Shown here: positions 1 to 64,000 of the stretch, piece after piece | How positions within the stretch are numbered: position 1 is the first letter of the stretch | How the letters are laid out: each line of letters begins with the position of its first letter | NCBI RefSeq assembly: GCF_038039215.1 | Contig: NZ_JBBPCL010000001.1 | Span: 2,604,001-2,668,000, forward strand | Direction of reading: 5' to 3' | Length of the DNA: 64,000 nt | Origin: Pseudonocardia sp. T1-2H | Lineage (GTDB): Bacteria; Actinomycetota; Actinomycetes; Mycobacteriales; Pseudonocardiaceae | Position numbers and translations under genes: made by a program | The notes under the pieces: generated by a model | What the model saw: the letters and a program-made list of their open reading frames with translations, nothing else | What the model was told of the DNA's origin: nothing | The model's database searches: none

Positions 1-2422
1 GATCTCCCGCTCGCTCAGTATCGCCCGCTGTGGCGTGTGACCCGCTCCCGCGGCGAGCGCCCGGTCCGCGATCTCGTCCCAGGCTCCGAAGCTGCCGTGC
101 TGGTGGATGAGCAGCTCGCGGACGCTGGGTTCGGCCAGGGCGAACGGGCGGATCGCGTCGAGCGGCTCGGCGACGGCCAGCGCGGTCTGTAGCGCGCGGC
201 GCGCGGCGGGCCGCTCGCCCGCGGCGACCGCGATGGACGTCTCCAGCAGCCAGGCGTCCACCACCGTGGAAGGGAGCAACGTGCGTGCCGAGCCGTTCAA
301 CACCGGACGGATCAGGCTGCGTGCCTGGTCCCGCCGGCCTCCCGCGGACTCGACCCACGCGCGCATCGTCGAGAGGTCGCCGCTGTCTCCGGTTCGCTCT
401 GCGAACCACGCCAGGGCGCTGAGGGCCGCAGTCGAGTGCCCGAGGAGCAGAGCGGCGCGGAACTCCAGCAACGCCATCGCGGCACACTGCTCGGCTCCCG
501 CCTCGACGGCGCCGAAGTCCGAGCGCGCCTGCTGCAGCTCGGCCAGCCCGCCGGCCCGGTCCCCCAGATCGAAGACCGCGGCACCGTGGACCGACTGCAA
601 CGTGAACCACGACTGGGGCGACGACGCGGCCGGCCCCGGTGCCAGGCAGTCGGCGGCGAGGCGCTCGGCAGCGGTGGCCTCGGAGCGCATGAGCTCGGAG
701 TACGCCAGCATCGCCGTGGCCGCGGTCGACCACGACGTCCTCTCCCAGCCGTGGTCGGCCGCGGCGAGGAGAGCGTCGCTGCTCACGGCCCGCATCGTCC
801 GCAGGTCGCCGGAGACGGCCGCGACGACACCCAGCAACGCGAGGCACTGCATCTGCAGATAGTCGAAACCGTACCGGCAGCTCAGGGCCAGCGCGGCCTC
901 GAACTCGGTGCGGGCCCCGATCCGGTCGTCGTGCTCGAGCCGGGCGTTGCCCCGGCTCAGCCGGGCGAGCGCCTCCAGCTCCGGTTCGGCGGGCAGCTCG
1001 TCGGTGTTCGCGATCGCGGACGGGGCCGGGCTGGGCGTTCCGGCACCGAACTGCTCGGCCACGGCCCGGAGCACCGCGAGCTCCACGGGCCCGTGGGCCG
1101 GCCAGAACTGCCGCGCATGGTGCAGGTCCCCCCGTGCGGCGACGAGCTCCCCGGCCTCGAGGTTGCTCAGCGCCGAGGGGAGGGACAGCCAGGGGTCGGT
1201 CGCGGTGGCGTGGGCCCCGATGCGCGACAGCGCACGGCGCAACGGCTCGTGGTCCCCCACGAGGAGCAGCGGCACGGCGAAGCGGTGCAGCAGGTCGGTC
1301 AGCAGGCCCGTCTCATGGCTCTGCGCGGCGTGTTCGAGGGCTTGCACCGGCTGGTCCTGGCCCGCCCACCAGCGGGCGGCCACGGCGTGCAGGCCGGCCA
1401 CCCGTCGCTCGCCCTGGCGCTGCAGGTCGGCGAGCAGGTAGGTGTGCAGGAGCTCCTGGACGCTGTAGGCCTCGCGCCGCCCCCCGGTGGCGGCGACGAG
1501 GGCGGTCTGGTGCTCGAGCCGGTCAAGCATGCTGCCGGCCTCGTCCAGTCCCGAGAAGCTCGGCGGCGAGCCCGGTCGGCACCGGGTTGCTGACGCTGAT
1601 CACGCGCAGGAACTCCTGCACGTCCCCGGGCAGGCCGGAGAGGGTCTCGCCGACGAGGTAGTCGGCCACGCAGCGATCCGCCCCGGAGAACTGCGCGAGG
1701 AAGGTGTCGAAGTCGGTGGACTTCCCCATGCCCAGGGCGGCGAGCCGCAGACCGGCGGCCCACCCGCCGGTGCGGCGGTGCAGCACCTCGACCTGCTGCT
1801 CCGTGAGGTGCAGCCCCGACTTCTCGATCAGGGCCGCGGCCTGGTTCCGGGTGAAGCACAGCTGCGCGGCGCGCAGCTCCCGCAACCGGCCGGCCAACCG
1901 CAGCCGGGGGAGGGACAGCGGCGGATCGAGGCGGCTGGCCAGGACGAGCTGGACGGTGGCGGGCTTGATGCGGGTGAAGATCTGGAGGCCGTGCAGGGCG
2001 TCGGCATCGACGAGTTCGTGCACGTCGTCGAGGATCAGGCGCAGCGGGTGCGGCAGGGCATGCAGCGCACCGACGAGTTCGGCGACGAACTCCGGCAGGG
2101 CGCCCAGCGGCCGGGCCCACGGCTCGTTCAGCCGGCTGTCGGGCGGGACCGACGGGCAGCTCGCGATCGCCGCCACGATGGACGCCCACAGCCGGCTCGG
2201 GTCGTTGTCATCGCGATCGAGGCCGACCCACGCGGTGTCGACCGCGGCGCTCGTCCTGGCCCAGTCCGCGAGGAGCAGCGTCTTGCCGTAGCCGGCGGGA
2301 GCGCAGACCAGCGAGAGGTCTGCAGCCGCTCCGGTGTCGAGGTCCGCACACAGCTCCGCACGCACGACGAACTCGGGCGGGACCTGCGGCACCGTGATCT
2401 TGACGGCCGGAACGAGCGGCAT
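1..2422 (-). pseudogene. LuxR/MalT-type ATPase transcriptional regulator, frameshifted, 3' end off the window
   Basis: Large LuxR-family regulator of the MalT/LAL type: an N-terminal AAA-like ATPase followed by a helical repeat sensor and a C-terminal LuxR DNA-binding domain. The first 290 residues are in one frame, with Walker A APAGYGKT near residue 42 and the Walker B-like LRLILDDVHE. The frame breaks near position 1555 (after LAAELLG). The remainder continues in another minus frame, reading SGLDEAGSMLDRLEHQ and then helical repeats to position 1, where ILSERE marks the start of the LuxR helix-turn-helix that lies outside the window. Restoring the frame needs one base removed or two added at the GAGCTTCTCGGG stretch. 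Start ATG at 2422 has GGAG upstream. It is a close paralogue of the intact regulator at 3450-6044. It could be a true pseudogene or a sequencing error. Confidence 0.8.
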
Positions 2423-2729
2423 GGCGTCAGCTCCAAGTTGTCCGTTCCGGCCCCGCGATCATTCGACAAGAATTCGGCTCGATCTCCCGAAGTGGGGCCG
2501 GCGCACAAATGTCATCTTCATCGACGCTCTCGTTCGCCGAACGTAGCCCCGGCAGGTGGTGGTGTCTATCGACCGCACCGGGTAGATGGTCTGAGGGAAC
2601 GCCCGTTCAGCGCGGTTCGCTCGTCCGTTCACGTGCCGATGACCGATCGTCACGGGCAAACGGGACGAGTTGTTTCCGAGCCCGTTCCGGGAACGTTCGC
2701 CCGGTCGGCTTTCCTGCCCGGCGGCGGTC
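2423..2729. other. Gene-free spacer upstream of the first LuxR gene
   Basis: About 300 bases between the LuxR start (2422) and the small ORF stop (2730). I see no coding potential. It contains a 13-nt perfect palindrome CGTTCCGGGAACG at 2683-2695 and several CGTTCG/CGAACG half-sites. These could be regulator sites, but nothing proves it. Confidence 0.4.
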
Positions 2730-2993
2730 TCACTCGGCGAACCACACGTCCACGAGCTCCTCGGCGGCGAGTCGCTGCTCCTGGGCGATCCGCTCGAGCG
2801 CCGTGGCCAGCGCGAGCGACAGCGCCACCGCGAAGTCGCGGAGCCGGCCCGCGCCCTCCTCCCGGACGACGCGGTCCACGAGATCGTTCAGCGCGGCGAG
2901 CCCGCGCTCGTAGTTGTGATCGTCGGAGAGGATGGCCCGCGTGGCCTCCAGGACCAGCGGACGGGTCTGCCGCTCGGCGAACAGGTCACTCAC
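2730..2993 (-). CDS. Small uncharacterised protein, paralogue of the divergent gene at 3168
   Basis: An 87-residue acidic protein of unknown function. It begins at GTG 2993 with GAGGAG upstream. It shares a recognisable core with the divergently transcribed protein at 3168-3449: AILSDDHNYERG against AVLSDDHNYERG, then an amphipathic helical stretch (ALSLALATALERIAQEQ against ELSLKLASAMERIAGDQ), and the ends DVWFAE and DVWFVD. No signal peptide or membrane segment is visible. It lies between two LuxR-type regulators. I do not recognise the family; a role linked to those regulators is inference from position only. Confidence 0.75.
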   Translation of the reverse strand: MSDLFAERQTRPLVLEATRAILSDDHNYERGLAALNDLVDRVVREEGAGRLRDFAVALSLALATALERIAQEQRLAAEELVDVWFAE

Positions 2994-3099
2994 ATTCGTT
3001 CTCCTCGCGGGCCCGCGGAAGGTCGCTGCCCCCCGCCGACCTCTGGCCGAGTGACTCTAGCCCGTGATCCCGGGCGCTGCTGTCCGCGCATGAAATTTC

Positions 3100-3124
3100 G
3101 ACGACGTGGGTAGTCTGCGTCGTC
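3100..3124. promoter_or_regulatory. Inverted repeat in the divergent promoter of the two small paralogues
   Basis: GACGAC (3100-3105) and GTCGTC (3119-3124) form an inverted repeat with a 13-nt spacer. A TAGTCT hexamer at 3111-3116 inside the spacer could be a -10 element. The site lies in the 174-nt spacer between two divergent genes, about 45 nt from the start of the rightward one. Function is inferred from position. Confidence 0.35.
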
Positions 3125-3167
3125 AGCCCGGAAATGCGTTGGGGCTGGTGCCCCAGAGGGAGCCATC

Positions 3168-3449
3168 GTGAGCGACGACGGAGCCGCCTCCGGCGAATCC
3201 GTGGACCTGTACCCGAGAGCGCGGGCTTACGACTCGGTGCGAGCCGTGTTGTCGGACGACCACAACTACGAGCGCGGGGTCGCCGGGGCCCAGGAGGTCC
3301 TGGCCGCGGTGCTGGCCGAGTCCGGGGTCGAAGGACTGGCGCAAGTGGCCGTCGAGCTCTCGCTGAAGCTCGCGTCCGCGATGGAGCGCATCGCCGGAGA
3401 CCAGGGCCTCGCCGCCGTCGACCTCGCCGACGTGTGGTTCGTGGACTGA
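3168..3449 (+). CDS. Small uncharacterised protein, paralogue of the divergent gene at 2730
   Basis: A 93-residue acidic, probably all-helical soluble protein that starts at GTG 3168. Residues 24-93 match the neighbouring protein (2730-2993), including the SDDHNYERG motif and the C-terminal DVWFVD. The stop (3447-3449) abuts the convergent stop of the LuxR regulator at 3450 with no spacer. The pair is a head-to-head duplication placed between two paralogous LuxR regulators, so a whole regulator-plus-small-protein unit may have been duplicated. Function unknown. Confidence 0.78.
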   Translation: MSDDGAASGESVDLYPRARAYDSVRAVLSDDHNYERGVAGAQEVLAAVLAESGVEGLAQVAVELSLKLASAMERIAGDQGLAAVDLADVWFVD

Positions 3450-6044
3450 TCAGCGCAGCAGCCCGCGTTCGTACGCCGTCGACACCGCGGTCCGGCGGCT
3501 GCTCACGCCGAGTTTGCGGTAGACCGCCCGCACCCCGGTGCTCACGTCCGTCGGGGGCATCCGCAGTTCCTCCGCGATCTGCTCCATCGACAGGGACGAC
3601 GGCAGCCGTGCGAGCAACCGCGCCTCCAAATCGTCGAGGCGGGTGGCCCGGTGTTCCGGCGACCGGCCGGCGGCAACGGCTCGGGCCGTGAACCGCGCGG
3701 TGGTGGTACCGGTCATGTCGAGGTGCTCGTCCAGGAGTTCGCGGGCGTGCCCCGCCGCCAGCATGAACGGCCGAACGACACCGAGGGACACACCGGAGGA
3801 CAGCGCGTCTCGGAGCGCACGGCGAGCGGTGCGGACGTCGCCGCCCCTGACCCTGCCGCTCGCCTCCACCAGGAGCGCCTCGACGACCGTGTGCGGCAGC
3901 ACGGAGCGGACGGCGCCGTCCAGGACGGGCCCGACGAGCGCGGCGGCGTCGTCGTCCCGGCCCGCCGCCTGCTCCGCCCAGGCCTGCATCAGGACGACCT
4001 CGCCGCAGGCGCCGATGCGGTCTGCCAGCCACCCGACGACGCCGCGTGCCGCCTCCGGAAGTCCGAGTTCCGACGCAGCCTTGTGCTCGACCACCGCGAG
4101 GGCGGCCGCCTGTTCGGCACTCAGGTGGACCGCCCCGAGGTCGGCCCGGGCCTGCTGCATCTGCTGCAGCCCTCGGCGGCGCTGCCCCGCATCGAACAGG
4201 GCAGCGCCCCGCACGGATCGCAGCGCGAACACGTATCGGGGTCGGAGCGCGGGTCCGCCCCGCCGCAGCGCCTCGCCCGCGAGCCGATGTGCCTCAACGG
4301 GTTCGCCGCGCATGAGTGCCCCGTACGCGAGCATCCACCGCGCCGCGGTCGCCAGCGGCGATGCCTGCCACCCCCCGGCGGTCGCCAGCGCGTCCGCCCG
4401 GGCCGCGGCCCTCGTCATCGCCGGGTAGTCGCCGCTGATGCCCGCCACGCTGCCGAGCAGCGCGAGGCACTGCATCTCGAGACACGCGAAGCCGTGCGCC
4501 CGGGCCAGCCCCAGCGCCTCTTCCAGCGCGGCGGTGGCCGCGGCCGGGTCCTTGTCGACCAGCATCGCCCTGCCGCCCGCAGCGGTGAGAGCCAGCGCGG
4601 CCCATTCCGGGATCTCGCGGCCGGCGCGCCGGAGGTCGACGGGGTCGGGGACGACGTCGAGATCGCCGTCGGCGGCAGCGGCGAACAGGCCGGTGATCGA
4701 GCGGAGCACTGCCAGCCGGGGCCCGCCCACGGCCGGGGTCGGACCGGCCTCGCGCGGCACCGGCCGCCCGCCCGCGGGCTCCCGACCGGTTTCGATGCGG
4801 GCCAACGCCGAGCAGAGGGCGAGCCAGGGATCATCTGCGACGGCCCTCTCGCCGAGTCGGGACAGCACCCGGCCGAGCGCGGCGTGGCCCCCGGTGGCCA
4901 GCAGCCGGCCTGCGAACCGATGGACGACCTCGACGAGCAGTGCGGCGTCGCCCGCCTGGAGGGCATCACGGATGATCACATCGAGGGGATCGACCTCCGC
5001 GGCCCCCGGGTGCCCGGCGCGGCCGTGCAGAGCGGCGGCCCCGCCCGTCCGGCCGACCTGCCCGATGTGCACATGGGCAGGCACGAGCGGGTGCACCCGG
5101 AACCCGGAGTGGGACACCCGCTGGACGAGCCCCGTCTCGCGGGTCAGCCTCTCCAGCACCTCGTCGGCGTCGCTCCGGCCGCTGAGCAGGGCAGCCAGCC
5201 GGGGCGTGACCGGACCGCCGCCGATCGCGTCGAGCAGGTCCCGGTCCGCGGCCGGCAGGACCTCCAGCACCTCGCGCACGAGGAAGTCGGCCATCGGATC
5301 GAGGGCGGCGGCGAACCGCTCCAGGACCGCGGTCGGATCCGACCCGCGGCGCAGGGCGGCGCCGAGGAGCCGTACCCCGGTGGGCCAGCCGCCGGTGCAG
5401 GCGTGCGCCTCGCGTACCTGAGCACCGTCGAGGTGCAGGCCCGCTCGACGGAGCATCTGGCCGGTCTCGTCCACCGTGAAGCGCAACCGGGCGGCACGGA
5501 CCTCGCGCAGCTGTCCCACCGACCGCAGCGGTCCGAGGGAGAGCGGAGGGTCCCGGCGGCTGCAGAGGACGAGGCGCAGCCCAGCCGGGCGCGCGGCCAG
5601 GAGTGCCCCGAGGCCAGCCAGCGCCGCCGGTGCCACGACCTCGTGGACGTCGTGCAGGACGAGCACGATCTGCACCGGCAAGGCGTCGAGCGCGCTCAGG
5701 ACATCGTCGTCGACGGTCGAGGTCGGTGACGAACCCCGCCGGCCGAGCTCGTGCAACGCGCTGCCGGCCGGCACCGCGGGGCAGGCGGTCAGTGCGGTGA
5801 CGATCAGCCGCCAGATGCCCTCGGCGTCGTCGGCCCCCTGGGCCAGGTCGACCCAGACGAGCGGGGTCGCGGGCGCGACAGCGCGCGCCCAGTGCGCCAG
5901 CAGTACGGTCTTGCCGAACCCGGCGGGGGCGCTGACCAGCACGATGTCGGCGCTGTCGTCGTCCTGCAGCGCGGCGAGCAACCGCGACCGTGGCACGAAC
6001 GGGTCCGGAAGCGCGGGAATCGCAGTACGCGGGATCGGCAGCAT
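3450..6044 (-). CDS. LuxR/MalT-type ATPase transcriptional regulator
   Basis: An intact 864-residue regulator of the MalT/LAL class. Residues 39-46 are the Walker A motif APAGFGKT, and IVLVLHDVHEV near residue 130 is Walker B-like. The middle is made of helical repeats, probably a ligand or partner-binding sensor. The last ~65 residues form a LuxR-type helix-turn-helix (SLSMEQIAEELRMPPTDV, then VYRKLGVSSRRTAV). Start ATG 6044 is preceded by GGGAGGAG. These proteins act in the cytoplasm as ATP-dependent activators, often of catabolic genes or secondary metabolism; the target is unknown here. Paralogous to the frameshifted gene at 1-2422. Confidence 0.9.
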   Translation of the reverse strand: MLPIPRTAIPALPDPFVPRSRLLAALQDDDSADIVLVSAPAGFGKTVLLAHWARAVAPATPLVWVDLAQGADDAEGIWRLIVTALTACPAVPAGSALHELGRRGSSPTSTVDDDVLSALDALPVQIVLVLHDVHEVVAPAALAGLGALLAARPAGLRLVLCSRRDPPLSLGPLRSVGQLREVRAARLRFTVDETGQMLRRAGLHLDGAQVREAHACTGGWPTGVRLLGAALRRGSDPTAVLERFAAALDPMADFLVREVLEVLPAADRDLLDAIGGGPVTPRLAALLSGRSDADEVLERLTRETGLVQRVSHSGFRVHPLVPAHVHIGQVGRTGGAAALHGRAGHPGAAEVDPLDVIIRDALQAGDAALLVEVVHRFAGRLLATGGHAALGRVLSRLGERAVADDPWLALCSALARIETGREPAGGRPVPREAGPTPAVGGPRLAVLRSITGLFAAAADGDLDVVPDPVDLRRAGREIPEWAALALTAAGGRAMLVDKDPAAATAALEEALGLARAHGFACLEMQCLALLGSVAGISGDYPAMTRAAARADALATAGGWQASPLATAARWMLAYGALMRGEPVEAHRLAGEALRRGGPALRPRYVFALRSVRGAALFDAGQRRRGLQQMQQARADLGAVHLSAEQAAALAVVEHKAASELGLPEAARGVVGWLADRIGACGEVVLMQAWAEQAAGRDDDAAALVGPVLDGAVRSVLPHTVVEALLVEASGRVRGGDVRTARRALRDALSSGVSLGVVRPFMLAAGHARELLDEHLDMTGTTTARFTARAVAAGRSPEHRATRLDDLEARLLARLPSSLSMEQIAEELRMPPTDVSTGVRAVYRKLGVSSRRTAVSTAYERGLLR

Positions 6045-6159
6045 GCCGAAACTCCTCCCTGGATTCTTCGCTGACCGTCCGAAGGATCCTGCCGATCGGG
6101 ATGACCCCGGCTCATTCCCCCGGGATGAAGGCCGCGTGGACGGCCCCGTCAGAGGAGAC

Positions 6160-6290
6160 GCAGCTCCTTCCCGCCCCGCACCGCGTCGCGCCGGCCGTCG
6201 GCTCCGAGCTGCGGTAGACCATCCGCAGGTGGCTCTTGACGGCGTTCACCGACAGATACAGCTCGGAGGCGATCTCCGCGTTGGGGGGTC
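6160..6290 (-). pseudogene. Degenerate LuxR helix-turn-helix remnant
   Basis: The minus strand encodes NAEIASELYLSVNAVKSHLR followed by MVYR, a typical LuxR recognition-helix segment. Then, one frame over, LGADGRRDAVRGGKELRLL runs to a stop. The frame change falls between MVYR and LGAD, where one base appears to be missing. No ATPase domain is found upstream. This is the tail of a third LuxR regulator in the same region and is not expected to be functional. Confidence 0.65.
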
Positions 6291-6526
6291 ACCGCCTCGA
6301 CCACCACGCGCACCTCGTCCTGGGCGGAACCATGCTGGTCGGCCGCGTGGGCGACCGCGCCGCGCTGCATGGCTTCATCGCCCGGATCGAGGCGCTGGGC
6401 CTGGAGCTCGTCGAGCTGCAGCGGCTTGCGGGCCGCCCGGCGGGCGGCTGTGCCGGACGCTGTCCCGAGTGCGGGGTCGACGCTCGAGCCGGCACGCGCG
6501 AGACCGGTACCGGTCTGCGGACCTAG
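6290..6526 (+). pseudogene. C-terminal remnant of a small uncharacterised protein
   Basis: The plus frame reads HHAHLVLGGTMLVGRVGDRA and then ALHGFIARIEALGLELVELQ. This resembles the C-terminal half of small actinobacterial proteins of unknown function that end in a DRAALHGLLARIxALGLELxEVRR-type segment (recognised from memory). The N-terminal half is missing, and the fragment abuts the LuxR remnant on the other strand, so the junction looks like a deletion scar. Confidence 0.4.
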
Positions 6527-6770
6527 CGGTGCCGACCGCGTCGGTCGAGAGGCGCGATCGCTCTCGCACCGACGGTTCCTGTGCTCGACGGTCGCCATCG
6601 GTGCACCTCGCTGCCTCGGCGTCGTCGAGTCAACTCGGTCCGTCGCGGGGCGGACAGGCCCGTTCGGGCCTTCCCGTGGCCTCCGGTCGGCGCAGGTCCG
6701 TCCCGAGCCTCCCCTGTTCCGGGTGATGCGCGGTCCGACATACGCCGGGACAGTGACCTCGGAGGTGCGC

Positions 6771-6980
6771 ATGGTCCTGCTCGTGCTTCTGGCGCCGGTC
6801 GTGCTGGGTGTGTTCCTGCTCCTCATGGAGCGGCTCGAGGCGGCCCTCCTCGGCATCGCGCCGCTGCCTGGCGTCGCTGACGAAGTGCTCGCGCCGGACA
6901 GCGGTGGCGGGAGCCAGCTCGGCCGGCTCTCCCCGGACGAGGGAGGAAGCAGCGCAGCATCGCCGCCGGGACGGGCTTGA
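6771..6980 (+). CDS. Small membrane protein
   Basis: A 69-residue protein with one strongly hydrophobic N-terminal helix (MVLLVLLAPVVLGVFLLLME) and a polar, Gly/Ser-rich tail. ATG at 6771 has a good ribosome-binding site, GGAGG at 6761. One-helix proteins of this kind are common as uncharacterised genes in actinobacteria. No partner is visible; both flanks are degenerate sequence. Confidence 0.55.
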   Translation: MVLLVLLAPVVLGVFLLLMERLEAALLGIAPLPGVADEVLAPDSGGGSQLGRLSPDEGGSSAASPPGRA

Positions 6981-7168
6981 AGACTCGGCCGGTCAGCGAC
7001 GTGGACAGCGTCCACCCCTCGACGCCGGGTCCGCGGAGCTAGCGATCGCGGCCCGGGGGACAAGGCACCACAGCGCCTCCTACGGCAGGTCGCGCGGCGG
7101 ATCCGGGACATGCCGAAGCCGGCGGCCGCCTGGTCACGGCGCTTGCCCCCGGCGTCGCCGGCGGGCGG

Positions 7169-7533
7169 TCACTCGGTGAACGTCGCCAATGGCCGGCCCA
7201 CCTCGACGATGTAGGTGGAGAGCATCCGGCCCGTCTCGAGGCCGACGTCCAGCGCGTTGTGCGGTGTGCGCGGCGGGATCAGGAAGGGGCTGCCGGCGGG
7301 CAGGGTGAGGGTGGGCCGTCCCTTGATCATCATCTCCACCGTCCCGGCGAGGATGACCCGACCTCCTCGCCCGGATGGATGTGCCAGCCCGACGCGACGC
7401 CGGTCGGGATCTCGGTGAGCACCTGCACGATCTCCCGTCCGGGGATCGAGGACGGCTGGTGCTGGAGTTCGGTGCGCTTGAGCTTGCCCGCCAGCGCGTC
7501 GCTCGGCCGCGAGTCCGCCGGATCGGACGACAT
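7169..7533 (-). pseudogene. Cupin-domain protein, frameshifted
   Basis: A small cupin (about 120 residues when repaired). The first frame starts at ATG 7533 (MSSDPADSRPSD) and contains the metal-binding motif WHIHPGEE. It goes out of frame near 7360 at GGGTCATCC. The next minus frame continues ILAGTVEMMIKGRPTLTLPA, then FLIPPRTPHNA and the end PLATFTE with a stop at 7169. One missing base (GGGTxCATC would give VGxILAG) explains the break. Related cupins are often encoded beside alpha/beta hydrolases, as here. True mutation or sequencing error cannot be separated. Confidence 0.75.
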
Positions 7534-7576
7534 GGCCGGACCTCCTGAACGAGTTCGCGTGGGGCAGGGACGACGA

Positions 7577-8119
7577 TCAGCTGCCGACGGTTCGAACCGC
7601 CTCGAGGACGACGTCGGCGACCACGTCGGGTCTCGAGATCATGATCACGTGCGAGCCTCGACCTCGGTGATCCGGGCGCCCGCGCGCTCGGCCATGGACA
7701 GCACGACGTCGGCGCCGGCGGCTTTGTCACCGGTGGCCACCACCGCCCAGGACGGGAGACTCCTCCACGCCGGCACACCGTTCTTCTCCCCGAACGCGAT
7801 GGCGGCGATCGGCCGCTGCGATACGCCCATCACGGCAGACCAGGCCGACGACGTTGTCCGCCGCCGTGACCGCATTGGTGATCACCGCCCCGCCGTAGGA
7901 GTGGCCGACGGCCAGTACCGGGCCGGGAACCTGACGGATCACACTGGCGACGTACGCGGAGTCGGTGGCGACGCCGCGCAGCGGGTTGGCCACGGCCCGC
8001 ACCGGCACATCGGCCGCGTGCGGCCGCTCGATCACTCCGCCCCATCCGGAGGCGTCCGCGAAGGCGCCGTGGACGAGGACGACGGTCACGGCACTCGAGG
8101 TCGAGTTCGCATCGGTCAT
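7577..8119 (-). pseudogene. Alpha/beta hydrolase, internally deleted and frameshifted
   Basis: Starts at ATG 8119 with the N-terminal strand and oxyanion region TVVLVHGAFADASGW and the nucleophile elbow GHSYGG. After NVVGLV the frame changes and about 80 residues normally present are missing. The sequence resumes as SQRPIAAIAFGEKNGVPAWR, SWAVVATGDK and MAERAGARITEVE. A second break at GAGGCTCGC (one G short) is followed by GSHVIMISRPDVVADVV, which carries the catalytic His (GSHV). The cap or middle region is gone, so this is a real pseudogene and not only a sequencing slip. Confidence 0.75.
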
Positions 8120-9337
8120 GGTGCGTGATCCCTAATCGAAGTGAGCGACGGCCGTGGGGCGCGGTCGGCGATCGTCGTCCGCCCCGGACATTTTCGATCT
8201 CTCGGGTGCTCGATCACCCTGTCAGTTCAGGCAACTCGGCACGATAGGCTGCGATGATCCGTCTGAATTGAGAGGAAAGACCTGCTGGGGCATCAAAAGG
8301 CCGCGCGGTGCGCTCGAATGGTGTTCGACCGCTGCGAGCTTGACGAATTCGGGTGACTTCGCCGCTGCGTGCTTGAATGGAACGATCGAGTTGCTCGTCG
8401 AAGGGGTCGATCGTCGGCGCGCTCGGCCGTTCAGGCCGGTTGTTCATTCGATTCGACAATGATGCTTCGAGTTTTCCCGAGCCGAGTCCGGTCATCGACG
8501 ATCGCGGCCGACCGGGGAGCACGTGGCGCCGTTCGACCGGTCGTGGGTGAGCCGTCCGCGGGAGATCGCGACGTTCGTCGGGGGATCAGCGTGAAGTGTG
8601 GCTACACGATGCTGTAGCGGGTAGGCCTTGATGGTCGTGTCCAGAGCGACCGAGGGTGTGGTCGTACATGACGCCCGATTCATGCGTGACCCACAGAGTC
8701 CTCGGAGCACCCTGGCGTATGGCCAATCACCGTAGCCCTCCTCCGCTGGTGGACCTCCAGCAGGTCCTCCACCCGCTACCCGTCCCCGACGCTCGCACGG
8801 CGGCCGGCCGGGTGGTCCGGCCCTGCAACGATCCCGTGCGTCCGTCGCCGACAGCAGAGGCCGGGGGCCCGGTCCGGGTGCCGGGTCCGTGGGTTGCCAC
8901 AGGCCCGACAGGACCGAGGTAAGGGGCGCGCGGACGAGCTGTGCCCTCCGGACCGCTCGCGGCCGCACACGAGACGGAGCCGGGCCGAGGCGGCCCGGCC
9001 CGCTCACCTACCCGCCGGTTCCTGCGCCAGCGCTGGAACTCGTGGGTCGCCGGTGGTACTCGAACTGCGCACGACGGGCGGTTCCAGTGCCACGCCATGG
9101 GCGTCGGCCGGGCGGACCTGGTCCGCCCGGCCGGGCCTTGACGGCCTCCGGCTCCGCCCCTCACCGACCAGACATGCACGTGACCCCGGGCCGAGGTCCG
9201 GGTACGGCGACTTTCTGCCCGCTGCCCGATCGTGCTCGGCCACGGGAACCAGGCGTCCGCGGGCCGGCCACCACCGACCCGAGTCCACCGGCAGAACCGA
9301 GCCGAGCCGTCTCGACCGCTAGACGAAAGGTGACCTG
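8120..9337. other. Gene-free 1.2 kb stretch
   Basis: Open frames here have no recognisable domain and overlap one another on both strands. The part at about 8160-8640 is clearly less GC-rich than the rest of the window, while 8700-9330 is very GC-rich and low in complexity. I see no mobile-element ends, tRNA or coding remnant I can name. It is probably decayed or foreign DNA next to the broken cupin and hydrolase genes. Confidence 0.4.
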
Positions 9338-9571
9338 ATGAACCCGAACAACCGCGAGGGCCGCACGCCCGCGCAGCAAGCCCACGGCGAGCCGGCCGAC
9401 CCTCGGTGGGTGGATCGCCTCGTGGAGCTGCAGGTGCTGGCCGACAACGGGGACACGGCGGCGGCCGCGGCGGCGGCGAGCTGGATCGCCGAGGACGGGG
9501 AGGCCCGCCGGGTGTGGGAAGACGTGGAGCGGGCCTGCGCACAGGTTCGGGCTGCCCGACAGGGGGAGTGA
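9338..9571 (+). CDS. Small hypothetical protein
   Basis: A 77-residue soluble, mostly helical protein. ATG 9338 is preceded by AAAGGTGA. An alanine run (residues ~45-53) is followed by SWIAEDGEARRVWEDVERAC. It ends 75 nt before the phosphatase regulator at 9647 and may be cotranscribed with it. No family recognised. Confidence 0.55.
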   Translation: MNPNNREGRTPAQQAHGEPADPRWVDRLVELQVLADNGDTAAAAAAASWIAEDGEARRVWEDVERACAQVRAARQGE

Positions 9572-9646
9572 CGTGTCAGTCGCCGTCCGGTGCCGGCCCC
9601 GCGCAAGGACGACGCTCTGCGACGACCCGATCCGAGGGGGCCGGCC

Positions 9647-11674
9647 ATGAGCACGGACTGCCGGCTCCCCGAGTCGGGCGCGGAGGAACCGGACCCGCGG
9701 GTGTTCGGCGATCCGCGGGTGGTCGCCGCGTGTTTCGAGGACCTACCGGCCTGCGTGTTCGTCTTCGAGGGACCGGACCACGTCCTCGTCGCGGTCAACC
9801 GAGCGGCACGGGCCCTGCTGGATCCCGGCCGCCCGGTCATCGGTCTCTCCTACCGGGAAGCGCTTCCCGAGGTGGCCGGCCGGCGGCTGGCGAAGCAGCT
9901 CGACGCGGCTTACACCAGTGGGCGCCCGGTCTCCGGGCGCGAGTGGCGCGTCCTGCCGGACGCCGACGGCGATGGACGGCTCCGGGAGCTCTACCTCGAC
10001 TTCACCGTGGTGCCCACCCGCCCCGGCGACGGTGCGGTGCGCGGGGTGGTCGTCCATGCGATGGATGTGACCGACGTGGTCGCGGCCCGGCGTGCGGCCG
10101 AGGCCCGGGCCACCGCGTTCGAACAGCGCTACCAGGCGGCGGTGGACGGGGCCATGGCCCTGCAGCGCAGCCTGCTGCCGGAGCGGTTGCCGGTGCTGCC
10201 CGGGGTGCGGATGACGGCCCGCTACCTGGTCGCCGACCGCGAACAGGGCGCCGGCGGTGACTGGTTCGACGCCGTGCCGCTCGGCGACGGCCGGGTCGGA
10301 CTGGCCGTCGGCGACGTCGTGGGCTCCGGCACGCGGGCCTCGGCGGTCATGGGCCAGCTGCGGGCCGTGCTGATGGAGCTGTTCCTCGACGGTGCCGAGC
10401 TGCCCGAGGTGTTGGCCCGGCTGGACCGCTTCGTCGCCCGGGTGCCGGGGGCGGTGGCCAGCACGGTGTGCCTGGCGATCCTGGACCCGGCCGACGGCCG
10501 GCTGGACTACGCCTGCTCCGGGCATCCGCCCCCGCTGGTGCTGGCCGCGGGCGGACGGGTCCGCTACCTGCCCGTCGGCCCCGGTGGGCCACTCGGTGTC
10601 GTCGCCACCACGACGGCCCCGGTGCAGACGGCACGGCTGAATGCCGGCGACCTGGTGCTGCTCTACACCGACGGCCTGGTCCAACGCCCCGACCGGACTT
10701 TGCGGGAGGGCCTGGACCAGCTGCGGATCGTCGCCGAAGACGCGTGGACGCACGGCACCCCCCGCATGACGGCCGCGGAGCCCCCGGACCGGGCGTGCGA
10801 GCTGACCGTGGAACGCATGACCTGGGACGGCCACGCCGACGACGTGACCCTGCTGGCGGTGCAGCACACCGGAACCCGCCCCCCGCCGTTCAAGGCGGAC
10901 CTCCCGGCGTTCCCGGGTGCACTGGCCCCGCTCCGGGCCCGGCTCGACGACTGGCTGACGTCACTGGGCGGCAGCGACGACGACGTGCTCGCCGTCAGGT
11001 TCGCCGTGCTCGAGGCGGTCAGCAACGTCATCGAGCACGCCTACCCCGACGACGCGGGACCGGTGCGGGTCGAGGGGGTGCTCGACGCCGTCGGACGGAT
11101 CTGCATGACCGTCGCGGACACGGGACGGTGGGCCGTCCCACCGACCCATCCGGGCATCAGAGGGCGCGGACTGGCACTGATCCGCGGCTGCATGGACACC
11201 GTGGAGATCGACGACAGCGCCACCGGCACCACGGTTCTCATGGACCGCTCGCTGAGCCGCCTGCCCGCGGTCGGGCCGGACGGCGCGGGTCCGCGGGCCG
11301 CCGTCGCGGCCGGCGAGAAGGACTTCCGCGTCGAGATCGTCGAAGCCGGCCGGCCGCAGGTGGTGGTGCACGGACCGGTCGATCTGTGCACCGTCACCGA
11401 ACTGCACCGACGTCTCCAGGAAGCCGGCCGCGGCGGGGCGCTCCCGTTGATCATCGACCTCGGCGGCGTGAACCATCTGGCCAGCGCCGGGGTCCAGTTG
11501 CTCTACCAGCTGGCCGAGCAGATGGCCTCGGACGGTCGCCGGTTGCAGCTCATCGCCCCCGCCGGCACCGCCGCCCACCAGGTCCTGGCTCTCACCGCGC
11601 TGAACCAGCTCACCGACGTCGCCGAGTCTCTCGAGGCCCGCTGCGCTCGGGGCCGGCGAAGAACGACCGCGGCC
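9647..11674 (+). CDS. PAS-PP2C(SpoIIE)-HATPase-STAS regulator, stop codon lost
   Basis: A multidomain regulator that would control a sigma factor by partner switching. Residues ~25-150 form a PAS-like sensor. Residues ~170-400 are a SpoIIE-type PP2C phosphatase (AGGDWFDA, GDVVGSG, SGHPPPLVL, LLYTDGLV, HADDVTLLAV). Residues ~410-540 are an RsbW-like HATPase (EAVSNVIEHAY, VADTGRW). Residues ~560-665 are a STAS domain (VVVHGPVDL, then VNHLASAGVQLLYQ with the phosphorylatable-type Ser). Start ATG 9647 follows GAGGGGG. Recognisable sequence ends near 11650, but the frame stays open to 13528, running antisense through lysR. The end given is therefore a domain-based estimate; a frameshift or lost stop near 11640-11670 is likely. 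Confidence 0.8.
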
Positions 11675-12613
11675 TCATCCACCACCGGTGTCCAACCAGC
11701 CGGCGTCGGAGCCGGTGTGCGCGGCCAGTTCGGTGAACGCCCGGATCCACCTGTTCTGGGCGAAGATCGACCACAGAGGCGCCAGCCGGAACGGCGGCAA
11801 CCCGGACAGCGGCACGAGCACCACGCCGGGCCGAAGCACGGCCGGTGCGGGCCGGCTGATGGTCACGTGGGCGATGTCCTCGTGCACCACGATCGTGAGG
11901 GCTTCCTCCATGAAGCTGTCGGTCATGCGCCGTACCCGCCTCATCGGTCGCCCGGACGGGGTCACCGGCGGGGTCCACGCATCGGCGAACCGCTGGGTCA
12001 GCGGGGGCGGGTAGAGCACGTCGTACTCGGCGAGCTCCTCGATGTCGACCACCTCGTGCCCGGCCAGCGGGTGGGCGTTGCGGACCATCACCGAGCGGGG
12101 CTCGTGCAGGATCACCGGTCCGGTATGAACCCGGGGCAGGTTCAGGACGTCGGGCTGGTCGGGAAACCAGCTGACGTACACGTCGTCGCGCGAGTGGTCG
12201 CACCATCGGCGGTGCTGCATCGACGGATAGGCGTAGCGAACCAGCGGGACGTGCGGGTGGGCCTCGATGAACCCGTGCACCAAGGCCGCGGTCAACTCCT
12301 CGCGCAGCGAGTTGGCGAAATAGACCTGCAGTACTCCCTGCGGCTCCCGGCTGGCCGAGCGCTTGGCCCTGCGCAGTGCCTCTTCCAGCTGTCGAACGGC
12401 CGGGCGTACGTCGTCGAGGAGAGCTTGACCCAGCGGGGTGAGGCGCACGGTGCGGCTGGTCCGCTCGAACAGCGGCGCGCCGATGCGGCGCTCGAGCGCG
12501 CGGATCGCCTGGCTGACCCGCGAGGTCGTCAGATGCAGGCGGGCGGCAGCCCGGCCGAAGTGCAGTTCTTCGGCGACCGCGAGGAATACCTCGATCTCCC
12601 GGGCTTTCTCCAT
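11675..12613 (-). CDS. LysR-family transcriptional regulator
   Basis: A 312-residue LysR-type regulator of normal family length. Residues ~3-62 are the winged helix-turn-helix (IEVFLAVAEELHFGRAAARL, then SRVSQAIRALERRIGAPLFE). The remainder is the periplasmic-binding-like effector domain. ATG 12613 is chosen because MEKAREIEVFLAVAEE begins the domain at the usual place; the open frame continues upstream into a GNAT remnant. It is convergent with the phosphatase regulator and no divergent partner gene survives, so its target is unclear. Confidence 0.88.
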   Translation of the reverse strand: MEKAREIEVFLAVAEELHFGRAAARLHLTTSRVSQAIRALERRIGAPLFERTSRTVRLTPLGQALLDDVRPAVRQLEEALRRAKRSASREPQGVLQVYFANSLREELTAALVHGFIEAHPHVPLVRYAYPSMQHRRWCDHSRDDVYVSWFPDQPDVLNLPRVHTGPVILHEPRSVMVRNAHPLAGHEVVDIEELAEYDVLYPPPLTQRFADAWTPPVTPSGRPMRRVRRMTDSFMEEALTIVVHEDIAHVTISRPAPAVLRPGVVLVPLSGLPPFRLAPLWSIFAQNRWIRAFTELAAHTGSDAGWLDTGGG

Positions 12614-12769
12614 TCCGATCACAGCCTTACATCGACCGACATCGTCCCACTCAGCACGACCGAAGGAGCTACGGACTTTCAACAGTCGCCGGTTCACCGG
12701 CTGGCACATGGAGGGCAGGCCGACTGTGACGACGCCGAGCGGAAGCACGGAACCGCACGTCCTCCGAAG

Positions 12770-12982
12770 CCGATCAGAGGCACGAATCGCCGCAGCGGAT
12801 CGACTGTTCAAGTGCGCGACGAGGGAGAGCGCACCGATCCACGCGTCGCTCTCGCGCAATGCCTCGATCAGCCTCGCCTCGACCGGCTGCCCGTCCGGGT
12901 ACATCGGCGCGAACGCCTCGAGGTGCACGTCCCGGATGCCGCGCTCGTCCCCGGTAGCTCACGTCGGATCAGCACCGCGACA
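12770..12982 (-). pseudogene. GNAT acetyltransferase N-terminal remnant
   Basis: The minus strand reads VLIRRELPG, then after a one-base break DERGIRDVHLEAF and APMYPDGQPVEARLIEALRE with SDAWIGALSLVA. This is the start of a GNAT-type N-acetyltransferase (beta1-alpha1-alpha2-beta2). The break is at CCGGGGACGAG, where one extra G restores the frame. The acetyl-CoA-binding half is absent, so the gene is truncated just upstream of lysR. Confidence 0.6.
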
Positions 12983-13005
12983 CCGAACACCGGGAGCGGC
13001 CACGA

Positions 13006-14223
13006 TCAACCGGTTTGCCCGCCTTCGGGCAGGACGCGGTGCAGCAGCGCCGCCGCGGCCGTCCAGTCGAGGCCGAGCACCGTGGCGGCCCGCTCCTCGC
13101 CGACGCAGCCGGTGACCTTGGCGGCCAGGTCGGCGTCCGACGGCGGCCGCAGCGGATGCCCATCGGGAACGTCCAGCACCGCGTGTTCCTCCGTGCCGTC
13201 GGTGCGGGTGACCGTGATCCGGACGTCGCCCGCCAGGATGTGCGTGCCGCCGGGCTCCGCGAGCACCTCCACGGAACCGGTCAGGCGCTTCGCCTCCGGA
13301 CGCTCGACAGCGGCGTCGGTGAAGGCAGCGGTGCCGGGGAAGCCGTCGAGCAGCGCGGCCGCGATCGAGTACTCGAGGGAGAACTTCCCCTCCAGCCCCG
13401 TCGCGGGCGCGCTGTGGATCAACGGTTGCAGCGCGGCCTGCGGCGTCCGGACCCGGATGGACACCACGTCCTCCGGACGCATCCGCGGCACCGCGCGGGC
13501 AGCGCTGATCGGGCGCTGCAGTGCGTAGCAGCATGGATGCAGCTTGATCGCCAGACCGTCGGGCACGACCGGACCGTCGAGCTCCGGCGGGCCCGAGCCG
13601 CCGACCAGGGTGAACCACTGGTCGAGGGCGGAGGGGTCGGCGGATGCCCCGGCTGCCGCCAGGTGCGCCGCCCGGACCCCGGCTGCCGCGGCGAAGCCCA
13701 CCTGTAGTGCCTTTCCCGCCGTGCCGAAGGACCGCTGCACGCCCCCTGCGGCCGGCACCGCCAGCGCCATCGCCGTGGCCAGCCCTCCTGTGTCCAGGCC
13801 GAGTGCGAGCCCCGCCGCCACCGCCGCGGCGGGCGCGCCCGCGGTGCAGGTGGCGTGCCAGCCGGCCTTGTAGTGCTCCCAGCCCAGCGCCGCACCGAGC
13901 CGCGCCATCACCCCGGCAGCGGCCAGGTACTCGCGGCTGCCACCGCCGCAGGCCAGCGCGGCCGGCACGCAGACCACGCTCACGTGGGACGTCGACGGCA
14001 GGTGCACGTCGTCGAAGTCGAGGACGTGGCCCACGGCGGCCCACCGCAGCGCGGCGGGCTGGCCCACCGTCCACCCGGTGATCGGGTCGTCGAGCGCGGC
14101 GAGCGTGACGGCGACGGTGTCGACGAGCGCCCGCCCGGCCAGCTCCTCGTCGGACTCGTCGATGTGAGCGGCGGTGTGCACGGCGGTGGCCCACTCGGCC
14201 AGGTCGGCGATACGGGTCGTCAC
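13006..14223 (-). CDS. MmgE/PrpD family protein
   Basis: A 405-residue member of the MmgE/PrpD family, which includes 2-methylcitrate dehydratase, cis-aconitate decarboxylase and iminodisuccinate epimerase. Family landmarks are GHVLDFDDVHLPSTSH near residue 65, GWEHYKAGWHATCTAGAP and KLHPCCYALQRPI. The start is GTG 14223, which overlaps the dctM stop by 4 nt (GTGA), a sign of translational coupling. The N-terminal part before LDFDD is shorter than usual. It is last in an operon with a TRAP transporter and CoA-ester enzymes, so the substrate is likely a di- or tricarboxylate or its derivative. The exact reaction is not determined. Confidence 0.82.
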   Translation of the reverse strand: MTTRIADLAEWATAVHTAAHIDESDEELAGRALVDTVAVTLAALDDPITGWTVGQPAALRWAAVGHVLDFDDVHLPSTSHVSVVCVPAALACGGGSREYLAAAGVMARLGAALGWEHYKAGWHATCTAGAPAAAVAAGLALGLDTGGLATAMALAVPAAGGVQRSFGTAGKALQVGFAAAAGVRAAHLAAAGASADPSALDQWFTLVGGSGPPELDGPVVPDGLAIKLHPCCYALQRPISAARAVPRMRPEDVVSIRVRTPQAALQPLIHSAPATGLEGKFSLEYSIAAALLDGFPGTAAFTDAAVERPEAKRLTGSVEVLAEPGGTHILAGDVRITVTRTDGTEEHAVLDVPDGHPLRPPSDADLAAKVTGCVGEERAATVLGLDWTAAAALLHRVLPEGGQTG

Positions 14224-15527
14224 GACAGCAGCCCCGGTAGGTAGGTGGCGATCTCCGGTATCGCGATCAGGAAGCCGAGCAGGGCGGCCTCGATCAGGAT
14301 GTAGGGGGTGATCCCGCGGAAGATGTCGCTCAGATCGAGCCCGGGCACCACCGACTTCATCGTGTAGAGGTTCAGCCCGACCGGCGGCGTGATCACCGCG
14401 ATCTCCAGGTTGACCACCAGCAGCACCCCGAACCAGATCGGGTCGTAGCCCAGCTCGGTGACCGCGGGCACCAGGATCGGGGTCACCACCAGCAGCAGCG
14501 ACGCTGCGTCCACCAGACAGCCCAGCACGATCAGGATGAGCATGATCCCGATCATGATCACCGTGGCCGGGACGTCCAGCCCGACCACGAAGTTCGTCAC
14601 GGCGTCGGGGATCCGGGCCATCACGAGCATCTGCGTGAACACGAACGCGGCCCCGACGATCACCAGGACCGACGCGGTCACCGCCGCCGTGGACACGAAG
14701 ATCTTCTTGAGGTTGGCCCACCCGAGCTTGTGGTAGATCAGGCCGGTGACGGCGAACGCCGCCAGCGCGCCGACCGCCGCGGCCTCGGTGGGAGTGGCGA
14801 AGCCGGTGTAGATCGAGCCGAGCACCAGCGCGATCAGCACCAGCGCCGGGGAGATCCGGCCCACGGCGACCACCCGCTGGCGCCAGGTGAAGCGCTCTTC
14901 GTCGACCGGCGCGTTGGCCGGCGCCAGCTTCGCCCGCAGGACGATGTAGACGATCATCATCGCGGCGAGCAGCAGGCCCGGCAGCAGCCCGCCCGCGAAC
15001 AGCGCCGCCACGCTCTCGCCCGTCACCGACGAGTAGAGGATGAACATCAGGCTCGGCGGGATCAGCATCGCCAGCGCCCCGGACGCCGCCACGGCGCCGC
15101 TCGCGAACGCGGGCCGGTATCCCCGGTCCAGCATCTCCGGCACGGCCATCCGGCCGATCACCGCGACCGAGGAGATGCTCACCCCCGACATCGCCCCGAA
15201 CAGCGTGGACGCCCCGACCGCCGACGCCCCGAGCCCGCCGGGCACCCGGCTGAACCAGCGGTGGGCGGCACCGAACAGGTCGCGGCCCAGCCCGCTGACC
15301 GCCAACGCCTCACCGAGCAGGATGTAGAGCGGCGCCGCGACGAGCGCGTATTCCTGCAGCTGCGAGACGAGCGCCAGCGGCACGAGCTCGATGCCGGTGA
15401 GCCCACCGAGTCCGAGCATCCCCACGACGCCGGAGACCCCGAGCGCCACGAAGATCGGCGCGCGCACAGCGATGAGCACGAGCAGCAGCACCACCGCGAG
15501 GCTGACGATCACTCCGTCGGCGATCAT
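14220..15527 (-). CDS. dctM: TRAP transporter large permease DctM
   Basis: A 435-residue integral membrane protein with about 12 hydrophobic segments, the large (12-TM) subunit of a tripartite ATP-independent periplasmic transporter. It couples Na+ or H+ entry to solute uptake. Typical motifs include PLYILLGEALAVSGLGRDLF, GGLGASAVGASTLFGAMSG, IPPSLMFILYSSVTGES, GFATPTEAAAVGA and VITPPVGLNLY. ATG 15527 overlaps the dctQ stop (ATGA). It works with DctQ and DctP, encoded directly upstream. Confidence 0.93.
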   Translation of the reverse strand: MIADGVIVSLAVVLLLVLIAVRAPIFVALGVSGVVGMLGLGGLTGIELVPLALVSQLQEYALVAAPLYILLGEALAVSGLGRDLFGAAHRWFSRVPGGLGASAVGASTLFGAMSGVSISSVAVIGRMAVPEMLDRGYRPAFASGAVAASGALAMLIPPSLMFILYSSVTGESVAALFAGGLLPGLLLAAMMIVYIVLRAKLAPANAPVDEERFTWRQRVVAVGRISPALVLIALVLGSIYTGFATPTEAAAVGALAAFAVTGLIYHKLGWANLKKIFVSTAAVTASVLVIVGAAFVFTQMLVMARIPDAVTNFVVGLDVPATVIMIGIMLILIVLGCLVDAASLLLVVTPILVPAVTELGYDPIWFGVLLVVNLEIAVITPPVGLNLYTMKSVVPGLDLSDIFRGITPYILIEAALLGFLIAIPEIATYLPGLLS

Positions 15528-16105
15528 CGGGTGGCCTCCGTGGTGCCGGTGAGCGGATCGGTGGTCAGCGCGTCCGCCGCGGACAGGTCGTCGGCGGGCG
15601 GCTCTTCGGGTAGCCGCCCGGCGCCGGGGTCGGGCGGGAACAGCGCCGCGGCCAGCACGAGGAACACCCCGGTGACGAACAGCACCGCGTCCGGCATCCA
15701 CAGCGGGATGTTGAAGGTGCCGGCGCCGGTGAGGCCGCCCGCGATCGCCACGGTCATCGACCGGAACGCGGTGACGGCCAGCACGAGGCCGAGGAAACAG
15801 GCGGCCACCGTCGTCACGATGTCGGCGACCCGGCGGGCACCCGGCGGCAGCGCGCGGTGCACCAGGTCCATGGAGATGTGGTTGCCGGTGGCCCAGAGGT
15901 GCGGCACCGCCAGCGTGGTCGCCACGAGGACGCCGACCGAGTTGAGGGGATAGGCCCAGTCGGTCGGGGCCGCGAACAGGAAGCGCGCCAGCACGTCGTA
16001 GGTGATCGTGAGCATCATCAGCCCGACGACGACCATCGCGATCACGGCCATCGTCGCGGTACAGGCGAGCACGGCCCGCCGGGCCCTGGTCAGCACGGGA
16101 ACCAT
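15524..16105 (-). CDS. dctQ: TRAP transporter small permease DctQ
   Basis: A 193-residue protein with four hydrophobic helices, the small membrane subunit of the TRAP transporter. The family-typical end of helix 1, MMLTITYDVLARFLF, and the helix-2 region NSVGVLVATTLAVPHLW with GNHISMDL are present. The C-terminal ~35 residues are a polar, acidic tail. It starts at ATG 16105 a few bases after the dctP stop and overlaps dctM by 4 nt, so the three subunits are translated together. Confidence 0.9.
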   Translation of the reverse strand: MVPVLTRARRAVLACTATMAVIAMVVVGLMMLTITYDVLARFLFAAPTDWAYPLNSVGVLVATTLAVPHLWATGNHISMDLVHRALPPGARRVADIVTTVAACFLGLVLAVTAFRSMTVAIAGGLTGAGTFNIPLWMPDAVLFVTGVFLVLAAALFPPDPGAGRLPEEPPADDLSAADALTTDPLTGTTEATR

Positions 16106-16109
16106 CTCC

Positions 16110-17159
16110 TCAGGCGCTCTCGATGGACTGCAGGGCCCGGTCGGCGACGGCCGGATCGGCCAGCAGGTCGTGCCAGCGCCCGTAGACGGGGGCGACGGCC
16201 TCGCGGAAGGCGGCCAGCTCGGCCCCACCGGGCTCGACGAGCTCGACCCCGCCCGCGCGCACGGCGGGCAGGTACTCGCGCTCGTGGACGCCCGCCATCA
16301 CCTCCGTGCCGTCCGCGTAGAGGGCGCGGCCCGCGGCGTCGAGGGCCGCCTTGATGTCCGGCGGCTGCTCGTCGTACCAGCCGGACCGGCAGTAGGCGTC
16401 GACGGTGTAGGCCCCGAAGTGGGCCACCGTGCCGTACCGGATGATCTCCTGCAGGTCCCGGGAGACGACGGTGCCGACGTAGCTCATCATCCCGTCGATC
16501 GTCCCGCGCTCGAGCGCCTCGTAGACCTCCGCGGAGCCCATCGAGACGGGTGCGCCGCCGAGCGCCTTGACCGTCTCGCCCTCGATCTCACCGGCCACCC
16601 TGATCCGCAGGCCGCGGGCGTCCTCCGGCTTCAGGATCGGCCGGTCGATGGTCCAGAGGTACTCGAAGGTGGTGGGCATCCCGCCGAGCAGCCGCACGCC
16701 CTGCGGCGCCAGCCCGGTGTTGATGACCTCCATCAGCGGACCTGCCGGGTCCAGGGCGCGCCGCTGCTTCGCGTAGTCCTCCGTGCCGAAGGGCAGCTCC
16801 ATCGCGCCGAGGATCGGGTAGGTCGAGGACACGTACGAGCTGGTCTGGAACATCACGTCGGCAGCCCCGAGCAGCAGCCCCGGCAGCAGCTGCTCGGCGC
16901 CGAGCAGCGCGCCGGAGTCGAACATGTCGCAGGTCATCGCCCCGCCGCTCTGGTCTGCGAGGGTGTCCATGAACGTCTGGATGCCGGGGTAGAGGTCGTC
17001 GTAGGACGCCGGGATGTAGGTGGCGGTGGTGATGGACCGCTGCCCGGCGGCCTGCGCCGCCGCGCACCCGGAGAGCCCCAGCCCGGCGAGCCCCAGCCCG
17101 CAGACCCCCAGCCCGGCAGCGGACAGGAACGAACGCCGCCCGATCGGCCGGGGCGTCAT
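16110..17159 (-). CDS. dctP: TRAP transporter solute-binding lipoprotein DctP
   Basis: A 349-residue substrate-binding protein of the DctP family. The N-terminus has a twin-arginine motif (R8 R9 in GRRSFLSAAG) and a lipobox LSGC with Cys32, so it is probably exported by Tat and anchored outside as a lipoprotein. Family features include GLRIRVAGEIE near the middle (the conserved Arg that binds the carboxylate of the ligand) and MGSAEVYEALERGTIDG. ATG 17159 overlaps the upstream LLM stop by 4 nt. Ligand unknown; the operon suggests an organic acid. Confidence 0.92.
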   Translation of the reverse strand: MTPRPIGRRSFLSAAGLGVCGLGLAGLGLSGCAAAQAAGQRSITTATYIPASYDDLYPGIQTFMDTLADQSGGAMTCDMFDSGALLGAEQLLPGLLLGAADVMFQTSSYVSSTYPILGAMELPFGTEDYAKQRRALDPAGPLMEVINTGLAPQGVRLLGGMPTTFEYLWTIDRPILKPEDARGLRIRVAGEIEGETVKALGGAPVSMGSAEVYEALERGTIDGMMSYVGTVVSRDLQEIIRYGTVAHFGAYTVDAYCRSGWYDEQPPDIKAALDAAGRALYADGTEVMAGVHEREYLPAVRAGGVELVEPGGAELAAFREAVAPVYGRWHDLLADPAVADRALQSIESA

Positions 17160-18190
17160 GTCCGCGCCGCCGCGGCCGGGGCGAGCGCCGGGAGCACCTC
17201 GCCCGTCAGGCGACGCAGGCTCCCCATCACCCGCTCGTGCGGCAGCCCCGGCCACTGCGGGCGCAGCAGCACGTGGGACGGCCCGACCGTCGTGATCAGC
17301 TCCTCGAGCTGCCGGCGGCAGCTCTCCGGGCCCCCCAGGACGAACCGGCCGCGGCGCAGGTCGTCGAACGCCTTGTCGAAGGACTGCGACTCCGGGAGCA
17401 CCTGGTCCTGTCCCCATGCCCGGTAGGCCGCGTACTTGGCCGCGAGCGCATCCCGGACGTCCTCGATCGTCTGCTCGTCGGACTCCCCGACGTAGATCTC
17501 CTGCAGCACGTTCACCTCGGTGCCCGGCCTGCCCTGCTCGGCGCAGGCCGCACGGAAGAACGCGGCCTGGCGTCGCAGATGGTCGGCGTCGACGTGGGCG
17601 GCGGCCGCGAGCCACGGCAGCCCCATGCCCGCGGTGCGGGTCAGCGCCTTGTCGGTGTGCCCGGCCAGCCAGACCGGCGGGTGCGGGCGCTGCACGGGGC
17701 GCAGCACCGGCCGCACACCGTCGAGCCGTCCCGCGTCGCCGTCGAAGCTCACCTCGTCGTCGGTCCACAGCCGCAGCACGAGGTCGAGGTTCTCGCGGAA
17801 GCGGCGCAGCCGCCGGTCGCGCGGGATGCCGAACGCGTCGAACTCGAGGTCGCGGTAGCCCAGGCCCGCCCCGACGGTCAGCCGCCCGCCGGACAGGATG
17901 TCCAGCGTGGCGAGCTGCTCGGCCATGTCGACGGGGTGGGCCAGTGTCATCAGGGTGATGGCCGTGCCGATCCGCATGTCGCCGGTCTCCGGGACGAGCC
18001 TGCCCAGCACCGCGAGCGGGTGCAGGTACTGGAACTCCTCGGCCAGGTAGTGCTGGGTGGCCCAGACCGAGGTGAAGCCGGCGTCGCGCACATGGTGCAC
18101 CTGCTCCACCTGCTCGGCGAAGCGCGCTGTGGCGTCGTCGCCCGGTGGGAACTGGCTGCAGAGCACCAGGCCGTACTCGGGACCGTCCAT
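17156..18190 (-). CDS. LLM-class flavin-dependent oxidoreductase
   Basis: A 344-residue luciferase-like monooxygenase or F420-dependent reductase (TIM barrel). Markers are VWATQHYLAEEFQYLHPLAV, RIGTAITLMTLAHPVDMAEQ, TLDILSGGRLTVGAGLGYRD and the C-terminal VLLRPQWPGLPHERVMGSL. ATG 18190 has GGAGGAG upstream. Flavin (FMN) or F420 use cannot be decided by eye. It sits between the acyl-CoA dehydrogenase and dctP in one operon, an unusual companion for a TRAP transporter, and suggests an oxygenation step for the imported compound. Confidence 0.88.
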   Translation of the reverse strand: MDGPEYGLVLCSQFPPGDDATARFAEQVEQVHHVRDAGFTSVWATQHYLAEEFQYLHPLAVLGRLVPETGDMRIGTAITLMTLAHPVDMAEQLATLDILSGGRLTVGAGLGYRDLEFDAFGIPRDRRLRRFRENLDLVLRLWTDDEVSFDGDAGRLDGVRPVLRPVQRPHPPVWLAGHTDKALTRTAGMGLPWLAAAAHVDADHLRRQAAFFRAACAEQGRPGTEVNVLQEIYVGESDEQTIEDVRDALAAKYAAYRAWGQDQVLPESQSFDKAFDDLRRGRFVLGGPESCRRQLEELITTVGPSHVLLRPQWPGLPHERVMGSLRRLTGEVLPALAPAAAART

Positions 18191-18231
18191 GTGGGATCTC
18201 CTCCACGCGTCGTCGGGTGGGGTCGGTGTGG

Positions 18232-19392
18232 TCAGAACGAGCGCGGCATCCCCAGGACGTGCTCGCCCACATAGGACAGGATCAGGTTCGTCGAGACGGG
18301 GGCCACCTGGTAGAGCCGCGTCTCGCGGAACTTGCGCTCGATGTCGTACTCGGCGGTGAAGCCGTAGCCGCCGTGGGTCTGCAGCGCCACGTCGGCCGCC
18401 TCCCAGGACGCGTCGGCCGCGAGCAGCTTGGCCATGTTGGCCTCCGCCCCGCAGGGCTGCCCGGCGTCGAACAGGTCGGCGGCCTTCCAGCGCATCAGGT
18501 CCGCGGCCTCGACGTGCACGTGAGCGCGGGCGATGGGGAACTGCACGCCCTGGTTGCGCCCGATCGGCCGGTCGAAGACCACCCGCTCCGAGGCGTAGCG
18601 CGACGCCCGCTCCACGAACCAGCGGCCGTCGCCGATGCACTCGGCCGCGACGAGGATCCGCTCGGCGTTCATGCCGTCCAGGACGTAGCGGAAACCCCGG
18701 CCCTCCTCGCCGATCAGCGCGTCGGCCGGGACGTGGACGTCGGTGAGGAAGACCTCGTTCGTCTCGTGGTTCACCATCGTCCGCAAGGGACGGAGCTCGA
18801 CGCCCTCGACCTGGCGCAGGTCGATGAGGAACAGCGAGAGGCCGTCGGACTTGCGCTGTACCTGGTCGCGCGGGGTGGTGCGGGCGAGCAGCAGCATCAG
18901 GTCGGAGTGCTGCACGCGGGAGATGAAGACCTTCTGGCCGTTGATCACGTACCCGTCGTCGGTGCGGACGGCGGTGGTGCGGATGCTGGTGGTGTCGGTG
19001 CCGGCGGTGGGTTCGGTGACCCCGAAGGCCTGCAGCCGCAGGGCACCCGAGGCGATGTCGGGCAGGTAGCGCCGCTTCTGCTCCTCGCTGCCGTGGCGCA
19101 GCACCGATCCCATCGTGTAGAGCTGCGCGTGCACCGGCCCGGCGTTGGCCCCGTTGGCGTTGATGCCCTCGAGCAGCACCGAGGCGTCGCCCAGGCCCAG
19201 GCCCAGGCCGCCGTACTCCTCGGGGACGAGAGCGCCGAGGCAACCGGTGCGGGTGAGCGCGTCGACGAACTCCTCGGGGTAGCGGCGCGCCTCGTCGACC
19301 TCGCGCCAGTAGGCGTCGGGGTAGTCGGCGCAGATCCGGTCGATGAGCCCGCGCAGGTCCCGGCGCAGATCGGTGCCGGCGGCGACCGTCAC
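18232..19392 (-). CDS. Acyl-CoA dehydrogenase family protein
   Basis: A 386-residue FAD-dependent acyl-CoA dehydrogenase. Visible motifs are LVPEEYGGLGLGLGDASVLL, FGVTEPTAGTDTTSIRT (signature 1), QTHGGYGFTAEYDIERKFRE and the end GMPRSF. In medium/short-chain enzymes the catalytic Glu lies in an IYEGTS-type segment after this. Here the equivalent is LYQVAPVSTNLIL, with no Glu at that place, so the base may come from elsewhere or the substrate may be atypical. The start ATG overlaps the MaoC stop by 4 nt. It probably acts on the CoA ester made by the CoA-transferase in the same operon. Confidence 0.88.
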   Translation of the reverse strand: MTVAAGTDLRRDLRGLIDRICADYPDAYWREVDEARRYPEEFVDALTRTGCLGALVPEEYGGLGLGLGDASVLLEGINANGANAGPVHAQLYTMGSVLRHGSEEQKRRYLPDIASGALRLQAFGVTEPTAGTDTTSIRTTAVRTDDGYVINGQKVFISRVQHSDLMLLLARTTPRDQVQRKSDGLSLFLIDLRQVEGVELRPLRTMVNHETNEVFLTDVHVPADALIGEEGRGFRYVLDGMNAERILVAAECIGDGRWFVERASRYASERVVFDRPIGRNQGVQFPIARAHVHVEAADLMRWKAADLFDAGQPCGAEANMAKLLAADASWEAADVALQTHGGYGFTAEYDIERKFRETRLYQVAPVSTNLILSYVGEHVLGMPRSF

Positions 19393-19880
19393 GACGCCTG
19401 CTCCGCCCGCGGGCCGTGCCCGCGCTTGTAGACCAGCAGGGTGCGGGTGAACTCGATGACGACCTCACCGGTCTGCTTCAGCCCGGTCGTCGAGACGGTG
19501 ACGACGCCCAGCCCGGGCCGCGACGCGGACTCGCGCACGGCCTGCACCCTCGACCGCGAGCGGATCGTGTCGCCCTCGAAGACGGGGTGGGGGAGCGTGA
19601 CCTTCTCCCAGCCCAGGTTGGCGAAGACGTTCTGCGACACGTCGGTGACGCTCTGCCCGGCGACGAGCGACAGCGTCAACGCGGAGTTCACCAGCGGCTT
19701 CCCGAACTCGGTGCGCGCGGCGTACTCGTGGTCGAAGTGCAGCGGCGCGGTGTTCTGGGTGAGCAGGGTGAACCAGATGTTGTCGGTGGTGGTGATCGTG
19801 CGCCCGAGCGGGTGCTCGTACACGTCGCCCACCACGAAGTCCTCGTAGAACCGGCCCCGCCAGCCCGTGTGCGTCGTCAT
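19389..19880 (-). CDS. MaoC-like hydratase/dehydratase
   Basis: A 163-residue hot-dog fold protein of the MaoC family (mesaconyl-CoA or enoyl-CoA hydratase-like). The hydratase 2 pocket is seen in RTITTTDNIWFTLLTQNTAPLH with FDHEYAA, and the helix FGKPLVNSALTLSLVAGQSV follows. It overlaps both neighbours by 4 nt. In the operon it would hydrate an enoyl-CoA-type intermediate after the dehydrogenase. The FD-H, asparagine and Pro-Leu-His pattern resembles the beta-methylmalyl/mesaconyl-CoA hydratase subgroup (from memory). Confidence 0.87.
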   Translation of the reverse strand: MTTHTGWRGRFYEDFVVGDVYEHPLGRTITTTDNIWFTLLTQNTAPLHFDHEYAARTEFGKPLVNSALTLSLVAGQSVTDVSQNVFANLGWEKVTLPHPVFEGDTIRSRSRVQAVRESASRPGLGVVTVSTTGLKQTGEVVIEFTRTLLVYKRGHGPRAEQAS

Positions 19881-21049
19881 CGGTGTCCTTCCTCAAGGTG
19901 CAGCTCGGCGAGCACGGCGGCGGTGTGCTCGCCGAGGCCGGGAACGGCGCCGTTCTCGGCGACGCGATCGCCGGGAGCACCGGTGGGACGCAGGGTGCGC
20001 ACCGGGCCGCCGGGCGTGCCCGTGTCCAGCCAGCGGTCGGCGGGGGCGAGCTCGGGGTGGTCCGCGAGGTCGGCGAGCTGGGTCAGCCGGCCCCAGGCGA
20101 TGCCGGCCGCGTCGAGGCGCGCCATGAGGACCTCGCCCGGATGCCGGGCGGCAGCGGCGGCCAGGACCGCGTCGAGCTCGGCGCGGTGCGCGACACGCAG
20201 GGAGTTCGAGCAGAACCGCGGATCGGTGGCGAGGGTCGCGTCGTCGAGCACCTCGGTGCACAGCCGCACCCACTCGCGCTCGTTCTGCACCGCGATCATG
20301 ACCGACCGACCGTCCGCGGCGATGATCGCGCCGTAGGGCGCGATCGTCGGATGCGCGGTGCCCATCGGCACGGGCGCGACGCCGGAGTGCCGCGTGTAGT
20401 AGAGCGGGTAGGCCATCCACTCGGTGAGCGCGCCGAACAGCGACACGTCGACGGGCAGCGCCTCGCCGGTGCGGTCGCGGTGGCGCAGCGCGGCGAGGAC
20501 CCCGCTGTAGGCGTGGCAACCGGCCGCGATGTCGGCGATCGAGATGCCGACCTTGGCCGGGGCGCCCGCCGCCCCGGTCAGCGACATCAGCCCGGCCTCG
20601 GCCTGGATCAGCGCGTCGTAGGCCTTCTTCGTCCGCGACGGCCCGCCCGGCGGGTAGCCGGCCACGGTGCAGACGACGAGCTGCGGGTGCCGCGGGGCCA
20701 GCACGGCGGCGGTGAGCCCGAGCCGCTCCAGCGCGGCCGGGGCCAGGTTCGCCACCAGCACGTCGGCGCGGGCGAGCAGCCGGTCCAGCACCTCCCGGCC
20801 GACCGGGTCCTTGACGTCGAGCTGCACCGACTCCTTGCCCCGGTTCAGCCACACGAAGGCGCTGGACTCGCCTTCCACGACGGTGTCGTAGCCACGCGCG
20901 AAGTCCCCGCCGTCGGGTCGCTCGACCTTGATCACACGGGCTCCGAGGTCGGCGAGCCGGCGGGTGGCGAACGGCGCCGCGACCGCCTGTTCGAGGGCGA
21001 CGACGGTGACGCCGTCCAGCGGGAGCGCGCTCCGGCGCGGAGCGGTCAT
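19877..21049 (-). CDS. CaiB/BaiF family (class III) CoA-transferase
   Basis: A 390-residue class III CoA-transferase that moves CoA between carboxylic acids through an aspartyl-CoA intermediate. Motifs are VVALEQAVAAPFATRRLADL, ARVIKVERPDGGDFARGYD, LNRGKESVQLDVKDP and the catalytic-Asp region AYDALIQAEAG. It is the first gene of the eight-gene minus-strand operon and lies divergent from the IclR regulator. It probably activates the imported acid to a CoA ester; the class also includes the racemase AMACR, a less likely alternative. Confidence 0.9.
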   Translation of the reverse strand: MTAPRRSALPLDGVTVVALEQAVAAPFATRRLADLGARVIKVERPDGGDFARGYDTVVEGESSAFVWLNRGKESVQLDVKDPVGREVLDRLLARADVLVANLAPAALERLGLTAAVLAPRHPQLVVCTVAGYPPGGPSRTKKAYDALIQAEAGLMSLTGAAGAPAKVGISIADIAAGCHAYSGVLAALRHRDRTGEALPVDVSLFGALTEWMAYPLYYTRHSGVAPVPMGTAHPTIAPYGAIIAADGRSVMIAVQNEREWVRLCTEVLDDATLATDPRFCSNSLRVAHRAELDAVLAAAAARHPGEVLMARLDAAGIAWGRLTQLADLADHPELAPADRWLDTGTPGGPVRTLRPTGAPGDRVAENGAVPGLGEHTAAVLAELHLEEGHR

Positions 21050-21080
21050 CGCGCGAGCCCCACGTCTCCGCCCTCCGATT

Positions 21081-21097
21081 GTGCCGTGTCACGGCAC
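21081..21097. promoter_or_regulatory. Perfect 17-nt palindrome, likely IclR operator
   Basis: GTGCCGTG-T-CACGGCAC is a perfect 8+1+8 inverted repeat in the 121-nt spacer between the CoA-transferase operon (minus) and the iclR-type gene (plus). A second imperfect repeat follows at about 21102-21115 (TCCGCCTTACGGA). The position fits autoregulation and control of the operon by the adjacent IclR protein; this is inferred. Confidence 0.6.
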
Positions 21098-21170
21098 GCG
21101 TTCCGCCTTACGGACCAATGTTGTGCCACGATGAGTGATCTGCTTCACGACTGTCAAGGGGAGGCCGGCA

Positions 21171-21986
21171 ATGGCCGCACCGCCGTCGGACGCCGGGATG
21201 CGCGTCGTGCTCACCGCGCTGCGGGTGCTGGAGGTGGTCTCCGAGCTGCAGCCGGTGGGGGTCTCGGCGATCGCCCGCGCCACCGGGATCCCGAAGAGCA
21301 CGGTGCAGCGCTGCCTGGTCACGCTGCGCCAGGCAGGGTGGCTCACCGCGGCCTCCGGTGAGGCCGGACGCTGGGCGCTCACCGGCAGGGCGCTCAGGAC
21401 CGGGCTACGCGGTTCTACCGAGAAGGGCCTGCGCGAGGCCGCGCTGGCCGTGATCCAGGACCTGCGCGACGAGACCCGCGAGACGATCCACCTCAGCGGT
21501 TTCGGGGCGGAGCACGCCCTCGCGCCCGGCGCGGAGCCGGACGCCGAGTCGGCACTGGTCGTGATCGACCGTTTGGACAGCCCGGAACCGGTGCGGACGT
21601 GGGTGAGGCTGGGCACCCGGGTGTCGCTGCACGCGAGCTGCAGCGGCCGGGCGGTGCTCTCCCGGCTGTCCGACGACGAGGTCGACCGGTTGCTCGCCGG
21701 GCCGCTGGAGCGCTACTCCGAGACGACCATCGTCGATCGCGACGCGCTGGCCGCCGAGCTGCGGCGCGTGCGCGAGAGCGGCTACGCCACCGCGGACCGC
21801 AGCTGGCGTGCCGGGGTCGGGGCGGTGGCGTCCGCGGTGCTCGACGCCGACGGCCGGCCCGTCGGCGCTATCGCGGTGTCGGTGCCGGCACAGCGGTTCG
21901 GCGCGGAGCGGGCGGCGGACCTCGGTCCGCTCGTGGTCGCGGCCGCGGAGCGCGTCGGTGCCGCGCTGCGCGGCGAGGGCCGCTAG
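21171..21986 (+). CDS. IclR-family transcriptional regulator
   Basis: A 271-residue IclR regulator: N-terminal winged helix (VGVSAIARATGIPKSTVQRC) and C-terminal effector-binding domain (LGTRVSLHASCSGRAVLS, then GAIAVSVPA). The ATG at 21171 is preferred because it has AAGGGGAGG in front; an in-frame start 36 nt upstream has none. It is divergent from the CoA-transferase/TRAP operon, so it is most likely the local regulator that responds to the imported acid or its CoA ester. Confidence 0.9.
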   Translation: MAAPPSDAGMRVVLTALRVLEVVSELQPVGVSAIARATGIPKSTVQRCLVTLRQAGWLTAASGEAGRWALTGRALRTGLRGSTEKGLREAALAVIQDLRDETRETIHLSGFGAEHALAPGAEPDAESALVVIDRLDSPEPVRTWVRLGTRVSLHASCSGRAVLSRLSDDEVDRLLAGPLERYSETTIVDRDALAAELRRVRESGYATADRSWRAGVGAVASAVLDADGRPVGAIAVSVPAQRFGAERAADLGPLVVAAAERVGAALRGEGR

Positions 21987-21989
21987 CGG

Positions 21990-22100
21990 GTGCTCCCGGT
22001 GCTCCAGCCGCACCGCCTCCAGGCCGCGATCGGCGTCACCCCCACCGCCTACCGCGCCCCCTTCGGACTCGTCACCGCGGATCTCACCGCCGGTGGCTGA
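21990..22100 (+). pseudogene. AraC-family C-terminal remnant
   Basis: Directly after the iclR stop, the plus frame reads HRLQAAIGVTPTAYRAPFG and ends at a stop at 22100. This matches the last helix of AraC/XylS DNA-binding domains (FxxxxGxTPxxYRxxF). Nothing else of an AraC gene remains, so it is a short deletion remnant. Confidence 0.5.
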
Positions 22101-22505
22101 TCCGCACCGAGACCGTCGGACACAGGCCGTGTCCGAGCCGGGTGGCCGGGAACCCGGTCGCGCCGGGACCTCCGTCCGTGTGGGGCGGCGAGAGGACGGC
22201 GTGGAGTTCCTGGCGGGCGCCGCGCTGACAGGACGAACACGCTGCCGCGGCGCCGGTGCCGGTGGGCCGGGTACAGGCGCGCATAATGCTCGGGGAACCT
22301 CCCGAGGTACGGCGGAGGCGCAGACCGGCGGGCCGACCGTCAGGTGCCGGGCCGGCCGTCGAGCGGGCACAGATCATGCCGTGCGTTCCGCCTCGGGGGA
22401 GAAGCTGTGCCGGATCGCGGTGTGGCCGCTAGCAACGAGTAGGTAGGTGCGTGTGTCGTGCAGTCCTCGGGAGGTACCCCCACCCCGACGAGACTGGAAG
22501 GACCG
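22101..22505. other. Gene-free spacer before the acetyl-CoA hydrolase gene
   Basis: About 400 bases with no recognised coding sequence or RNA. It should hold the promoter of the gene at 22506; no clear -10/-35 pair was identified. Confidence 0.4.
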
Positions 22506-24023
22506 ATGGGCTCCAGGACCCGTATCGCGAACCGCGACCTGAGGCGGAAGGTGATGTCGGCCGAGGCGGCCGCGGCGCTGATCCCGGCCGGCTCCAACGT
22601 GGGGATGAGCGGCTTCACCGGTGCCGGCTACCCCAAGGCGGTACCGCTGGCACTGGCCCGCCGGATCGCCGAGGCGAACGCCGCGGGCACCGGGTTCCGC
22701 GTCGGTGTGTGGACCGGGGCGTCGACCGCCCCTGAGCTCGACGGCGCGCTCGCCGAGGCCGACGGGATCGAGCTGCGGTTGCCCTACCAGTCCGATCCGG
22801 TGAGCCGGCAGAAGATCAACTCAGGGCACATGGAGTGCATCGACGTGCACCTGTCCCACGTCGCACAGATGGTGTGGCAGGGCTTCCTGGGCCACCTGGC
22901 GACGGCCGTCGTGGAGATCAGCGGCATCACCGAGGACGGCCGGTTGGTGCCCTCGTCGTCGATCGGCAACAACAAGACGTGGCTCGACCAGGCCGACCAG
23001 GTCATCCTCGAGGTGAACTCCTGGCAGAGCGCCGAACTCGAAGGCATGCACGACATCTACTACGGCACCGCGCTGCCGCCCGATCGCCGACCGATCCCGC
23101 TCACCCGCGCGGGCGACCGGATCGGCGTGCCGTACCTGGACTGCCCGCCGGAGAAGGTGGTGGCCGTCGTCGAGACCCACGCGCCCGACCGCAACTCGCC
23201 GTTCAAGGAGGCGGACGAGGCGTCGAAGCGGATCGCCGGGCACCTCCTCGACTTCCTCCAGCACGAGGTCGGGCACGGCCGGCTCCCCGCGAACCTGCTC
23301 CCGATCCAGTCGGGTGTCGGGAACATCGCCAACGCCGTGCTGGACGGCCTCGACGCCGGGCCGTTCGAGGATCTGACGGCGTACACCGAGGTGATCCAGG
23401 ACGGCATGCTCGGCATGCTGCGCTCCGGAAAGCTGAGCGTCGCCTCGGCCACCGCCTTCTCGCTCAGCCCCGACGCCGCCGAGGACTTCAACGCGAACAT
23501 CTCGGCGTACCGGGACCGGATCATCCTGCGCCCCCAGGAGATCAGCAACCACCCGGAGCTCGTGCGCCGGCTCGGCGTCCTGGCGATGAACGGCATCATC
23601 GAGGCCGACCTCTACGGCAACGTCAACAGCACACACCTCATGGGAAGTCGCATCCAGAACGGCATCGGCGGATCCGGCGACTTCGCCCGCAACGCCTACA
23701 TCTCGTTCTTCATGACGCCGTCGACCGCCAAGGACGGCGCCATCTCCAGCATCGTCCCGATGGTCTCGCACGTCGATCACACCGAGCACGACGTGCACGT
23801 CGTGGTGACCGAGCAGGGACTGGCCGACCTGCGCGGCCTCGCACCGCGGCACCGGGCCCGGCAGATCATCGACCACTGCGCGCATCCGGACTACCGCCCG
23901 ATGCTCGAGGACTACCACCAGCGAGCGCTCACCGGCTCTCCCGGCAAGCACACCCCGCACCTGATCGACGAGGCGCTCAGCTGGCACACGCGGTACCTGG
24001 GCGACGGCACGATGAAGCCCTGA
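22506..24023 (+). CDS. Acetyl-CoA hydrolase/succinate CoA-transferase family
   Basis: A 505-residue class I CoA-transferase of the Ach1/SucC type, which exchanges CoA between acetyl- and succinyl- (or similar) CoA. Landmarks are SNVGMSGFTGAGYPKAVP near the N-terminus, LPIQSGVGNIANAVL, AYTEVIQDGMLGML (with the likely catalytic Glu of the glutamyl-CoA intermediate), MNGIIEADLYGNVNSTHLMG, and GIGGSGDFARNAY near the C-terminus. ATG 22506 has GGAAGGA upstream; the frame extends upstream without support. It could serve acetate or propionate metabolism and may support the nearby CoA-ester pathways. It stands alone. Confidence 0.92.
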   Translation: MGSRTRIANRDLRRKVMSAEAAAALIPAGSNVGMSGFTGAGYPKAVPLALARRIAEANAAGTGFRVGVWTGASTAPELDGALAEADGIELRLPYQSDPVSRQKINSGHMECIDVHLSHVAQMVWQGFLGHLATAVVEISGITEDGRLVPSSSIGNNKTWLDQADQVILEVNSWQSAELEGMHDIYYGTALPPDRRPIPLTRAGDRIGVPYLDCPPEKVVAVVETHAPDRNSPFKEADEASKRIAGHLLDFLQHEVGHGRLPANLLPIQSGVGNIANAVLDGLDAGPFEDLTAYTEVIQDGMLGMLRSGKLSVASATAFSLSPDAAEDFNANISAYRDRIILRPQEISNHPELVRRLGVLAMNGIIEADLYGNVNSTHLMGSRIQNGIGGSGDFARNAYISFFMTPSTAKDGAISSIVPMVSHVDHTEHDVHVVVTEQGLADLRGLAPRHRARQIIDHCAHPDYRPMLEDYHQRALTGSPGKHTPHLIDEALSWHTRYLGDGTMKP

Positions 24024-24159
24024 CGACCGCGCACGCCGGCCGGCCGCTGAGGGAAGGCCGCCGAGGGCGGCGACGAGCGGCGGCCGGGCGCGCAGTAGCG
24101 CTGCTCCGGCTCCGGGGCTGCGCGGTCCGATCCCGGGGTCCATCTCGACGAGGGGTGGG

Positions 24160-25146
24160 TCAGGCTGCGAGCGCAACGGTGGTCGTCCGGTCCGCGTCGA
24201 GCACGTCCTCGCCGTAGAGGTCCTCGACCCAGTGCGACTGGTAGATCGTGTCCAGGTAGCGCTCGCCCAGGTCGGGGGCGATGGCGACCGCGGTCATGTC
24301 GGGCGTGCCGTGCTGGGCCAGCCAGCGCTCCGCGCCGCTGACGACGGTGCCGGTGGAGCCGCCGAACAGGAATCCGATCCGGGCCAGACGCTGGCAGGTG
24401 CGGATGGTGTCGGCCTCCTCGACGTGGATCACTTCGTCGACGAAGGACTCGTCGAGCATCGGGGGGCGGACGCCGCTGCCCAGGCCGGGGATCATCCGGC
24501 GGGCCGCGGGGGTTCCGAAGCTGACCGAGCCGACGCTGTCCACCGCGACGATGCGCACGGAGGGGTGGTGGGCCTTGAAGTAGCGTGCGCAGCCCATCAG
24601 GGTTCCGGTGGTCCCGGCGCCGACGAACAGCACGTCGATCTCCGGGAACTGGCGGGCGATCTCCGGGCCGGTGGTGTCGAAGTGGGCCTTCCAGCTGTTC
24701 GGGTTGGAGTACTGGTTGAGCCACACGTACCGCTCGTCGGAGGCACACAGCTCGCGGACGTGGTTGAGCCGCGCGCCGAGCAGGCCTTCGTGCGGGTCCG
24801 GCTCGGTGATGACGTGCACCTCGCTGCCCAGCGCCTCGATCAGTCGCCGGGTGGCCAGGTTGCAGCGGGAGTCGGTCACACAGACGAACTTGTAGCCCTT
24901 GGCCGCGGCGATCATGGCCAGCGCCACGCCCAGGTTGCCCGACGACGACTCGACCAGGAACGAGCCCGGGCGCAGGGTTCCGTCCTGCTCGGCGGCCTCG
25001 ACCATCGCGGACGCGGCCTTCAGCTTGACCGACCCGGCGAAGTTCAAGCCCTCGCACTTGAGGAAGAGCTTGCTTCCGATGACGGACTCGACGTCGACGT
25101 AGAGGTCGTCGGTGTTGAAGTCCTGGGGGCTGGTGATGATCGCCAT
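24160..25146 (-). CDS. PLP-dependent cysteine synthase-like enzyme, SbnA-like
   Basis: A 328-residue fold-type II PLP enzyme. K41 in NFAGSVKLKAA is the expected Schiff-base lysine, SSSGNLGVAL binds the substrate carboxylate and FGGSTGTVV the PLP phosphate. It resembles SbnA, which makes N-(2-amino-2-carboxyethyl)-L-glutamate from O-phosphoserine and glutamate in 2,3-diaminopropionate synthesis: shared features are VDSVGSVSFG, IPGLGSG and the ending APDLGERYLDTIYQSHWVED. The partner dehydrogenase SbnB is not encoded nearby, so the product is uncertain. ATG 25146 is chosen because upstream in-frame sequence is low complexity. O-acetylserine sulfhydrylase is an alternative. Confidence 0.8.
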   Translation of the reverse strand: MAIITSPQDFNTDDLYVDVESVIGSKLFLKCEGLNFAGSVKLKAASAMVEAAEQDGTLRPGSFLVESSSGNLGVALAMIAAAKGYKFVCVTDSRCNLATRRLIEALGSEVHVITEPDPHEGLLGARLNHVRELCASDERYVWLNQYSNPNSWKAHFDTTGPEIARQFPEIDVLFVGAGTTGTLMGCARYFKAHHPSVRIVAVDSVGSVSFGTPAARRMIPGLGSGVRPPMLDESFVDEVIHVEEADTIRTCQRLARIGFLFGGSTGTVVSGAERWLAQHGTPDMTAVAIAPDLGERYLDTIYQSHWVEDLYGEDVLDADRTTTVALAA

Positions 25147-25580
25147 GGTGACCGCCTCGTTTCGCTCTCTGCGTCTGGCGACAACGGTGGTCGTTCGGGC
25201 GCTCCGGCTCCATGGTGTGCGCACCCGAGCCGGCGGAGCCGGCCCCCGAGTGCGGGTAGGGACCTCCCCCGGGGCTCGGTCGGGCGCCCCCGCCGTCGGC
25301 CGGGGCCCGCCCTCGCCGGTGACCATCGAGATCCCGGTCGCGCGGTGGGCCCGGCGAGTTTCCCCACGTCGGACGTTCGAGTGCCACACTGCTCGGGTCA
25401 CCCGGAAGGGGTTCCTGGCGGAGACGCGCAGCGGCATCCGGGGTGCAAGGGGGGCCGGCGATTGCTGCGGAGGAGCGGGTGGGGCCCGGCCTCGGGTCTG
25501 CGGGGCGTCGTGGCGGCCCTGTCCGTGCTGGCCGCCGGTGCTGTCCGCTGCCCGCAGGGCCGTCGCCGCAGGTCCTCGCC
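25147..25580. other. Gene-free spacer between the SbnA-like gene and the hydrolase pseudogene
   Basis: About 430 bases; open frames are uninformative. It should contain the promoter of the SbnA-like gene. The N-terminal part of the following serine hydrolase would be expected here but is not recognisable. Confidence 0.35.
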
Positions 25581-26395
25581 GCCCCCGCCACCACCGACAT
25601 GCACTTCCGCAACGGCGCCGTCGCCTTCGCCTACCTCGGCACGCTGCTCATGCTGTACGTCGACGAGCAGAAGGTCACCCTCGACGGCCCGATCGACCGC
25701 TGGCTGCCGGAACTACCCGGCGCCCATTCGGTCACGCTCAAGATGTTGGCCAACCAGACGTCGGGGTACCCGGACTTCGAGACGGACCCGAAGTGGGAGA
25801 CCGCGTTCAACGCGGACCCCTTCCACCTCTGGACCTACGAGGAGCGGCTCCGGTACGCGTTCGAGCGCCCGGTGCAGTTCCCGCCGGGGACGAACTGGAG
25901 CTACTCGCACACCAACTTCATGGTGCTGGGCGCGATCCTGGCGAGGATCGGCGGGAAGCCGCAGGACGTGCTCCTGCGTGAGAAGGTGCTCGACCCGATG
26001 GGGCTGCGCGACACGGTGCAGATGCAGACCTCCGAGATCCCGGAGCCGGTCCTGCACTCCTACAGCTCCGAGCGCCGGGTCGCGCTCGGTATCCCGGCGA
26101 GGGTCGGTTCTCGGAGGAGCCGACCTACTTCAACGCCCAGTGGGGCACACCGATCGGGGCGAACCAGACGACGACCATCGGGGACCTCGCCACGACCGCG
26201 ACGGGTGTGGGTAGCGGTTCCCTCCTGTCGAAGCCCGCCTACGAGTCGATGACCGCGCCCTTCGGCCTCGGCATCATCCGCTCCGGGAACAACGAGTCGC
26301 CGGCGTTCGGCTCGACCCCCTGGCCGTCGACCCTGCGTGAAGCAGGAGGGCTCGCAAACCGGCTCCTTGCGCCCGAAGCCGAGCAGGTTCGGCGA
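25581..26395 (+). pseudogene. Beta-lactamase-fold serine hydrolase, truncated, frameshifted and internally rearranged
   Basis: Resembles an exported beta-lactamase/esterase-type hydrolase. The plus frame reads DMHFRNGAVAFAYLGTLL, VDEQKVTLDGPIDRWLPELP, LANQTSGYPDF and YSHTN (the YxN motif). The N-terminal ~90 residues are missing. After SSERRVALGIP the frame shifts and goes on as RFSEEPTYFNAQWG, GANQTTTIGDLATTA and AYESMTAP, then FGLGIIRSGNN. The segment that should follow MTAP (NLLGFGRKEPVCEPSCFTQG) is present only on the opposite strand, at about 26327-26392. The gene therefore carries an inversion or shuffling as well as a frameshift and is certainly dead. Confidence 0.75.
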
Positions 26396-26662
26396 TCGGG
26401 GCGGTGGTGGCGCCCCATGACCCGCCCCCGCCGCTGCCGCCGCTCTAGCGAGTGTCCTGAGCCGGACCGCGAGCACCCGCCCTCTCGCCGCAGCCACATC
26501 GAGCCGGGCCGGCCTGCGCCTGAGCCCCCGTCCGAGCTCGGCTGAGCGACCTCCGTCGGGCCCGGTCGAAGACAGGCGACCGGCGAAGCGCCATCATCAA
26601 GATCTTCACAGGCGTGGAACGGATGGTCCCGACCGCGCACCTGACGTAAGGACTGGCTCACG

Positions 26663-27316
26663 GTGGTGGCAGCAGGTGAGGATCAACAGCGCGGCGACGA
26701 TGCACGGGCGCGCGCGGCTCGGACGAAGCGGACCCGGACGCGCGCGGCACTGATCGCGGCGGCGGACGCGGCGTTCAGCGCTCGGGGGTGGGCCGCCACC
26801 CGGGTGGAGGACATCGCGACCGAGGCGGGGGTGAGCGCGGCGACGGCGTACAACCACTTCCCGACCAAGCACGTCCTCATCGGGGTCGTGTTCGCCCCGC
26901 ACGTCGCGACACTGCTCGTCCAGGCCGACCGCGACATCGCCCGAGAGCGCCCCGTCCTGGAGGCGTTGAGCGACCAGATCGACGCCCTCGCCCGGTTGAG
27001 CTACTACCACCGCGGGCTCACCGCGGCCTTCACCGCCGCGGTACTCGAGTACACGATCCGCACCGAACGCACCCCGGATCCGGCCGACGACCTGGACCCC
27101 CGGAACGTCGTGCCGATGATCGCCCCGCTGTTGCGTCTGGTCAGCTACGGCCAGGAGTCCGGGCAGCTGCGCGCGGACCCGTCGGCGTCGGAGATCAGCA
27201 GCGCCGTGGTCAATCTGCTGCTCGTCCGCAGCCTCAACCACAAGGACGAGCCGGCGGAGACGACGGCCGAGCTGCTGCGGACGCTGCTGTTCCGGACGAT
27301 GACGCCTCCTTCCTGA
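26663..27316 (+). CDS. TetR-family transcriptional regulator
   Basis: A 217-residue TetR repressor. Residues ~22-70 are the helix-turn-helix (TRTRAALIAAADAAFSARGW, then VEDIATEAGVSAATAYNHF and PTKHVLI). The rest is an all-helical ligand-binding domain. The start is GTG 26663 (or GTG 26666). The 22-nt palindrome 90 nt downstream of its stop is a likely operator, but the gene it would control seems to be gone. Confidence 0.88.
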   Translation: MVAAGEDQQRGDDARARAARTKRTRTRAALIAAADAAFSARGWAATRVEDIATEAGVSAATAYNHFPTKHVLIGVVFAPHVATLLVQADRDIARERPVLEALSDQIDALARLSYYHRGLTAAFTAAVLEYTIRTERTPDPADDLDPRNVVPMIAPLLRLVSYGQESGQLRADPSASEISSAVVNLLLVRSLNHKDEPAETTAELLRTLLFRTMTPPS

Positions 27317-27646
27317 GGGTGATCGCGCCCACGCACCGACCGGCTCTCGAGGGCAAGCCCGCTCCCGCCTGCTCAGATCGGACACGATCCCGCGCGATAC
27401 GTACACAACCTCGCCGTACGGCGAGGTTCACTCGAAGAGGAATACCCACGCCTTTCCGCCCGCGCTCGCAGGGGACGCCGACATCGGCGTGTACCTGCTC
27501 GCAGGCGCCTCCGGCGGAGTGCACTGATCCTCCGCCTCTCGACGGTCCGCTCCCCGCGACCCGACGCGCCAGGGGCAACGATGCCCCCGGCGCGTCGCAG
27601 TTGTCCTCGCTGGCCCGCGCGCCGTGCCGGGCGGTGAGGTCCACCC
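27317..27646. other. Spacer between TetR and AraC genes with a gene-end remnant
   Basis: No intact gene. It holds the palindrome at 27407-27428 and, after it, a short plus-strand reading GDADIGVYLLAGASGGVH ending at a stop near 27527. This looks like the tail of a deleted gene that the palindrome once controlled. The family of the tail is not recognised. Confidence 0.35.
27407..27428. promoter_or_regulatory. Perfect 22-nt palindrome, likely TetR operator
   Basis: The half-site AACCTCGCCGT is followed immediately by its exact reverse complement, giving a perfect 22-nt palindrome. It lies downstream of the tetR-type gene and upstream of the AraC gene's 3' end. Length and symmetry fit a TetR-dimer operator; a target promoter reading right is suggested by the short coding remnant that follows. 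Confidence 0.6.
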
Positions 27647-28636
27647 CTACGCGGCCCGCGACCGGATCCGGGAGTGCCGGAGGGTTTCCGAGGGTGGGAT
27701 GCCGTAGTTCGCCCGGTAGGCGAGGGAGAATCGGCCGGGATGGGCGAAGCCGCAGCGCAGCGCGACCTGCGAGACGGTGACCGCGGTGGGATCCGCGCGG
27801 ACGAGCGCGTCGTGGGCGCGAGCCAGACGCAGCTCCTGCAGGTAGCTCATCGGGGTGGTGCCCAGATGCCTTCGGAACGCCTCCTGCAGCGACCGGACGC
27901 TGACCAGGGCGATGCGGGCGAGCTCGGCGACCGTGAACGGGTGGTCCGGTGTCGCTTCCATCGCCTCGACGGCCCGCTTGACCGGACCGGGACCCCAGGA
28001 GCGGACCGGGGCTGCGAGGGCATCGCGGTAGGGATGCTCGACCGAGAACAGCAGACCGCGCAGGAGCGCCTCCTGCATCGGAGCGGCCGTGACGTCGTGG
28101 CTCAACAGTCCGCCCGGGGAGGTGGGCTCCGCGGCGATGAGCCGGACCAGGCGGGCCCAGCTCCGGCCGGCACCGTCCCCGATCTCCAGGTTCGGGGCCA
28201 GCTCCAGTGGCCGCCGTACCGAGCGCCCGAGCTGGTGCTCCAAGGCGTCCTCCAGCGCCCCGCGCTCGATCCTGACCGCGAAGGACCGGTAGTCGTCGCT
28301 GGTCCGCATGGCGATGTCGCCGATCGGTCGGAACACCGCCGCTCGCGTCGGGCCCACCTCGAACGAGGCGCCCCGGTGCTCGACGTCCATGTGTCCCGCG
28401 GCGGGGAAGTTGACGTAGTAGCAGGTCTCGAGGTCCGACATGCCGATCTGCATGCCGGCGGTGTAGAAGCAGTCGCCCACGCTGAGCGATCCGCGCGCCA
28501 CACCGGAGAAGCGGAACTCGTACGGACGTCCTCGTCCGACCAGGTCCAGTGAGGTGTCGAAGTAGTTCGACCTGATGGCGTCCCGCGCGCCGTCCAGGTC
28601 CGACTCGTGGAACGAGAAGATCTCCGTACCTGCCAT
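27647..28636 (-). CDS. AraC-family transcriptional regulator
   Basis: A 329-residue AraC/XylS regulator with the FeaR/AraC-binding-like N-terminal sensor and a C-terminal double helix-turn-helix. The HTH is seen in HPFTVAELARIALVSVRSLQ and EAFRRHLGTTPMSYLQELRL, then VSQVALRCGFAHPGRFSLAY. ATG 28636. It often controls aromatic or amine catabolism in this group; here a truncated TPP-enzyme gene lies just upstream on the same strand, and no obvious target remains. Confidence 0.88.
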   Translation of the reverse strand: MAGTEIFSFHESDLDGARDAIRSNYFDTSLDLVGRGRPYEFRFSGVARGSLSVGDCFYTAGMQIGMSDLETCYYVNFPAAGHMDVEHRGASFEVGPTRAAVFRPIGDIAMRTSDDYRSFAVRIERGALEDALEHQLGRSVRRPLELAPNLEIGDGAGRSWARLVRLIAAEPTSPGGLLSHDVTAAPMQEALLRGLLFSVEHPYRDALAAPVRSWGPGPVKRAVEAMEATPDHPFTVAELARIALVSVRSLQEAFRRHLGTTPMSYLQELRLARAHDALVRADPTAVTVSQVALRCGFAHPGRFSLAYRANYGIPPSETLRHSRIRSRAA

Positions 28637-28682
28637 ATCGACGACCTCGTATCAGGGTGGAACCTCGGCATCCCGTCAGCGC

Positions 28683-29051
28683 TCAGTTCTCCTGTTCGCG
28701 CTGGCGGCGCAGCTGGGCAGCGGCTCTGTCGCCGTCGGGCTCCTGGCGCAGCGCGGCGAGCATCTGCTCGACCTCCTCCTCGGGCTGCAGCGGCGCCAGC
28801 AGCGGGGTGTCGCGGTCGACGATCGCTTCGACGAGGAAGGGTCGGTCTGCGGCCAGGGCCTGCCGCCAGGCCTCGCCGATCCGGCCGGGCTCGTCGACGC
28901 GGGCTGCACCCAGGCCGAGCAGCTCGGCGTAGCGGGCGTAGGGGGAGGGCGGGACCTCCTGCGAGACGGGGTAGCGGGGGTCGCCCTCCCTCTCGCGTTG
29001 CTCCCAGGAGACCTCGGCCAGGTCGCCGTTGTGCAGGTGCAGGGGGGTCAT
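28683..29051 (-). pseudogene. Truncated TPP-dependent enzyme (pyruvate oxidase/acetolactate synthase type), C-terminal fragment
   Basis: A 122-residue frame that matches only the C-terminal end of PoxB/IlvB-type thiamine diphosphate enzymes: NGDLAEVSWEQRE, DPRYPVSQEVPPSPYARYAE, LLGLGAARVDEPGRIGEAW and ADRPFLVEAIVDRDTPLL. The full enzyme is about 580 residues, so the FAD/central and PYR domains and most of the PP domain are missing. A GGAGG ribosome-binding site precedes ATG 29051, so a short peptide could still be made. Most likely a deletion remnant. Confidence 0.7.
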
Positions 29052-29269
29052 GCGGGCCTCCTGAAGGGAACGTCAGGACGGGCGACCGGCCGCGTCGGTG
29101 GTAGGTCCGCGGGTACCCCTGACCGCGCCCGTCAAGCGCCGCTCCTCGATGACGCCCTGTCATCCGGGGGACGGGTCGATCCGGGCCCATCCCGGTGACC
29201 TGCCCGGGGATGACCATGCGGGGCCCGGGTACCTGGACGGGACATCCGGTGAGGTCGAGGAGGACCCAG

Positions 29270-30792
29270 GTGAGCGCGAGGTCGGTCTATGACGCGAGGG
29301 AGCACGGCCTGGTGGGGGACGGCGTCACCAACGACCAGCCCGCCCTCGCCGCGCTGGTCGACCGGCTCGGGGACGCGTACGCCGGGGACGGCCGACCGCG
29401 GATGATCGTGGTGCCGCCGGGGGACTACTGCATCCGGGACGTCGCCACGGTCTGGCGCTCGGGCGTCTCGCTGGTCGGCGCGGGTATGCAGGCGACCCGC
29501 TTCCTGCTCGCCAACCCCGGTGCCCCCGGGACGCCGACCCCGCTGATGTGGTTCACCGCCCTCCAGCACGGCGCGGGGCCGGACAACCACCTGGCCGACT
29601 GCGTCTTCGCCTCCTTCGAGGTCGACGGCTCGGGGATGGAGTTGGACGAGTACGACCCGCTGGCCAAGGGCCTGGGCCTGCAGTACGTGCTGCGCGGCCG
29701 CTTCCGGGACATCTACGTCCACGACACCCCGGCGACGGGGTTCGGCTGCGACTTCCTGCAGGACACCGTGGTCGACGCCGTCCTGGCCGAGCGGTGCGGA
29801 CGGCTCGACACCGGTGAGGAGCCGGGCGGGGCGGGGATCGGCATCGGCATCGGCGGCTGGGGGGCCACCGAACGGCTGACCGTCACCGCGTGCACGGCCC
29901 GGGGCAACGGCACCAACGGGATATTCGTCGAGCTGCAGCGGGAGGAGTGGCCGCCGCCGAGGGGCATCCGGATCACCGCCTGCCACGTGGAGGACAACCG
30001 CTTCGGGATCTCCGACTGGGGTGCCGACGGGCTCGTCGTGACCGGCTGCACGATGATCGGCAACCACGAGGCCGGGTTCGACATCTCGGCCCAGGGCACC
30101 TCCTCGACCGCCGGCCGGGGCGGCATGGTGGTCAACTGCGTCATCGACGGCAACCTCCGCGACGGCGTCGGCATCGGCAACACACCGGGTCCGTACACGA
30201 TCAGCGGCAGCCGGATCAGCGCCAACGGGCGGTACGGCTACTGGGAGCACCACTTCGGTGGGGGCTACTCCGGCCCGGTGGTCGACCTGGTCCTCGACGG
30301 GAACTCCATCCACGACAACGGACTGGACGGCATCCGCGTCGATGCCGGGATCGATCATTCGGCGTTCACCCGCAACCGGATCCGCAACAACGGCCGGCGG
30401 GCCGCGCCGGCGACGTCGGGGGTGGGTCCGGTGTCTCCTACGGTGACCTGAGGCTGACCGACGAGACCGCCGAGTGGCGCCCGGACGGCCACCGCGGCAA
30501 GCACGTCACCGTGGGGGAGGAGGACGCGATGGTCCTGTTCAACACGGAGACCCAGCTCGCGCTGGCGCCGCACCGGCCGGGGGCCGGCAGGGCCTGGCGG
30601 TTGGGCCGGCCGCCGGACGGCGCGCCCTACGAGCTGCCGGGCGTGCCGCGGCGGCGGGCGGGGATCACCCTCGACGCCCCGGTCGGCGTGCTGGACCTCG
30701 ACGGCAACCGGATCTGGGACGACCAGGAGGAGCCTACCCAGACCCATGCGTCATGGGCCACCGAGCGGGCCTTCGGCGGGGCCGCCCGGTAA
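29270..30792 (+). pseudogene. Right-handed beta-helix (pectate lyase-like) protein, frameshifted
   Basis: A parallel beta-helix protein with the pectate_lyase_3 type start (VYDAREHGLVGDGVTNDQPA, MIVVPPGDYCIRD) and repeated rungs such as VTACTARGNGTNGIFVE, CHVEDNRFGISDWGADG and GNSIHDNGLDGIRVDAG. GTG 29270 has GAGGTCGAGGAGG upstream. The first frame ends at 30451. The second continues as GGGSGVSYGDLRLTDETAEW and WRLGRPPDGAPYELPGVP to the stop at 30792. One G too few in the TCGGGGGTGGG run near 30418 explains the break. No signal peptide is visible. Function (polysaccharide lyase or structural) is unproven. Confidence 0.72.
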
Positions 30793-30882
30793 CAGGGCGA
30801 CGGAGAGCGCGAGGACGACCGAGGGCTTCCTCGAGCGGTCGCGCGGGCGTGCCGCGGTCGACCACACCGAGCCCGCACGGGT

Positions 30883-32370
30883 TCAGAGCGTCCGCGCCGC
30901 GCAGCGCGCGTAGGTGTGCCGCCACGGCCGCAACTGCTCGAGGGCCGCCGCCCCGGCGATCACGCCGGGGTCGTCGTAGCGCCTGCCGATGATCTGCAGT
31001 CCCACGGGCAGATCGCCCTCGGCCATGCCGGCCGGCACGGACACCGCGGGATGGCCGCTGTAGTTGATCGGGTACGTCATGCACCACCCGATCAGCGGGT
31101 TCACCTCGACGCCGTTGATGTGGGTGGGGCCGGCGGTGTTGCCGTCGTCCGCGTTGGGCACCGGCAGGCAGGCGAGGGTGGGCGTCAGGAGGAGGTCGTA
31201 GTCGCCGAAGACACCCTGGATCGCATCGTAGACGCCGGTACGCATCTGCTGGTCCCGCAGGACCTCGACCGCGCTCGCCCGGTAGTTCGCCTCGACGTAG
31301 GAGCGGTACTCCGCGGGCAGGTCGTCGGCGTGGTCTGTCAGGAGATCGATCCCCTGGGCCTTGAAGAGCTCGATGACCTCGACCCCGGCCATCATCCGGC
31401 ACCAGAGCTCCGCCAACTCCTGCTGCCCGTAGGGCATCGTCATGGCGATCTCGTCCACGACGGCGCCGGCGTCGCGGAACGCGGCCGCGGCCTGCGCGGT
31501 GACCGTCGCGACCTTCGGGTCGACCGGGTACATGCCGAAGTCGGGGCTGTAGGCGATGCGCTTGCCGGCCAGCGACCTCTCCGGCGTCGCGCAGGCCCCG
31601 ACGTAGTCCACGGTCTCGTCGAGGGCGAACGGATCGCGCGGGTCGTATCCGGTGAGCACCGAGGCGCCGAGGGCGACGTCGGCGACGCTGCGCCCGAGCA
31701 CACCTTCGAACAGGAAGGGGCTGACCCCGGTGAAGGCGTTGGGCCGCGACACGAACGGCACGCGCCCGAACGACGCCTTGTAGCCGACGACGCCGCACCA
31801 GGAGGCGGGGATCCGGATCGACCCGCCGCCGTCGGTGCCCTCCGCCAGGGGCAGCAGGCCGTCCGCCACGGCGGCCGCGGAACCGCCGGAGGATCCTCCC
31901 GAGTTCCGGTCCGTGTCGAACGGGTTGCGCGTGGGCCCGAACAGCGGGTTGTCACACGTGCCGCGGAAACCCATGACCGGCGAGTTGGTCTTGCCGAGCA
32001 CGATCGCTCCCGCGGCCTTCATCCGTTCGGCGTAGGTGCAGTGGTGCTCGGCGATGTTCCCGCGCAGGGCGGGGATGCCGCCGAACGTCGACGGCCAGCC
32101 GGGGTGGAAGTCGAAGAGGTCCTTCAGCGCGGTGGGGACACCGTGCAGCGGCCCCAGCTCCTCCCCGTCCGTCACCGCTTTCTCCGCGCGCGTGGCCGCC
32201 TGCCTGGCCTCGTCGGCCGCGAGGAAGACGAACGCGTTGAGACTGGGGTCGCGCTGCTCGATGCGGTCCAGGAAGTGGTCCACGATCTCCACGGGGGACA
32301 CCTCGCGGCCGCGGACCGCCGCCGCCAGGTTCGTCGCGGACTCGTACGCCATGTCGTCGTCGAGAGGCAT
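30883..32370 (-). CDS. Amidase signature family protein
   Basis: A 495-residue amidase with the Ser-cisSer-Lys triad visible: K83 (TALKDLFDF), S161 (SGGSSGGSAAA) and S184 (GTDGGGSIRIPAS). It hydrolyses amide bonds of small carboxamides or ring-opened lactams; members of the family include 2-aminomuconate-type deaminases. It is followed upstream on the same strand by a RidA-like protein (33156-32407) and an MBL-fold hydrolase (34015-33203), probably one operon. The context suggests release of ammonia or amine from a ring-cleavage product. Confidence 0.9.
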   Translation of the reverse strand: MPLDDDMAYESATNLAAAVRGREVSPVEIVDHFLDRIEQRDPSLNAFVFLAADEARQAATRAEKAVTDGEELGPLHGVPTALKDLFDFHPGWPSTFGGIPALRGNIAEHHCTYAERMKAAGAIVLGKTNSPVMGFRGTCDNPLFGPTRNPFDTDRNSGGSSGGSAAAVADGLLPLAEGTDGGGSIRIPASWCGVVGYKASFGRVPFVSRPNAFTGVSPFLFEGVLGRSVADVALGASVLTGYDPRDPFALDETVDYVGACATPERSLAGKRIAYSPDFGMYPVDPKVATVTAQAAAAFRDAGAVVDEIAMTMPYGQQELAELWCRMMAGVEVIELFKAQGIDLLTDHADDLPAEYRSYVEANYRASAVEVLRDQQMRTGVYDAIQGVFGDYDLLLTPTLACLPVPNADDGNTAGPTHINGVEVNPLIGWCMTYPINYSGHPAVSVPAGMAEGDLPVGLQIIGRRYDDPGVIAGAAALEQLRPWRHTYARCAARTL

Positions 32371-32406
32371 GGGACTCCTTCGGTGGGTGGGACGCGGGGG
32401 TGTGGA

Positions 32407-33156
32407 TCAGAGCGCGCGCCACCCGCTCACGCGGCGCAGGTCCATCTCGAACTCGACCTCGACGACCGGCGGCCTGGTCAACCAGCGGAGGAATCCGTGA
32501 CGGCCGACCGCCGGCAGCCGGTCGAGGAGCATCTCCTCCAGGCCGGGGATCTCGTGAGCGGTGTAGACGTCCACGAGCGTGGGGGACTCCGCGTCCTTGC
32601 CCAGCCCGGCCAGCCGGGCCCGCATCTCGTCGACGACGTAGCCGGCCTTCTTCGCCAGGCCGGCTTCGGACACGTCACCGCGCGCGACGATCGCGTCGGG
32701 ATCGAGGCCGTCGATCTCGCCGCCGCCCGCCACGACGAAGTCGACGCCCCCGGCGCCGGCCGACCTCCGGACGAGAAATGCCGACAGCAGCACGGGTTCT
32801 CGCGGCGCGGACCGGACGGGGACGACATTGGTCCGAGCGATCGGGTTCACGCCGTCTTCGAGCAGCCCGCGCTCCGCGAGGAGTTGCCGGTAGGTCTCGT
32901 TGAACTCGTCGAACGCCCCGAACGCGAACGGTGCCGGGGACCTCAGTTCGATACCGACCAGCGCGCTCGGCGGCAGGCCTCGCTCGGCGCACTCCTCGTC
33001 GAGACGAGCGAACCCGTCGACGACCGGGGGCGGGGAGTCGAACCGCACCCCGATGATCTCGTGACCCGGCTCGGCGGCCACCCCGGAGGAGTACGGGGCG
33101 ATGGCGGGCAGGTACCGGTAGGTCCCGGTGCTGTGCTGCGACGCGGCGTACGGCAT
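32407..33156 (-). CDS. RidA-like family protein (probable enamine/imine deaminase type)
   Basis: A 249-residue protein. Residues ~15-130 show RidA/YjgF-like features (YLPAIAPYSSGVAAEPGHE, PFAFGAFDEFNETYRQLLAE, VNPIARTNVVPV). The C-terminal half is unlike ordinary ~130-residue RidA proteins and is not recognised. RidA proteins hydrolyse enamines and imines; longer relatives occur in amino-aromatic degradation. It lies 36 nt upstream of the amidase and 46 nt downstream of the MBL-fold gene, so the three likely act in one pathway. The assignment rests on motif resemblance. Confidence 0.6.
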   Translation of the reverse strand: MPYAASQHSTGTYRYLPAIAPYSSGVAAEPGHEIIGVRFDSPPPVVDGFARLDEECAERGLPPSALVGIELRSPAPFAFGAFDEFNETYRQLLAERGLLEDGVNPIARTNVVPVRSAPREPVLLSAFLVRRSAGAGGVDFVVAGGGEIDGLDPDAIVARGDVSEAGLAKKAGYVVDEMRARLAGLGKDAESPTLVDVYTAHEIPGLEEMLLDRLPAVGRHGFLRWLTRPPVVEVEFEMDLRRVSGWRAL

Positions 33157-33202
33157 GAGCGGGTACTCCAGGAGGATCGGGCCGGCGCGGCGGGGGTGCG
33201 GC

Positions 33203-34015
33203 TCAGTCGAAGTACTTGGCCTGGGCCTGCAGCTCCTCGAGCACGGTCGCGTCGTGGCCGTAGACCATCGTGGCGTCGTAGCGCTTCTGGATCTGCTGGG
33301 TCCACCGGAAGCTCTCCCACCAGGCGTGCGAGTCGCGACCGAGCCAGCCCTGGGGCAGGCCCTGCTCGAAGAGGTCGCGCACGTGGAACAGGTCGCTGGT
33401 CAGCATGAAGTGCCCGGAGTTGCGGGTCTCGACCTGCATGGTCATCAGGCCGGGGGTGTGGCCGGGCATGTGCCGCAGGGTGATGCCCTCGAACAGCTCG
33501 GTCTCGTCGCGGTGGATGGGCTGCCAGTTCAGCTCCCAGTGGAGGTCGCCGGGGACGTAGGCGCCGATGTCCTCCTTGGTCGCGACCGCGTAGTAGTGCT
33601 CCTTGATCTCCTTCGCGTGGGCGTAGATCGGGATGTTCCTGCCCTTGAAGTGCTCCAGCCCGCCGGCGTGGTCGAGGTGCAGGTGCCCCATCACGACGGC
33701 CTGGATGTCGTCGATGCCGTACCCGGCGGCCTCGAGGGCCTTGTCGAGGTGGTGCTCCTCCTCGTAGACGTTGACGGGGAAGGCTTCCCAGGCGGGCGCG
33801 GGCCAGTCCTCCTTGGCGTTCTGTGCGCAGCCGGTCTCGAAGAGGATCGGGCCTGCCTGGGGGTGTTCGATCACGGCGGCGATGACGGCGACCCGGCGGC
33901 GCTCGTAGTGCGGGTGCGGGTCGGACTGCACCGCCGCGTTGCATCCGCGGATGAAGAAGCCGTCGTCGGTGTCGATCCGGCCGAGGTCGAGCAGGGACAA
34001 CTTCGTTCCGGCCAT
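33203..34015 (-). CDS. MBL-fold hydrolase, N-acyl homoserine lactonase-like
   Basis: A 270-residue metallo-beta-lactamase-fold enzyme. The dinuclear zinc motif is HLHLDH (H111, H113, D115, H116 in VMGHLHLDHAGG), with further ligand candidates in MPGHTPGLM and LTSDLFH. AiiA-type lactonases share this pattern; in this setting it more likely opens a lactone or lactam made by the LLM oxygenase than quenches signals. ATG 34015 is chosen for GGAAGAGG upstream. Divergent from the GntR gene, separated by an AT-rich promoter. Confidence 0.88.
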   Translation of the reverse strand: MAGTKLSLLDLGRIDTDDGFFIRGCNAAVQSDPHPHYERRRVAVIAAVIEHPQAGPILFETGCAQNAKEDWPAPAWEAFPVNVYEEEHHLDKALEAAGYGIDDIQAVVMGHLHLDHAGGLEHFKGRNIPIYAHAKEIKEHYYAVATKEDIGAYVPGDLHWELNWQPIHRDETELFEGITLRHMPGHTPGLMTMQVETRNSGHFMLTSDLFHVRDLFEQGLPQGWLGRDSHAWWESFRWTQQIQKRYDATMVYGHDATVLEELQAQAKYFD

Positions 34016-34142
34016 GGGGTGCCTCTTCCGTTCGACGCGGTGGTGATCCCACGGCCTCGAGGTCCGCACCCACCGGACGAGCTCCGCACGCGAGATCCGA
34101 GGGCCCACATCGTCGACCGTGACGACACAGGAATGTCTAAAC

Positions 34143-34148
34143 TATAAT
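34143..34148 (+). promoter_or_regulatory. TATAAT -10 element upstream of the GntR gene
   Basis: A consensus TATAAT lies in a short AT-rich island (about 34130-34155) in otherwise very GC-rich DNA, 60 nt upstream of the GntR gene. A -35 with a convincing match was not found. The spacer is shared with the divergent MBL operon. Confidence 0.45.
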
Positions 34149-34205
34149 TTCTAACGCGTCAATGGCGACCAGCAGAAAGGGACATCCGCCGGATTCGAGT
34201 GGAAG

Positions 34206-34883
34206 GTGTGCCCGGTGAGGACGGACGCGGTGCAGCCGGTGTCGGCGGGGCTCGGCCGGGATCTGGTCGGGCTCATCCGCTCCCTCATCCTGACCGGCGC
34301 CATCGCCCCGGGCGAGAAGATCCTGCCCAAGGAGATCCAGGAACGGTTCGGCGTCTCCCACATCCCGGTCCGGGAGGCACTGCGCGCGCTGGAGGCCGAG
34401 GGACTGGTCATCACCGTCCCGCGTCGAGGCACGAGCGCCGCGCAGGTCTCGCTCGGCGAGCTCCGCGAGGTCTACGCCATGCGACGGCTGCTCGAACCAC
34501 CGCTCATGGCCCGGGCGGCGCAGCTGCGCAGCGCGGAAGCGGTGGCCGCGGCACAGACGGCGCGGCGGGGACTCGCCGCCGAGTCCGCTGCCGACCTCGA
34601 CGCGTTCCTGGCCCGGCACCGGGAGTTCCACTGGTTGCTCGTCCGACCGGCGGTAGAGGCGGTCGGCCGTCGGGTCCTCGAACAACTGTGGGTGATCTCC
34701 GAGCGCTACGTGCGGATGAGCGTGGCCGCCCACCAGGCCGACGTGAAGGCGGCCCACGACCACGACACCCTGCTCGGGGCGTTCGTGTCCGGAGACGCCG
34801 ATCTCGCGGCGCGCGAGACCGTGCGCCACCTCGACCTCGTCGAATCCACGATCGTCGAGGCGCTGACGCCCGGCCTCGCGTGA
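34206..34883 (+). CDS. GntR/FadR-type transcriptional regulator
   Basis: A 225-residue GntR regulator of the FCD (FadR C-terminal) type. The winged helix has LIRSLILTGAIAPGEKIL, then IQERFGVSHIPVREALRALE and AEGLVITVPRRGT. The effector domain has EFHWLLVRP and the late His of the metal site in ARETVRHLDLVE. Start GTG 34206 (or GTG 34215). It is divergent from the MBL/RidA/amidase operon, which it most likely controls in response to a pathway acid. Confidence 0.88.
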   Translation: MCPVRTDAVQPVSAGLGRDLVGLIRSLILTGAIAPGEKILPKEIQERFGVSHIPVREALRALEAEGLVITVPRRGTSAAQVSLGELREVYAMRRLLEPPLMARAAQLRSAEAVAAAQTARRGLAAESAADLDAFLARHREFHWLLVRPAVEAVGRRVLEQLWVISERYVRMSVAAHQADVKAAHDHDTLLGAFVSGDADLAARETVRHLDLVESTIVEALTPGLA

Positions 34884-34955
34884 GGCGCCTCGTCGTCGGT
34901 GTGGTCGACGACGGTGGACGGCAGGCGCCGTGGCGGGGGAGCAAGCGCGCCGCCG

Positions 34956-36704
34956 TCAGAAGGCGGTGTTGTCGAGGTCGATCCCCGCCGCCTGCAGCTT
35001 CCGGTAGAGCGTGGAGCGGGAGATGCCCAGGAGCAGGGCGGCGTCCCGCTTGTTGCCGCCGGTCTCGGCCAGTGCCTCGAGAATGGCGTGCACCTCGGCG
35101 CGCTCGAAGCGGGTCAGGTTGCTCCGGTGCGCCGCGCGGCGGATCTCCGGCGGCAGGTCGGCGAGCACGGCGGCGGTCCCGGTCGCGGTGTCGAGCATGC
35201 GGGTGACGGCTGAACGGAGCTCGCCGACGTTGCCCGGCCAGGCCAGACGCATGAGGAGCTGAGTCACCTCGGGCGCCACCCGCCGCGGGGCGGCGAAGGC
35301 CGCGACGAGGGCGGGCACGTCGCGGAGCCGGTTGCGCAGTGGCGGCAGCCGAACCTGGTCGGCGTCGATCCCGGGCAGCACCGCGTCCTCCCAGGAGGCG
35401 GAGCTGGTGAACGTCGCGGTACACCGCCAGCCACGGGCCGCGGCCGCGTCGAGGAGCGCGGCGAGCCGGCGCCGGGCGGAGGGATCGAGCAGGTCGAGGT
35501 GCTGGAGGAGGAGCCCGGCCGGTGGACCGTCCAGGACGGCCCGAAGGTCGTCGAACCAGGCGTGCAGGCCCTGCACCTCGACGGTGGCCGCGTCGCGGAC
35601 GATCGTCACCTCCCCGCGCTCGCGCAGCAGCGCCCGGGCCACGGCCGCCTTCCCGACACCGGACTCGCCGCAGAGCACCAGGCTCCGCTCGGCGAGCGCG
35701 GTCCGGGCCGCGCGGCAGGCCCAGAGGAACGCCCGGTCCGAGCCGGCCAGCCCGGCCGGGGCGGTGACCGGCGCAGCGGCACGGGAGGCACCCGGCTGTT
35801 CCGTCGCCGGCCGGACCTCGACGAGCGCGCCGATCACCTGGTCGCCGTCGTGCAGCCGCATCGTGCGGGTCCGGGCGGCCCGCCCGTCGGGCAGTGGCAG
35901 CTCGTTCTCCACGATCCCGTCACCGCAGCACCCTTCGAGAACCCGGGCGACGTGGTCCCACAACAACGGTTGCTCGACGCCGTCGAGGAGCCGCGCGGCC
36001 TGCGGGTTGGTCATCTGGATGCGGTCGTTGAGCACCAGGATCCCGGCGTGCGAGCGCCTGTCCCCGGAGACGAAGTGGCTGAGCAGCGCGCGCTCCTGCA
36101 CGGAGTGCTGCTCGAACAACCGCTGCTCGATGCACCGTGCCGTCTGCTCGGCCAGCACGGTGACCAGGGCGTTGTCCCGGTCCGCCGCGCAGGTGATGTC
36201 GAGGATGCCCATCGGTCGCCGGATCACCGGGTCCATGATCGGCACACCGACGCAGGTGAACTGGACGAGCTGTTCGGCGTAGTGCTCGTGGCCGTCGATC
36301 CGGACCGTGCGCCCCAGTTCGACGGCGGTGCCCACGCCGTTCGTCCCCACCGCGTCCTCGGCGAAGACGAATCCCGGGGTGATGTTGTGGGTGTCCAGCG
36401 CATGCAGCAACCGCTGTTCGTGCACCCGACGGTCGAGGATCCGGGCGTCGGTGTCGGTGACCAGGAAGCTGACGCCGAGCTCGCCGAGCCGAGCGTTGAT
36501 GGTGTCGAGGACCGGGCCGGCGGCACGCAGCAGCCGCGACTCGGGGTTGACGTCCGGCCGGTAGGGCGGGGCGAGCGTCTCGGTGGCGACCGCCCAGCTC
36601 GAGCAGCGCTTCCAGGACGAGGAGATCTCGTCGCGGACGCGCGCCGGGGCCGACCCGGAGGACAGGAAGCGTTCACGTTCGCGGGCCAGCACGTCGTCGA
36701 CCAT
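34956..36704 (-). CDS. AcoR-type (GAF-Fis) transcriptional activator
   Basis: A 582-residue activator of the AcoR/MimR class. N-terminal GAF sensor (SFLVTDTDARILDRRVHEQR, FAEDAVGTNGVGTAVELG), a PAS-like middle (ILVLNDRIQMTNPQAARLLD), a degenerate AAA-type ATPase (LCGESGVGKAAVARALL as Walker A, LAWPGNVGELRSAV) and a C-terminal Fis helix-turn-helix (ETGGNKRDAALLLGISRSTL with YRKLQAAGI). The GAFTGA loop that contacts sigma-54 is absent, as in other actinobacterial members, so it must activate differently. ATG 36704 has GAGAGGAG upstream. It is divergent from the LLM operon and is the probable reader of the GTGTCC-N7-GGACAC sites. Confidence 0.88.
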   Translation of the reverse strand: MVDDVLARERERFLSSGSAPARVRDEISSSWKRCSSWAVATETLAPPYRPDVNPESRLLRAAGPVLDTINARLGELGVSFLVTDTDARILDRRVHEQRLLHALDTHNITPGFVFAEDAVGTNGVGTAVELGRTVRIDGHEHYAEQLVQFTCVGVPIMDPVIRRPMGILDITCAADRDNALVTVLAEQTARCIEQRLFEQHSVQERALLSHFVSGDRRSHAGILVLNDRIQMTNPQAARLLDGVEQPLLWDHVARVLEGCCGDGIVENELPLPDGRAARTRTMRLHDGDQVIGALVEVRPATEQPGASRAAAPVTAPAGLAGSDRAFLWACRAARTALAERSLVLCGESGVGKAAVARALLRERGEVTIVRDAATVEVQGLHAWFDDLRAVLDGPPAGLLLQHLDLLDPSARRRLAALLDAAAARGWRCTATFTSSASWEDAVLPGIDADQVRLPPLRNRLRDVPALVAAFAAPRRVAPEVTQLLMRLAWPGNVGELRSAVTRMLDTATGTAAVLADLPPEIRRAAHRSNLTRFERAEVHAILEALAETGGNKRDAALLLGISRSTLYRKLQAAGIDLDNTAF

Positions 36705-36786
36705 GTTCGCTCCTCTCGGGACGGCGTCGGCCCGATCAGGCACTGCGATGGTGCGGATCCACGGTAATCCGCTGATCCAGAACGGT

Positions 36787-36805
36787 GTGTCCCAGATCGG
36801 GACAC
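36787..36805. promoter_or_regulatory. GTGTCC-N7-GGACAC inverted repeat, activator site 1
   Basis: A 19-nt site with perfect 7-nt arms (GTGTCCC / GGGACAC, 5-nt spacer) between the AcoR-type gene and the LLM operon. The same outer pattern recurs at 42592-42610. A second repeat, TGAGACAC-GTGTCACA (one mismatch), lies at 36866-36881. Paired inverted repeats upstream of the promoter are typical for Fis-type activators; binding by the adjacent regulator is inferred. Confidence 0.6.
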
Positions 36806-36865
36806 GTCCGGGGTCCGACCGCGCCCGCGCGGGGCTCTGCCCGACGTCGAAGCCGTGCTTCAGAT

Positions 36866-36881
36866 TGAGACACGTGTCACA
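36866..36881. promoter_or_regulatory. Second inverted repeat upstream of the LLM monooxygenase operon
   Basis: TGAGACAC-GTGTCACA, an 8+8 inverted repeat with a single mismatch, 53 nt before GTG 36934. It shares the GACAC/GTGTC half-sites with the 36787 repeat in the opposite arrangement and may be a lower-affinity or overlapping site of the same regulator. Confidence 0.45.
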
Positions 36882-36933
36882 GCCGACTTGCGGGTCGAAT
36901 CACGGGACCAACGTCGTCCCGAGGAGCGAACCG

Positions 36934-38175
36934 GTGAAATTCCAGCTGTTCACGTTGCCGACGATCCCGGCGACCTTGGAGGAACGGGCGGCGAAGCGCC
37001 CGATCGGCCGGGACAACGACGCCTTCCAGGCGATGATCGCCGAGGTGCGGGAGCTGGCGATCATGGCCGACGAGGTCGGCTTCGACGTCTTCTCCACCAC
37101 CGAGCACCACTTCCACTCGGAGGGGTTCGAGGCGTCGGTCCAGCCGATGATGCTCTACGCCGACCTGGCCGCGCGGACCAAGAACATCAGCTTCGCACCG
37201 TTGTCACTGGTGCTGCCCGCGAACGATCCGCTGCGCGTCGCCGAGCAGGTGGCCTACCTCGACCACCTCACGGGCGGGCGGGTCTACGGCGGTTACGCAC
37301 GCGGCTACCAGGACCGCTGGGTCAACGTGCTGGGCCAGCACATCCCGGTGAAGGGGACGCCGATGGACGGAGGGGAGGACGACAAGCACAACCGGGCGGT
37401 GCACGAGGAGTACCTGGAGCTGATCTACAAGGCGTGGACCGACGACCTGCTGACCTTCGAGGGGCAGTTCTACCAGGTGCCGCCGAAGGGTGGGATCACA
37501 CGCTGGCCGGCGGCGGACTGGACGAGGCAGTACGGGCACCCGGACGAGCTGGACGAGAACGGCCACATCCGCGGCATCTCGGTGATCCCCAAGCCGCTGC
37601 AGCAGCCGTACCCGAAGGCGTTCCAGCCGTTCTCGGTGTCGGAGTCGACGATGGTGCACACGGCCAAGAACGGGGTGATGCCGATCATCCTGACGGCCGA
37701 GCCGGGGCAGTTCACCCATCTCGCCGAGCTCTACCGGGACTCGGCGGCGGAGGCGGGTCGAGACCTCAAGCTGGGCGAGAGCATCGGCGCCTTCCGAGCC
37801 GTGGCCTTCGGTGAGAACCGTCAGCAGGCGTTGGAGCTGATGGAACGCACGAACTACTACGGTTTCCAGATCTACTTCTCCGGTTTCGGCTTCTGGGAAG
37901 CGCTGCGGCTGCCCGGCGACGAGCAGCAGTGGCCGAAGGGCACGTTGCTGCCGCCGGAGGAGTGGACGATGGACCGCTTCACGAAGACCAAGTACGGGCT
38001 CGCCGGAACGGTCGACGACATCAAACGCGACATCGAGGACCTGGCCACGATCCACGGCAACGGCGGGGAGCTGGAGTGGTTCTCCTGGTTCTTCGACCAG
38101 GGCCTCATGCCGATCGACGAGGCCAAGCGGCAGCTGGAGATCTTCGCCGAGCACATCATCCCCGAGTTCCGCTGA
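36934..38175 (+). CDS. LLM-class flavin-dependent monooxygenase
   Basis: A 413-residue bacterial-luciferase-like monooxygenase, longer than the F420-dependent type. Motifs are DEVGFDVFSTTEHHFHSEGF, SFAPLSLVLPANDPLRVAEQ, VAYLDHLTGGRVYGGYARGY and a C-terminal WFSWFFDQGLMPIDEAKRQL. The start is GTG 36934 with GAGGAG upstream; the frame extends far upstream without support. Such enzymes use FMNH2 from a separate reductase (none seen here) for Baeyer-Villiger-type or ring-opening oxygenation. It is the first gene of an operon with an MBL hydrolase and two amidohydrolases. Confidence 0.9.
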   Translation: MKFQLFTLPTIPATLEERAAKRPIGRDNDAFQAMIAEVRELAIMADEVGFDVFSTTEHHFHSEGFEASVQPMMLYADLAARTKNISFAPLSLVLPANDPLRVAEQVAYLDHLTGGRVYGGYARGYQDRWVNVLGQHIPVKGTPMDGGEDDKHNRAVHEEYLELIYKAWTDDLLTFEGQFYQVPPKGGITRWPAADWTRQYGHPDELDENGHIRGISVIPKPLQQPYPKAFQPFSVSESTMVHTAKNGVMPIILTAEPGQFTHLAELYRDSAAEAGRDLKLGESIGAFRAVAFGENRQQALELMERTNYYGFQIYFSGFGFWEALRLPGDEQQWPKGTLLPPEEWTMDRFTKTKYGLAGTVDDIKRDIEDLATIHGNGGELEWFSWFFDQGLMPIDEAKRQLEIFAEHIIPEFR

Positions 38176-38237
38176 CATCGGCCGGCCCGCCGGCACGGTG
38201 TCGGCGGGCCGTCCCGCACACCTTGATGGAGGAGTCG

Positions 38238-39047
38238 ATGAGCGTCACCCTGCGCGGCGTCAATCTCGGATACATGGGCCTGGACAAGTCCCTGCTGGCG
38301 AACCGGCCCGAGAACGTGGGCAAGGTCTACGAATGCCCGGCGATCGCGTACATCATCGAGACCCCGGACGGGCGGATCCTCTGGGAGACCGGCCTGTCGG
38401 CGCGGTGCTCGGACGAGTGGATGGCCGAGTGGCAGGAGGTCGTCGACCTCGAGGCCGTGACGCCGGAGGCGTGCCTGGAGGCGAGGCTGAAGGAGATGGG
38501 CCTGGGGCCGGACGACTTCCGCTACGTGGTGCAGGGCCATCTGCACACCGACCACGCGGGCGGCCTGCGGCTGTTCGAGGACGCCGGCGTCGAGATCGTC
38601 GTGCACGAGGACGAGTACGCCCACGTGATGTCGATGGAGTCCGACGGCGACTTCTTCGCCCACGTCGACTGGGCGTTCCTCGGCGACAAGAAGCCGACGG
38701 TGGTCTCCGACGGTGGAACCGAGCTCGCCCGGGACGTGCAGCTGATCCACCTGCCGGGCCATACGCCCGGACAGATGGCGATGCAGCTGCAGCTGGAGAA
38801 CACCGGCACCGTGCTGCTGACCTCCGATGCGCTCTACCACCACGAGAACTACGTCGAACCGGGCGGGGAGCCGCAGATCTACTGGGACATCGACAAGTGG
38901 CGGACCTCGCTCGGCACGCTCGGGAAGGTGGCGCGGGACAACGACGCGTGGTTGTTCCCCGGGCACGACGAGACGGGCATCCAGCACTTCGACGGTCGCA
39001 AGGAGCTGAAGGCCATCCGGTTCGAGCAGGGTCACGCCTACGCATGA
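38238..39047 (+). CDS. MBL-fold hydrolase, N-acyl homoserine lactonase-like
   Basis: A 269-residue metallo-beta-lactamase-fold enzyme, a paralogue of the one at 33203. Zinc motif HLHTDH (H101, H103, D105, H106 in VQGHLHTDHAGG), then LPGHTPGQMAMQ and LTSDALYH, and the final ligand region FPGHDETG. ATG 38238 has GGAGG upstream. It follows the LLM monooxygenase by 62 nt; a plausible task is hydrolysis of the lactone or ester the monooxygenase makes. A signal-quenching role cannot be excluded. Confidence 0.9.
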   Translation: MSVTLRGVNLGYMGLDKSLLANRPENVGKVYECPAIAYIIETPDGRILWETGLSARCSDEWMAEWQEVVDLEAVTPEACLEARLKEMGLGPDDFRYVVQGHLHTDHAGGLRLFEDAGVEIVVHEDEYAHVMSMESDGDFFAHVDWAFLGDKKPTVVSDGGTELARDVQLIHLPGHTPGQMAMQLQLENTGTVLLTSDALYHHENYVEPGGEPQIYWDIDKWRTSLGTLGKVARDNDAWLFPGHDETGIQHFDGRKELKAIRFEQGHAYA

Positions 39048-39102
39048 GAACCCGTTCGCGACGGGCGCTCGGTGGCGACGTCGAGGACGACGCGGGGGCG
39101 AG

Positions 39103-40182
39103 ATGAGCACCGGTCGCATCGACTGCGACGTGCACCCCGCCGTCCCCGAGATCTCGGCGCTGTTCCCGTTCCTCTCGCAGCGGTGGGTGGACTACTGCGT
39201 CGAGAGCGGGGTCGAGGGGTTCGAGCCGGCGTCCTATCCGCCCGGGATGCCGCTCTCGGCCCGGCCGGAGACCCGACGCGCGGGGGTGCCGCCGGGGTCG
39301 GACCCGGCTGTGGTGCGCGCGCAGGTTCTCGACCACGGTGGCGCCGGCCGTGCGGTCCTCAACTGCCTCTATGCGGTGCAGGCCCTGCACAACCCGGACT
39401 GGGCCGCGGCCATGGCCCGCGCGGTCAACGACTGGCAGGCGGCGTGCTGGCTGAGTGCGGACCCACGGTTCGTGGCCTCCGTCGTGGTGTCGCCGCAGGA
39501 CCCCCGCGAGGCCGCCGACGAGATCGCCAGGGTCGCGGTGGACAGGCGGTTCGTCCAGGTCATGCTTCTCGCCTCGTCGCAGACGCCGCTGGGGCAGCGG
39601 GCGCACTGGCCGATCTTCGCCGCGGCGGAGGCCGCCGGCCTGCCGGTGGCGATCCACCCGGGGGTCTCCGGTGCCAACCCGCTCTCGGCCGTCGGCTGGC
39701 CCTCCCACTACATCGAGGACTACGCGGGCGCGGCGCTGGCGTTGCAGTCCCAACTGATCAGCCTGGTGGCCGAGGGTGTGTTCCGGGTCCACCCCGGACT
39801 GCGCGTCGTCCTGCTGGAGAGCGGGGTCACCTGGCTGCCGTCGCTGATGTGGCGCTTCGACAAGAACTGGAAGGGGCTGCGCCGGGAGGTCCCCTGGGTG
39901 GATCGGCCGCCGTCGCGCATCATCCGGGACCACGTGCTGCTCAGCGTGGCGCCGTTCGACGGTCCCCCCGACCCGCCGCCGGGCTGGGTCGACCGCTTTC
40001 TCGACCAGCTGGGGTCGACGGACATGCTCGTGTTCGCCAGCGACTACCCGCACTGGCACCACGGCGACGTCGAGCGCGCGCTGCTCCGCCACCTTTCTCC
40101 CGCCGAGCGGGAGCAGGTGCTGCACGGCAACGCCGCCCGGCTCTACCGTCTGGAGAGCGACGAGAGGGAGGCCGCGCCATGA
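39103..40182 (+). CDS. Amidohydrolase-2 (ACMSD-like) family enzyme 1
   Basis: A 359-residue TIM-barrel metal enzyme of the amidohydrolase-related family (ACMSD, gamma-resorcylate decarboxylase). It begins IDCDVHPAVPEISAL, where DVH replaces the usual HxH. Later landmarks are VAIHPGVSGAN, LRVVLLESGVTWLPSLMWR and FASDYPHWHHGD with the metal Asp in SDYPHW. ATG 39103. Its stop overlaps the start of a close paralogue by 4 nt, so the two may form a heteromer or work on successive intermediates. Decarboxylation or C-C/C-N hydrolysis are both possible. Confidence 0.88.
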   Translation: MSTGRIDCDVHPAVPEISALFPFLSQRWVDYCVESGVEGFEPASYPPGMPLSARPETRRAGVPPGSDPAVVRAQVLDHGGAGRAVLNCLYAVQALHNPDWAAAMARAVNDWQAACWLSADPRFVASVVVSPQDPREAADEIARVAVDRRFVQVMLLASSQTPLGQRAHWPIFAAAEAAGLPVAIHPGVSGANPLSAVGWPSHYIEDYAGAALALQSQLISLVAEGVFRVHPGLRVVLLESGVTWLPSLMWRFDKNWKGLRREVPWVDRPPSRIIRDHVLLSVAPFDGPPDPPPGWVDRFLDQLGSTDMLVFASDYPHWHHGDVERALLRHLSPAEREQVLHGNAARLYRLESDEREAAP

Positions 40183-41252
40183 CCCGCATCCTCCAACGCC
40201 TGATCGACTGCGACGTGCACAACGCGGTTCCTTCGGACACGGCCCTGTCGCCGTACCTGTCCGCCCGCTGGCGGCGCCACCTGGAACTGGTGGGCTCACG
40301 GACCTACTCGCCGTTCACCAAGGGCTACGCGTACCCCAAGGCGGCGAAGTTCGCCAGCAGGCACGATGCCTGGCCGCTGTCGGGGGCGCTGCCCGGCTCC
40401 GACCTCGAGTTCATGCGCGAGCAGCTGCTCGACGCCTACCCGATCGACTACGCGGTGCTCAACTGCCTGTACCGGGCCGCCGAGCAACGCAACGACCTCT
40501 ACGGCGCGGCTCTGGCGCGGGCGGTCAACGAGTGGCAGGTCGAGCACTGGCTGGAGCGGGATCCCCGGCTGCGGGCCTCGATCACGGTGCCGTTCGAGTC
40601 CCCGGCGCTGGCCGCGGCCGAGATCGACCGCGCCGCCGCCCACCCCGGCTTCGTCCAGGTCCTGCTGTTCCCCCGGACCCGGCAGCCGTTGGGCCGCCGT
40701 CACTACTGGCCGATCTACGAGGCGGCGGGCCGGGCCGGGCTGCCGGTGGGGATCCACGCGGCCTCGACGACGCCGGGGCCGATCACGCCGGCGGGATGGC
40801 CCTCCTACTACATCGAGGACCACACGGCCCTGTCCGTGGCGTTCCAGGCCCAGGTGATCAGTTTGATCATGGAAGGCGCGTTCGACCGCTTCCCGGACCT
40901 GCGGGTCGTGCTGCTGGAGGGTGGGTTCGCCTGGATCCCGTCGATGAGGTGGCGTCTCGACGCCCTGTACGCGCGCCTGCACGAGGAGGTGCCCGACCTC
41001 GAGCACCCTCCCTCGCACTACCTGCGCCACCGGATCCGCAGCACCACCCAGCCGATGGAGGAGCCCGAGCACCCGGCCGATCTGGTGCCGCTGCTCCAGG
41101 AGATCGGCGAGGACGTCCTGATGTTCTCCACCGACTATCCGCACTGGGACTTCGACAACCCGCACCGGGCGTTCCAGACCACAATCCCGCCGGACCTGCG
41201 GACGCGGATCCTGAACGACAACGCGCGCGAGTACTACCGGTTCACGCCGTGA
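40179..41252 (+). CDS. Amidohydrolase-2 (ACMSD-like) family enzyme 2
   Basis: A 357-residue paralogue of the preceding protein: LIDCDVHNAVPSDTALSPYL at the start, LPVGIHAASTTPGP in the middle, then LRVVLLEGGFAWIPSMRWRL and MFSTDYPHWDFDNP. ATG 40179 overlaps the previous stop (ATGA). The two share overall layout but differ in the loop after DVH, so substrate specificity probably differs. It is the last gene of the LLM operon. Confidence 0.88.
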   Translation: MTRILQRLIDCDVHNAVPSDTALSPYLSARWRRHLELVGSRTYSPFTKGYAYPKAAKFASRHDAWPLSGALPGSDLEFMREQLLDAYPIDYAVLNCLYRAAEQRNDLYGAALARAVNEWQVEHWLERDPRLRASITVPFESPALAAAEIDRAAAHPGFVQVLLFPRTRQPLGRRHYWPIYEAAGRAGLPVGIHAASTTPGPITPAGWPSYYIEDHTALSVAFQAQVISLIMEGAFDRFPDLRVVLLEGGFAWIPSMRWRLDALYARLHEEVPDLEHPPSHYLRHRIRSTTQPMEEPEHPADLVPLLQEIGEDVLMFSTDYPHWDFDNPHRAFQTTIPPDLRTRILNDNAREYYRFTP

Positions 41253-41348
41253 CCCCTCGAGTTCCTGCGTTGCCGCGGCACCGGTTGCGATCCCGGGCTC
41301 GGGAGCGGCGGCACCGCCAGACCTACCCGGTCACCCGCGACGGGACGG

Positions 41349-42487
41349 TCACCGGACGAAGCCGGGGCCCTCGATCACCGGATGCGCGGCGAGGAAGTCC
41401 TCGTCCACCTCGACTCCGAGACCCGGCCCCTCCGGCGGGAGCACCGTCCCGTCCGGACGCACGGTGATCGCCGGCGACACCAGCTCGTCACGGAACAGGT
41501 TGTCGTGGCTGACGTCGGCCTCGAAGTACCCGGCGTTCTCGGTCGCGGCGAGGAGGTGCACCGTGGCGGCCATGTTCAGCCCGGTCGAGGCGGTGTGCGG
41601 GTTCAGCGGCAGTTTCCAGGCCGAGGCCAGCGCGGCGATCCGGTGCACCTCCGTCAGCCCGCCGGACTTGGAGAGGTCGGGCTGGAGCACCGAGACGGCG
41701 CCGTCCTCGATCAGCCGGTGGAACTCGAAGCGCGTGTAGTGGTTCTCGCCCGCCGCGAGCGGCACTCCGGCGAACCGGGCCGCCGCCGCGTAGCTGCGGT
41801 GGTCGTGCGGCGGGAACGGCTCCTCCAACCAGCCGACGTGCTGATCGCGGAGCCCTGGCGCGATCCGCCGCACGTCCTCGAGGTCGTAGGCGGTGTTGGC
41901 GTCGGCGAGGATCTCCAGTGCCGGGAACGCCGAGCGGACCGCGGAGATCCGCGCGAGGTCGTCCACGGGGTTGTCGCCGATCCGGAGCTTGACCGCTCGA
42001 TAGCCGCGCTCGACCAGCGGCCACACCTCCTCGACCAGGAAGCCCGGCTCGCTCCAGCCCAGCGCGACCCCGCCGGCATAGGCCGCGACCGGCCGCGACG
42101 CCCCGCCGAGCAGCCGGTACACCGGCCACCCCACGGCCTTCCCGCGGATGTCCCACAACGCCATGTCGATGCCGCTCATCGCGATCGCCGCGGCGGCGCC
42201 GAGCCCGTGGCTCGCGAGCTGCGCGGTGTAGATCGTCGTCCAGACGCCGACCGTGTCGGCGGCGTCGAGCCCGACCACCAGGTCCTTGAGCGTGCTGTTG
42301 ACGAGGTGCCCCACGGTCCCGGGGAGCGGGCGTGGTGCGACTCGCCCCAGCCGACCAGGCCGTCCGTCGTCCGCACCCGGACCACGACGGCGTCACGCTT
42401 GACCACCTTGCCGATCCCCAGCCGCTCACCGGCCCGCTCCGACACCGGGAACGAGGTGGGGAAGGCGGTGACGTCCGCGATGTGCAT
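41349..42487 (-). pseudogene. Mandelate racemase/muconate lactonizing enzyme (enolase superfamily), frameshifted
   Basis: About 379 residues when repaired. It starts at ATG 42487 (MHIADVTAFPTSFPVSER) and reads VVRVRTTDGLVGWGESHHA before the frame breaks near 42325. The second frame then gives GHLVNSTLKDLVVGLDAADT to the stop at 41349. Metal ligands are in ILADANTAYD, VGWLEEPFPP and AAGENHYTRF; NPHTASTGLN follows. One missing G at CCCCGGGACCGTG explains the break, and the remaining sequence is clean, so a sequencing error is likely. It would epimerise or dehydrate a hydroxy or amino acid of the pathway. Confidence 0.8.
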
Positions 42488-42591
42488 TTTCCGGGTCCTT
42501 CCGAGAGGCGGCCGGTGGGCCCGATCGGGCGCCGGAACAGTCGCCGACGTGGATAGCGGGAATCTCCCGGGTTCGCCAGTGGACGAGGCAC

Positions 42592-42610
42592 GTGTCCTGC
42601 GATCGGACAC
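42592..42610. promoter_or_regulatory. GTGTCC-N7-GGACAC inverted repeat, activator site 2
   Basis: A 19-nt site GTGTCC-TGCGATC-GGACAC in the divergent promoter of the enolase-superfamily gene (minus) and the second LLM gene (plus). It has the same arms and spacing as the site at 36787-36805. The recurrence 5.8 kb apart, both times in a divergent promoter, supports one regulon under the AcoR-type activator (inferred). Confidence 0.6.
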
Positions 42611-42673
42611 TCGTCGACGTCACATCTGGTTACCGTCGTAAGGCATTCCCGATTCTGCCTGCCGGAGGTCTCC

Positions 42674-43648
42674 GTGAAGATTTCATGCGCGTTCGCCACG
42701 TCGCTGGACAGTCACGAGCACGCCCGAATCGCCGAGACGCTGGGTTATGAGCGTGCCTTCTTCTACGACTCGCCCGCTCTCTACCCCGATGTGTGGGTTC
42801 AGCTCTGCCGCGCCGCGGAGCGCACCGAGCGGATCGTCCTGGGCCCCGGCGTCCTGATTCCGAGCCTGCGCCATCCGATGGTCACCGCCTCGGCCATCGC
42901 GACGTTGGCCTCGATCGCGGGCGCGGAACGCACGATGGTCGGGATCGGCTCCGGCTTCACCGGGCGGCTTTCCATGGGCAAGCGGCCCATCCCGTGGGCC
43001 AAGGTCAAGGAGTACGCGCTCGTCGTGGCGGCGCTGCTGCGGGGCGAGGAGGTCGAGTGGGACGGCGGGATCATGCAGATGCTGGCCCCGACCGACCGGT
43101 ACGCCCCGGCACGGCCCATCGACGTCCCGTGGGTGGTCGCGGCCAACGGGCCGAAGGGCTACGGGGTGACCCGTGAGCTCGGCGCCGAGGTGCTGACCAT
43201 CCTGGTGCCGAACCCGGACTTCGCCTCGAGCGTCATCCTGGACTTCGGGACCGTGCTCGAGGATGGGGAGGACCCCGGCTCGGCCCGCGTGATCGACGCG
43301 GCCGGACACGGGCTGAGCGTCGTCCTGCACTGGGCCGTCGAGCACGGCGTCATCGACGAGCTGATGCCGGAGCGGGGACAGGAGTGGGCCGCCGCCTACG
43401 ACGACGTGCCGAGGGAGAAGCGGCACCTGGCCCTGCACGACCGGCACCTGGTGGCCGTGAACGAGCGCGACCGTCCCTTCGTCACCGGCGAGCTGATGGT
43501 CAAGGGCGGGCTGGCGCTGACGCCGTCGGAGTGGCGGGACAAGATCGCCAAGCTGGAAGCAGCCGGGAGCACCGAGATCGCCTATCAGCCCGCAGGCCCG
43601 GACATCCCGCGCGAGCTCGAGGCCTTCGCGGCCGCCGTCCGGGCCTAG
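42674..43648 (+). CDS. LLM-class oxidoreductase (F420-dependent reductase-like)
   Basis: A 324-residue luciferase-like TIM-barrel protein of the shorter, F420-dependent type. Motifs are AETLGYERAFFYDSPALYPD, ERIVLGPGVLIPSLRHPMVT, GAERTMVGIGSGFTGRLSMG and the end STEIAYQPAGPDIPRELEAF. The start is GTG 42674 after GGAGG. It could reduce an activated double bond or ring of the substrate. It is divergent from the enolase-superfamily gene and shares its predicted activator site. Confidence 0.88.
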   Translation: MKISCAFATSLDSHEHARIAETLGYERAFFYDSPALYPDVWVQLCRAAERTERIVLGPGVLIPSLRHPMVTASAIATLASIAGAERTMVGIGSGFTGRLSMGKRPIPWAKVKEYALVVAALLRGEEVEWDGGIMQMLAPTDRYAPARPIDVPWVVAANGPKGYGVTRELGAEVLTILVPNPDFASSVILDFGTVLEDGEDPGSARVIDAAGHGLSVVLHWAVEHGVIDELMPERGQEWAAAYDDVPREKRHLALHDRHLVAVNERDRPFVTGELMVKGGLALTPSEWRDKIAKLEAAGSTEIAYQPAGPDIPRELEAFAAAVRA

Positions 43649-43990
43649 GCGAACGGGGATGGGGGCGTGACTGCGACGCAGTCCGACCAGGTGGCCGGCG
43701 GCGACTCCGGTGAGGGCCGTCGGACCGGAGCCCGGTTCCGCAGCGGGCGCGACGCCCCCGCCGACGGCGAGCTCGTCGCGTGACTGCTGCCGGTGGGACG
43801 TGCCGACCCCGCCCCCGTCCGTGCACGCTCCCACCCCGGCACCGTTCGCGACGGAGTGAGGCGGACCTCCGGTCGTCCTGGAGTTCTCGACCCGGGTGCT
43901 CCCGCGCGACGTTCGAATTCTCCCTGCCGGCAGGACGCGCGGCTATAGTCCGTACTCCGGTGGCGCGGGTGGCCGGGCTCGGAGGCGGAC
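43649..43990. other. Gene-free spacer
   Basis: About 340 bases after the second LLM gene. No coding sequence or RNA recognised. CTATAGTCC near 43943 may be part of a -10 for the small membrane protein at 43991. Confidence 0.3.
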
Positions 43991-44191
43991 ATGAGGTTCG
44001 GCGGGGTACTCGTCGTCGTCTGGCTGATCATCGGCGCCGTGGCGTCCTATCAGCGCGGATACTTCTCGGGGGACGCCGATGTCAATTGCGCCGAGTTCGG
44101 CACCGTACTGCTCACCGTTGTCGCCGGCCCGTTGAACTATCTGGGCGTGAATCCTCGGATCGACTGCACGCTTCCCCGGCCCTCACAATGA
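43991..44191 (+). CDS. Small membrane protein
   Basis: A 66-residue protein: an N-terminal hydrophobic helix (MRFGGVLVVVWLIIGAVASY), a short loop with QRGYFSGDADVNCAEFG, a second hydrophobic segment (TVLLTVVAGPLNYLGV) and a C-terminal Cys (DCTLP). ATG 43991 has GGAGG upstream. Two conserved-looking cysteines outside the helices might form a disulfide. It resembles uncharacterised actinobacterial small membrane proteins; function unknown. Confidence 0.7.
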   Translation: MRFGGVLVVVWLIIGAVASYQRGYFSGDADVNCAEFGTVLLTVVAGPLNYLGVNPRIDCTLPRPSQ

Positions 44192-44331
44192 GACGTGAGA
44201 ACGGTCGCGGCCGCGAGAGCGGCTCGGACGCGGTGCCGGCGATCTGCTGACCCGAGCCCTCTCGCTGGATAGCCTCGGCGCGTTCGCCCACCACCGGACG
44301 CCGCGACCCACCTCCGAGCCCGGGAGATTCT

Positions 44332-45711
44332 GTGTCCGCATCCCCGCACAGTGCGCCGCCGCGCCGCTCGATCGTCAAGATCGTCGCCGCGAGCATGCTC
44401 GGCACGACCGTGGAGTGGTACGACTTCTTCCTCTACGGCGTCGCCGCGGCGATCGTCCTGCCCGCGGTCTTCTTCCCGGCGGCCGATCCGGTCGCGGGGA
44501 CCCTGCTGTCGTTCGGCACCTTCGCGATCGGGTTCGTGGCCCGTCCGCTCGGCGGCCTCGTGTTCGGCCACTACGGCGACAAGATCGGCCGTAAGAGACT
44601 CCTCGTCCTGAGCCTGCTCATGATGGGCATCTCCACGTTCGCCATCGGCCTGCTGCCGGGATACAACACCATCGGCGTCGCGGCCCCGGTGCTGCTCGTG
44701 GTGCTCCGGCTCGTCCAGGGCTTCGCCCTCGGCGGCGAATGGGGCGGCGCGGTGCTGATCGTCTCCGAGCACGGTGAGGCGTCGCGGCGCGGGTTCTGGG
44801 CGAGCTGGCCACAGGCCGGGGCCCCGGCCGGGCAACTGCTGGCGAACGGGTTGCTGGCGTTGCTGGCCGTCTTCCAGAGCGAGGAGACCTTCCAGGCCTG
44901 GGGCTGGCGGATCCCGTTCCTGCTCTCCGCCGTCCTGGTGCTGATCGGTCTCTACGTCCGGCTCTCCGTCGAGGAGTCCCCGGTGTTCCGGGCCGCCCAG
45001 GCCCGCGCCGCCGAGCGCGAGGCCGCGGACACCGCCGCCGGGATCAGGACCACCATGCCGATCGTCGACGTGTTCCGCCGCTACCCGCGGGAGGTGGTCA
45101 CCGCGATGGGCGCCCGCTTCGCCGAGAACGTCTCCTACTACATCTTCACCATCGTCATCTCCACCTACATGAAGGAACGGTTCGGGCTGCCGTCGTCGTT
45201 CGTGCTCGGCGCGGTGCTGATCGGCGCCGCGTTCCACGTCCTGACCATCCCGATGTGGGGCGCGGTGTCGGACCGGATCGGGCGCAAGCCCGTCTACCTC
45301 TTCGGCGCGGTCGGTGTCGGCGCGTGGGCGTTCGCGTTCTTCGCCCTTCTCGACACCCGCAACTTCGCGCTCGCCGCCGTCGCCGTCGTCGTCGGGCTGT
45401 TCTTCCACGGGGCGATGTACGGGCCGCAGGCGGCGTTCCTGTCCGAGCTCTTCGGCACCCGGGTCCGCTACTCCGGGGTCTCGATCGGCTACCAGCTCGC
45501 CTCGGTCGTCGCGGGCGGGCTCGCTCCGATCATCTCCGTCGCACTCCTGGCCGCCTTCGGGACCGGCTACGCGATCGCCTGCTACGTCGCCGCCAGCTCG
45601 CTGCTGACGATCCTGGCGGTGGCGACGTACCGCGAGACCCGCGACCGCGACCTGGCCGCCGACGACGGGGAGACGGCCGACCCGTCGTCGACCGCGTCGA
45701 CCGAGGCCTGA
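44332..45711 (+). CDS. MHS-family MFS transporter (metabolite:H+ symporter)
   Basis: A 459-residue, 12-helix major facilitator of the metabolite:proton symporter group (ShiA/ProP/KgtP type). Signatures are GTTVEWYDFFLYGVAAAIVL, FAIGFVARPLGGLVFGHYGD, KIGRKRLLVLSL and VLRLVQGFALGGEWGGAVLI. The start is GTG 44332. Substrates of the family are small organic acids, betaines or aromatic acids. It lies at the end of the catabolic island and may import its growth substrate; no operator of the 19-nt type was seen upstream. Confidence 0.9.
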   Translation: MSASPHSAPPRRSIVKIVAASMLGTTVEWYDFFLYGVAAAIVLPAVFFPAADPVAGTLLSFGTFAIGFVARPLGGLVFGHYGDKIGRKRLLVLSLLMMGISTFAIGLLPGYNTIGVAAPVLLVVLRLVQGFALGGEWGGAVLIVSEHGEASRRGFWASWPQAGAPAGQLLANGLLALLAVFQSEETFQAWGWRIPFLLSAVLVLIGLYVRLSVEESPVFRAAQARAAEREAADTAAGIRTTMPIVDVFRRYPREVVTAMGARFAENVSYYIFTIVISTYMKERFGLPSSFVLGAVLIGAAFHVLTIPMWGAVSDRIGRKPVYLFGAVGVGAWAFAFFALLDTRNFALAAVAVVVGLFFHGAMYGPQAAFLSELFGTRVRYSGVSIGYQLASVVAGGLAPIISVALLAAFGTGYAIACYVAASSLLTILAVATYRETRDRDLAADDGETADPSSTASTEA

Positions 45712-45735
45712 CGACCGCAACGCCCCTGCGGGCGC

Positions 45736-46443
45736 TCAGTCGGGCAGCATCGCCTCCGCCGCCTCGGAGATGATCTCGGTCATCGCGCGGTGCGCCGCTG
45801 CAGCATCCCCGGACTGGACCGCCTGCGCGACGTCGGCGTGCAACCGGATCGCAGCCTGTTCCGGTCGGGCCGGCATCAGCCCGTGCAGGGTGCGGCCGGT
45901 CAGGACCTCGGCGACGACGTCGGCGTGCGCGGCGAGCATCTCGTTCCCCGAGGCCTCCAGCAGCGTCCGGTGGAACAGGATGTCCGCGTCCAGATAGGCC
46001 TGCAGGTCACCGGAGCGGCCGTGCACCGCCATGTCCATGACGGCCCCGGTGAGCCTCCCGCACTGTTCGGGCGTCGCCCGGCCGGCGGCGTACCGCGCCG
46101 CCACCGGCTCGATCCCCGTCCGCAGCTCCGACAGCGAACGAAGCTGCGCCTCGCGGTCGATGCCGGCAAGCCGCCACCTGATGATCATCGGGTCGTAGAC
46201 GTTCCACCGCGACCTCGGCTCGACGGTCACCCCGACGCGGCGGCGGCTGGTCACCATGCCCATCGACTCCAGCACGCGCACCGCCTCCCTGGCCACGGTC
46301 CGGGACACGGCGAAGTGCGACTCCAGCTCCTCGAGCCGCAGCACCTGGCCCTCGACGAGGTCGCCGTCGGCGATCTGGCGCCCCAGCTTCTCGAGGAGGC
46401 TGGCGTGCAGCCCTGCAGCAGTGCCGGTGCGCGTCACCGGCAA
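45736..46443 (-). CDS. GntR/FadR-type regulator of the gluconate genes
   Basis: A 235-residue GntR regulator with an FCD effector domain. The winged helix reads EKLGRQIADGDLVEGQVLRL, then HFAVSRTVAREAVRVLESMG. The effector domain has DILFHRTLLEASGNEMLAAH and the late His in ALHADVAQAV-like sequence RLHADVAQAV. ATG 46443. It is divergent from gntK/gntP with an AT-rich 140-nt spacer carrying a perfect inverted repeat, so it is very probably the gluconate-responsive repressor of these genes. Confidence 0.9.
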   Translation of the reverse strand: MPVTRTGTAAGLHASLLEKLGRQIADGDLVEGQVLRLEELESHFAVSRTVAREAVRVLESMGMVTSRRRVGVTVEPRSRWNVYDPMIIRWRLAGIDREAQLRSLSELRTGIEPVAARYAAGRATPEQCGRLTGAVMDMAVHGRSGDLQAYLDADILFHRTLLEASGNEMLAAHADVVAEVLTGRTLHGLMPARPEQAAIRLHADVAQAVQSGDAAAAHRAMTEIISEAAEAMLPD

Positions 46444-46485
46444 ATCATCGCACCTTTGCCGGCACCGCTCGCCGGTCTCGGCAAA

Positions 46486-46527
46486 AAGTAGTATCTAAAA
46501 CGATCCAGTCTTGCATTGATACTACTT
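46486..46527. promoter_or_regulatory. Paired inverted operator sites in the gntR-gntK spacer
   Basis: AAGTAGTATC (46486-46495) and its exact reverse complement GATACTACTT (46518-46527), 32 nt apart, about three helical turns. The element lies in an AT-rich spacer between the divergent GntR gene and gntK. Two dimer sites or a looped pair for the GntR protein are likely; both promoters would be covered. Confidence 0.6.
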
Positions 46528-46583
46528 AAGACTCATAGTCCTCTCATCGCTCCACTGCAGGGGCAGCCGAGAGGATCGCAACG

Positions 46584-47120
46584 ATGCCCATCCACCCCTT
46601 GCCCGACCACCCGCCGATCGTGACGGTCATGGGGGTGTCCGGCTCGGGCAAGACCACGGTCGGGGCGGCCCTCGCCCAGCGACTACGGGTGCCCTTCGCC
46701 GACGCCGACGACTTCCACCCGCCGGAGAACGTCGCCAAGATGTCGGCCGGCATCCCGCTCGACGACCTCGACCGTCTGCCGTGGCTGCACAGCATCGGTT
46801 CCTGGCAGGCCGAGCACGCCGCCGTCGGCGCCGTCGTCAGCTGCTCCGCCCTCAAACGCTGGTATCGCGACGTCCTGCGCGAGGCGGCGCCCGGTCAGCT
46901 GTTCGTCCACCTCGAGGGGCACCCGGACGTCGTCGCCCGCCGCGTGGCCGGCAGGCCCGGCCACTTCATGCCCGCCAGCCTCGTCGAGTCCCAGTTCGCC
47001 ACGCTCGAGCCGCTCGGCGACGACGAGCACGGGCTCACGCTCGACCTCGACCTGTCCGTCGACGAGCTCGTCTCGCGCTACGTCGCCGCCACCACCCCGC
47101 ACATCGGCCAGGGAGCCTGA
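46584..47120 (+). CDS. gntK: Gluconokinase
   Basis: A 178-residue GntK-type kinase that phosphorylates D-gluconate to 6-phosphogluconate with ATP. Walker A is GVSGSGKTT (residues 17-25), followed by DADDFHPPENVAKMSAGIPL and DLDRLPWL, which are diagnostic for gluconokinase, then SCSALKRWYRDVLR and GHFMPASLVESQF. ATG 46584. It is followed 2 nt later by the gntP start, so the two form an operon feeding the pentose phosphate pathway. Confidence 0.95.
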   Translation: MPIHPLPDHPPIVTVMGVSGSGKTTVGAALAQRLRVPFADADDFHPPENVAKMSAGIPLDDLDRLPWLHSIGSWQAEHAAVGAVVSCSALKRWYRDVLREAAPGQLFVHLEGHPDVVARRVAGRPGHFMPASLVESQFATLEPLGDDEHGLTLDLDLSVDELVSRYVAATTPHIGQGA

Positions 47121-47122
47121 CC

Positions 47123-48568
47123 ATGACCACCCTCGTCCTCGCCCAAGCCGCGGCCACCACCGGCTCCGGGACCCGGCTGATCCTGGCGGCGTTGATCGGC
47201 ATCGCCGTGATCGTCGTCCTCATCACCCGCTTCAAGGTCCACCCGTTCCTGGGTCTGACCCTCGGCTCCCTCGTCGTCGCCGGCATCGCCGGACTCCCCG
47301 CCTCCGCAGCGGTGGAGAGCTTCGTGAAGGGCTTCGGCAGCACCGCGGGCAGCGTCGGCACGCTGATCGCGCTGGGCGCCATGTTCGGCAAGCTGCTCGC
47401 CGACTCCGGCGGCGCGGACCAGATCGTCGACACGATCATCGGCCGGTCCAGCACTCGCACCCTGCCCTGGGCCATGGCCGGGGTCGGCGCGCTGATCGGG
47501 CTGCCGATGTTCTTCGAGATCGGCCTCGTCCTGCTGATGCCGGTGATCTTCCTCGTCGCCCGCCGGTCCGGACTCTCGCTCGTCAAGGTCGGCATCCCGG
47601 CCCTGGCCGGCCTCTCGGCGATGCACGGCCTCGTGCCGCCCCACCCCGGCCCGCTCGTCGCCATCGACGCCCTCAAGGCCAACCTCGGCATCACGCTGGT
47701 CCTCGGCGTCCTGGTCGCCGTCCCGACCGTCGCCATCGCCGGTCCGCTGTTCGCCCGCTACGCCGCCCGCTGGGTGAACATCCCCGCCCCGGACCTGTTC
47801 ACCGGAACCGACGGCGACGGTCCCGGCGACGGCCCCACCCGCTCCGAAGGACCTTCCGGCGGCTCGGGTACCGGCACCGCGCTCGAGCGTCGCACGGTCT
47901 CCCGGCCCACCTTCGCCATCACCCTCGCCACGGTGCTGCTGCCCGTGGTCCTGATGATGGGCAAGGCGCTCGTCGACATCTTCGCCATGAAGGGCACCCT
48001 GCTCCGGGACGGCCTCGACTTCGTCGGCACGCCGCTGATCGCCCTGCTCATCGCCGTCGTCGTGGCCGTCTTCACCCTCGGCCGCGGCGCCGGGATGGAC
48101 GCCCGGGCCATCGCCCGCTCCCTGGAGCAGGCGCTGCCCCCGGTCGCCGGGATCCTGCTCATCGTCGCCGCCGGCGGCGGGTTCAAGCAGACCCTGATCG
48201 ACACCAAGCTCGGCGACCTCATCGCCACCTGGGTCCAGGGCAGCGGCGTGTCGATCCTCCTGCTCGCCTGGGTCATCGCCGTCCTCATCCGGCTCGCCAC
48301 CGGCTCGGCGACCGTCGCCACCGTCACCGCGTCGGGCATCCTCGCCCCGCTGGTGGTCACCCTCGACCCGGCCCACACCTCGCTGCTGGTCCTCGCCATC
48401 GGTGCCGGTTCGGTCTTCTTCTCCCACGTCAACGACGCCGGCTTCTGGCTCGTCAAGGAGTACTTCGGCCTGTCGGTGGGCCAGACCGTCAAGACCTGGT
48501 CGCTGATGGAGACGGCGATCTCGGTGGTGGGGCTCGTGCTCGTCCTGCTCCTCGGCCTGGTCGTCTGA
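47123..48568 (+). CDS. gntP: Gluconate permease, GntP family
   Basis: A 481-residue GntP-family H+ symporter with 12-14 hydrophobic segments. Landmarks are FKVHPFLGLTLGSLVVAGIA, GFGSTAGSVGTLIALGAMFG, ADSGGADQIVDTI, SAMHGLVPPHPGPLVAIDAL and SVFFSHVNDAGFWLVKEYFG. A Gly/Ser-rich polar loop (residues ~230-255) divides the two halves. ATG 47123 overlaps no gene but follows gntK by 2 nt. The hairpin at 48606-48636 marks the end of the unit. Confidence 0.94.
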   Translation: MTTLVLAQAAATTGSGTRLILAALIGIAVIVVLITRFKVHPFLGLTLGSLVVAGIAGLPASAAVESFVKGFGSTAGSVGTLIALGAMFGKLLADSGGADQIVDTIIGRSSTRTLPWAMAGVGALIGLPMFFEIGLVLLMPVIFLVARRSGLSLVKVGIPALAGLSAMHGLVPPHPGPLVAIDALKANLGITLVLGVLVAVPTVAIAGPLFARYAARWVNIPAPDLFTGTDGDGPGDGPTRSEGPSGGSGTGTALERRTVSRPTFAITLATVLLPVVLMMGKALVDIFAMKGTLLRDGLDFVGTPLIALLIAVVVAVFTLGRGAGMDARAIARSLEQALPPVAGILLIVAAGGGFKQTLIDTKLGDLIATWVQGSGVSILLLAWVIAVLIRLATGSATVATVTASGILAPLVVTLDPAHTSLLVLAIGAGSVFFSHVNDAGFWLVKEYFGLSVGQTVKTWSLMETAISVVGLVLVLLLGLVV

Positions 48569-48605
48569 CACCTCGACCGGCACCACGGGCGTCGAGCCCA
48601 CACGA

Positions 48606-48636
48606 CGCGGCGGCAGGCCCTCGGCCTGCCGCCGCG
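48606..48636 (+). terminator. GC-rich hairpin terminator after gntP
   Basis: A 14-bp perfect stem (arm starting CGCGGCGGCAGGCC, 3-nt loop CTC) 38 nt after the gntP stop. There is no U tract, as is common in high-GC actinobacteria. It can also serve the convergent PsiE gene. Confidence 0.6.
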
Positions 48637-48706
48637 ACGGTCTGCGCCGGGAGACCCCGCGCATCCTCCCGTCGAAGTGTGCTGGATCCCCGGGGAGACG
48701 AGGTCG

Positions 48707-49180
48707 TCACCGCGGTTGCCCGGCGGCGAGGGTGAGCGAGCGCCGCCACACCAGGGCGGTGACGGCCATGACGAGGATCAGCGTCATCAGGATGAGCAGT
48801 TCGATGCCCTGGGCATTCCACCTGAACGACTGCTCGGCCTCGGCGGTCAGGACGAGAACCCGCCGGATAGCCGCGACCAGGCCGATGACGAGGAAGGGTT
48901 CGGGATCCAGGGCACCCCGGTGGCGGAGTGCGATGGCGACCGTGTGCAGGAGCTCCGCGACGATGAACAGCAGGAGGGTCTCCTCGAGAACCGCGAGCAC
49001 GATCACCGGCAGGTTGTAGGGACCGGCCAGGACGATCACGGTGTGACGCACGGTGTCGACGATCAGCGCGAGTGCCAGTCCCGCCAGCAGTACCGCGACG
49101 ACCACGTGGATGACGTCCTCGGCGACCTCGATGGCGTGAACCGTGCGTCCCGTGAGCCCGTCGGTCCCCGCCACCGCCAC
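48707..49180 (-). CDS. PsiE-family membrane protein
   Basis: A 157-residue protein with four hydrophobic helices, matching the phosphate-starvation-inducible PsiE family: VAEDVIHVVVAVLLAGLALA, LPVIVLAVLEETLLLFIVAE, LLHTVAIALRHRG and EPFLVIGLVAAIRRVLVLTA. ATG 49180. Role unknown; the name comes from the E. coli gene. It is divergent from cydA with 231 nt between them. Confidence 0.82.
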   Translation of the reverse strand: MAVAGTDGLTGRTVHAIEVAEDVIHVVVAVLLAGLALALIVDTVRHTVIVLAGPYNLPVIVLAVLEETLLLFIVAELLHTVAIALRHRGALDPEPFLVIGLVAAIRRVLVLTAEAEQSFRWNAQGIELLILMTLILVMAVTALVWRRSLTLAAGQPR

Positions 49181-49411
49181 GATTGTTCAGCACCGCCGTT
49201 CCCCGAGCCTGGTCCCGGGGACATGAGATGGGGCCGCACGAGCCGACCTGTCAGGACCACCGAGCCGGCGGACCCGAAGCCCGCCCGCGGCACGGGGCTG
49301 TCCTGGGAGGTCGGCTCGACCTGCCAGACCTCGCGCCACTGGGCCAATGCACCCCGGCCGTCGTCGTCACAGACTTCGAACGGCCCGGTACGCCGAGAGA
49401 GGGAGGAGCCG

Positions 49412-50809
49412 GTGGACCAGCTCGATCTCGCGAGGTGGCAGTTCGGGATCACGACCGTCTACCACTTCTTCTTCGTCCCGCTCACCATCGGCATGGCCTG
49501 GGTGGTGGCCGGGTTCGAGACGGCGTGGGTGCGCACCGGCGACCCCGTGCACCGCCGCCTGACGATGTTCTTCGGGCGGCTCTTCGTGATCGTCTTCGTC
49601 CTCGGGACGGTCACCGGGATCGTGCAGGAGTTCCAGTTCGGGATGAACTGGAGCGCGTACTCGCGCTTCGTCGGGGACGTGTTCGGTGCCCCGCTGGCGT
49701 TCGAGGGACTCCTGGCGTTCTTCCTGGAGGCGACGTTCATCGGGCTGTGGATCTTCGGGTGGGACCGGCTCGGCCCCCGGCTGCACCTGGCCACGATCTA
49801 CCTGGTGGCGGTCGGTTCGCTGGTCTCCGCGTTCTTCATCCTGGCGGCGAACTCGTGGATGCAGCACCCCGTGGGGTTCGTGGTCGACCGGGAGGAAGGG
49901 CGTGCGGAGCTCACCGACCTGGGCGCCGTCCTCACGAACTCCACGACGCTGGTCGCGGTCTACCACGTGGTCTCGGCGGCGTTCCTCACCGCGGGCGCCT
50001 TCGTGCTCGGCGTCAGCGCCTGGCAGCTGTGGCGGCGCGGCGACGGCCCGGACGCGCCCGCGTTCCGCCGGGCGGCGCGCGCGGGGATGTGGATGTCGCT
50101 GGCCGCCGGTGTCGTCGTCCTCTCGTCCGGCCACGTCCAGGGTGTGATCATGACGCAGCAGCAGCCGATGAAGATGGCGGCGGCCGAGGCGCTCTACCAC
50201 ACCGAGCAGCCCGCTGCGTTCTCGCTGATCACGATCGGCACTCTGGACGGCTCGCGGGAGATCTGGAGCGTCAAGGTCCCGGGCCTGCTGTCGTTCCTGG
50301 CGACCGGCTCGTTCGACGGCAGGGTCGAGGGCATCTACGACCTGCAGGACCGGTACGTCCGGCAGTTCGGCCCCGGCGACTACCGCCCGGTCGTCCCCCT
50401 GACGTACTGGACCTACCGGTTGATGATCGGCTGCGGAGCGCTGGCCGTGGCGATCGCGGCGACCGGGCTGTGGCTCACGCGCCGGGGCCGGCGGCCGGCG
50501 AGCCCGTGGTTCCACCGCGCAGCGGTCGCGGCCATCGGGCTGCCGCTGCTCGCGAACTCGTTCGGCTGGGTCTTCACGGAGATGGGCAGGCAGCCCTGGG
50601 TCGTGTGGGGGCAGATGAGGACCGCCGCCGGGGTCTCGCCGACCGTCGGCGCCGGCACCGTCCTCACGTCGATGACCGTCTTCACCCTCCTCTACGGGGC
50701 GCTCGCGGTCGTGGGGGTCCTCCTCCTGCGCCGGCACGCCGCGGCCGGCCTCCCGGCGGAGGAACCGGAGCCGGAGGACCGCGAACACCGGGCCACGGTC
50801 GCCTACTGA
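49412..50809 (+). CDS. cydA: Cytochrome bd ubiquinol/menaquinol oxidase subunit I
   Basis: A 465-residue CydA, the quinol-oxidising subunit with the b558, b595 and d hemes. H18 in FGITTVYHFFFVPLTIG is the expected heme ligand; other marks are LGTVTGIVQEFQFGMNWSAY, FEGLLAFFLEATFIGLWIFG, MTQQQPMKMAAAEALY and GWVFTEMGRQPWVVWGQMRT. The Q-loop is of the short type. GTG 49412 has GGGAGGAG upstream. It forms an operon with cydB and fused cydDC for high-affinity respiration at low oxygen. Confidence 0.95.
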   Translation: MDQLDLARWQFGITTVYHFFFVPLTIGMAWVVAGFETAWVRTGDPVHRRLTMFFGRLFVIVFVLGTVTGIVQEFQFGMNWSAYSRFVGDVFGAPLAFEGLLAFFLEATFIGLWIFGWDRLGPRLHLATIYLVAVGSLVSAFFILAANSWMQHPVGFVVDREEGRAELTDLGAVLTNSTTLVAVYHVVSAAFLTAGAFVLGVSAWQLWRRGDGPDAPAFRRAARAGMWMSLAAGVVVLSSGHVQGVIMTQQQPMKMAAAEALYHTEQPAAFSLITIGTLDGSREIWSVKVPGLLSFLATGSFDGRVEGIYDLQDRYVRQFGPGDYRPVVPLTYWTYRLMIGCGALAVAIAATGLWLTRRGRRPASPWFHRAAVAAIGLPLLANSFGWVFTEMGRQPWVVWGQMRTAAGVSPTVGAGTVLTSMTVFTLLYGALAVVGVLLLRRHAAAGLPAEEPEPEDREHRATVAY

Positions 50810-50826
50810 TCAGGAGCGGACTCGCC

Positions 50827-51864
50827 ATGGGCCTTGCCGACGTCTGGTTCGTCGCCATCGCGGTCCTGTGGACCGGCTACTTCTTCCTGGAGGGGTTCGA
50901 CTTCGGGGTCGGGGTGCTGCTGCCGGTGCTCGGCCGCACCGAGGAGGAGCGCGGCGCGCTGATCGACACGATCGGCGGGGTCTGGGACGGCAACGAGGTG
51001 TGGCTGATCGTCGCCGCCGGGGCGACCTTCGCCGCGTTCCCCCTGTGGTACGCGACGTTGTTCTCCAGCCTCTACGTCCCGCTCCTCGTCATCCTCGTCG
51101 CGCTGATCGTGCGCGGTGTGGCGTTCGAGTTCCGCGGCCGGGGCGAGACCGCCCGCTGGCGGAGGAACTGGGACGCGTTGCTCGTCGTCGGCAGCCTCGT
51201 CCCGGCGGTGCTCTGGGGCGTCGTGTTCGGCAACGTCGCCCGCGGGTTGCCCCTCGACGCCGAGCACCTCGACCGGGGCGGCCTCGGCGAGCTGCTCAAC
51301 GGGCCCGCTCTGGTCGGCGGCCTCACCACGCTCACCCTGTTCCTGCTGCACGGCGCGCTGTTCCTGCGCCTGCGGACGGAGGGGGAGCTGAGGGTCCGGG
51401 CGCGGCGGGCGGCCACCTGGATCGCGCCCCTGGCGCTTCTCCCGACCGTCGTGTTCGTGGGCTGGACGCAGGCGCAGCGGGCAACCACCGCAACGACGGT
51501 GATCGGCCTGGTGGCCATCCTCTGCCTGGTCGGCGCCTGGGCCCTGAACCGGGCCCGCAGCGCGGCGGCCGGATTCGCGTTCAGCGGCACAGCGGTCGTC
51601 ACGGCGACGGCCACGCTGTTCCTGGCGCTGTACCCCGCGGTGCTGCCGTCGACCCTCGGCCCGGCCTTCGACCTCACCGTGCACAACGCCAGCTCCACCG
51701 GCTACACGCTGACGATCATGACGTGGGCGGCGGGGATCTTCCTGCCGATCGTGGTGGCCTACCAGGTGTGGACCTACCGGGTCTTCGCGCGCCGGATCGG
51801 CGCGACGGGACCGTCCCGGGAACACGGGGCCGTCCACTCACCGGCCGGGTCCGGGCCGGCCTAG
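50827..51864 (+). CDS. cydB: Cytochrome bd oxidase subunit II
   Basis: A 345-residue CydB with about nine membrane helices. Family motifs are WTGYFFLEGFDFGVGVLLPV, IGGVWDGNEVWLIVAAGATF and ASSTGYTLTIMTWAAGIFLP. ATG 50827 lies 17 nt after the cydA stop, with AGGAGCGG in front. It completes the oxidase core with CydA. Confidence 0.95.
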   Translation: MGLADVWFVAIAVLWTGYFFLEGFDFGVGVLLPVLGRTEEERGALIDTIGGVWDGNEVWLIVAAGATFAAFPLWYATLFSSLYVPLLVILVALIVRGVAFEFRGRGETARWRRNWDALLVVGSLVPAVLWGVVFGNVARGLPLDAEHLDRGGLGELLNGPALVGGLTTLTLFLLHGALFLRLRTEGELRVRARRAATWIAPLALLPTVVFVGWTQAQRATTATTVIGLVAILCLVGAWALNRARSAAAGFAFSGTAVVTATATLFLALYPAVLPSTLGPAFDLTVHNASSTGYTLTIMTWAAGIFLPIVVAYQVWTYRVFARRIGATGPSREHGAVHSPAGSGPA

Positions 51865-51872
51865 GCCCGCGG

Positions 51873-54800
51873 ATGCCCCCCGGTGACGGAACGAGCCTGC
51901 GCCCGCTGGATCCGCGGCTGCTCGCGCACGCCGGGGCCGCACGTGCCTATCTGCTGTGGTGCATCGCCTCGGGACTGGGCACCGCCGGACTGCTCGTCGC
52001 GCAGGCCACGCTGCTCGCCGGTGCCGTCACGAGCGCCTTCCTCGACGGCGCCGACCTCGCCGCACTGGCGACGCCGATGGCCCTGCTGGCCGCGGTCGTG
52101 CTCGGCCGCGCGCTGCTCGACGGTGCCCAGGAGGTCGCGGGGCACCGGGCGGGAGCGGCGGTCACGACGGAGCTGCGCACCCGGCTGCTCGACCAGGCGA
52201 TGCGGCTCGGCCCGGGGTGGCTGTCCACCGAGCGTCGCGGCGAGCTGACCGCGCTGGCCACCCGGGGTGTCGACGCCCTCGACGGCTACTTCTCCCGCTA
52301 CCTCCCGCAGCTCGTGCTCGCGGTCGTGGTGCCGGTCGTCGTGCTGCTCACGGTGTTCGGCGTCGACCTCCCGGCGGCCGTCACGATCGCGGCGACCCTG
52401 CCGCTGGTGCCCGTGTTCATGGTCCTGGTGGGGTTGGCGACCCGGCAGCACGCGGACCGGCAGTGGCGCGCGCTGGCCGTGCTCGCCGGGCACTTCCTCG
52501 ACGTCGTCGCCGGACTGCCCACGCTGAAGGTCTTCGGCCGGGCCCGCGCCCAGGCCGCCACGATCCGCGCCGTCACCGACGACCACGCCCGCGCGGCCCT
52601 GCGCACGCTCCGGGTGGCGTTCCTGTCCGCACTGGTGCTGGAGCTGCTCTCGACGCTGTCCGTGGCGCTGGTCGCCGTGGGCGTCGGGCTGCGTCTGGTC
52701 GCCGGGTCGGTCGACCTGCGCACCGCCCTGGTCGTGCTGATCCTCGCGCCGGAGGTGTACCGGCCCCTGCGGCAGGTGGGCGTGCACCACCACGCGTGCG
52801 TCGAGGGCCTCGCGGCGGCCCGGCGGGTGTTCGAGGTGCTGGAGACGGCCCCGGCGCCTGTGTATCGCCCGGCCGCGGTTCCCGACCTGCGGGTGCACCC
52901 GATGCGGGTGGAGGCGGTCACGGTCACCTACCCGGGCGCGGCCCGGGCCGCGCTCGCCGACGTGTCGCTGGAGCTGGACCCCGGGGAGACCGTCGCGCTC
53001 GTGGGGCCGTCCGGCTGCGGGAAGTCGACCCTGGCCGCGCTGCTCGTCGGCGTCGTCCGGCCCACCGGCGGCCGGATCACCGTGGGTGGGGTCGACGCGG
53101 CCGCGTTCGAGCCCGACACCTGGCGGGCGCACGTCGCCCACCTGCCTCAGCGACCGCGGCTGTTCGCCGGCACCATCGCCGACAACGTGCGGCTGGCCCG
53201 GCCGCAGGCTCCGGCCTGCGCGGTGCGGGCTGCGCTGGACGCCGCCGGGGCCGGCTTCGTCGATCGGCTCGCGGAGGGTGTCGACACCCCGCTGGGGGAG
53301 GGCGGGGCCGGGCTCTCGGCGGGCGAGCGGCAACGGGTGGCCCTGGCCAGGGCCCTGTTGCCGGACGCCCGGCTGCTCGTCCTGGACGAGCCGACGAGCG
53401 GGCTGGACGCCGCGGCCGAGCAGGCCGTCGTCGACGGCCTCCGGGCGGTCGGTGCCGGGCGGACGATCCTGCTCGTCTCCCATCGGCCGGCGCTGCTCGC
53501 CCTGGCCGACCGGGTCGTCCGGCTGGGCCCCGCGTCCGGGGCACCCGCGCCCCCGGAGACCGGGGTCGAGGAGCCGGTGCCGGAACCGGGCGGGCACCAG
53601 CGCCGGGCCGCCGCGGAGGAGGAACCGACACCGGCCGGGTGCACCCGGGACGGGCGGGAGCCGGGCCCGACGGGGTGCCCCGGCGGGTGGGGGCCCGCAG
53701 CCGGCTTCCCGCGCCACTGCTCCGCTGTGAGGCGGGTGGCCGAGTTCGGCCGGCCCGCCCTGAGGCGCCTGGCGCTCGCGGCGCTGTGCGGTGCGGTGGC
53801 GACGGCCGCGGGCGTCGGGCTGATGGCCACGTCCGCCTGGCTCCTCTCCCGGGCCGCGCAGCACCCGCCGATCCTGTACCTGCTGGTGGCGGTCGGCGCG
53901 GTCCGGGCCTTCAGCCTCGTCCGGGCCGGTTCCCGGTACGCCGAGCGGCTGGCCTCGCACGACGCCGCGTTCCAGGTGCTGCGGGAGCTGCGGGTCGCGG
54001 TGTGGAGGCACCTGGAACGGGTCGCCCCGGCGGGGCTACCGGCGTACCGGTCGGGGGACCTGCTGGCCCGGCTCGTCGCCGACGTCGACGCGCAGCAGGA
54101 CCTCTTCCTCCGCGTCGCCGTCCCGTGCGCCGCGGCCGCGGTGGCCGGGGTCGGTGCCATCGCGCTGCTGTGGTGGCTGCTGCCCGGTGCCGGCCTCGCG
54201 CTGCTCGTGGCGCTGCTCCTCGCCGCCGTCGCCGTGCCGTGGCTCGCGGCGCGGGCGGGCCGACGGGCCGAGCACGGGGTGGCGGCGCTGCGGGGGGAGC
54301 TGTCCGACGGGATCGCGGAGCTGCTCGGCGGGGCGCGCGATCTCCTGGCCTGCCGCGCGGCCGGCCGCCGGCTGGACCGGGTCGCCGGGGTCGACCGGGA
54401 GCTGCAGCGCGCCCGGGCCGCCGCCGCGACGTCCACCGGGCTCGCCGCGGGCCTGACCACCCTCGCCGCCGGGGCCGCGATGTGGGCGGCATTCGCCCTG
54501 GGCGTACCCGCCGTCCGCTCCGGCGCGCTCGACGGGGTGGTCCTCGCCGTGCTCGTGCTCGTCCCGCTGGCGGCGGTCGAGGTCGTGGCGGTGCTGGCCC
54601 AGGCGCCCCAGGACCTCCGGCGGGTCCGCCGCTCGGCGGAACGGGTGGTCGACGTGTTCGACCGGCCGCAGCCGGTGCGCGAGCCGCCGACCCCGGCGGC
54701 CCTGCCCGGCCCGCCGCACACGCTGCGCGTCGAGAGCCTGCGGGCGTACTGGCCCGGCGCGGCGACCCCGGCCGTCGACGGGCTCGACCTCGACCTGACG

Positions 54801-55532
54801 CCCGGCCGCCGGGTCGCGGTCGTCGGGCCGAGCGGCTCGGGCAAGAGCACGCTGGTCGCGGTGCTGCTGCGGTTCCTGGACCCGGCCGCGGGCCGGGTCA
54901 CCCTCGACGGCGTCGACGTCACCACGCTGGCCGCGGACGACGTGCGGCGGGTGCTCACACTCTGCGCGCAGGACGCACACGTCTTCGACACGACCATCGG
55001 CGAGAACGTGCTGCTCGCCCGGCGCTCGGCCGACCCGCGCGAGGTGCGGGCCGCCCTGGCGGGCGCGCGTCTCCTGGACTGGGTCGACGGCCTGCCGGAC
55101 GGCAGCGCGACGGCCGTCGGCGAGCACGGGTCCCGCGTCTCCGGCGGCCAGCGCCAGCGCATCGCCCTGGCCAGGGCATTGCTGGCCGACCGGCCGGTGC
55201 TGCTGCTCGACGAACCCACCGAGCACCTCGACCTCGCCACGGCCGACGCGCTGGCCGCCGAGCTGTTGGCCGCCACGGCCGGGCGCACGACGTTGCTGGT
55301 CACCCACCGGCTCGCGACGCTCGGGGACGTCGACGAGATCGTCGTGCTCGACGGGGGCCGCGTCGTCGAGCGCGGCACGCACGCCCGGCTCCTCGCGGCC
55401 TGCGGGCCGTACCGGCGTATGTGGGACCTCGAGCGGGACGCGCGGCGGTTCTGTGATCCGGCACAGCCGACCGCGGGCGGGGGAGGGGTGGGGGCCCTCG
55501 CTCCGGCCCGGCCCAGGCCCGCGGCACCGTGA
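51873..55532 (+). CDS. cydDC: Fused CydDC heterodimeric ABC transporter
   Basis: A 1219-residue single polypeptide with two ABC exporter units. CydD half: TM region to residue ~330, Walker A GPSGCGKST near 378, signature LSAGERQ near 481, Walker B LLVLDEP near 503. CydC half: TM region ~630-900, Walker A GPSGSGKST near 984, signature VSGGQRQ near 1088, Walker B LLLLDEP near 1109. The linker (~560-620) is Gly/Pro/Glu-rich. CydDC exports cysteine/glutathione or handles heme and is needed for bd oxidase assembly. ATG 51873 is 8 nt after cydB. Confidence 0.93.
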   Translation: MPPGDGTSLRPLDPRLLAHAGAARAYLLWCIASGLGTAGLLVAQATLLAGAVTSAFLDGADLAALATPMALLAAVVLGRALLDGAQEVAGHRAGAAVTTELRTRLLDQAMRLGPGWLSTERRGELTALATRGVDALDGYFSRYLPQLVLAVVVPVVVLLTVFGVDLPAAVTIAATLPLVPVFMVLVGLATRQHADRQWRALAVLAGHFLDVVAGLPTLKVFGRARAQAATIRAVTDDHARAALRTLRVAFLSALVLELLSTLSVALVAVGVGLRLVAGSVDLRTALVVLILAPEVYRPLRQVGVHHHACVEGLAAARRVFEVLETAPAPVYRPAAVPDLRVHPMRVEAVTVTYPGAARAALADVSLELDPGETVALVGPSGCGKSTLAALLVGVVRPTGGRITVGGVDAAAFEPDTWRAHVAHLPQRPRLFAGTIADNVRLARPQAPACAVRAALDAAGAGFVDRLAEGVDTPLGEGGAGLSAGERQRVALARALLPDARLLVLDEPTSGLDAAAEQAVVDGLRAVGAGRTILLVSHRPALLALADRVVRLGPASGAPAPPETGVEEPVPEPGGHQRRAAAEEEPTPAGCTRDGREPGPTGCPGGWGPAAGFPRHCSAVRRVAEFGRPALRRLALAALCGAVATAAGVGLMATSAWLLSRAAQHPPILYLLVAVGAVRAFSLVRAGSRYAERLASHDAAFQVLRELRVAVWRHLERVAPAGLPAYRSGDLLARLVADVDAQQDLFLRVAVPCAAAAVAGVGAIALLWWLLPGAGLALLVALLLAAVAVPWLAARAGRRAEHGVAALRGELSDGIAELLGGARDLLACRAAGRRLDRVAGVDRELQRARAAAATSTGLAAGLTTLAAGAAMWAAFALGVPAVRSGALDGVVLAVLVLVPLAAVEVVAVLAQAPQDLRRVRRSAERVVDVFDRPQPVREPPTPAALPGPPHTLRVESLRAYWPGAATPAVDGLDLDLTPGRRVAVVGPSGSGKSTLVAVLLRFLDPAAGRVTLDGVDVTTLAADDVRRVLTLCAQDAHVFDTTIGENVLLARRSADPREVRAALAGARLLDWVDGLPDGSATAVGEHGSRVSGGQRQRIALARALLADRPVLLLDEPTEHLDLATADALAAELLAATAGRTTLLVTHRLATLGDVDEIVVLDGGRVVERGTHARLLAACGPYRRMWDLERDARRFCDPAQPTAGGGGVGALAPARPRPAAP

Positions 55533-55595
55533 CCGTCACGCTCCGACCGCCCCTGACGGGCCCGCGCGTCCGCGGGGCGCAGGGCGTCCACGCGC

Positions 55596-57521
55596 TCAGC
55601 GGTCGGCGGCGGTCCGCCTGGTGCTGCCCCGTCCCCGGCCTCGCCGCGGGCCGTAGCTGTCGCGCGACAGCTGCTGGACGCGCCCCTCGTCCACGGCCTG
55701 CCGGAGCGCGCGGCGGAACCGGCCGGGACCCCAGACGCGCCCGCCGACGTAGCCCGCGAGCGCTCCGGTCTGGGTGGCTCCCAGTCCGTCGAGCGCGGCC
55801 TCGATCGCGGCGACCTCCCGGTCCAGGGCTTCGTCCGAGGCCGCCGACCATCGGCTCGTCGTGCCTGCCGTGCCGATCTGACCGGGGGAGTAGAACGCCG
55901 AGCCGGGGCCGGGCCGCAGCATGCGCAGCCCGTGCCGCTCGTGGGCGTCCCGTTCCGCGGCGCGCCTCAGGATCCGCATGTTCCGTTCGCGCGCCGTCCG
56001 GTGCTGCTCCTCGGTGGCGCGGACGGGCTCCCGCGCGGTCTGGATGGCGCCCTGCTGCCGAGGATCCGCCTCGGCCTCCTCCGCGGTGAGCGGGGTGGCG
56101 ATGCTCTCCAGCGACCTGCCCTCGGCGCGCACCCCGAGCGCCAGCTCCGCCACTCCACCGAGCGCCATCGCCGCCGCGCCGATGAAGAAGCCCAGCGAGA
56201 TGAGCCCGCGGCTGCCGCTGTGGATGAAGTTGCCGAACAGCAGCGGGCCCGTGATGCCGCCCACGGCGGTGCCGACCGCGTAGAACAGCGCGATCGCCAG
56301 ACCGCGGATCTCCAGCGGGAACACCTCGCTGACGGTGAGGTACGCGGAGCTGGCGCCCGCGGACGCGAGGAAGAACGACGCGAGCAGCAGCGCCATGAAG
56401 GAGGTCGTGGTGAGCGACCCGTTGCGCAGCAGGAGCCCGAGGACGGTGACCAGCGCCGCCGAACCCAGGTACGTCCCCGCGATCATCGGGATCCGGCCGA
56501 CCGTGTCGAACAGGCGCCCCAGCAGCAGCGGACCGAGGAAGTTGCTCGCCGCGAACAGGACCATGTAGCCGGGCACCGCCGACGAGCTCACGCCGAACTC
56601 CCTGCTGAGCAGGGTCCCGAGGTCGAACACGACCGCGTTGTAGAGGAACGCCTGCCCGATGAACAGCGCGAGGCCCAGCACCGCGCGGTTGGGGTAGCGC
56701 CGGAAGGCGATCGAGACGAGCTCCCGGTAGCGGATGTTCTGCCGCCGGCGGACGGTGATCTCGTAGGCCGGGGGTGGCAGCTCGGCGCCCGTCTCCGCCC
56801 GTACCTGCCGCTCGATGTCCGAGACGATCCGCTCGGCCTCGTCCTCCCGGCCGCGGAGTAGCAGCCAGCGTGGACTCTCGGGCACGTGTCTGCGGACCAG
56901 GAGGATGCCCAGGCCGATCACGAAGCCGAGGCCGAAGGCGATCCGCCAGCCGAGGCTCGGCGCGAACAGCGACGCGTCGAGCAACAGCAGGGACGCCAGG
57001 GCACCGAGCCCGGACCCCACCCAGAAGCTCCCGTTGATCGCGAGGTCCACCTGCCCGCGGTTGCGGGCCGGGATGAGCTCGTCGATCGCCGAGTTGATGG
57101 CCGAGTACTCCCCGCCGATGCCGACCCCGGTGAAGAACCGGCAGAGGAAGAAGTACCAGGGGGCGAAGGCGAACGCGGTCAGCACGGTCGCCACCAGGTA
57201 GATGGCCAGGGTGACCATGAAGAGCTTCTTGCGCCCGAGGCGGTCGGTGAGCTGACCGAAGAACAGCGCTCCGAGGCACGCCCCCGCGACGTACAGCGCG
57301 GCGCCCGTCCCGATGTCGGCTGCCGTCAGCGTGATCCCGCTGCCGGGCTCGATCATCCGGGAGGCGACCGCCCCGACGATGGTGACCTCGAGGCCGTCGA
57401 GGATCCACACCGCTCCCAGGCCGACCACGATCCGCCAGTGGAACCGGGACCACGGCAGCCGGTCGAGGCGAGCCGGGATCGCGGTTCGCAGGGTCGCTCC
57501 CGAGCCGGACACGTCCGCCAT
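55596..57521 (-). CDS. MFS transporter with a long C-terminal extension
   Basis: A 641-residue major facilitator of the sugar/organic-acid type (about 12 TM, residues ~25-470). Signatures are GTGAALYVAGACLGALFFGQ with LTDRLGRKKLF, RFFTGVGIGGEYSAINSAI, ELIPARNRGQVDL and VPESPRWLLLRGR. The cytoplasmic extension (~480-641) has a charged helix and then RWSAASDEALDREVAAIEAA, TQTGALAGYVGGRVWGPG and RFRRALRQAVDEGRVQQLSR, a pattern like a small winged-helix domain. ATG 57521 has GGAGGTGG upstream. Substrate unknown. Confidence 0.85.
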   Translation of the reverse strand: MADVSGSGATLRTAIPARLDRLPWSRFHWRIVVGLGAVWILDGLEVTIVGAVASRMIEPGSGITLTAADIGTGAALYVAGACLGALFFGQLTDRLGRKKLFMVTLAIYLVATVLTAFAFAPWYFFLCRFFTGVGIGGEYSAINSAIDELIPARNRGQVDLAINGSFWVGSGLGALASLLLLDASLFAPSLGWRIAFGLGFVIGLGILLVRRHVPESPRWLLLRGREDEAERIVSDIERQVRAETGAELPPPAYEITVRRRQNIRYRELVSIAFRRYPNRAVLGLALFIGQAFLYNAVVFDLGTLLSREFGVSSSAVPGYMVLFAASNFLGPLLLGRLFDTVGRIPMIAGTYLGSAALVTVLGLLLRNGSLTTTSFMALLLASFFLASAGASSAYLTVSEVFPLEIRGLAIALFYAVGTAVGGITGPLLFGNFIHSGSRGLISLGFFIGAAAMALGGVAELALGVRAEGRSLESIATPLTAEEAEADPRQQGAIQTAREPVRATEEQHRTARERNMRILRRAAERDAHERHGLRMLRPGPGSAFYSPGQIGTAGTTSRWSAASDEALDREVAAIEAALDGLGATQTGALAGYVGGRVWGPGRFRRALRQAVDEGRVQQLSRDSYGPRRGRGRGSTRRTAADR

Positions 57522-57695
57522 GTGTGCCACCTCCTCCGGCACCGAGGTTTCGCAGCCTTCCGGCACCGGGTCTTCCCAGCCGGATTCTGCGAACCTCGGT
57601 GCCCCGGGCACCGGCCCGGCGGCACCACCTTCGACGCCTCGTTCGCCCCGCCGGCGCAACGGCACCACCGCTCGGCACCGGTGCCCCGGGCGGTG

Positions 57696-58835
57696 TCAGG
57701 GGCCGTCCGCGCCGGACCTGCGCTCATGCCCTGCGCGACCGTCGGCGGCGCGATAGCCGTACGCCGCCTCGCGCACCGTGACATCGGTCTCGAGGGCCGC
57801 TCCCAACGCCCCGCCGAGGACCGCGAGAGCGCTGACGAGCGAGGCGATGCCGATGTAGTCGCCGATCCGGGGCGGGTGGCCCAGCTGCTGTCCGAGGACG
57901 GGCTGCAGGAGCACGGCCCTCGCGCAGAGCGTCGTGACGACCAGCAGCGCGGCGAGCAGCGGGAGCACCCCGAGCGCCACGGTGAGCGCGGTCGCGAGGT
58001 TGACGAGCGTGACGCGTTCGCGGGCCGCGGGGACCTGCGGCCGTTCCCACAGCCGGTGCCCGACGATCAGCGTGACGCAGATGATCAATGCCGCCACCAG
58101 GTCCAGGGCGAGCAGGCGAGGCCAGCTCATGGCGTCCCCGATCCACCACAACGACGCCGAGGAGAGCCCGAACGCTGCCGTGCCCGCTGCCGCGACCAGG
58201 ACGCGCGAGAGGCCGATCATCAACCGCCACGGGCGGTTCGCCCGGACCATGCCGAGCAGGAGCCGGATGTTCCCGACGGAGGCCGCGGTGACGAAGCGGA
58301 CGCTGTCCTGTTCCGGGGCGTCGCGGCTCCCGACCGCGGAGTCGAGCAGCCGCCGGCGCCACGAGCGTCGGCGCGTCCCCGGCGGGGGCGACTGCCGGGG
58401 GCCGCTCGCGGCATCCGGGGCGAGCTCGTCGAGGAGGTACAGCACCGCCTGCAGGACCCGTTCCACAAGATCGACCGCGCCGAACGCGGGCACCGAGACC
58501 ACGCCGACGCCGAGGGCTCTCGAAGCGAAGGCGGTGACCGGCCGGCGGCCGACCCGCACCGGGAGGTCGGTCAGGCAGATCGCGAGCTCCCATCCCTCGG
58601 CGAGCAGACGCTCCCGCGCCGGCCGGACCAGGTCGACGTCGATGTTCGCCGTCCCGACCAACGGTTCGGGGCGGACCACGAACGCCCACCGGACGCGCGG
58701 TGCCCGTGCGGCCATCACGACGGGCAGGCGGTCTGCGAGATCCTCGGCCAGCTCCAGCGGCAGGCCCGGTGCGGCGACCAGGCCGGCGACGACCTGCCGC
58801 TGCGCCGGGTCCTCTCCCGCTCGTCGCTCCGTCAT
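57696..58835 (-). CDS. Uncharacterised membrane protein
   Basis: A 379-residue protein. Residues 1-190 are soluble (VVRPEPLVGTANIDVDLVRP, WELAICLTDLPVRVG). The rest has about five hydrophobic helices (LVAAALIICVTLIVG-type stretches, ATALTVALGVLPLLAALLVV, IGIASLVSALAVLGGALGAA). ATG 58835. I do not recognise a function; the layout resembles a widespread unnamed actinobacterial family. It is upstream of the MFS gene on the same strand, 174 nt apart. Confidence 0.7.
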   Translation of the reverse strand: MTERRAGEDPAQRQVVAGLVAAPGLPLELAEDLADRLPVVMAARAPRVRWAFVVRPEPLVGTANIDVDLVRPARERLLAEGWELAICLTDLPVRVGRRPVTAFASRALGVGVVSVPAFGAVDLVERVLQAVLYLLDELAPDAASGPRQSPPPGTRRRSWRRRLLDSAVGSRDAPEQDSVRFVTAASVGNIRLLLGMVRANRPWRLMIGLSRVLVAAAGTAAFGLSSASLWWIGDAMSWPRLLALDLVAALIICVTLIVGHRLWERPQVPAARERVTLVNLATALTVALGVLPLLAALLVVTTLCARAVLLQPVLGQQLGHPPRIGDYIGIASLVSALAVLGGALGAALETDVTVREAAYGYRAADGRAGHERRSGADGP

Positions 58836-59299
58836 CCGCGCTCCTACCCGCGTGCCTCGAGCGGCCGTGCGCCGACCGGGGAGGAGGCGGACGTCGCGCC
58901 GGCCTCGGACTTCGGTGGCGCGCGGCGGTGACGGGATGCGCCCCGTGCCGACGCATTCTGCGTCACGTCAGCCCGCGGAACCTCGGCCCGCCAGGCGCAG
59001 ATGCGGCGGCCATACCCACGCCGGCGGGTCCACGGCCCCGAGCGCCCTCGCGCGGGACCTCGGACTCGACCCACCGGAAGCTCGACGGGCTGTGGGGCGG
59101 CCCGTGGACGTCGCTGCCCCGCCCGGTGCCGGTCGACTGGCCCGGCGGGGCCACGGCGGGCACGCCGCGCTGGTGCTGCGGGGCCGAAGATGCCGACGGG
59201 TCGCTCCCGGGAGCATCGTGAGGACGCCACCGGTGCCTCCGCGCGGTCGGGCAGTGCTCGCCACCGCACGAAGCGCCCTGGAGGAAAGGACGAGTCGTC
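58836..59299. other. Gene-free spacer
   Basis: About 460 bases between two divergent genes. Overlapping open frames have no recognisable domain. Promoters of both neighbours must lie here; no clear elements identified. Confidence 0.35.
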
Positions 59300-59716
59300 A
59301 TGACGTCGACCCCGGACGATGCCGCAACGGACCAGACCGGCGCGGGCCCGGACCCGGACACCGCCGCCGTTCTGCGTGACCTCGCGACGAGCATCGCGCT
59401 CCTGCCGCAGGTTCCGCCGTCCGAGGGCGAGGAGCGACCCGAGGGTGCGATCGCGCTGCCCGTCATCGAGCAGGACGGCCAGCGCTACATTCCCGTCTTC
59501 ACCAGCGAGGACGCGCTGCGCTCGGCGGGGGCGGATGTCGACAGCGCGCTCCGCATCCCGCTCGCCCAGCTCGCCGCGAACTGGCCCTCGGACGACATGT
59601 GGCTCGCGGTGAACCCCGCCAGCGAGGACGGCCTCGGGCTTCCGCCCGACGTGGTGCGGGCTCTGCCCGTGTTCGCGGGCAGCCCGGACGGGGCCGGCGA
59701 GTCCTCACCGGGCTGA
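59300..59716 (+). CDS. SseB-like N-terminal domain protein
   Basis: A 138-residue acidic protein with the SseB N-terminal domain pattern: ALPVIEQDGQRYIPVFTSED, then ALRIPLAQLAANWPSDDMWL and AVNPASEDGLGLPPD. The domain is found in many actinobacterial proteins of unknown role. ATG 59300 with GAGGAAAGGA upstream. It is convergent with the ATP-grasp-like gene; a hairpin at 59808-59838 lies between them. Confidence 0.75.
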   Translation: MTSTPDDAATDQTGAGPDPDTAAVLRDLATSIALLPQVPPSEGEERPEGAIALPVIEQDGQRYIPVFTSEDALRSAGADVDSALRIPLAQLAANWPSDDMWLAVNPASEDGLGLPPDVVRALPVFAGSPDGAGESSPG

Positions 59717-59807
59717 GCGGCCGCTCGCCCACGGGCACAGGGCGTGACCCGGCGGCGGTCGGACCAGGCCTGCTCGGGATCCCGGATGGGTGAGCCGCCG
59801 AGACAGC

Positions 59808-59838
59808 GGCCCCGCTTCCGTGTGCACGAGGCGGGGCC
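59808..59838. terminator. Possible bidirectional terminator hairpin
   Basis: GGCCCCGC (59808-59815) and GCGGGGCC (59831-59838), a perfect 8-bp stem with a 15-nt loop between the convergent SseB-like and ATP-grasp-like genes. Confidence 0.45.
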
Positions 59839-59865
59839 ACTGCTCCTGTTGCCGGCCCGGCAGGG

Positions 59866-61392
59866 CTAGCGGCTGGTCGTCGCCGCCGCACCAGCCTCCG
59901 CAGCCCCGACCCCAGCTGTGGCCGCCGACGTCTTCGACATCGCCGCCGCCGTCCCAGCCCCGGCCCGAGTCACCGTTGTCGCGCGCGGGCCCTGCCCGGG
60001 CGGCTCCGGGGTGAGCAGAGCGGTGCTCTGATAGGCGCCTCGACTCGCACTGATCACCACGTCCCCGGCAGGGACGGCCGGGCCCATGTGGCGCACCGCG
60101 ACGCTCGCCGCCGCGCCGTCGATCATGTACGGGCCGAGCACGAACGGCACCTGCGCGCTGACCTGCCGCCCGGACTCCTGATCGAGGAACGGCATCGTGA
60201 TGCGGTCGGATTCGACGCGGCGTTGCAGAACCATCGGCCAGTCGAAAGCCCGATGGATCACCTCCGACCAGTCCTGGGGCGACGTCTGGCTCCCGAAGGC
60301 CACAGCGGCTCCGGACTTGCCGACGGCGGGCTTCGCGACGAGTCGGTCACGCTCGCCGGTCGTCGTGCGCAGCACCTTCTCGTCCGCGGCGGGATCTCCG
60401 TCCAGGTTCAGGCCCACGGTCCAGGGAACGTGGCTGCGGACCAAGGCGTGGTCGGCTGCGGAGAGCAAGCCCGCGTCACAGTCCTCGTGGAGCCAGGCCA
60501 GGACCGCCTTCGAGGCGATGAGGGCCGACTCCGCACGCGGGAGCAGTTCGACGGTCCCGGCCCGGTCAGCGGTACGCAGCGCGGCGAGTCCGTCGCCGTC
60601 GTCCACGATGCGCATCCCGCCCCACTCGAGCAACACGACGTCGATCGGCACATCGGCGGCGATCAGCCGACCAGCGGCGTCGAGGCTCAGGTCGGAGAGA
60701 TCAGCCTGCACCACCTCGATCCCCGTCCGCTGGAGGTCGGCCAGGAGGGGCGCCGTGACCGTCTCGCAGCGCCGGGTCGTGCCGGCCTTGTCCTTCACCC
60801 GGTACACGGGCATGAGCAGGCGGCCTGGGCCGCCGTGCCCGTTCCGGGCTCGGAGCGCCCGGGCCAGCGCCGCGGAACGTGCCGTCACCGTGGAGGGTGG
60901 CGGGCGGAGACCGCTCTCCGGACACAGCTCGGCGTAGGCCTCCGCGAGTTCGGGCGTCACCACGGCGCCGCCGAGCCGGGTGCTGTTGTTGAACTCGAGG
61001 AGGCGGGGCCGCCCGTGCTCGATCAGGAAATCGGGACGGGCATACCGGGTGAGTTCTCCGGTCACCAGCGGACGATCAGGATCCATCAGCTGAACGGGAT
61101 GGGGAAACCGAAGGACTCGGTGGAGTTCGCCCAGGGTCGCGGCACGGCGACGGCACGCGTCCACCGCCAGGCGCAACAGCCGGGCTGCCAGTGACTCGAG
61201 ACCTCTGTAGGCGTGTTCTCCGATCACCACCGGCCGGAGCGGTTCCCAGCACCTGCTCTCCGCTTCCTGCTGTGGGTTGACGCCCCATCCGGTCGAAGCC
61301 GCACGGCGGGTGACCAACTCATCGCGGAGCCGCTCGGGTAGGGCCCCCCAGGCATCGGGGACCAGGAGGTCGGAGGGCTCGTCATCAGCCAT
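59866..61392 (-). CDS. Circularly permuted ATP-grasp-like protein
   Basis: A 508-residue protein that looks like a glutathionylspermidine-synthase-type (circularly permuted) ATP-grasp enzyme, which forms amide bonds using ATP. Supporting stretches are YARPDFLIEHGRPRLLEFNN, ESALIASKAVLAWLHED, VRSHVPWTVGL, RLVAKPAVGKSGAAVAFGSQ and DWPMVLQRRVESDRI with GPYMIDGAAASVAVRHMGPA. The last ~45 residues are Ala/Thr/Gly-rich and probably disordered. ATG 61392 has GGGAGAAGG upstream. It is 71 nt downstream of the DUF6875-like gene in an apparent operon with a 2OG/Fe(II) oxygenase, suggesting a ligase for a modified amino acid or peptide. Confidence 0.65.
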   Translation of the reverse strand: MADDEPSDLLVPDAWGALPERLRDELVTRRAASTGWGVNPQQEAESRCWEPLRPVVIGEHAYRGLESLAARLLRLAVDACRRRAATLGELHRVLRFPHPVQLMDPDRPLVTGELTRYARPDFLIEHGRPRLLEFNNSTRLGGAVVTPELAEAYAELCPESGLRPPPSTVTARSAALARALRARNGHGGPGRLLMPVYRVKDKAGTTRRCETVTAPLLADLQRTGIEVVQADLSDLSLDAAGRLIAADVPIDVVLLEWGGMRIVDDGDGLAALRTADRAGTVELLPRAESALIASKAVLAWLHEDCDAGLLSAADHALVRSHVPWTVGLNLDGDPAADEKVLRTTTGERDRLVAKPAVGKSGAAVAFGSQTSPQDWSEVIHRAFDWPMVLQRRVESDRITMPFLDQESGRQVSAQVPFVLGPYMIDGAAASVAVRHMGPAVPAGDVVISASRGAYQSTALLTPEPPGQGPRATTVTRAGAGTAAAMSKTSAATAGVGAAEAGAAATTSR

Positions 61393-61463
61393 GTCGTGCC
61401 TTCTCCCGCGTCGAGGAGGAATTCAGCGGTGCTGTTCTCCCCCGTGGATCCTTGATCTGGCGA

Positions 61464-62105
61464 CTACGTCGGAAGGCCATGCCGCTCACGCGCTTCGCGG
61501 TACATCGAGAGCAGGAGCGAGTCGCGTATCCGGCCACGCTGGAAGTGCGACCCGAAGCGCATGTCGTACTCCTTGAACCATTGCCCGGAATCATGCAGGA
61601 AGAGGATGTCGTGCGGCGCCATGTGTCGTATTGCGAGCATGGCGACCGGGGCGGCGGAGACCCTGAAATCCGCGTTCCGAACCGCTCTCTCGTCGCAGAG
61701 AGGATGGAATTGCCCGACCATCAGTCCTGATTCCACAGCGAAGTTCTTCAGGTGCGCGTACACCGCATCCAGGCGGCTCCAGTCCGGCCGCCCCATGCGG
61801 GGCATGACGATCAACCTGCTCTCGAGGAGTACTCCGGATCCGTGCGGCGGCTGCTCTGCCTCGCCGAACGCGCGGATCTCGGCTCGCAACTCCTCGTTCA
61901 GTTCTGCTTCGTTCGATCCGTCGATGTCGTACCGCATGCGGATGTCCACGGCGTGCTCAGCGAGCGCACGAGGAACGAACGGGCACACAGGGCCGGACCG
62001 CCCAACTCTCCGATCGGCAGCGGAGACATATTCCCGCAGCCAATCCTGTACCAGTCTGAGGTACTCCTCAGAATATTCGTCCTCCATCATGGCCGGCTTC
62101 TTCAT
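61464..62105 (-). CDS. DUF6875-like protein
   Basis: A 213-residue soluble protein. PVCPFVPRALAEHAVDIRMR, LIVMPRMGRPDWSRLDAVYA, GLMVGQFHPLCDERAVRNAD, VAMLAIRHMAPHDILFLHDS and WFKEYDMRFGSHFQRG match what I recall of DUF6875, a family seen in natural-product clusters. The CPF cysteine and the many His/Asp residues could form a catalytic site. ATG 62105 has GGGAGG upstream; the frame extends upstream without support. Base composition here is less GC-rich than in most of the window. Function unknown. Confidence 0.65.
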   Translation of the reverse strand: MKKPAMMEDEYSEEYLRLVQDWLREYVSAADRRVGRSGPVCPFVPRALAEHAVDIRMRYDIDGSNEAELNEELRAEIRAFGEAEQPPHGSGVLLESRLIVMPRMGRPDWSRLDAVYAHLKNFAVESGLMVGQFHPLCDERAVRNADFRVSAAPVAMLAIRHMAPHDILFLHDSGQWFKEYDMRFGSHFQRGRIRDSLLLSMYREARERHGLPT

Positions 62106-62264
62106 GGCGCAGCCCTCCCTCGGACGTGACGCATCGCTGTCACGCCCTCTTGCCTCAGAACCCTCGTGCGAGCGGCCCAGCCCTTTCATGCATGCCGATC
62201 TGCTCGGTCCCTATGTGCTGTCGACGCAGTCAGGAAGCGGGACGTTCAACCAGCTGCGGTGTGA

Positions 62265-63239
62265 CTATCCGGTCTGTCCGGCGGGTGCTTCGTGGAAGCG
62301 CAGACGCAGGAGATGGCGCTGCGGATCGGTGAACGCGGTGCGCCCGTGCAACGCGATGTGGTTGTTGATGATCAGGAGTCCGTCGGTGGGGATGACCAGC
62401 CGGATCTCGTCGGCTCCGTGCTCGAGCAACTCGATCAGAGTGTCGAGCGCCTTGCGTATCTCGGGAGTTCCGCATTCCGGGTGCGCGGCGATTCCACGGC
62501 GAATCCCACCCTGCCGCCAGCGCCACATCGGTTCGTCGGAGAGAACCGGCGCGTACAGGTATCCGTCCGGGCTGACGTCGCTGTACGGGCGGAATGCTCG
62601 CGGGATGCGCCTCGGCAACTTCGTCTCGGTCAGGAGCTGAACCGCCGCGCTCCCTTCTGGGGTCTCCTCGAGCTGCTTCTTGAGGACTCGACCGTCACGG
62701 AGCAGCGAAACTCCACCCCCGCATCGAGCAGCCAGCACCGAATACAGCAGGAAGAAATGCTCCGGGACGGGCAGAGACCCGTTGTCGGTGTGATATTGGG
62801 CTTCACGGTCATTTTCCGAGAAGCTCGTGTGGCCCGACGACCCCTCTCCGCGGTTCCGGACGTCCCACAACACGTTGTCGAACGGGATGTTCGCGGTCGG
62901 GTCCCCCAGCAGCACGGCGAGCGCGAAGACACCCTTGCGCTTGTCGTCGATCTCCAGTCCGCCCAGGCCCAGTTCCGGGATCAGAACCGCACACACCTGG
63001 TCCTCGTTGAATGCCCGGCGGACCCTGTCGGTGAGCACGGTGAGCTGGGGGGCGACCTCACGCAACCGCGTCCGCAAGCCGGTGGGATCGCGCGGAGGAG
63101 TCAGCGCCTCACCCGCGACATCGGCTCCGTAGTGGTCGACCAGCGCGGCCCTGATGGCCTCCATCTCCGTAGCCCACCACGATCGCTCGCTGCTCGTCTC
63201 GAACTGGACGACGCTCCTGGATGGCGCGGTCGTCGTCAT
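62265..63239 (-). CDS. TauD/clavaminate synthase-like 2OG/Fe(II) oxygenase
   Basis: A 324-residue oxygenase of the TauD/clavaminate synthase/AsnO group. The iron facial triad is H150 and D152 (EAQYHTDNGS) plus H298 (NNHIALHGRTAF); R312 (HLLRLRFHE) is the expected 2-oxoglutarate anchor. These enzymes hydroxylate or desaturate free amino acids or carrier-bound residues such as Arg, Asn or ornithine. ATG 63239 has CGGAGG upstream. It is first of three genes with DUF6875-like and ATP-grasp-like proteins, all on the minus strand. Lower GC than average hints at transfer. Confidence 0.85.
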   Translation of the reverse strand: MTTTAPSRSVVQFETSSERSWWATEMEAIRAALVDHYGADVAGEALTPPRDPTGLRTRLREVAPQLTVLTDRVRRAFNEDQVCAVLIPELGLGGLEIDDKRKGVFALAVLLGDPTANIPFDNVLWDVRNRGEGSSGHTSFSENDREAQYHTDNGSLPVPEHFFLLYSVLAARCGGGVSLLRDGRVLKKQLEETPEGSAAVQLLTETKLPRRIPRAFRPYSDVSPDGYLYAPVLSDEPMWRWRQGGIRRGIAAHPECGTPEIRKALDTLIELLEHGADEIRLVIPTDGLLIINNHIALHGRTAFTDPQRHLLRLRFHEAPAGQTG

Positions 63240-63304
63240 GTGAGTTACCTCCGAAATCTCGAACCCCAATCTCGAGTCCGGCGACCACCGTCATCTGCCG
63301 GATC

Positions 63305-64000
63305 TCACGCTTTCCCGGTTCGGGGCGGCTGTAGGAGCGGAACTGCCGCCGCTGCCGGAGCGCCCGCTGCTCGGCGGCATCCGCGGTCGCCGGCGTTCCT
63401 GTGTTCGAACTGCTGACCGGGCGAGTTCGAATGCAGCGTCGGTGACCGGGCTCGGGCGAGGTCGGCAAGCCGCTTCTCAGGTGCGTCCACCGGTCCACCG
63501 GGGTGTGCGCGGGCGGCTCGGGAGAGGTCGTTGTTGCTGATGCCGAGGTGGATGCCGTGTTCGGCCATGGCGGCCACGACGTGGGGGGCGAGGGCGGGGT
63601 CGGCTCGGGCCATGGCGGCCACGAGCCTGGAGAAGTGGCGCCGTTCGCGGACGGCGTCATCGATCAGGCCTACCGGGTTCTCGCGTCCGGCCAGTTCCAG
63701 CCCCCGCAGCAGCAGGGTGTCGAAGCGGGTGGGGTCGGCGCCGGTGTCGGTGACGCGTTGGCGGGCGCTCCAGCACGCGGAGGCCCAGATCGTGCCGTCG
63801 GCGTGGGGGTCGCTGTGGGGCCCGCCCCGGAAGTGGGCCATCGTCCAGCGGGGGTCGAGCTTGCGGCGTCGTTGTTCGGTCTGCGCGATGTTGTGGCGGT
63901 GCCAGCCGTAGATGTCGGGGGTGCCCAGCAGCATCGCAGTGATCGCATCGGAGGTGCCTTCGTCCAGGGCGATCTTCTTGTTGGCCTGCTGCCGGGGCGG
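63305..64000 (-). CDS. C-terminal part of an unidentified protein (possibly zinc metallopeptidase-like), cut by the window edge
   Basis: At least 230 residues open to the right edge. It reads NKKIALDEGTSDAITAMLLG, TPDIYGWHRHNIAQ, DPHADGTIWASACWSARQRV and FDTLLLRGLEL. The DEGxSD segment and the DGTIWASAxW stretch recall gluzincin-type metallopeptidases (third zinc ligand and the segment after it), but the HExxH motif would lie outside the window, so this is a guess. The C-terminal ~50 residues are low complexity. It ends 65 nt before the oxygenase start and may be in the same transcript. Confidence 0.45.
   Translation of the reverse strand, partial: PPRQQANKKIALDEGTSDAITAMLLGTPDIYGWHRHNIAQTEQRRRKLDPRWTMAHFRGGPHSDPHADGTIWASACWSARQRVTDTGADPTRFDTLLLRGLELAGRENPVGLIDDAVRERRHFSRLVAAMARADPALAPHVVAAMAEHGIHLGISNNDLSRAARAHPGGPVDAPEKRLADLARARSPTLHSNSPGQQFEHRNAGDRGCRRAAGAPAAAAVPLLQPPRTGKA

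Follow-up and report, generated by a model that had tools for sequence, protein, structure and literature searches.

Gene content of the locus

In Pseudonocardia sp. T1-2H, the interval 30883-45711 of the 64,000-nt window (the whole stretch of DNA analysed here) raises the question of whether its neighbouring genes serve one degradation pathway or several separate functions. An initial annotation had described the interval as a catabolic island. A Pfam scan of the interval proteins recovered the expected gene set (Table 1), including two luciferase-like (LLM) enzymes and two lactonase-like hydrolases that bear out this description. Some of its labels required revision: the tandem amidohydrolases called ACMSD-like are AibH-like, the 'RidA-like' protein scores as a member of the CnbZ family, and the enolase reading frame is broken. 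The reported absence of the usual ring-cleavage dioxygenase families holds among the scanned interval proteins, small open reading frames being covered in part. A literature search, with subscription journals mostly outside its reach, found no publication on this gene arrangement. The interval is best read as a mosaic of separable modules and, because the tandem amidohydrolases resemble both subunits of a metal-dependent C-H oxygenase, the island probably oxidises a compound rather than running one N-ring degradation pathway.

Table 1. Features in and beside the interval, with their positions in the window.
Feature	Position	Strand	Evidence
Amidase, cassette A	30883..32370	-	PF01425 E 2.5e-94
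CnbZ-family protein, cassette A	32407..33156	-	NF049982 242.8 bits, cut-off 220 (passed)
MBL1, lactonase-like MBL-fold hydrolase, cassette A	33203..34015	-	PF00753 E 9.1e-16; HLHLDH motif
GntR/FCD regulator, divergent from cassette A	34206..34883	+	PF00392 and PF07729
AcoR/DhaR-like activator	34956..36704	-	Fis-type HTH_8 and AAA_lid_14; weak AAA region
Operator-like palindrome GTGTCCCAGATCGGGACAC, LLM1 promoter	36787..36805		Pattern search
LLM1, luciferase-like flavin monooxygenase	36934..38175	+	PF00296 E 7.1e-32
MBL2, lactonase-like MBL-fold hydrolase	38226..39047 (ATG 38226 or 38238)	+	PF00753 E 4.7e-20; HLHTDH motif
AH1, AibH1-like auxiliary subunit (candidate)	39103..40182	+	Amidohydro_2; best match 6m1w_A, E 1.5e-76
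AH2, AibH2-like catalytic subunit (candidate)	40179..41252	+	Amidohydro_2; best match 6m1w_B, E 3e-92
Enolase-superfamily enzyme, frame broken near 42320	41349..42487 (end approximate)	-	PF13378 E 1e-61
Operator-like palindrome GTGTCCTGCGATCGGACAC, enolase gene/LLM2 gap	42592..42610		Pattern search
LLM2, second luciferase-like enzyme	42674..43648	+	PF00296 E 5.5e-27
Baeyer-Villiger-type monooxygenase (BVMO) gene start, remnant	43667..43716	+	Whole in sister strain (L031)
MHS-type metabolite:H+ symporter	44332..45711	+	PF00083; TIGR00883 439.6 bits, just under cut-off 443.45
GntR/FCD regulator 2	45736..46443	-	PF07729 and PF00392

A candidate dinuclear oxygenase pair

The closest match of AH1 is AibH1, and AH1 adjoins AH2 in all 26 related loci. 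AH2 scored 312.9 bits against AibH2, whereas the best decarboxylase chain reached 65.5 bits (247 bits lower) and the best ACMSD chain an E value of only 2.1e-7; carboxyvanillate and resorcylate decarboxylases were matched weakly. AH2 further matched 8sm7, 8sm9, 8sm6 and 8sm8 (E 2.7e-84 to 1.4e-65), structures of SfbO and other orphan amidohydrolase-related dinuclear oxygenases (PMC10811679). With the AibH2 ligand numbering and the second-sphere Asp342 taken from the accessible text of PMC7782822 and PMC10401708, respectively, the predicted metal ligands of AH2 are D12, H14, H193, E247, D319 and H322, with D324 in the second sphere. These seven columns are identical in the 24 AH2 copies that were read from the 26 loci. 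ACMSD-type decarboxylases carry an H-x-H metal motif and a His where AibH2 has its Glu ligand. AH1 and AH2 do not fit this class, as they have D-x-H and Glu at those sites, and bit scores and ligand sites together leave the amidohydrolase decarboxylation proposed earlier unsupported. Judged by homology, AH1 and AH2 would together make up a dinuclear Mn/Fe C-H monooxygenase, a rare type of metal oxygenase that acts on unreactive C-H bonds.

The nearest described system is the alpha-aminoisobutyrate hydroxylase of Rhodococcus wratislaviensis, AibH1H2-AibG-AibF (accessible text of PMC7782822 and PMC10401708). The two share a tandem PF04909 pair, the six metal ligands and second-sphere Asp of the catalytic subunit and, in relatives of AH1-AH2, a small Rieske protein that follows the pair. 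The D-MeSer dehydrogenase, aldehyde dehydrogenase, SHMT-like protein and alanine dehydrogenase of the aib system (PMC7782822), however, were not seen among the scanned proteins, and AH1-AH2 stand instead in an apparent operon with LLM and MBL genes.

Electron supply

A further difference from the aib system is that genes for a Rieske protein or a reductase are missing from the window: no Rieske gene lies beside AH2, no PF00355 match was found across the window, and no reductase or flavin reductase gene is present in the interval. The SfbO-type oxygenases were found through just such an adjacent Rieske gene (PMC10811679). According to the accessible text of PMC10401708, an adjacent small Rieske protein co-occurs in 90% of cases and is thus usual rather than defining. 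Among the related loci, 21 of 26 have a Rieske ferredoxin gene directly after AH2, and the five that lack it fall in exactly the five genomes having a second such locus with a Rieske gene. In T1-2H, this second, Rieske-bearing locus lies 1.7 Mb away (C1, 4.33 Mb). This coincidence suggests that two loci in one genome share a ferredoxin; that of the second locus probably serves AH1-AH2 in trans. The best match in this genome to the flavin reductase near an LLM1 relative (L038) has only 35% identity.

Nramp transporters have the metal motifs DPGN and MPH. The second oxygenase locus has a neighbouring permease that matches Nramp but carries GAGD and MYP in these places, and metal import is not claimed for it.

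The apparent LLM1-MBL2-AH1-AH2 operon and LLM2

AH1 and AH2 end an apparent operon that begins with LLM1 and MBL2. The loci of several LLM1 relatives (L032, L033, L036, L037 and L038) lack the oxygenase pair, and the pair occurs without LLM1 at most of its loci; since each is found without the other, the idea of an obligatory unit was dropped. A homologue of LLM2 with 90-91% identity adjoins the oxygenase pair at three loci (L078-L080). Similarity to FMN-dependent two-component LLM monooxygenases extends from the common PF00296 domain to the neighbourhoods of LLM1 relatives, which include genes for RibBA and a flavin reductase (L032, L037 and L038), but LLM1 itself has no flavin reductase gene in the window. 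A flavin reductase gene also lies near an LLM2 relative (L080). Subfamily labels such as NtaA/DmoA, SfnG, Rv2161c and others were rejected because no NCBIfam LLM subfamily cut-off was reached here. The best PDB match of LLM1 was 7bip (E 1.8e-20 only), and its structure model from a seven-row alignment was poor (mean pLDDT 50.9). The accessible text of PMC7176365 concerns another monooxygenase. Similarly, a quorum-quenching AHL lactonase (AhlS, AiiA or AttM) was rejected for both MBL-fold hydrolases, as the NCBIfam scores are far under the cut-offs (MBL2 against AiiA, 113.9 bits, cut-off 375; MBL1 against AhlS, 133.2 bits, cut-off 475).

Regulation

The best NCBIfam model for the activator is DhaR (NF008485), although its 130.5 bits are far under the cut-off of 551, and no Pfam match to Sigma54_activat was found at E<=1e-3. 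Across the 7.0-Mb genome, the palindrome GTGTCC-N7-GGACAC is found exactly three times, twice in this interval; the window holds two exact copies against a shuffle mean of 0.18. With one mismatch allowed, there is no excess in the window (2 observed, 3.97 expected). The third copy falls inside an aminotransferase-like gene, at its end, and is regarded as a chance occurrence. Because one of the other two stands at the LLM1 promoter and one in the gap that separates LLM2 from the enolase gene, these two genes and the oxygenase operon probably belong to a single regulon. The AcoR/DhaR-like activator probably binds GTGTC-N9-GACAC; the accessible text of PMC8784404 names no operator for this activator type. 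Elsewhere in the genome (C1:846042), a one-mismatch site and a BVMO gene with an MBL2 fragment lie beside a related activator.

Comparison with the sister strain

The sister strain (L031) has an intact BVMO gene at 16743-18380. The window copy has lost this gene and the greater part of a TPP enzyme gene. Its enolase gene, aligned over 1153 columns, shows a single gap of one base, and the resulting frameshift reflects either a pseudogene or a sequencing error. The window copy may thus be eroding. It could even be a decaying remnant that no longer functions as a pathway, a reading with which the missing local Rieske gene and the lack of a close flavin reductase also agree. This is unlikely, however, as LLM1, MBL2, AH1, AH2, LLM2 and the activator all remain whole, with 96-100% identity to their L031 counterparts, both palindromes are retained and a ferredoxin may come in trans.

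Cassette A and the proposed nitrogen pathway

The amidase, CnbZ-family and MBL1 genes form cassette A, which is a separate unit. Its GntR/FCD regulator accompanies it at two other loci (L108 and L107), at the first of which (genome G562) it stands alone, without the oxygenase half; conversely, L034 and L035 carry the oxygenase operon without the cassette. The CnbZ-family protein has 39% identity, over 94% of its length, to CnbZ, the 2-amino-5-chloromuconate deaminase of Comamonas CNB-1. The window protein has amidase and MBL hydrolase genes as its neighbours, and no aminophenol dioxygenase was seen in the interval. No Pfam match, RidA (PF01042) included, was found at E<=1e-3, and a comparison of shallow profiles with two RidA proteins gave a probability of 0.6%; the structure model from a two-row alignment was poor (mean pLDDT 41.4). 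The RidA part of the nitrogen removal suggested initially is not confirmed; the score above the CnbZ cut-off makes an aminomuconate-type step plausible for this half, and cassette A perhaps acts on an aminomuconate-like compound.

Across 390 genomes of the family, a close cassette A occurs in four, and all four also carry the close oxygenase clade; on the rpoB tree, this distribution takes three or more changes. Such a pattern would fit two halves separate in place that serve one pathway, with cassette A stripping nitrogen from a compound oxidised by the oxygenase half. This reading is doubtful, as the regulators differ, the palindrome is not common to both, and of the 11 genomes, counting G000, whose AH2 is at least 77% identical, 7 have no close cassette.

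A single N-heterocyclic or amino-aromatic pathway, as first proposed, would run from LLM oxygenation through MBL ring opening and nitrogen removal by amidase and RidA to decarboxylation by the amidohydrolases. The amidase, the CnbZ-family protein above its equivalog cut-off and the four shared genomes speak for it. The proposed nitrogen pathway depends on cassette A, and hence on a separate cassette; this separability, the cassette promoter without a copy of the palindrome and the AibH-like amidohydrolases make it improbable. A role of AH1 and AH2 as metal-dependent enzymes for decarboxylation or hydrolysis, to which their common Pfam family PF04909 and the weak decarboxylase matches would point, is very improbable given the preference of AH2 for AibH2, its conserved D-x-H and Glu ligands and the usual Rieske neighbour.

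Proposed mechanism and implications

Judged from sequence comparison, the most likely function of the oxygenase half would be C-H hydroxylation, followed by flavin-dependent oxygenation to a lactone and lactone opening. The AcoR/DhaR-like activator, at GTGTC-N9-GACAC, would turn on the O2-dependent LLM1-MBL2-AH1-AH2 operon, the enolase gene and LLM2. An AH1-AH2 heteromer (AH2 catalytic, AH1 auxiliary) would use electrons delivered by a Rieske ferredoxin to hydroxylate an unactivated C-H bond; as no such ferredoxin is encoded in the window, supply in trans by the second locus is proposed. The flavin oxygenase LLM1, joined in the sister strain by the Baeyer-Villiger-type enzyme, would then form an ester or lactone, which MBL2 would open. 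This scheme as a whole, a mosaic with an O2-dependent operon, AibH1H2-type hydroxylation, LLM1 ester or lactone formation, MBL2 opening and a ferredoxin in trans, is given a slightly better than even chance. More tentative is a version in which one AcoR/DhaR-type regulon has the Mn/Fe C-H monooxygenase and the LLM monooxygenases acting sequentially towards a lactone, with the ferredoxin borrowed from the paralogous locus in an arrangement for which the AH2 tree would imply three or more gains and losses.

The label 'amidohydrolase' or 'decarboxylase' conceals candidate C-H oxygenases. According to the accessible text of PMC10401708, few co-occurring genes permit inferring the function of such oxygenases; the neighbourhood of LLM enzymes, a lactonase-like hydrolase, an activator and a palindrome narrows the search for their substrate. 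Further, the ferredoxin pattern offers a direct way to test whether two such enzymes in one cell share an electron donor.

Gene organization of the island

The genome of strain T1-2H (G000) comprises 6,998,239 bases in three contigs, and the window corresponds to positions 2604001-2668000 of contig C1. The gene list of the initial annotation was confirmed by GC-frame gene calling, Pfam and NCBIfam. With the start of LLM1 taken as the GTG at 36934, and given a 4-base overlap between the genes for AH1 and AH2, the genes LLM1, MBL2, AH1 and AH2 look like a single operon. The activator resembles a Fis-type enhancer-binding protein, has no Sigma54_activat match at E<=1e-3 and may act independently of sigma-54.

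Features of the island and its surroundings, in order along the window
Feature	Position	Strand	Remark
Further apparent catabolic cluster	18232-24023		Acyl-CoA dehydrogenase, MaoC-type hydratase, CoA-transferase III, IclR regulator, acetyl-CoA hydrolase-type
TPP enzyme remnant	28683-29051		C-terminal part
Amidase, CnbZ-family protein, MBL1		minus	Cassette A; MBL1, lactonase-like MBL-fold hydrolase
GntR/FCD regulator	34206-34883		Cassette A, divergent
Activator	34956-36704	minus	AcoR/DhaR-like
GTGTCCCAGATCGGGACAC	36787		Palindrome, between activator and LLM1
LLM1	from 36934	plus	Luciferase-like enzyme
MBL2		plus	Lactonase-like MBL-fold hydrolase
AH1, AH2		plus	Tandem Amidohydro_2 proteins
Enolase-superfamily gene		minus
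GTGTCCTGCGATCGGACAC	42592		Palindrome, between enolase gene and LLM2
LLM2			Luciferase-like enzyme
Transporter			MHS-type
Second GntR regulator		minus

AH1 and AH2 as a probable AibH1H2-type oxygenase

AH1 and AH2 had been proposed to act as ACMSD-like decarboxylases. Against all PDB chains, AH2 matched AibH2 (6m1w chain B) with 312.9 bits (E 3e-92), whereas the highest-scoring decarboxylase, acting on 5-carboxyvanillate, reached 65.5 bits and the top ACMSD chain no more than 33.7 bits; the top match of AH1 was AibH1 (E 1.5e-76). AibH1H2 has been described as a heterotetramer responsible for alpha-aminoisobutyrate hydroxylation in Rhodococcus (PMC7782822), which requires manganese and has its Mn/Fe site in AibH2 (PMC10401708). 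The class has been named amidohydrolase-related dinuclear oxygenases, ARO (PMC10811679; see also the review PMC12141560). AibH2-like oxygenases as such are already known and predicted to be widespread, with 555 proteins reported to carry all six ligands and an adjacent Rieske protein co-occurring in 90% (PMC10401708).

In the alignment, the six AibH2 ligands correspond to D12, H14, H193, E247, D319 and H322 of AH2, and AibH2 D342 to D324. These seven columns read D,H,H,E,D,H,D in all 24 distinct AH2 copies (including that of the window) taken from the 26 loci; the G594 locus and the second G608 locus were left out. The AH1 copies of the same 24 loci never have Asp in the last column, which is mostly His, with Gln in L089-L093 and Val in L095. 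In four of them (L089, L090, L092 and L093) Tyr occupies the third ligand position, the columns of L095 read N,H,G,E,G,H,V, and the first two columns of L090 fall outside coverage. The pattern agrees with AH2 as the catalytic and AH1 as the auxiliary subunit, like their AibH1H2 counterparts.

Distribution of the Rieske ferredoxin

Among 390 family genomes, with the best five candidates per genome scored, AH2 matches at E 1e-95 or better occurred in 21 genomes and 27 places, one of which (G657) was AH1 adjoining its AH2, leaving 26 loci. AH1 adjoined AH2 in all 26, and a Rieske gene followed AH2 in 21. The five loci lacking it are the window and one each in G606, G608, G568 and G562. Within the same best five candidates, these five genomes are the only ones with a second AH2 locus at this cut-off (several of the assemblies are in draft form, and less similar second loci elsewhere may have escaped), and the second locus has a Rieske gene in every case. 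Counted by hand as choices of five from 21, this exact overlap would arise by chance once in 20,349 if relatedness is ignored; G000 and G606 are near kin. At least three switches of the Rieske-lacking label are required on the AH2 tree, possibly a single gain and two losses. Because the Rieske-lacking loci coincide with two-locus genomes, we infer that their AH1-AH2 pair uses the ferredoxin of the second locus.

The second locus of G000 (L052) encodes AH1', AH2', a Rieske protein and a Nramp-family permease. The permease gene adjoins the Rieske gene there (L052 7884-9702, near 4.33 Mb of C1) and also in L086, L087 and L096. The metal motifs of Nramp proteins are DPGN and MPH; since the permeases at these oxygenase loci have GAGD and MYP in their places, their cargo may be other than metal.

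Neighbours in related loci

Relatives of LLM1 at 63-100% identity were found in eight genome-contig records, six named Pseudonocardia and two from Pseudonocardiaceae and Streptosporangiales MAGs. The sister-strain locus L031 has the complete window set, colinear and 94-100% identical, together with a Baeyer-Villiger-type monooxygenase (BVMO) gene that separates LLM2 from the transporter gene. L034 and L035 contain LLM1, the activator, MBL2, AH1 and AH2, with no cassette A within the stretch examined. The Rieske gene immediately follows AH2 in L035 and, for the genome of L034, in L039; L034 further contains dodecin, TPP-enzyme, EthD, NIPSNAP, enolase and RibBA genes. In L032, L037 (also with a 50% identical MBL2 relative) and L038 the oxygenase pair is absent, but genes for a related activator, RibBA and a flavin reductase are present; the nearest match in G000 to the L038 reductase is 35% identical. 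L036 has a 40% identical activator and no oxygenase pair, and L033, which stops 2 kb past LLM1, has neither.

LLM2 at 90-91% identity directly follows the oxygenase genes in L078, L079 and L080; upstream in L078 are two acyl-CoA dehydrogenases, two CoA-transferases and one enoyl-CoA hydratase. Among the loci examined, close MBL2 relatives (81-97%) adjoin the oxygenase pair only in L031/L044, L034 and L035, and L094 has a 30% match about 6 kb away. MHS-type transporters lie near the pair in L031 (98%) and in L086, L087 and L094 (37-44%). A literature search found no description of an AibH2-like oxygenase operon with an LLM monooxygenase and MBL hydrolase.

Elsewhere in G000, near-identical LLM and prs-like gene copies lie within about 17 kb (L164 341-2530 and 9380-17543; C1:820001-838000). 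Between the copies are RibBA-, NIPSNAP- and flavin-reductase-like genes, and the arrangement looks like a local duplication.

A candidate operator

Exact GTGTC-N9-GACAC occurs twice in the window (mean 0.18 in 100 shuffles, with two or more in 3 of 100); when one mismatch is tolerated, the 2 sites of the window do not exceed the 3.97 expected. The longer GTGTCC-N7-GGACAC has three exact copies in the genome, the two of the window and one in an aminotransferase-like gene end. With one mismatch it has 31 sites and the reversed pattern has 3; therefore this type of palindrome is common outside the island. Eight exact GTGTC-N9-GACAC sites were found in 37 related records (765,415 bases, with some overlap) and none in 38 others (297,297 bases; partly rpoB genes and not a matched control). 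At one mismatch or fewer there were 54, many intragenic, against 5 in the other, unmatched records. The eight include two orthologous pairs (window and L031) and, given the LLM1 start at 36934, are all intergenic. They lie before LLM1, in the enolase gene/LLM2 gap, before RibBA (L032, L038), in an acyl-CoA dehydrogenase/esterase-like gap (L032) and beside an LLM paralogue (L045). Sites with up to one mismatch were absent from the cassette A promoter and before the transporter. Because the palindrome was spotted by eye, we treat it as a hypothetical operator motif, which the activator is inferred to bind. Neither the palindrome nor the ferredoxin pattern was found described for AibH2-like oxygenases in a literature search.

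In L163 (6155-10035; C1:838001-856000), a related activator, 55% identical, is opposite a BVMO gene (64-71% identical) that seems to be split over two frames. Between the two lie an MBL2 fragment and a palindrome with one mismatch (C1:846042), making this a decayed sister locus.

Cassette A

Close relatives of the CnbZ-family protein (89% or more) occur in four of 390 family genomes (G000, G606, G608 and G562), and distant ones (32-43%) in G604 and G573. G562 has the entire GntR-MBL1-CnbZ-amidase unit (L108, 87-91%) without other modules, its LLM1 and oxygenase pair being on a different contig; in G608 the cassette is on a 4.4-kb contig (L107, 89-97%). On an rpoB tree of 30 genomes (12 of interest and 18 others picked by the author), its presence requires at least three changes. 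All four genomes with the cassette also have an AH2 of at least 80% identity, so a functional link with the oxygenase half may exist. Distant CnbZ relatives lie beside RidA, FAH-family and amidase genes (L109, L110) or an annotated amino acid racemase (L098); L116 is the Comamonas cnbZ record. The nitrogen route initially proposed for the island may apply to cassette A alone.

Possible gene erosion and proposed pathway

Two stretches of L031 are missing from the window: 591-2076, inside a TPP enzyme gene that is whole in L031 (603 aa), and most of 16792-19580, so that nearly the entire BVMO gene is gone; the enolase gene of the window is one base short. Genes for TPP enzymes are also found close to oxygenase or LLM1 loci in L034 and, by eye, in L052 and L086.

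LLM1 is judged to be FMN-dependent because its relatives have RibBA and flavin-reductase companions. In the preferred pathway, AH1-AH2 with an external ferredoxin would hydroxylate a C-H bond, LLM1, or formerly the BVMO, would oxygenate the product to an ester or lactone, and MBL2 would open it. LLM2 and the enolase-superfamily enzyme would also act in this pathway. The reaction order and the lactone intermediate are putative, and hydroxylation followed by flavin oxygenation and lactone opening is the best reading of the island.
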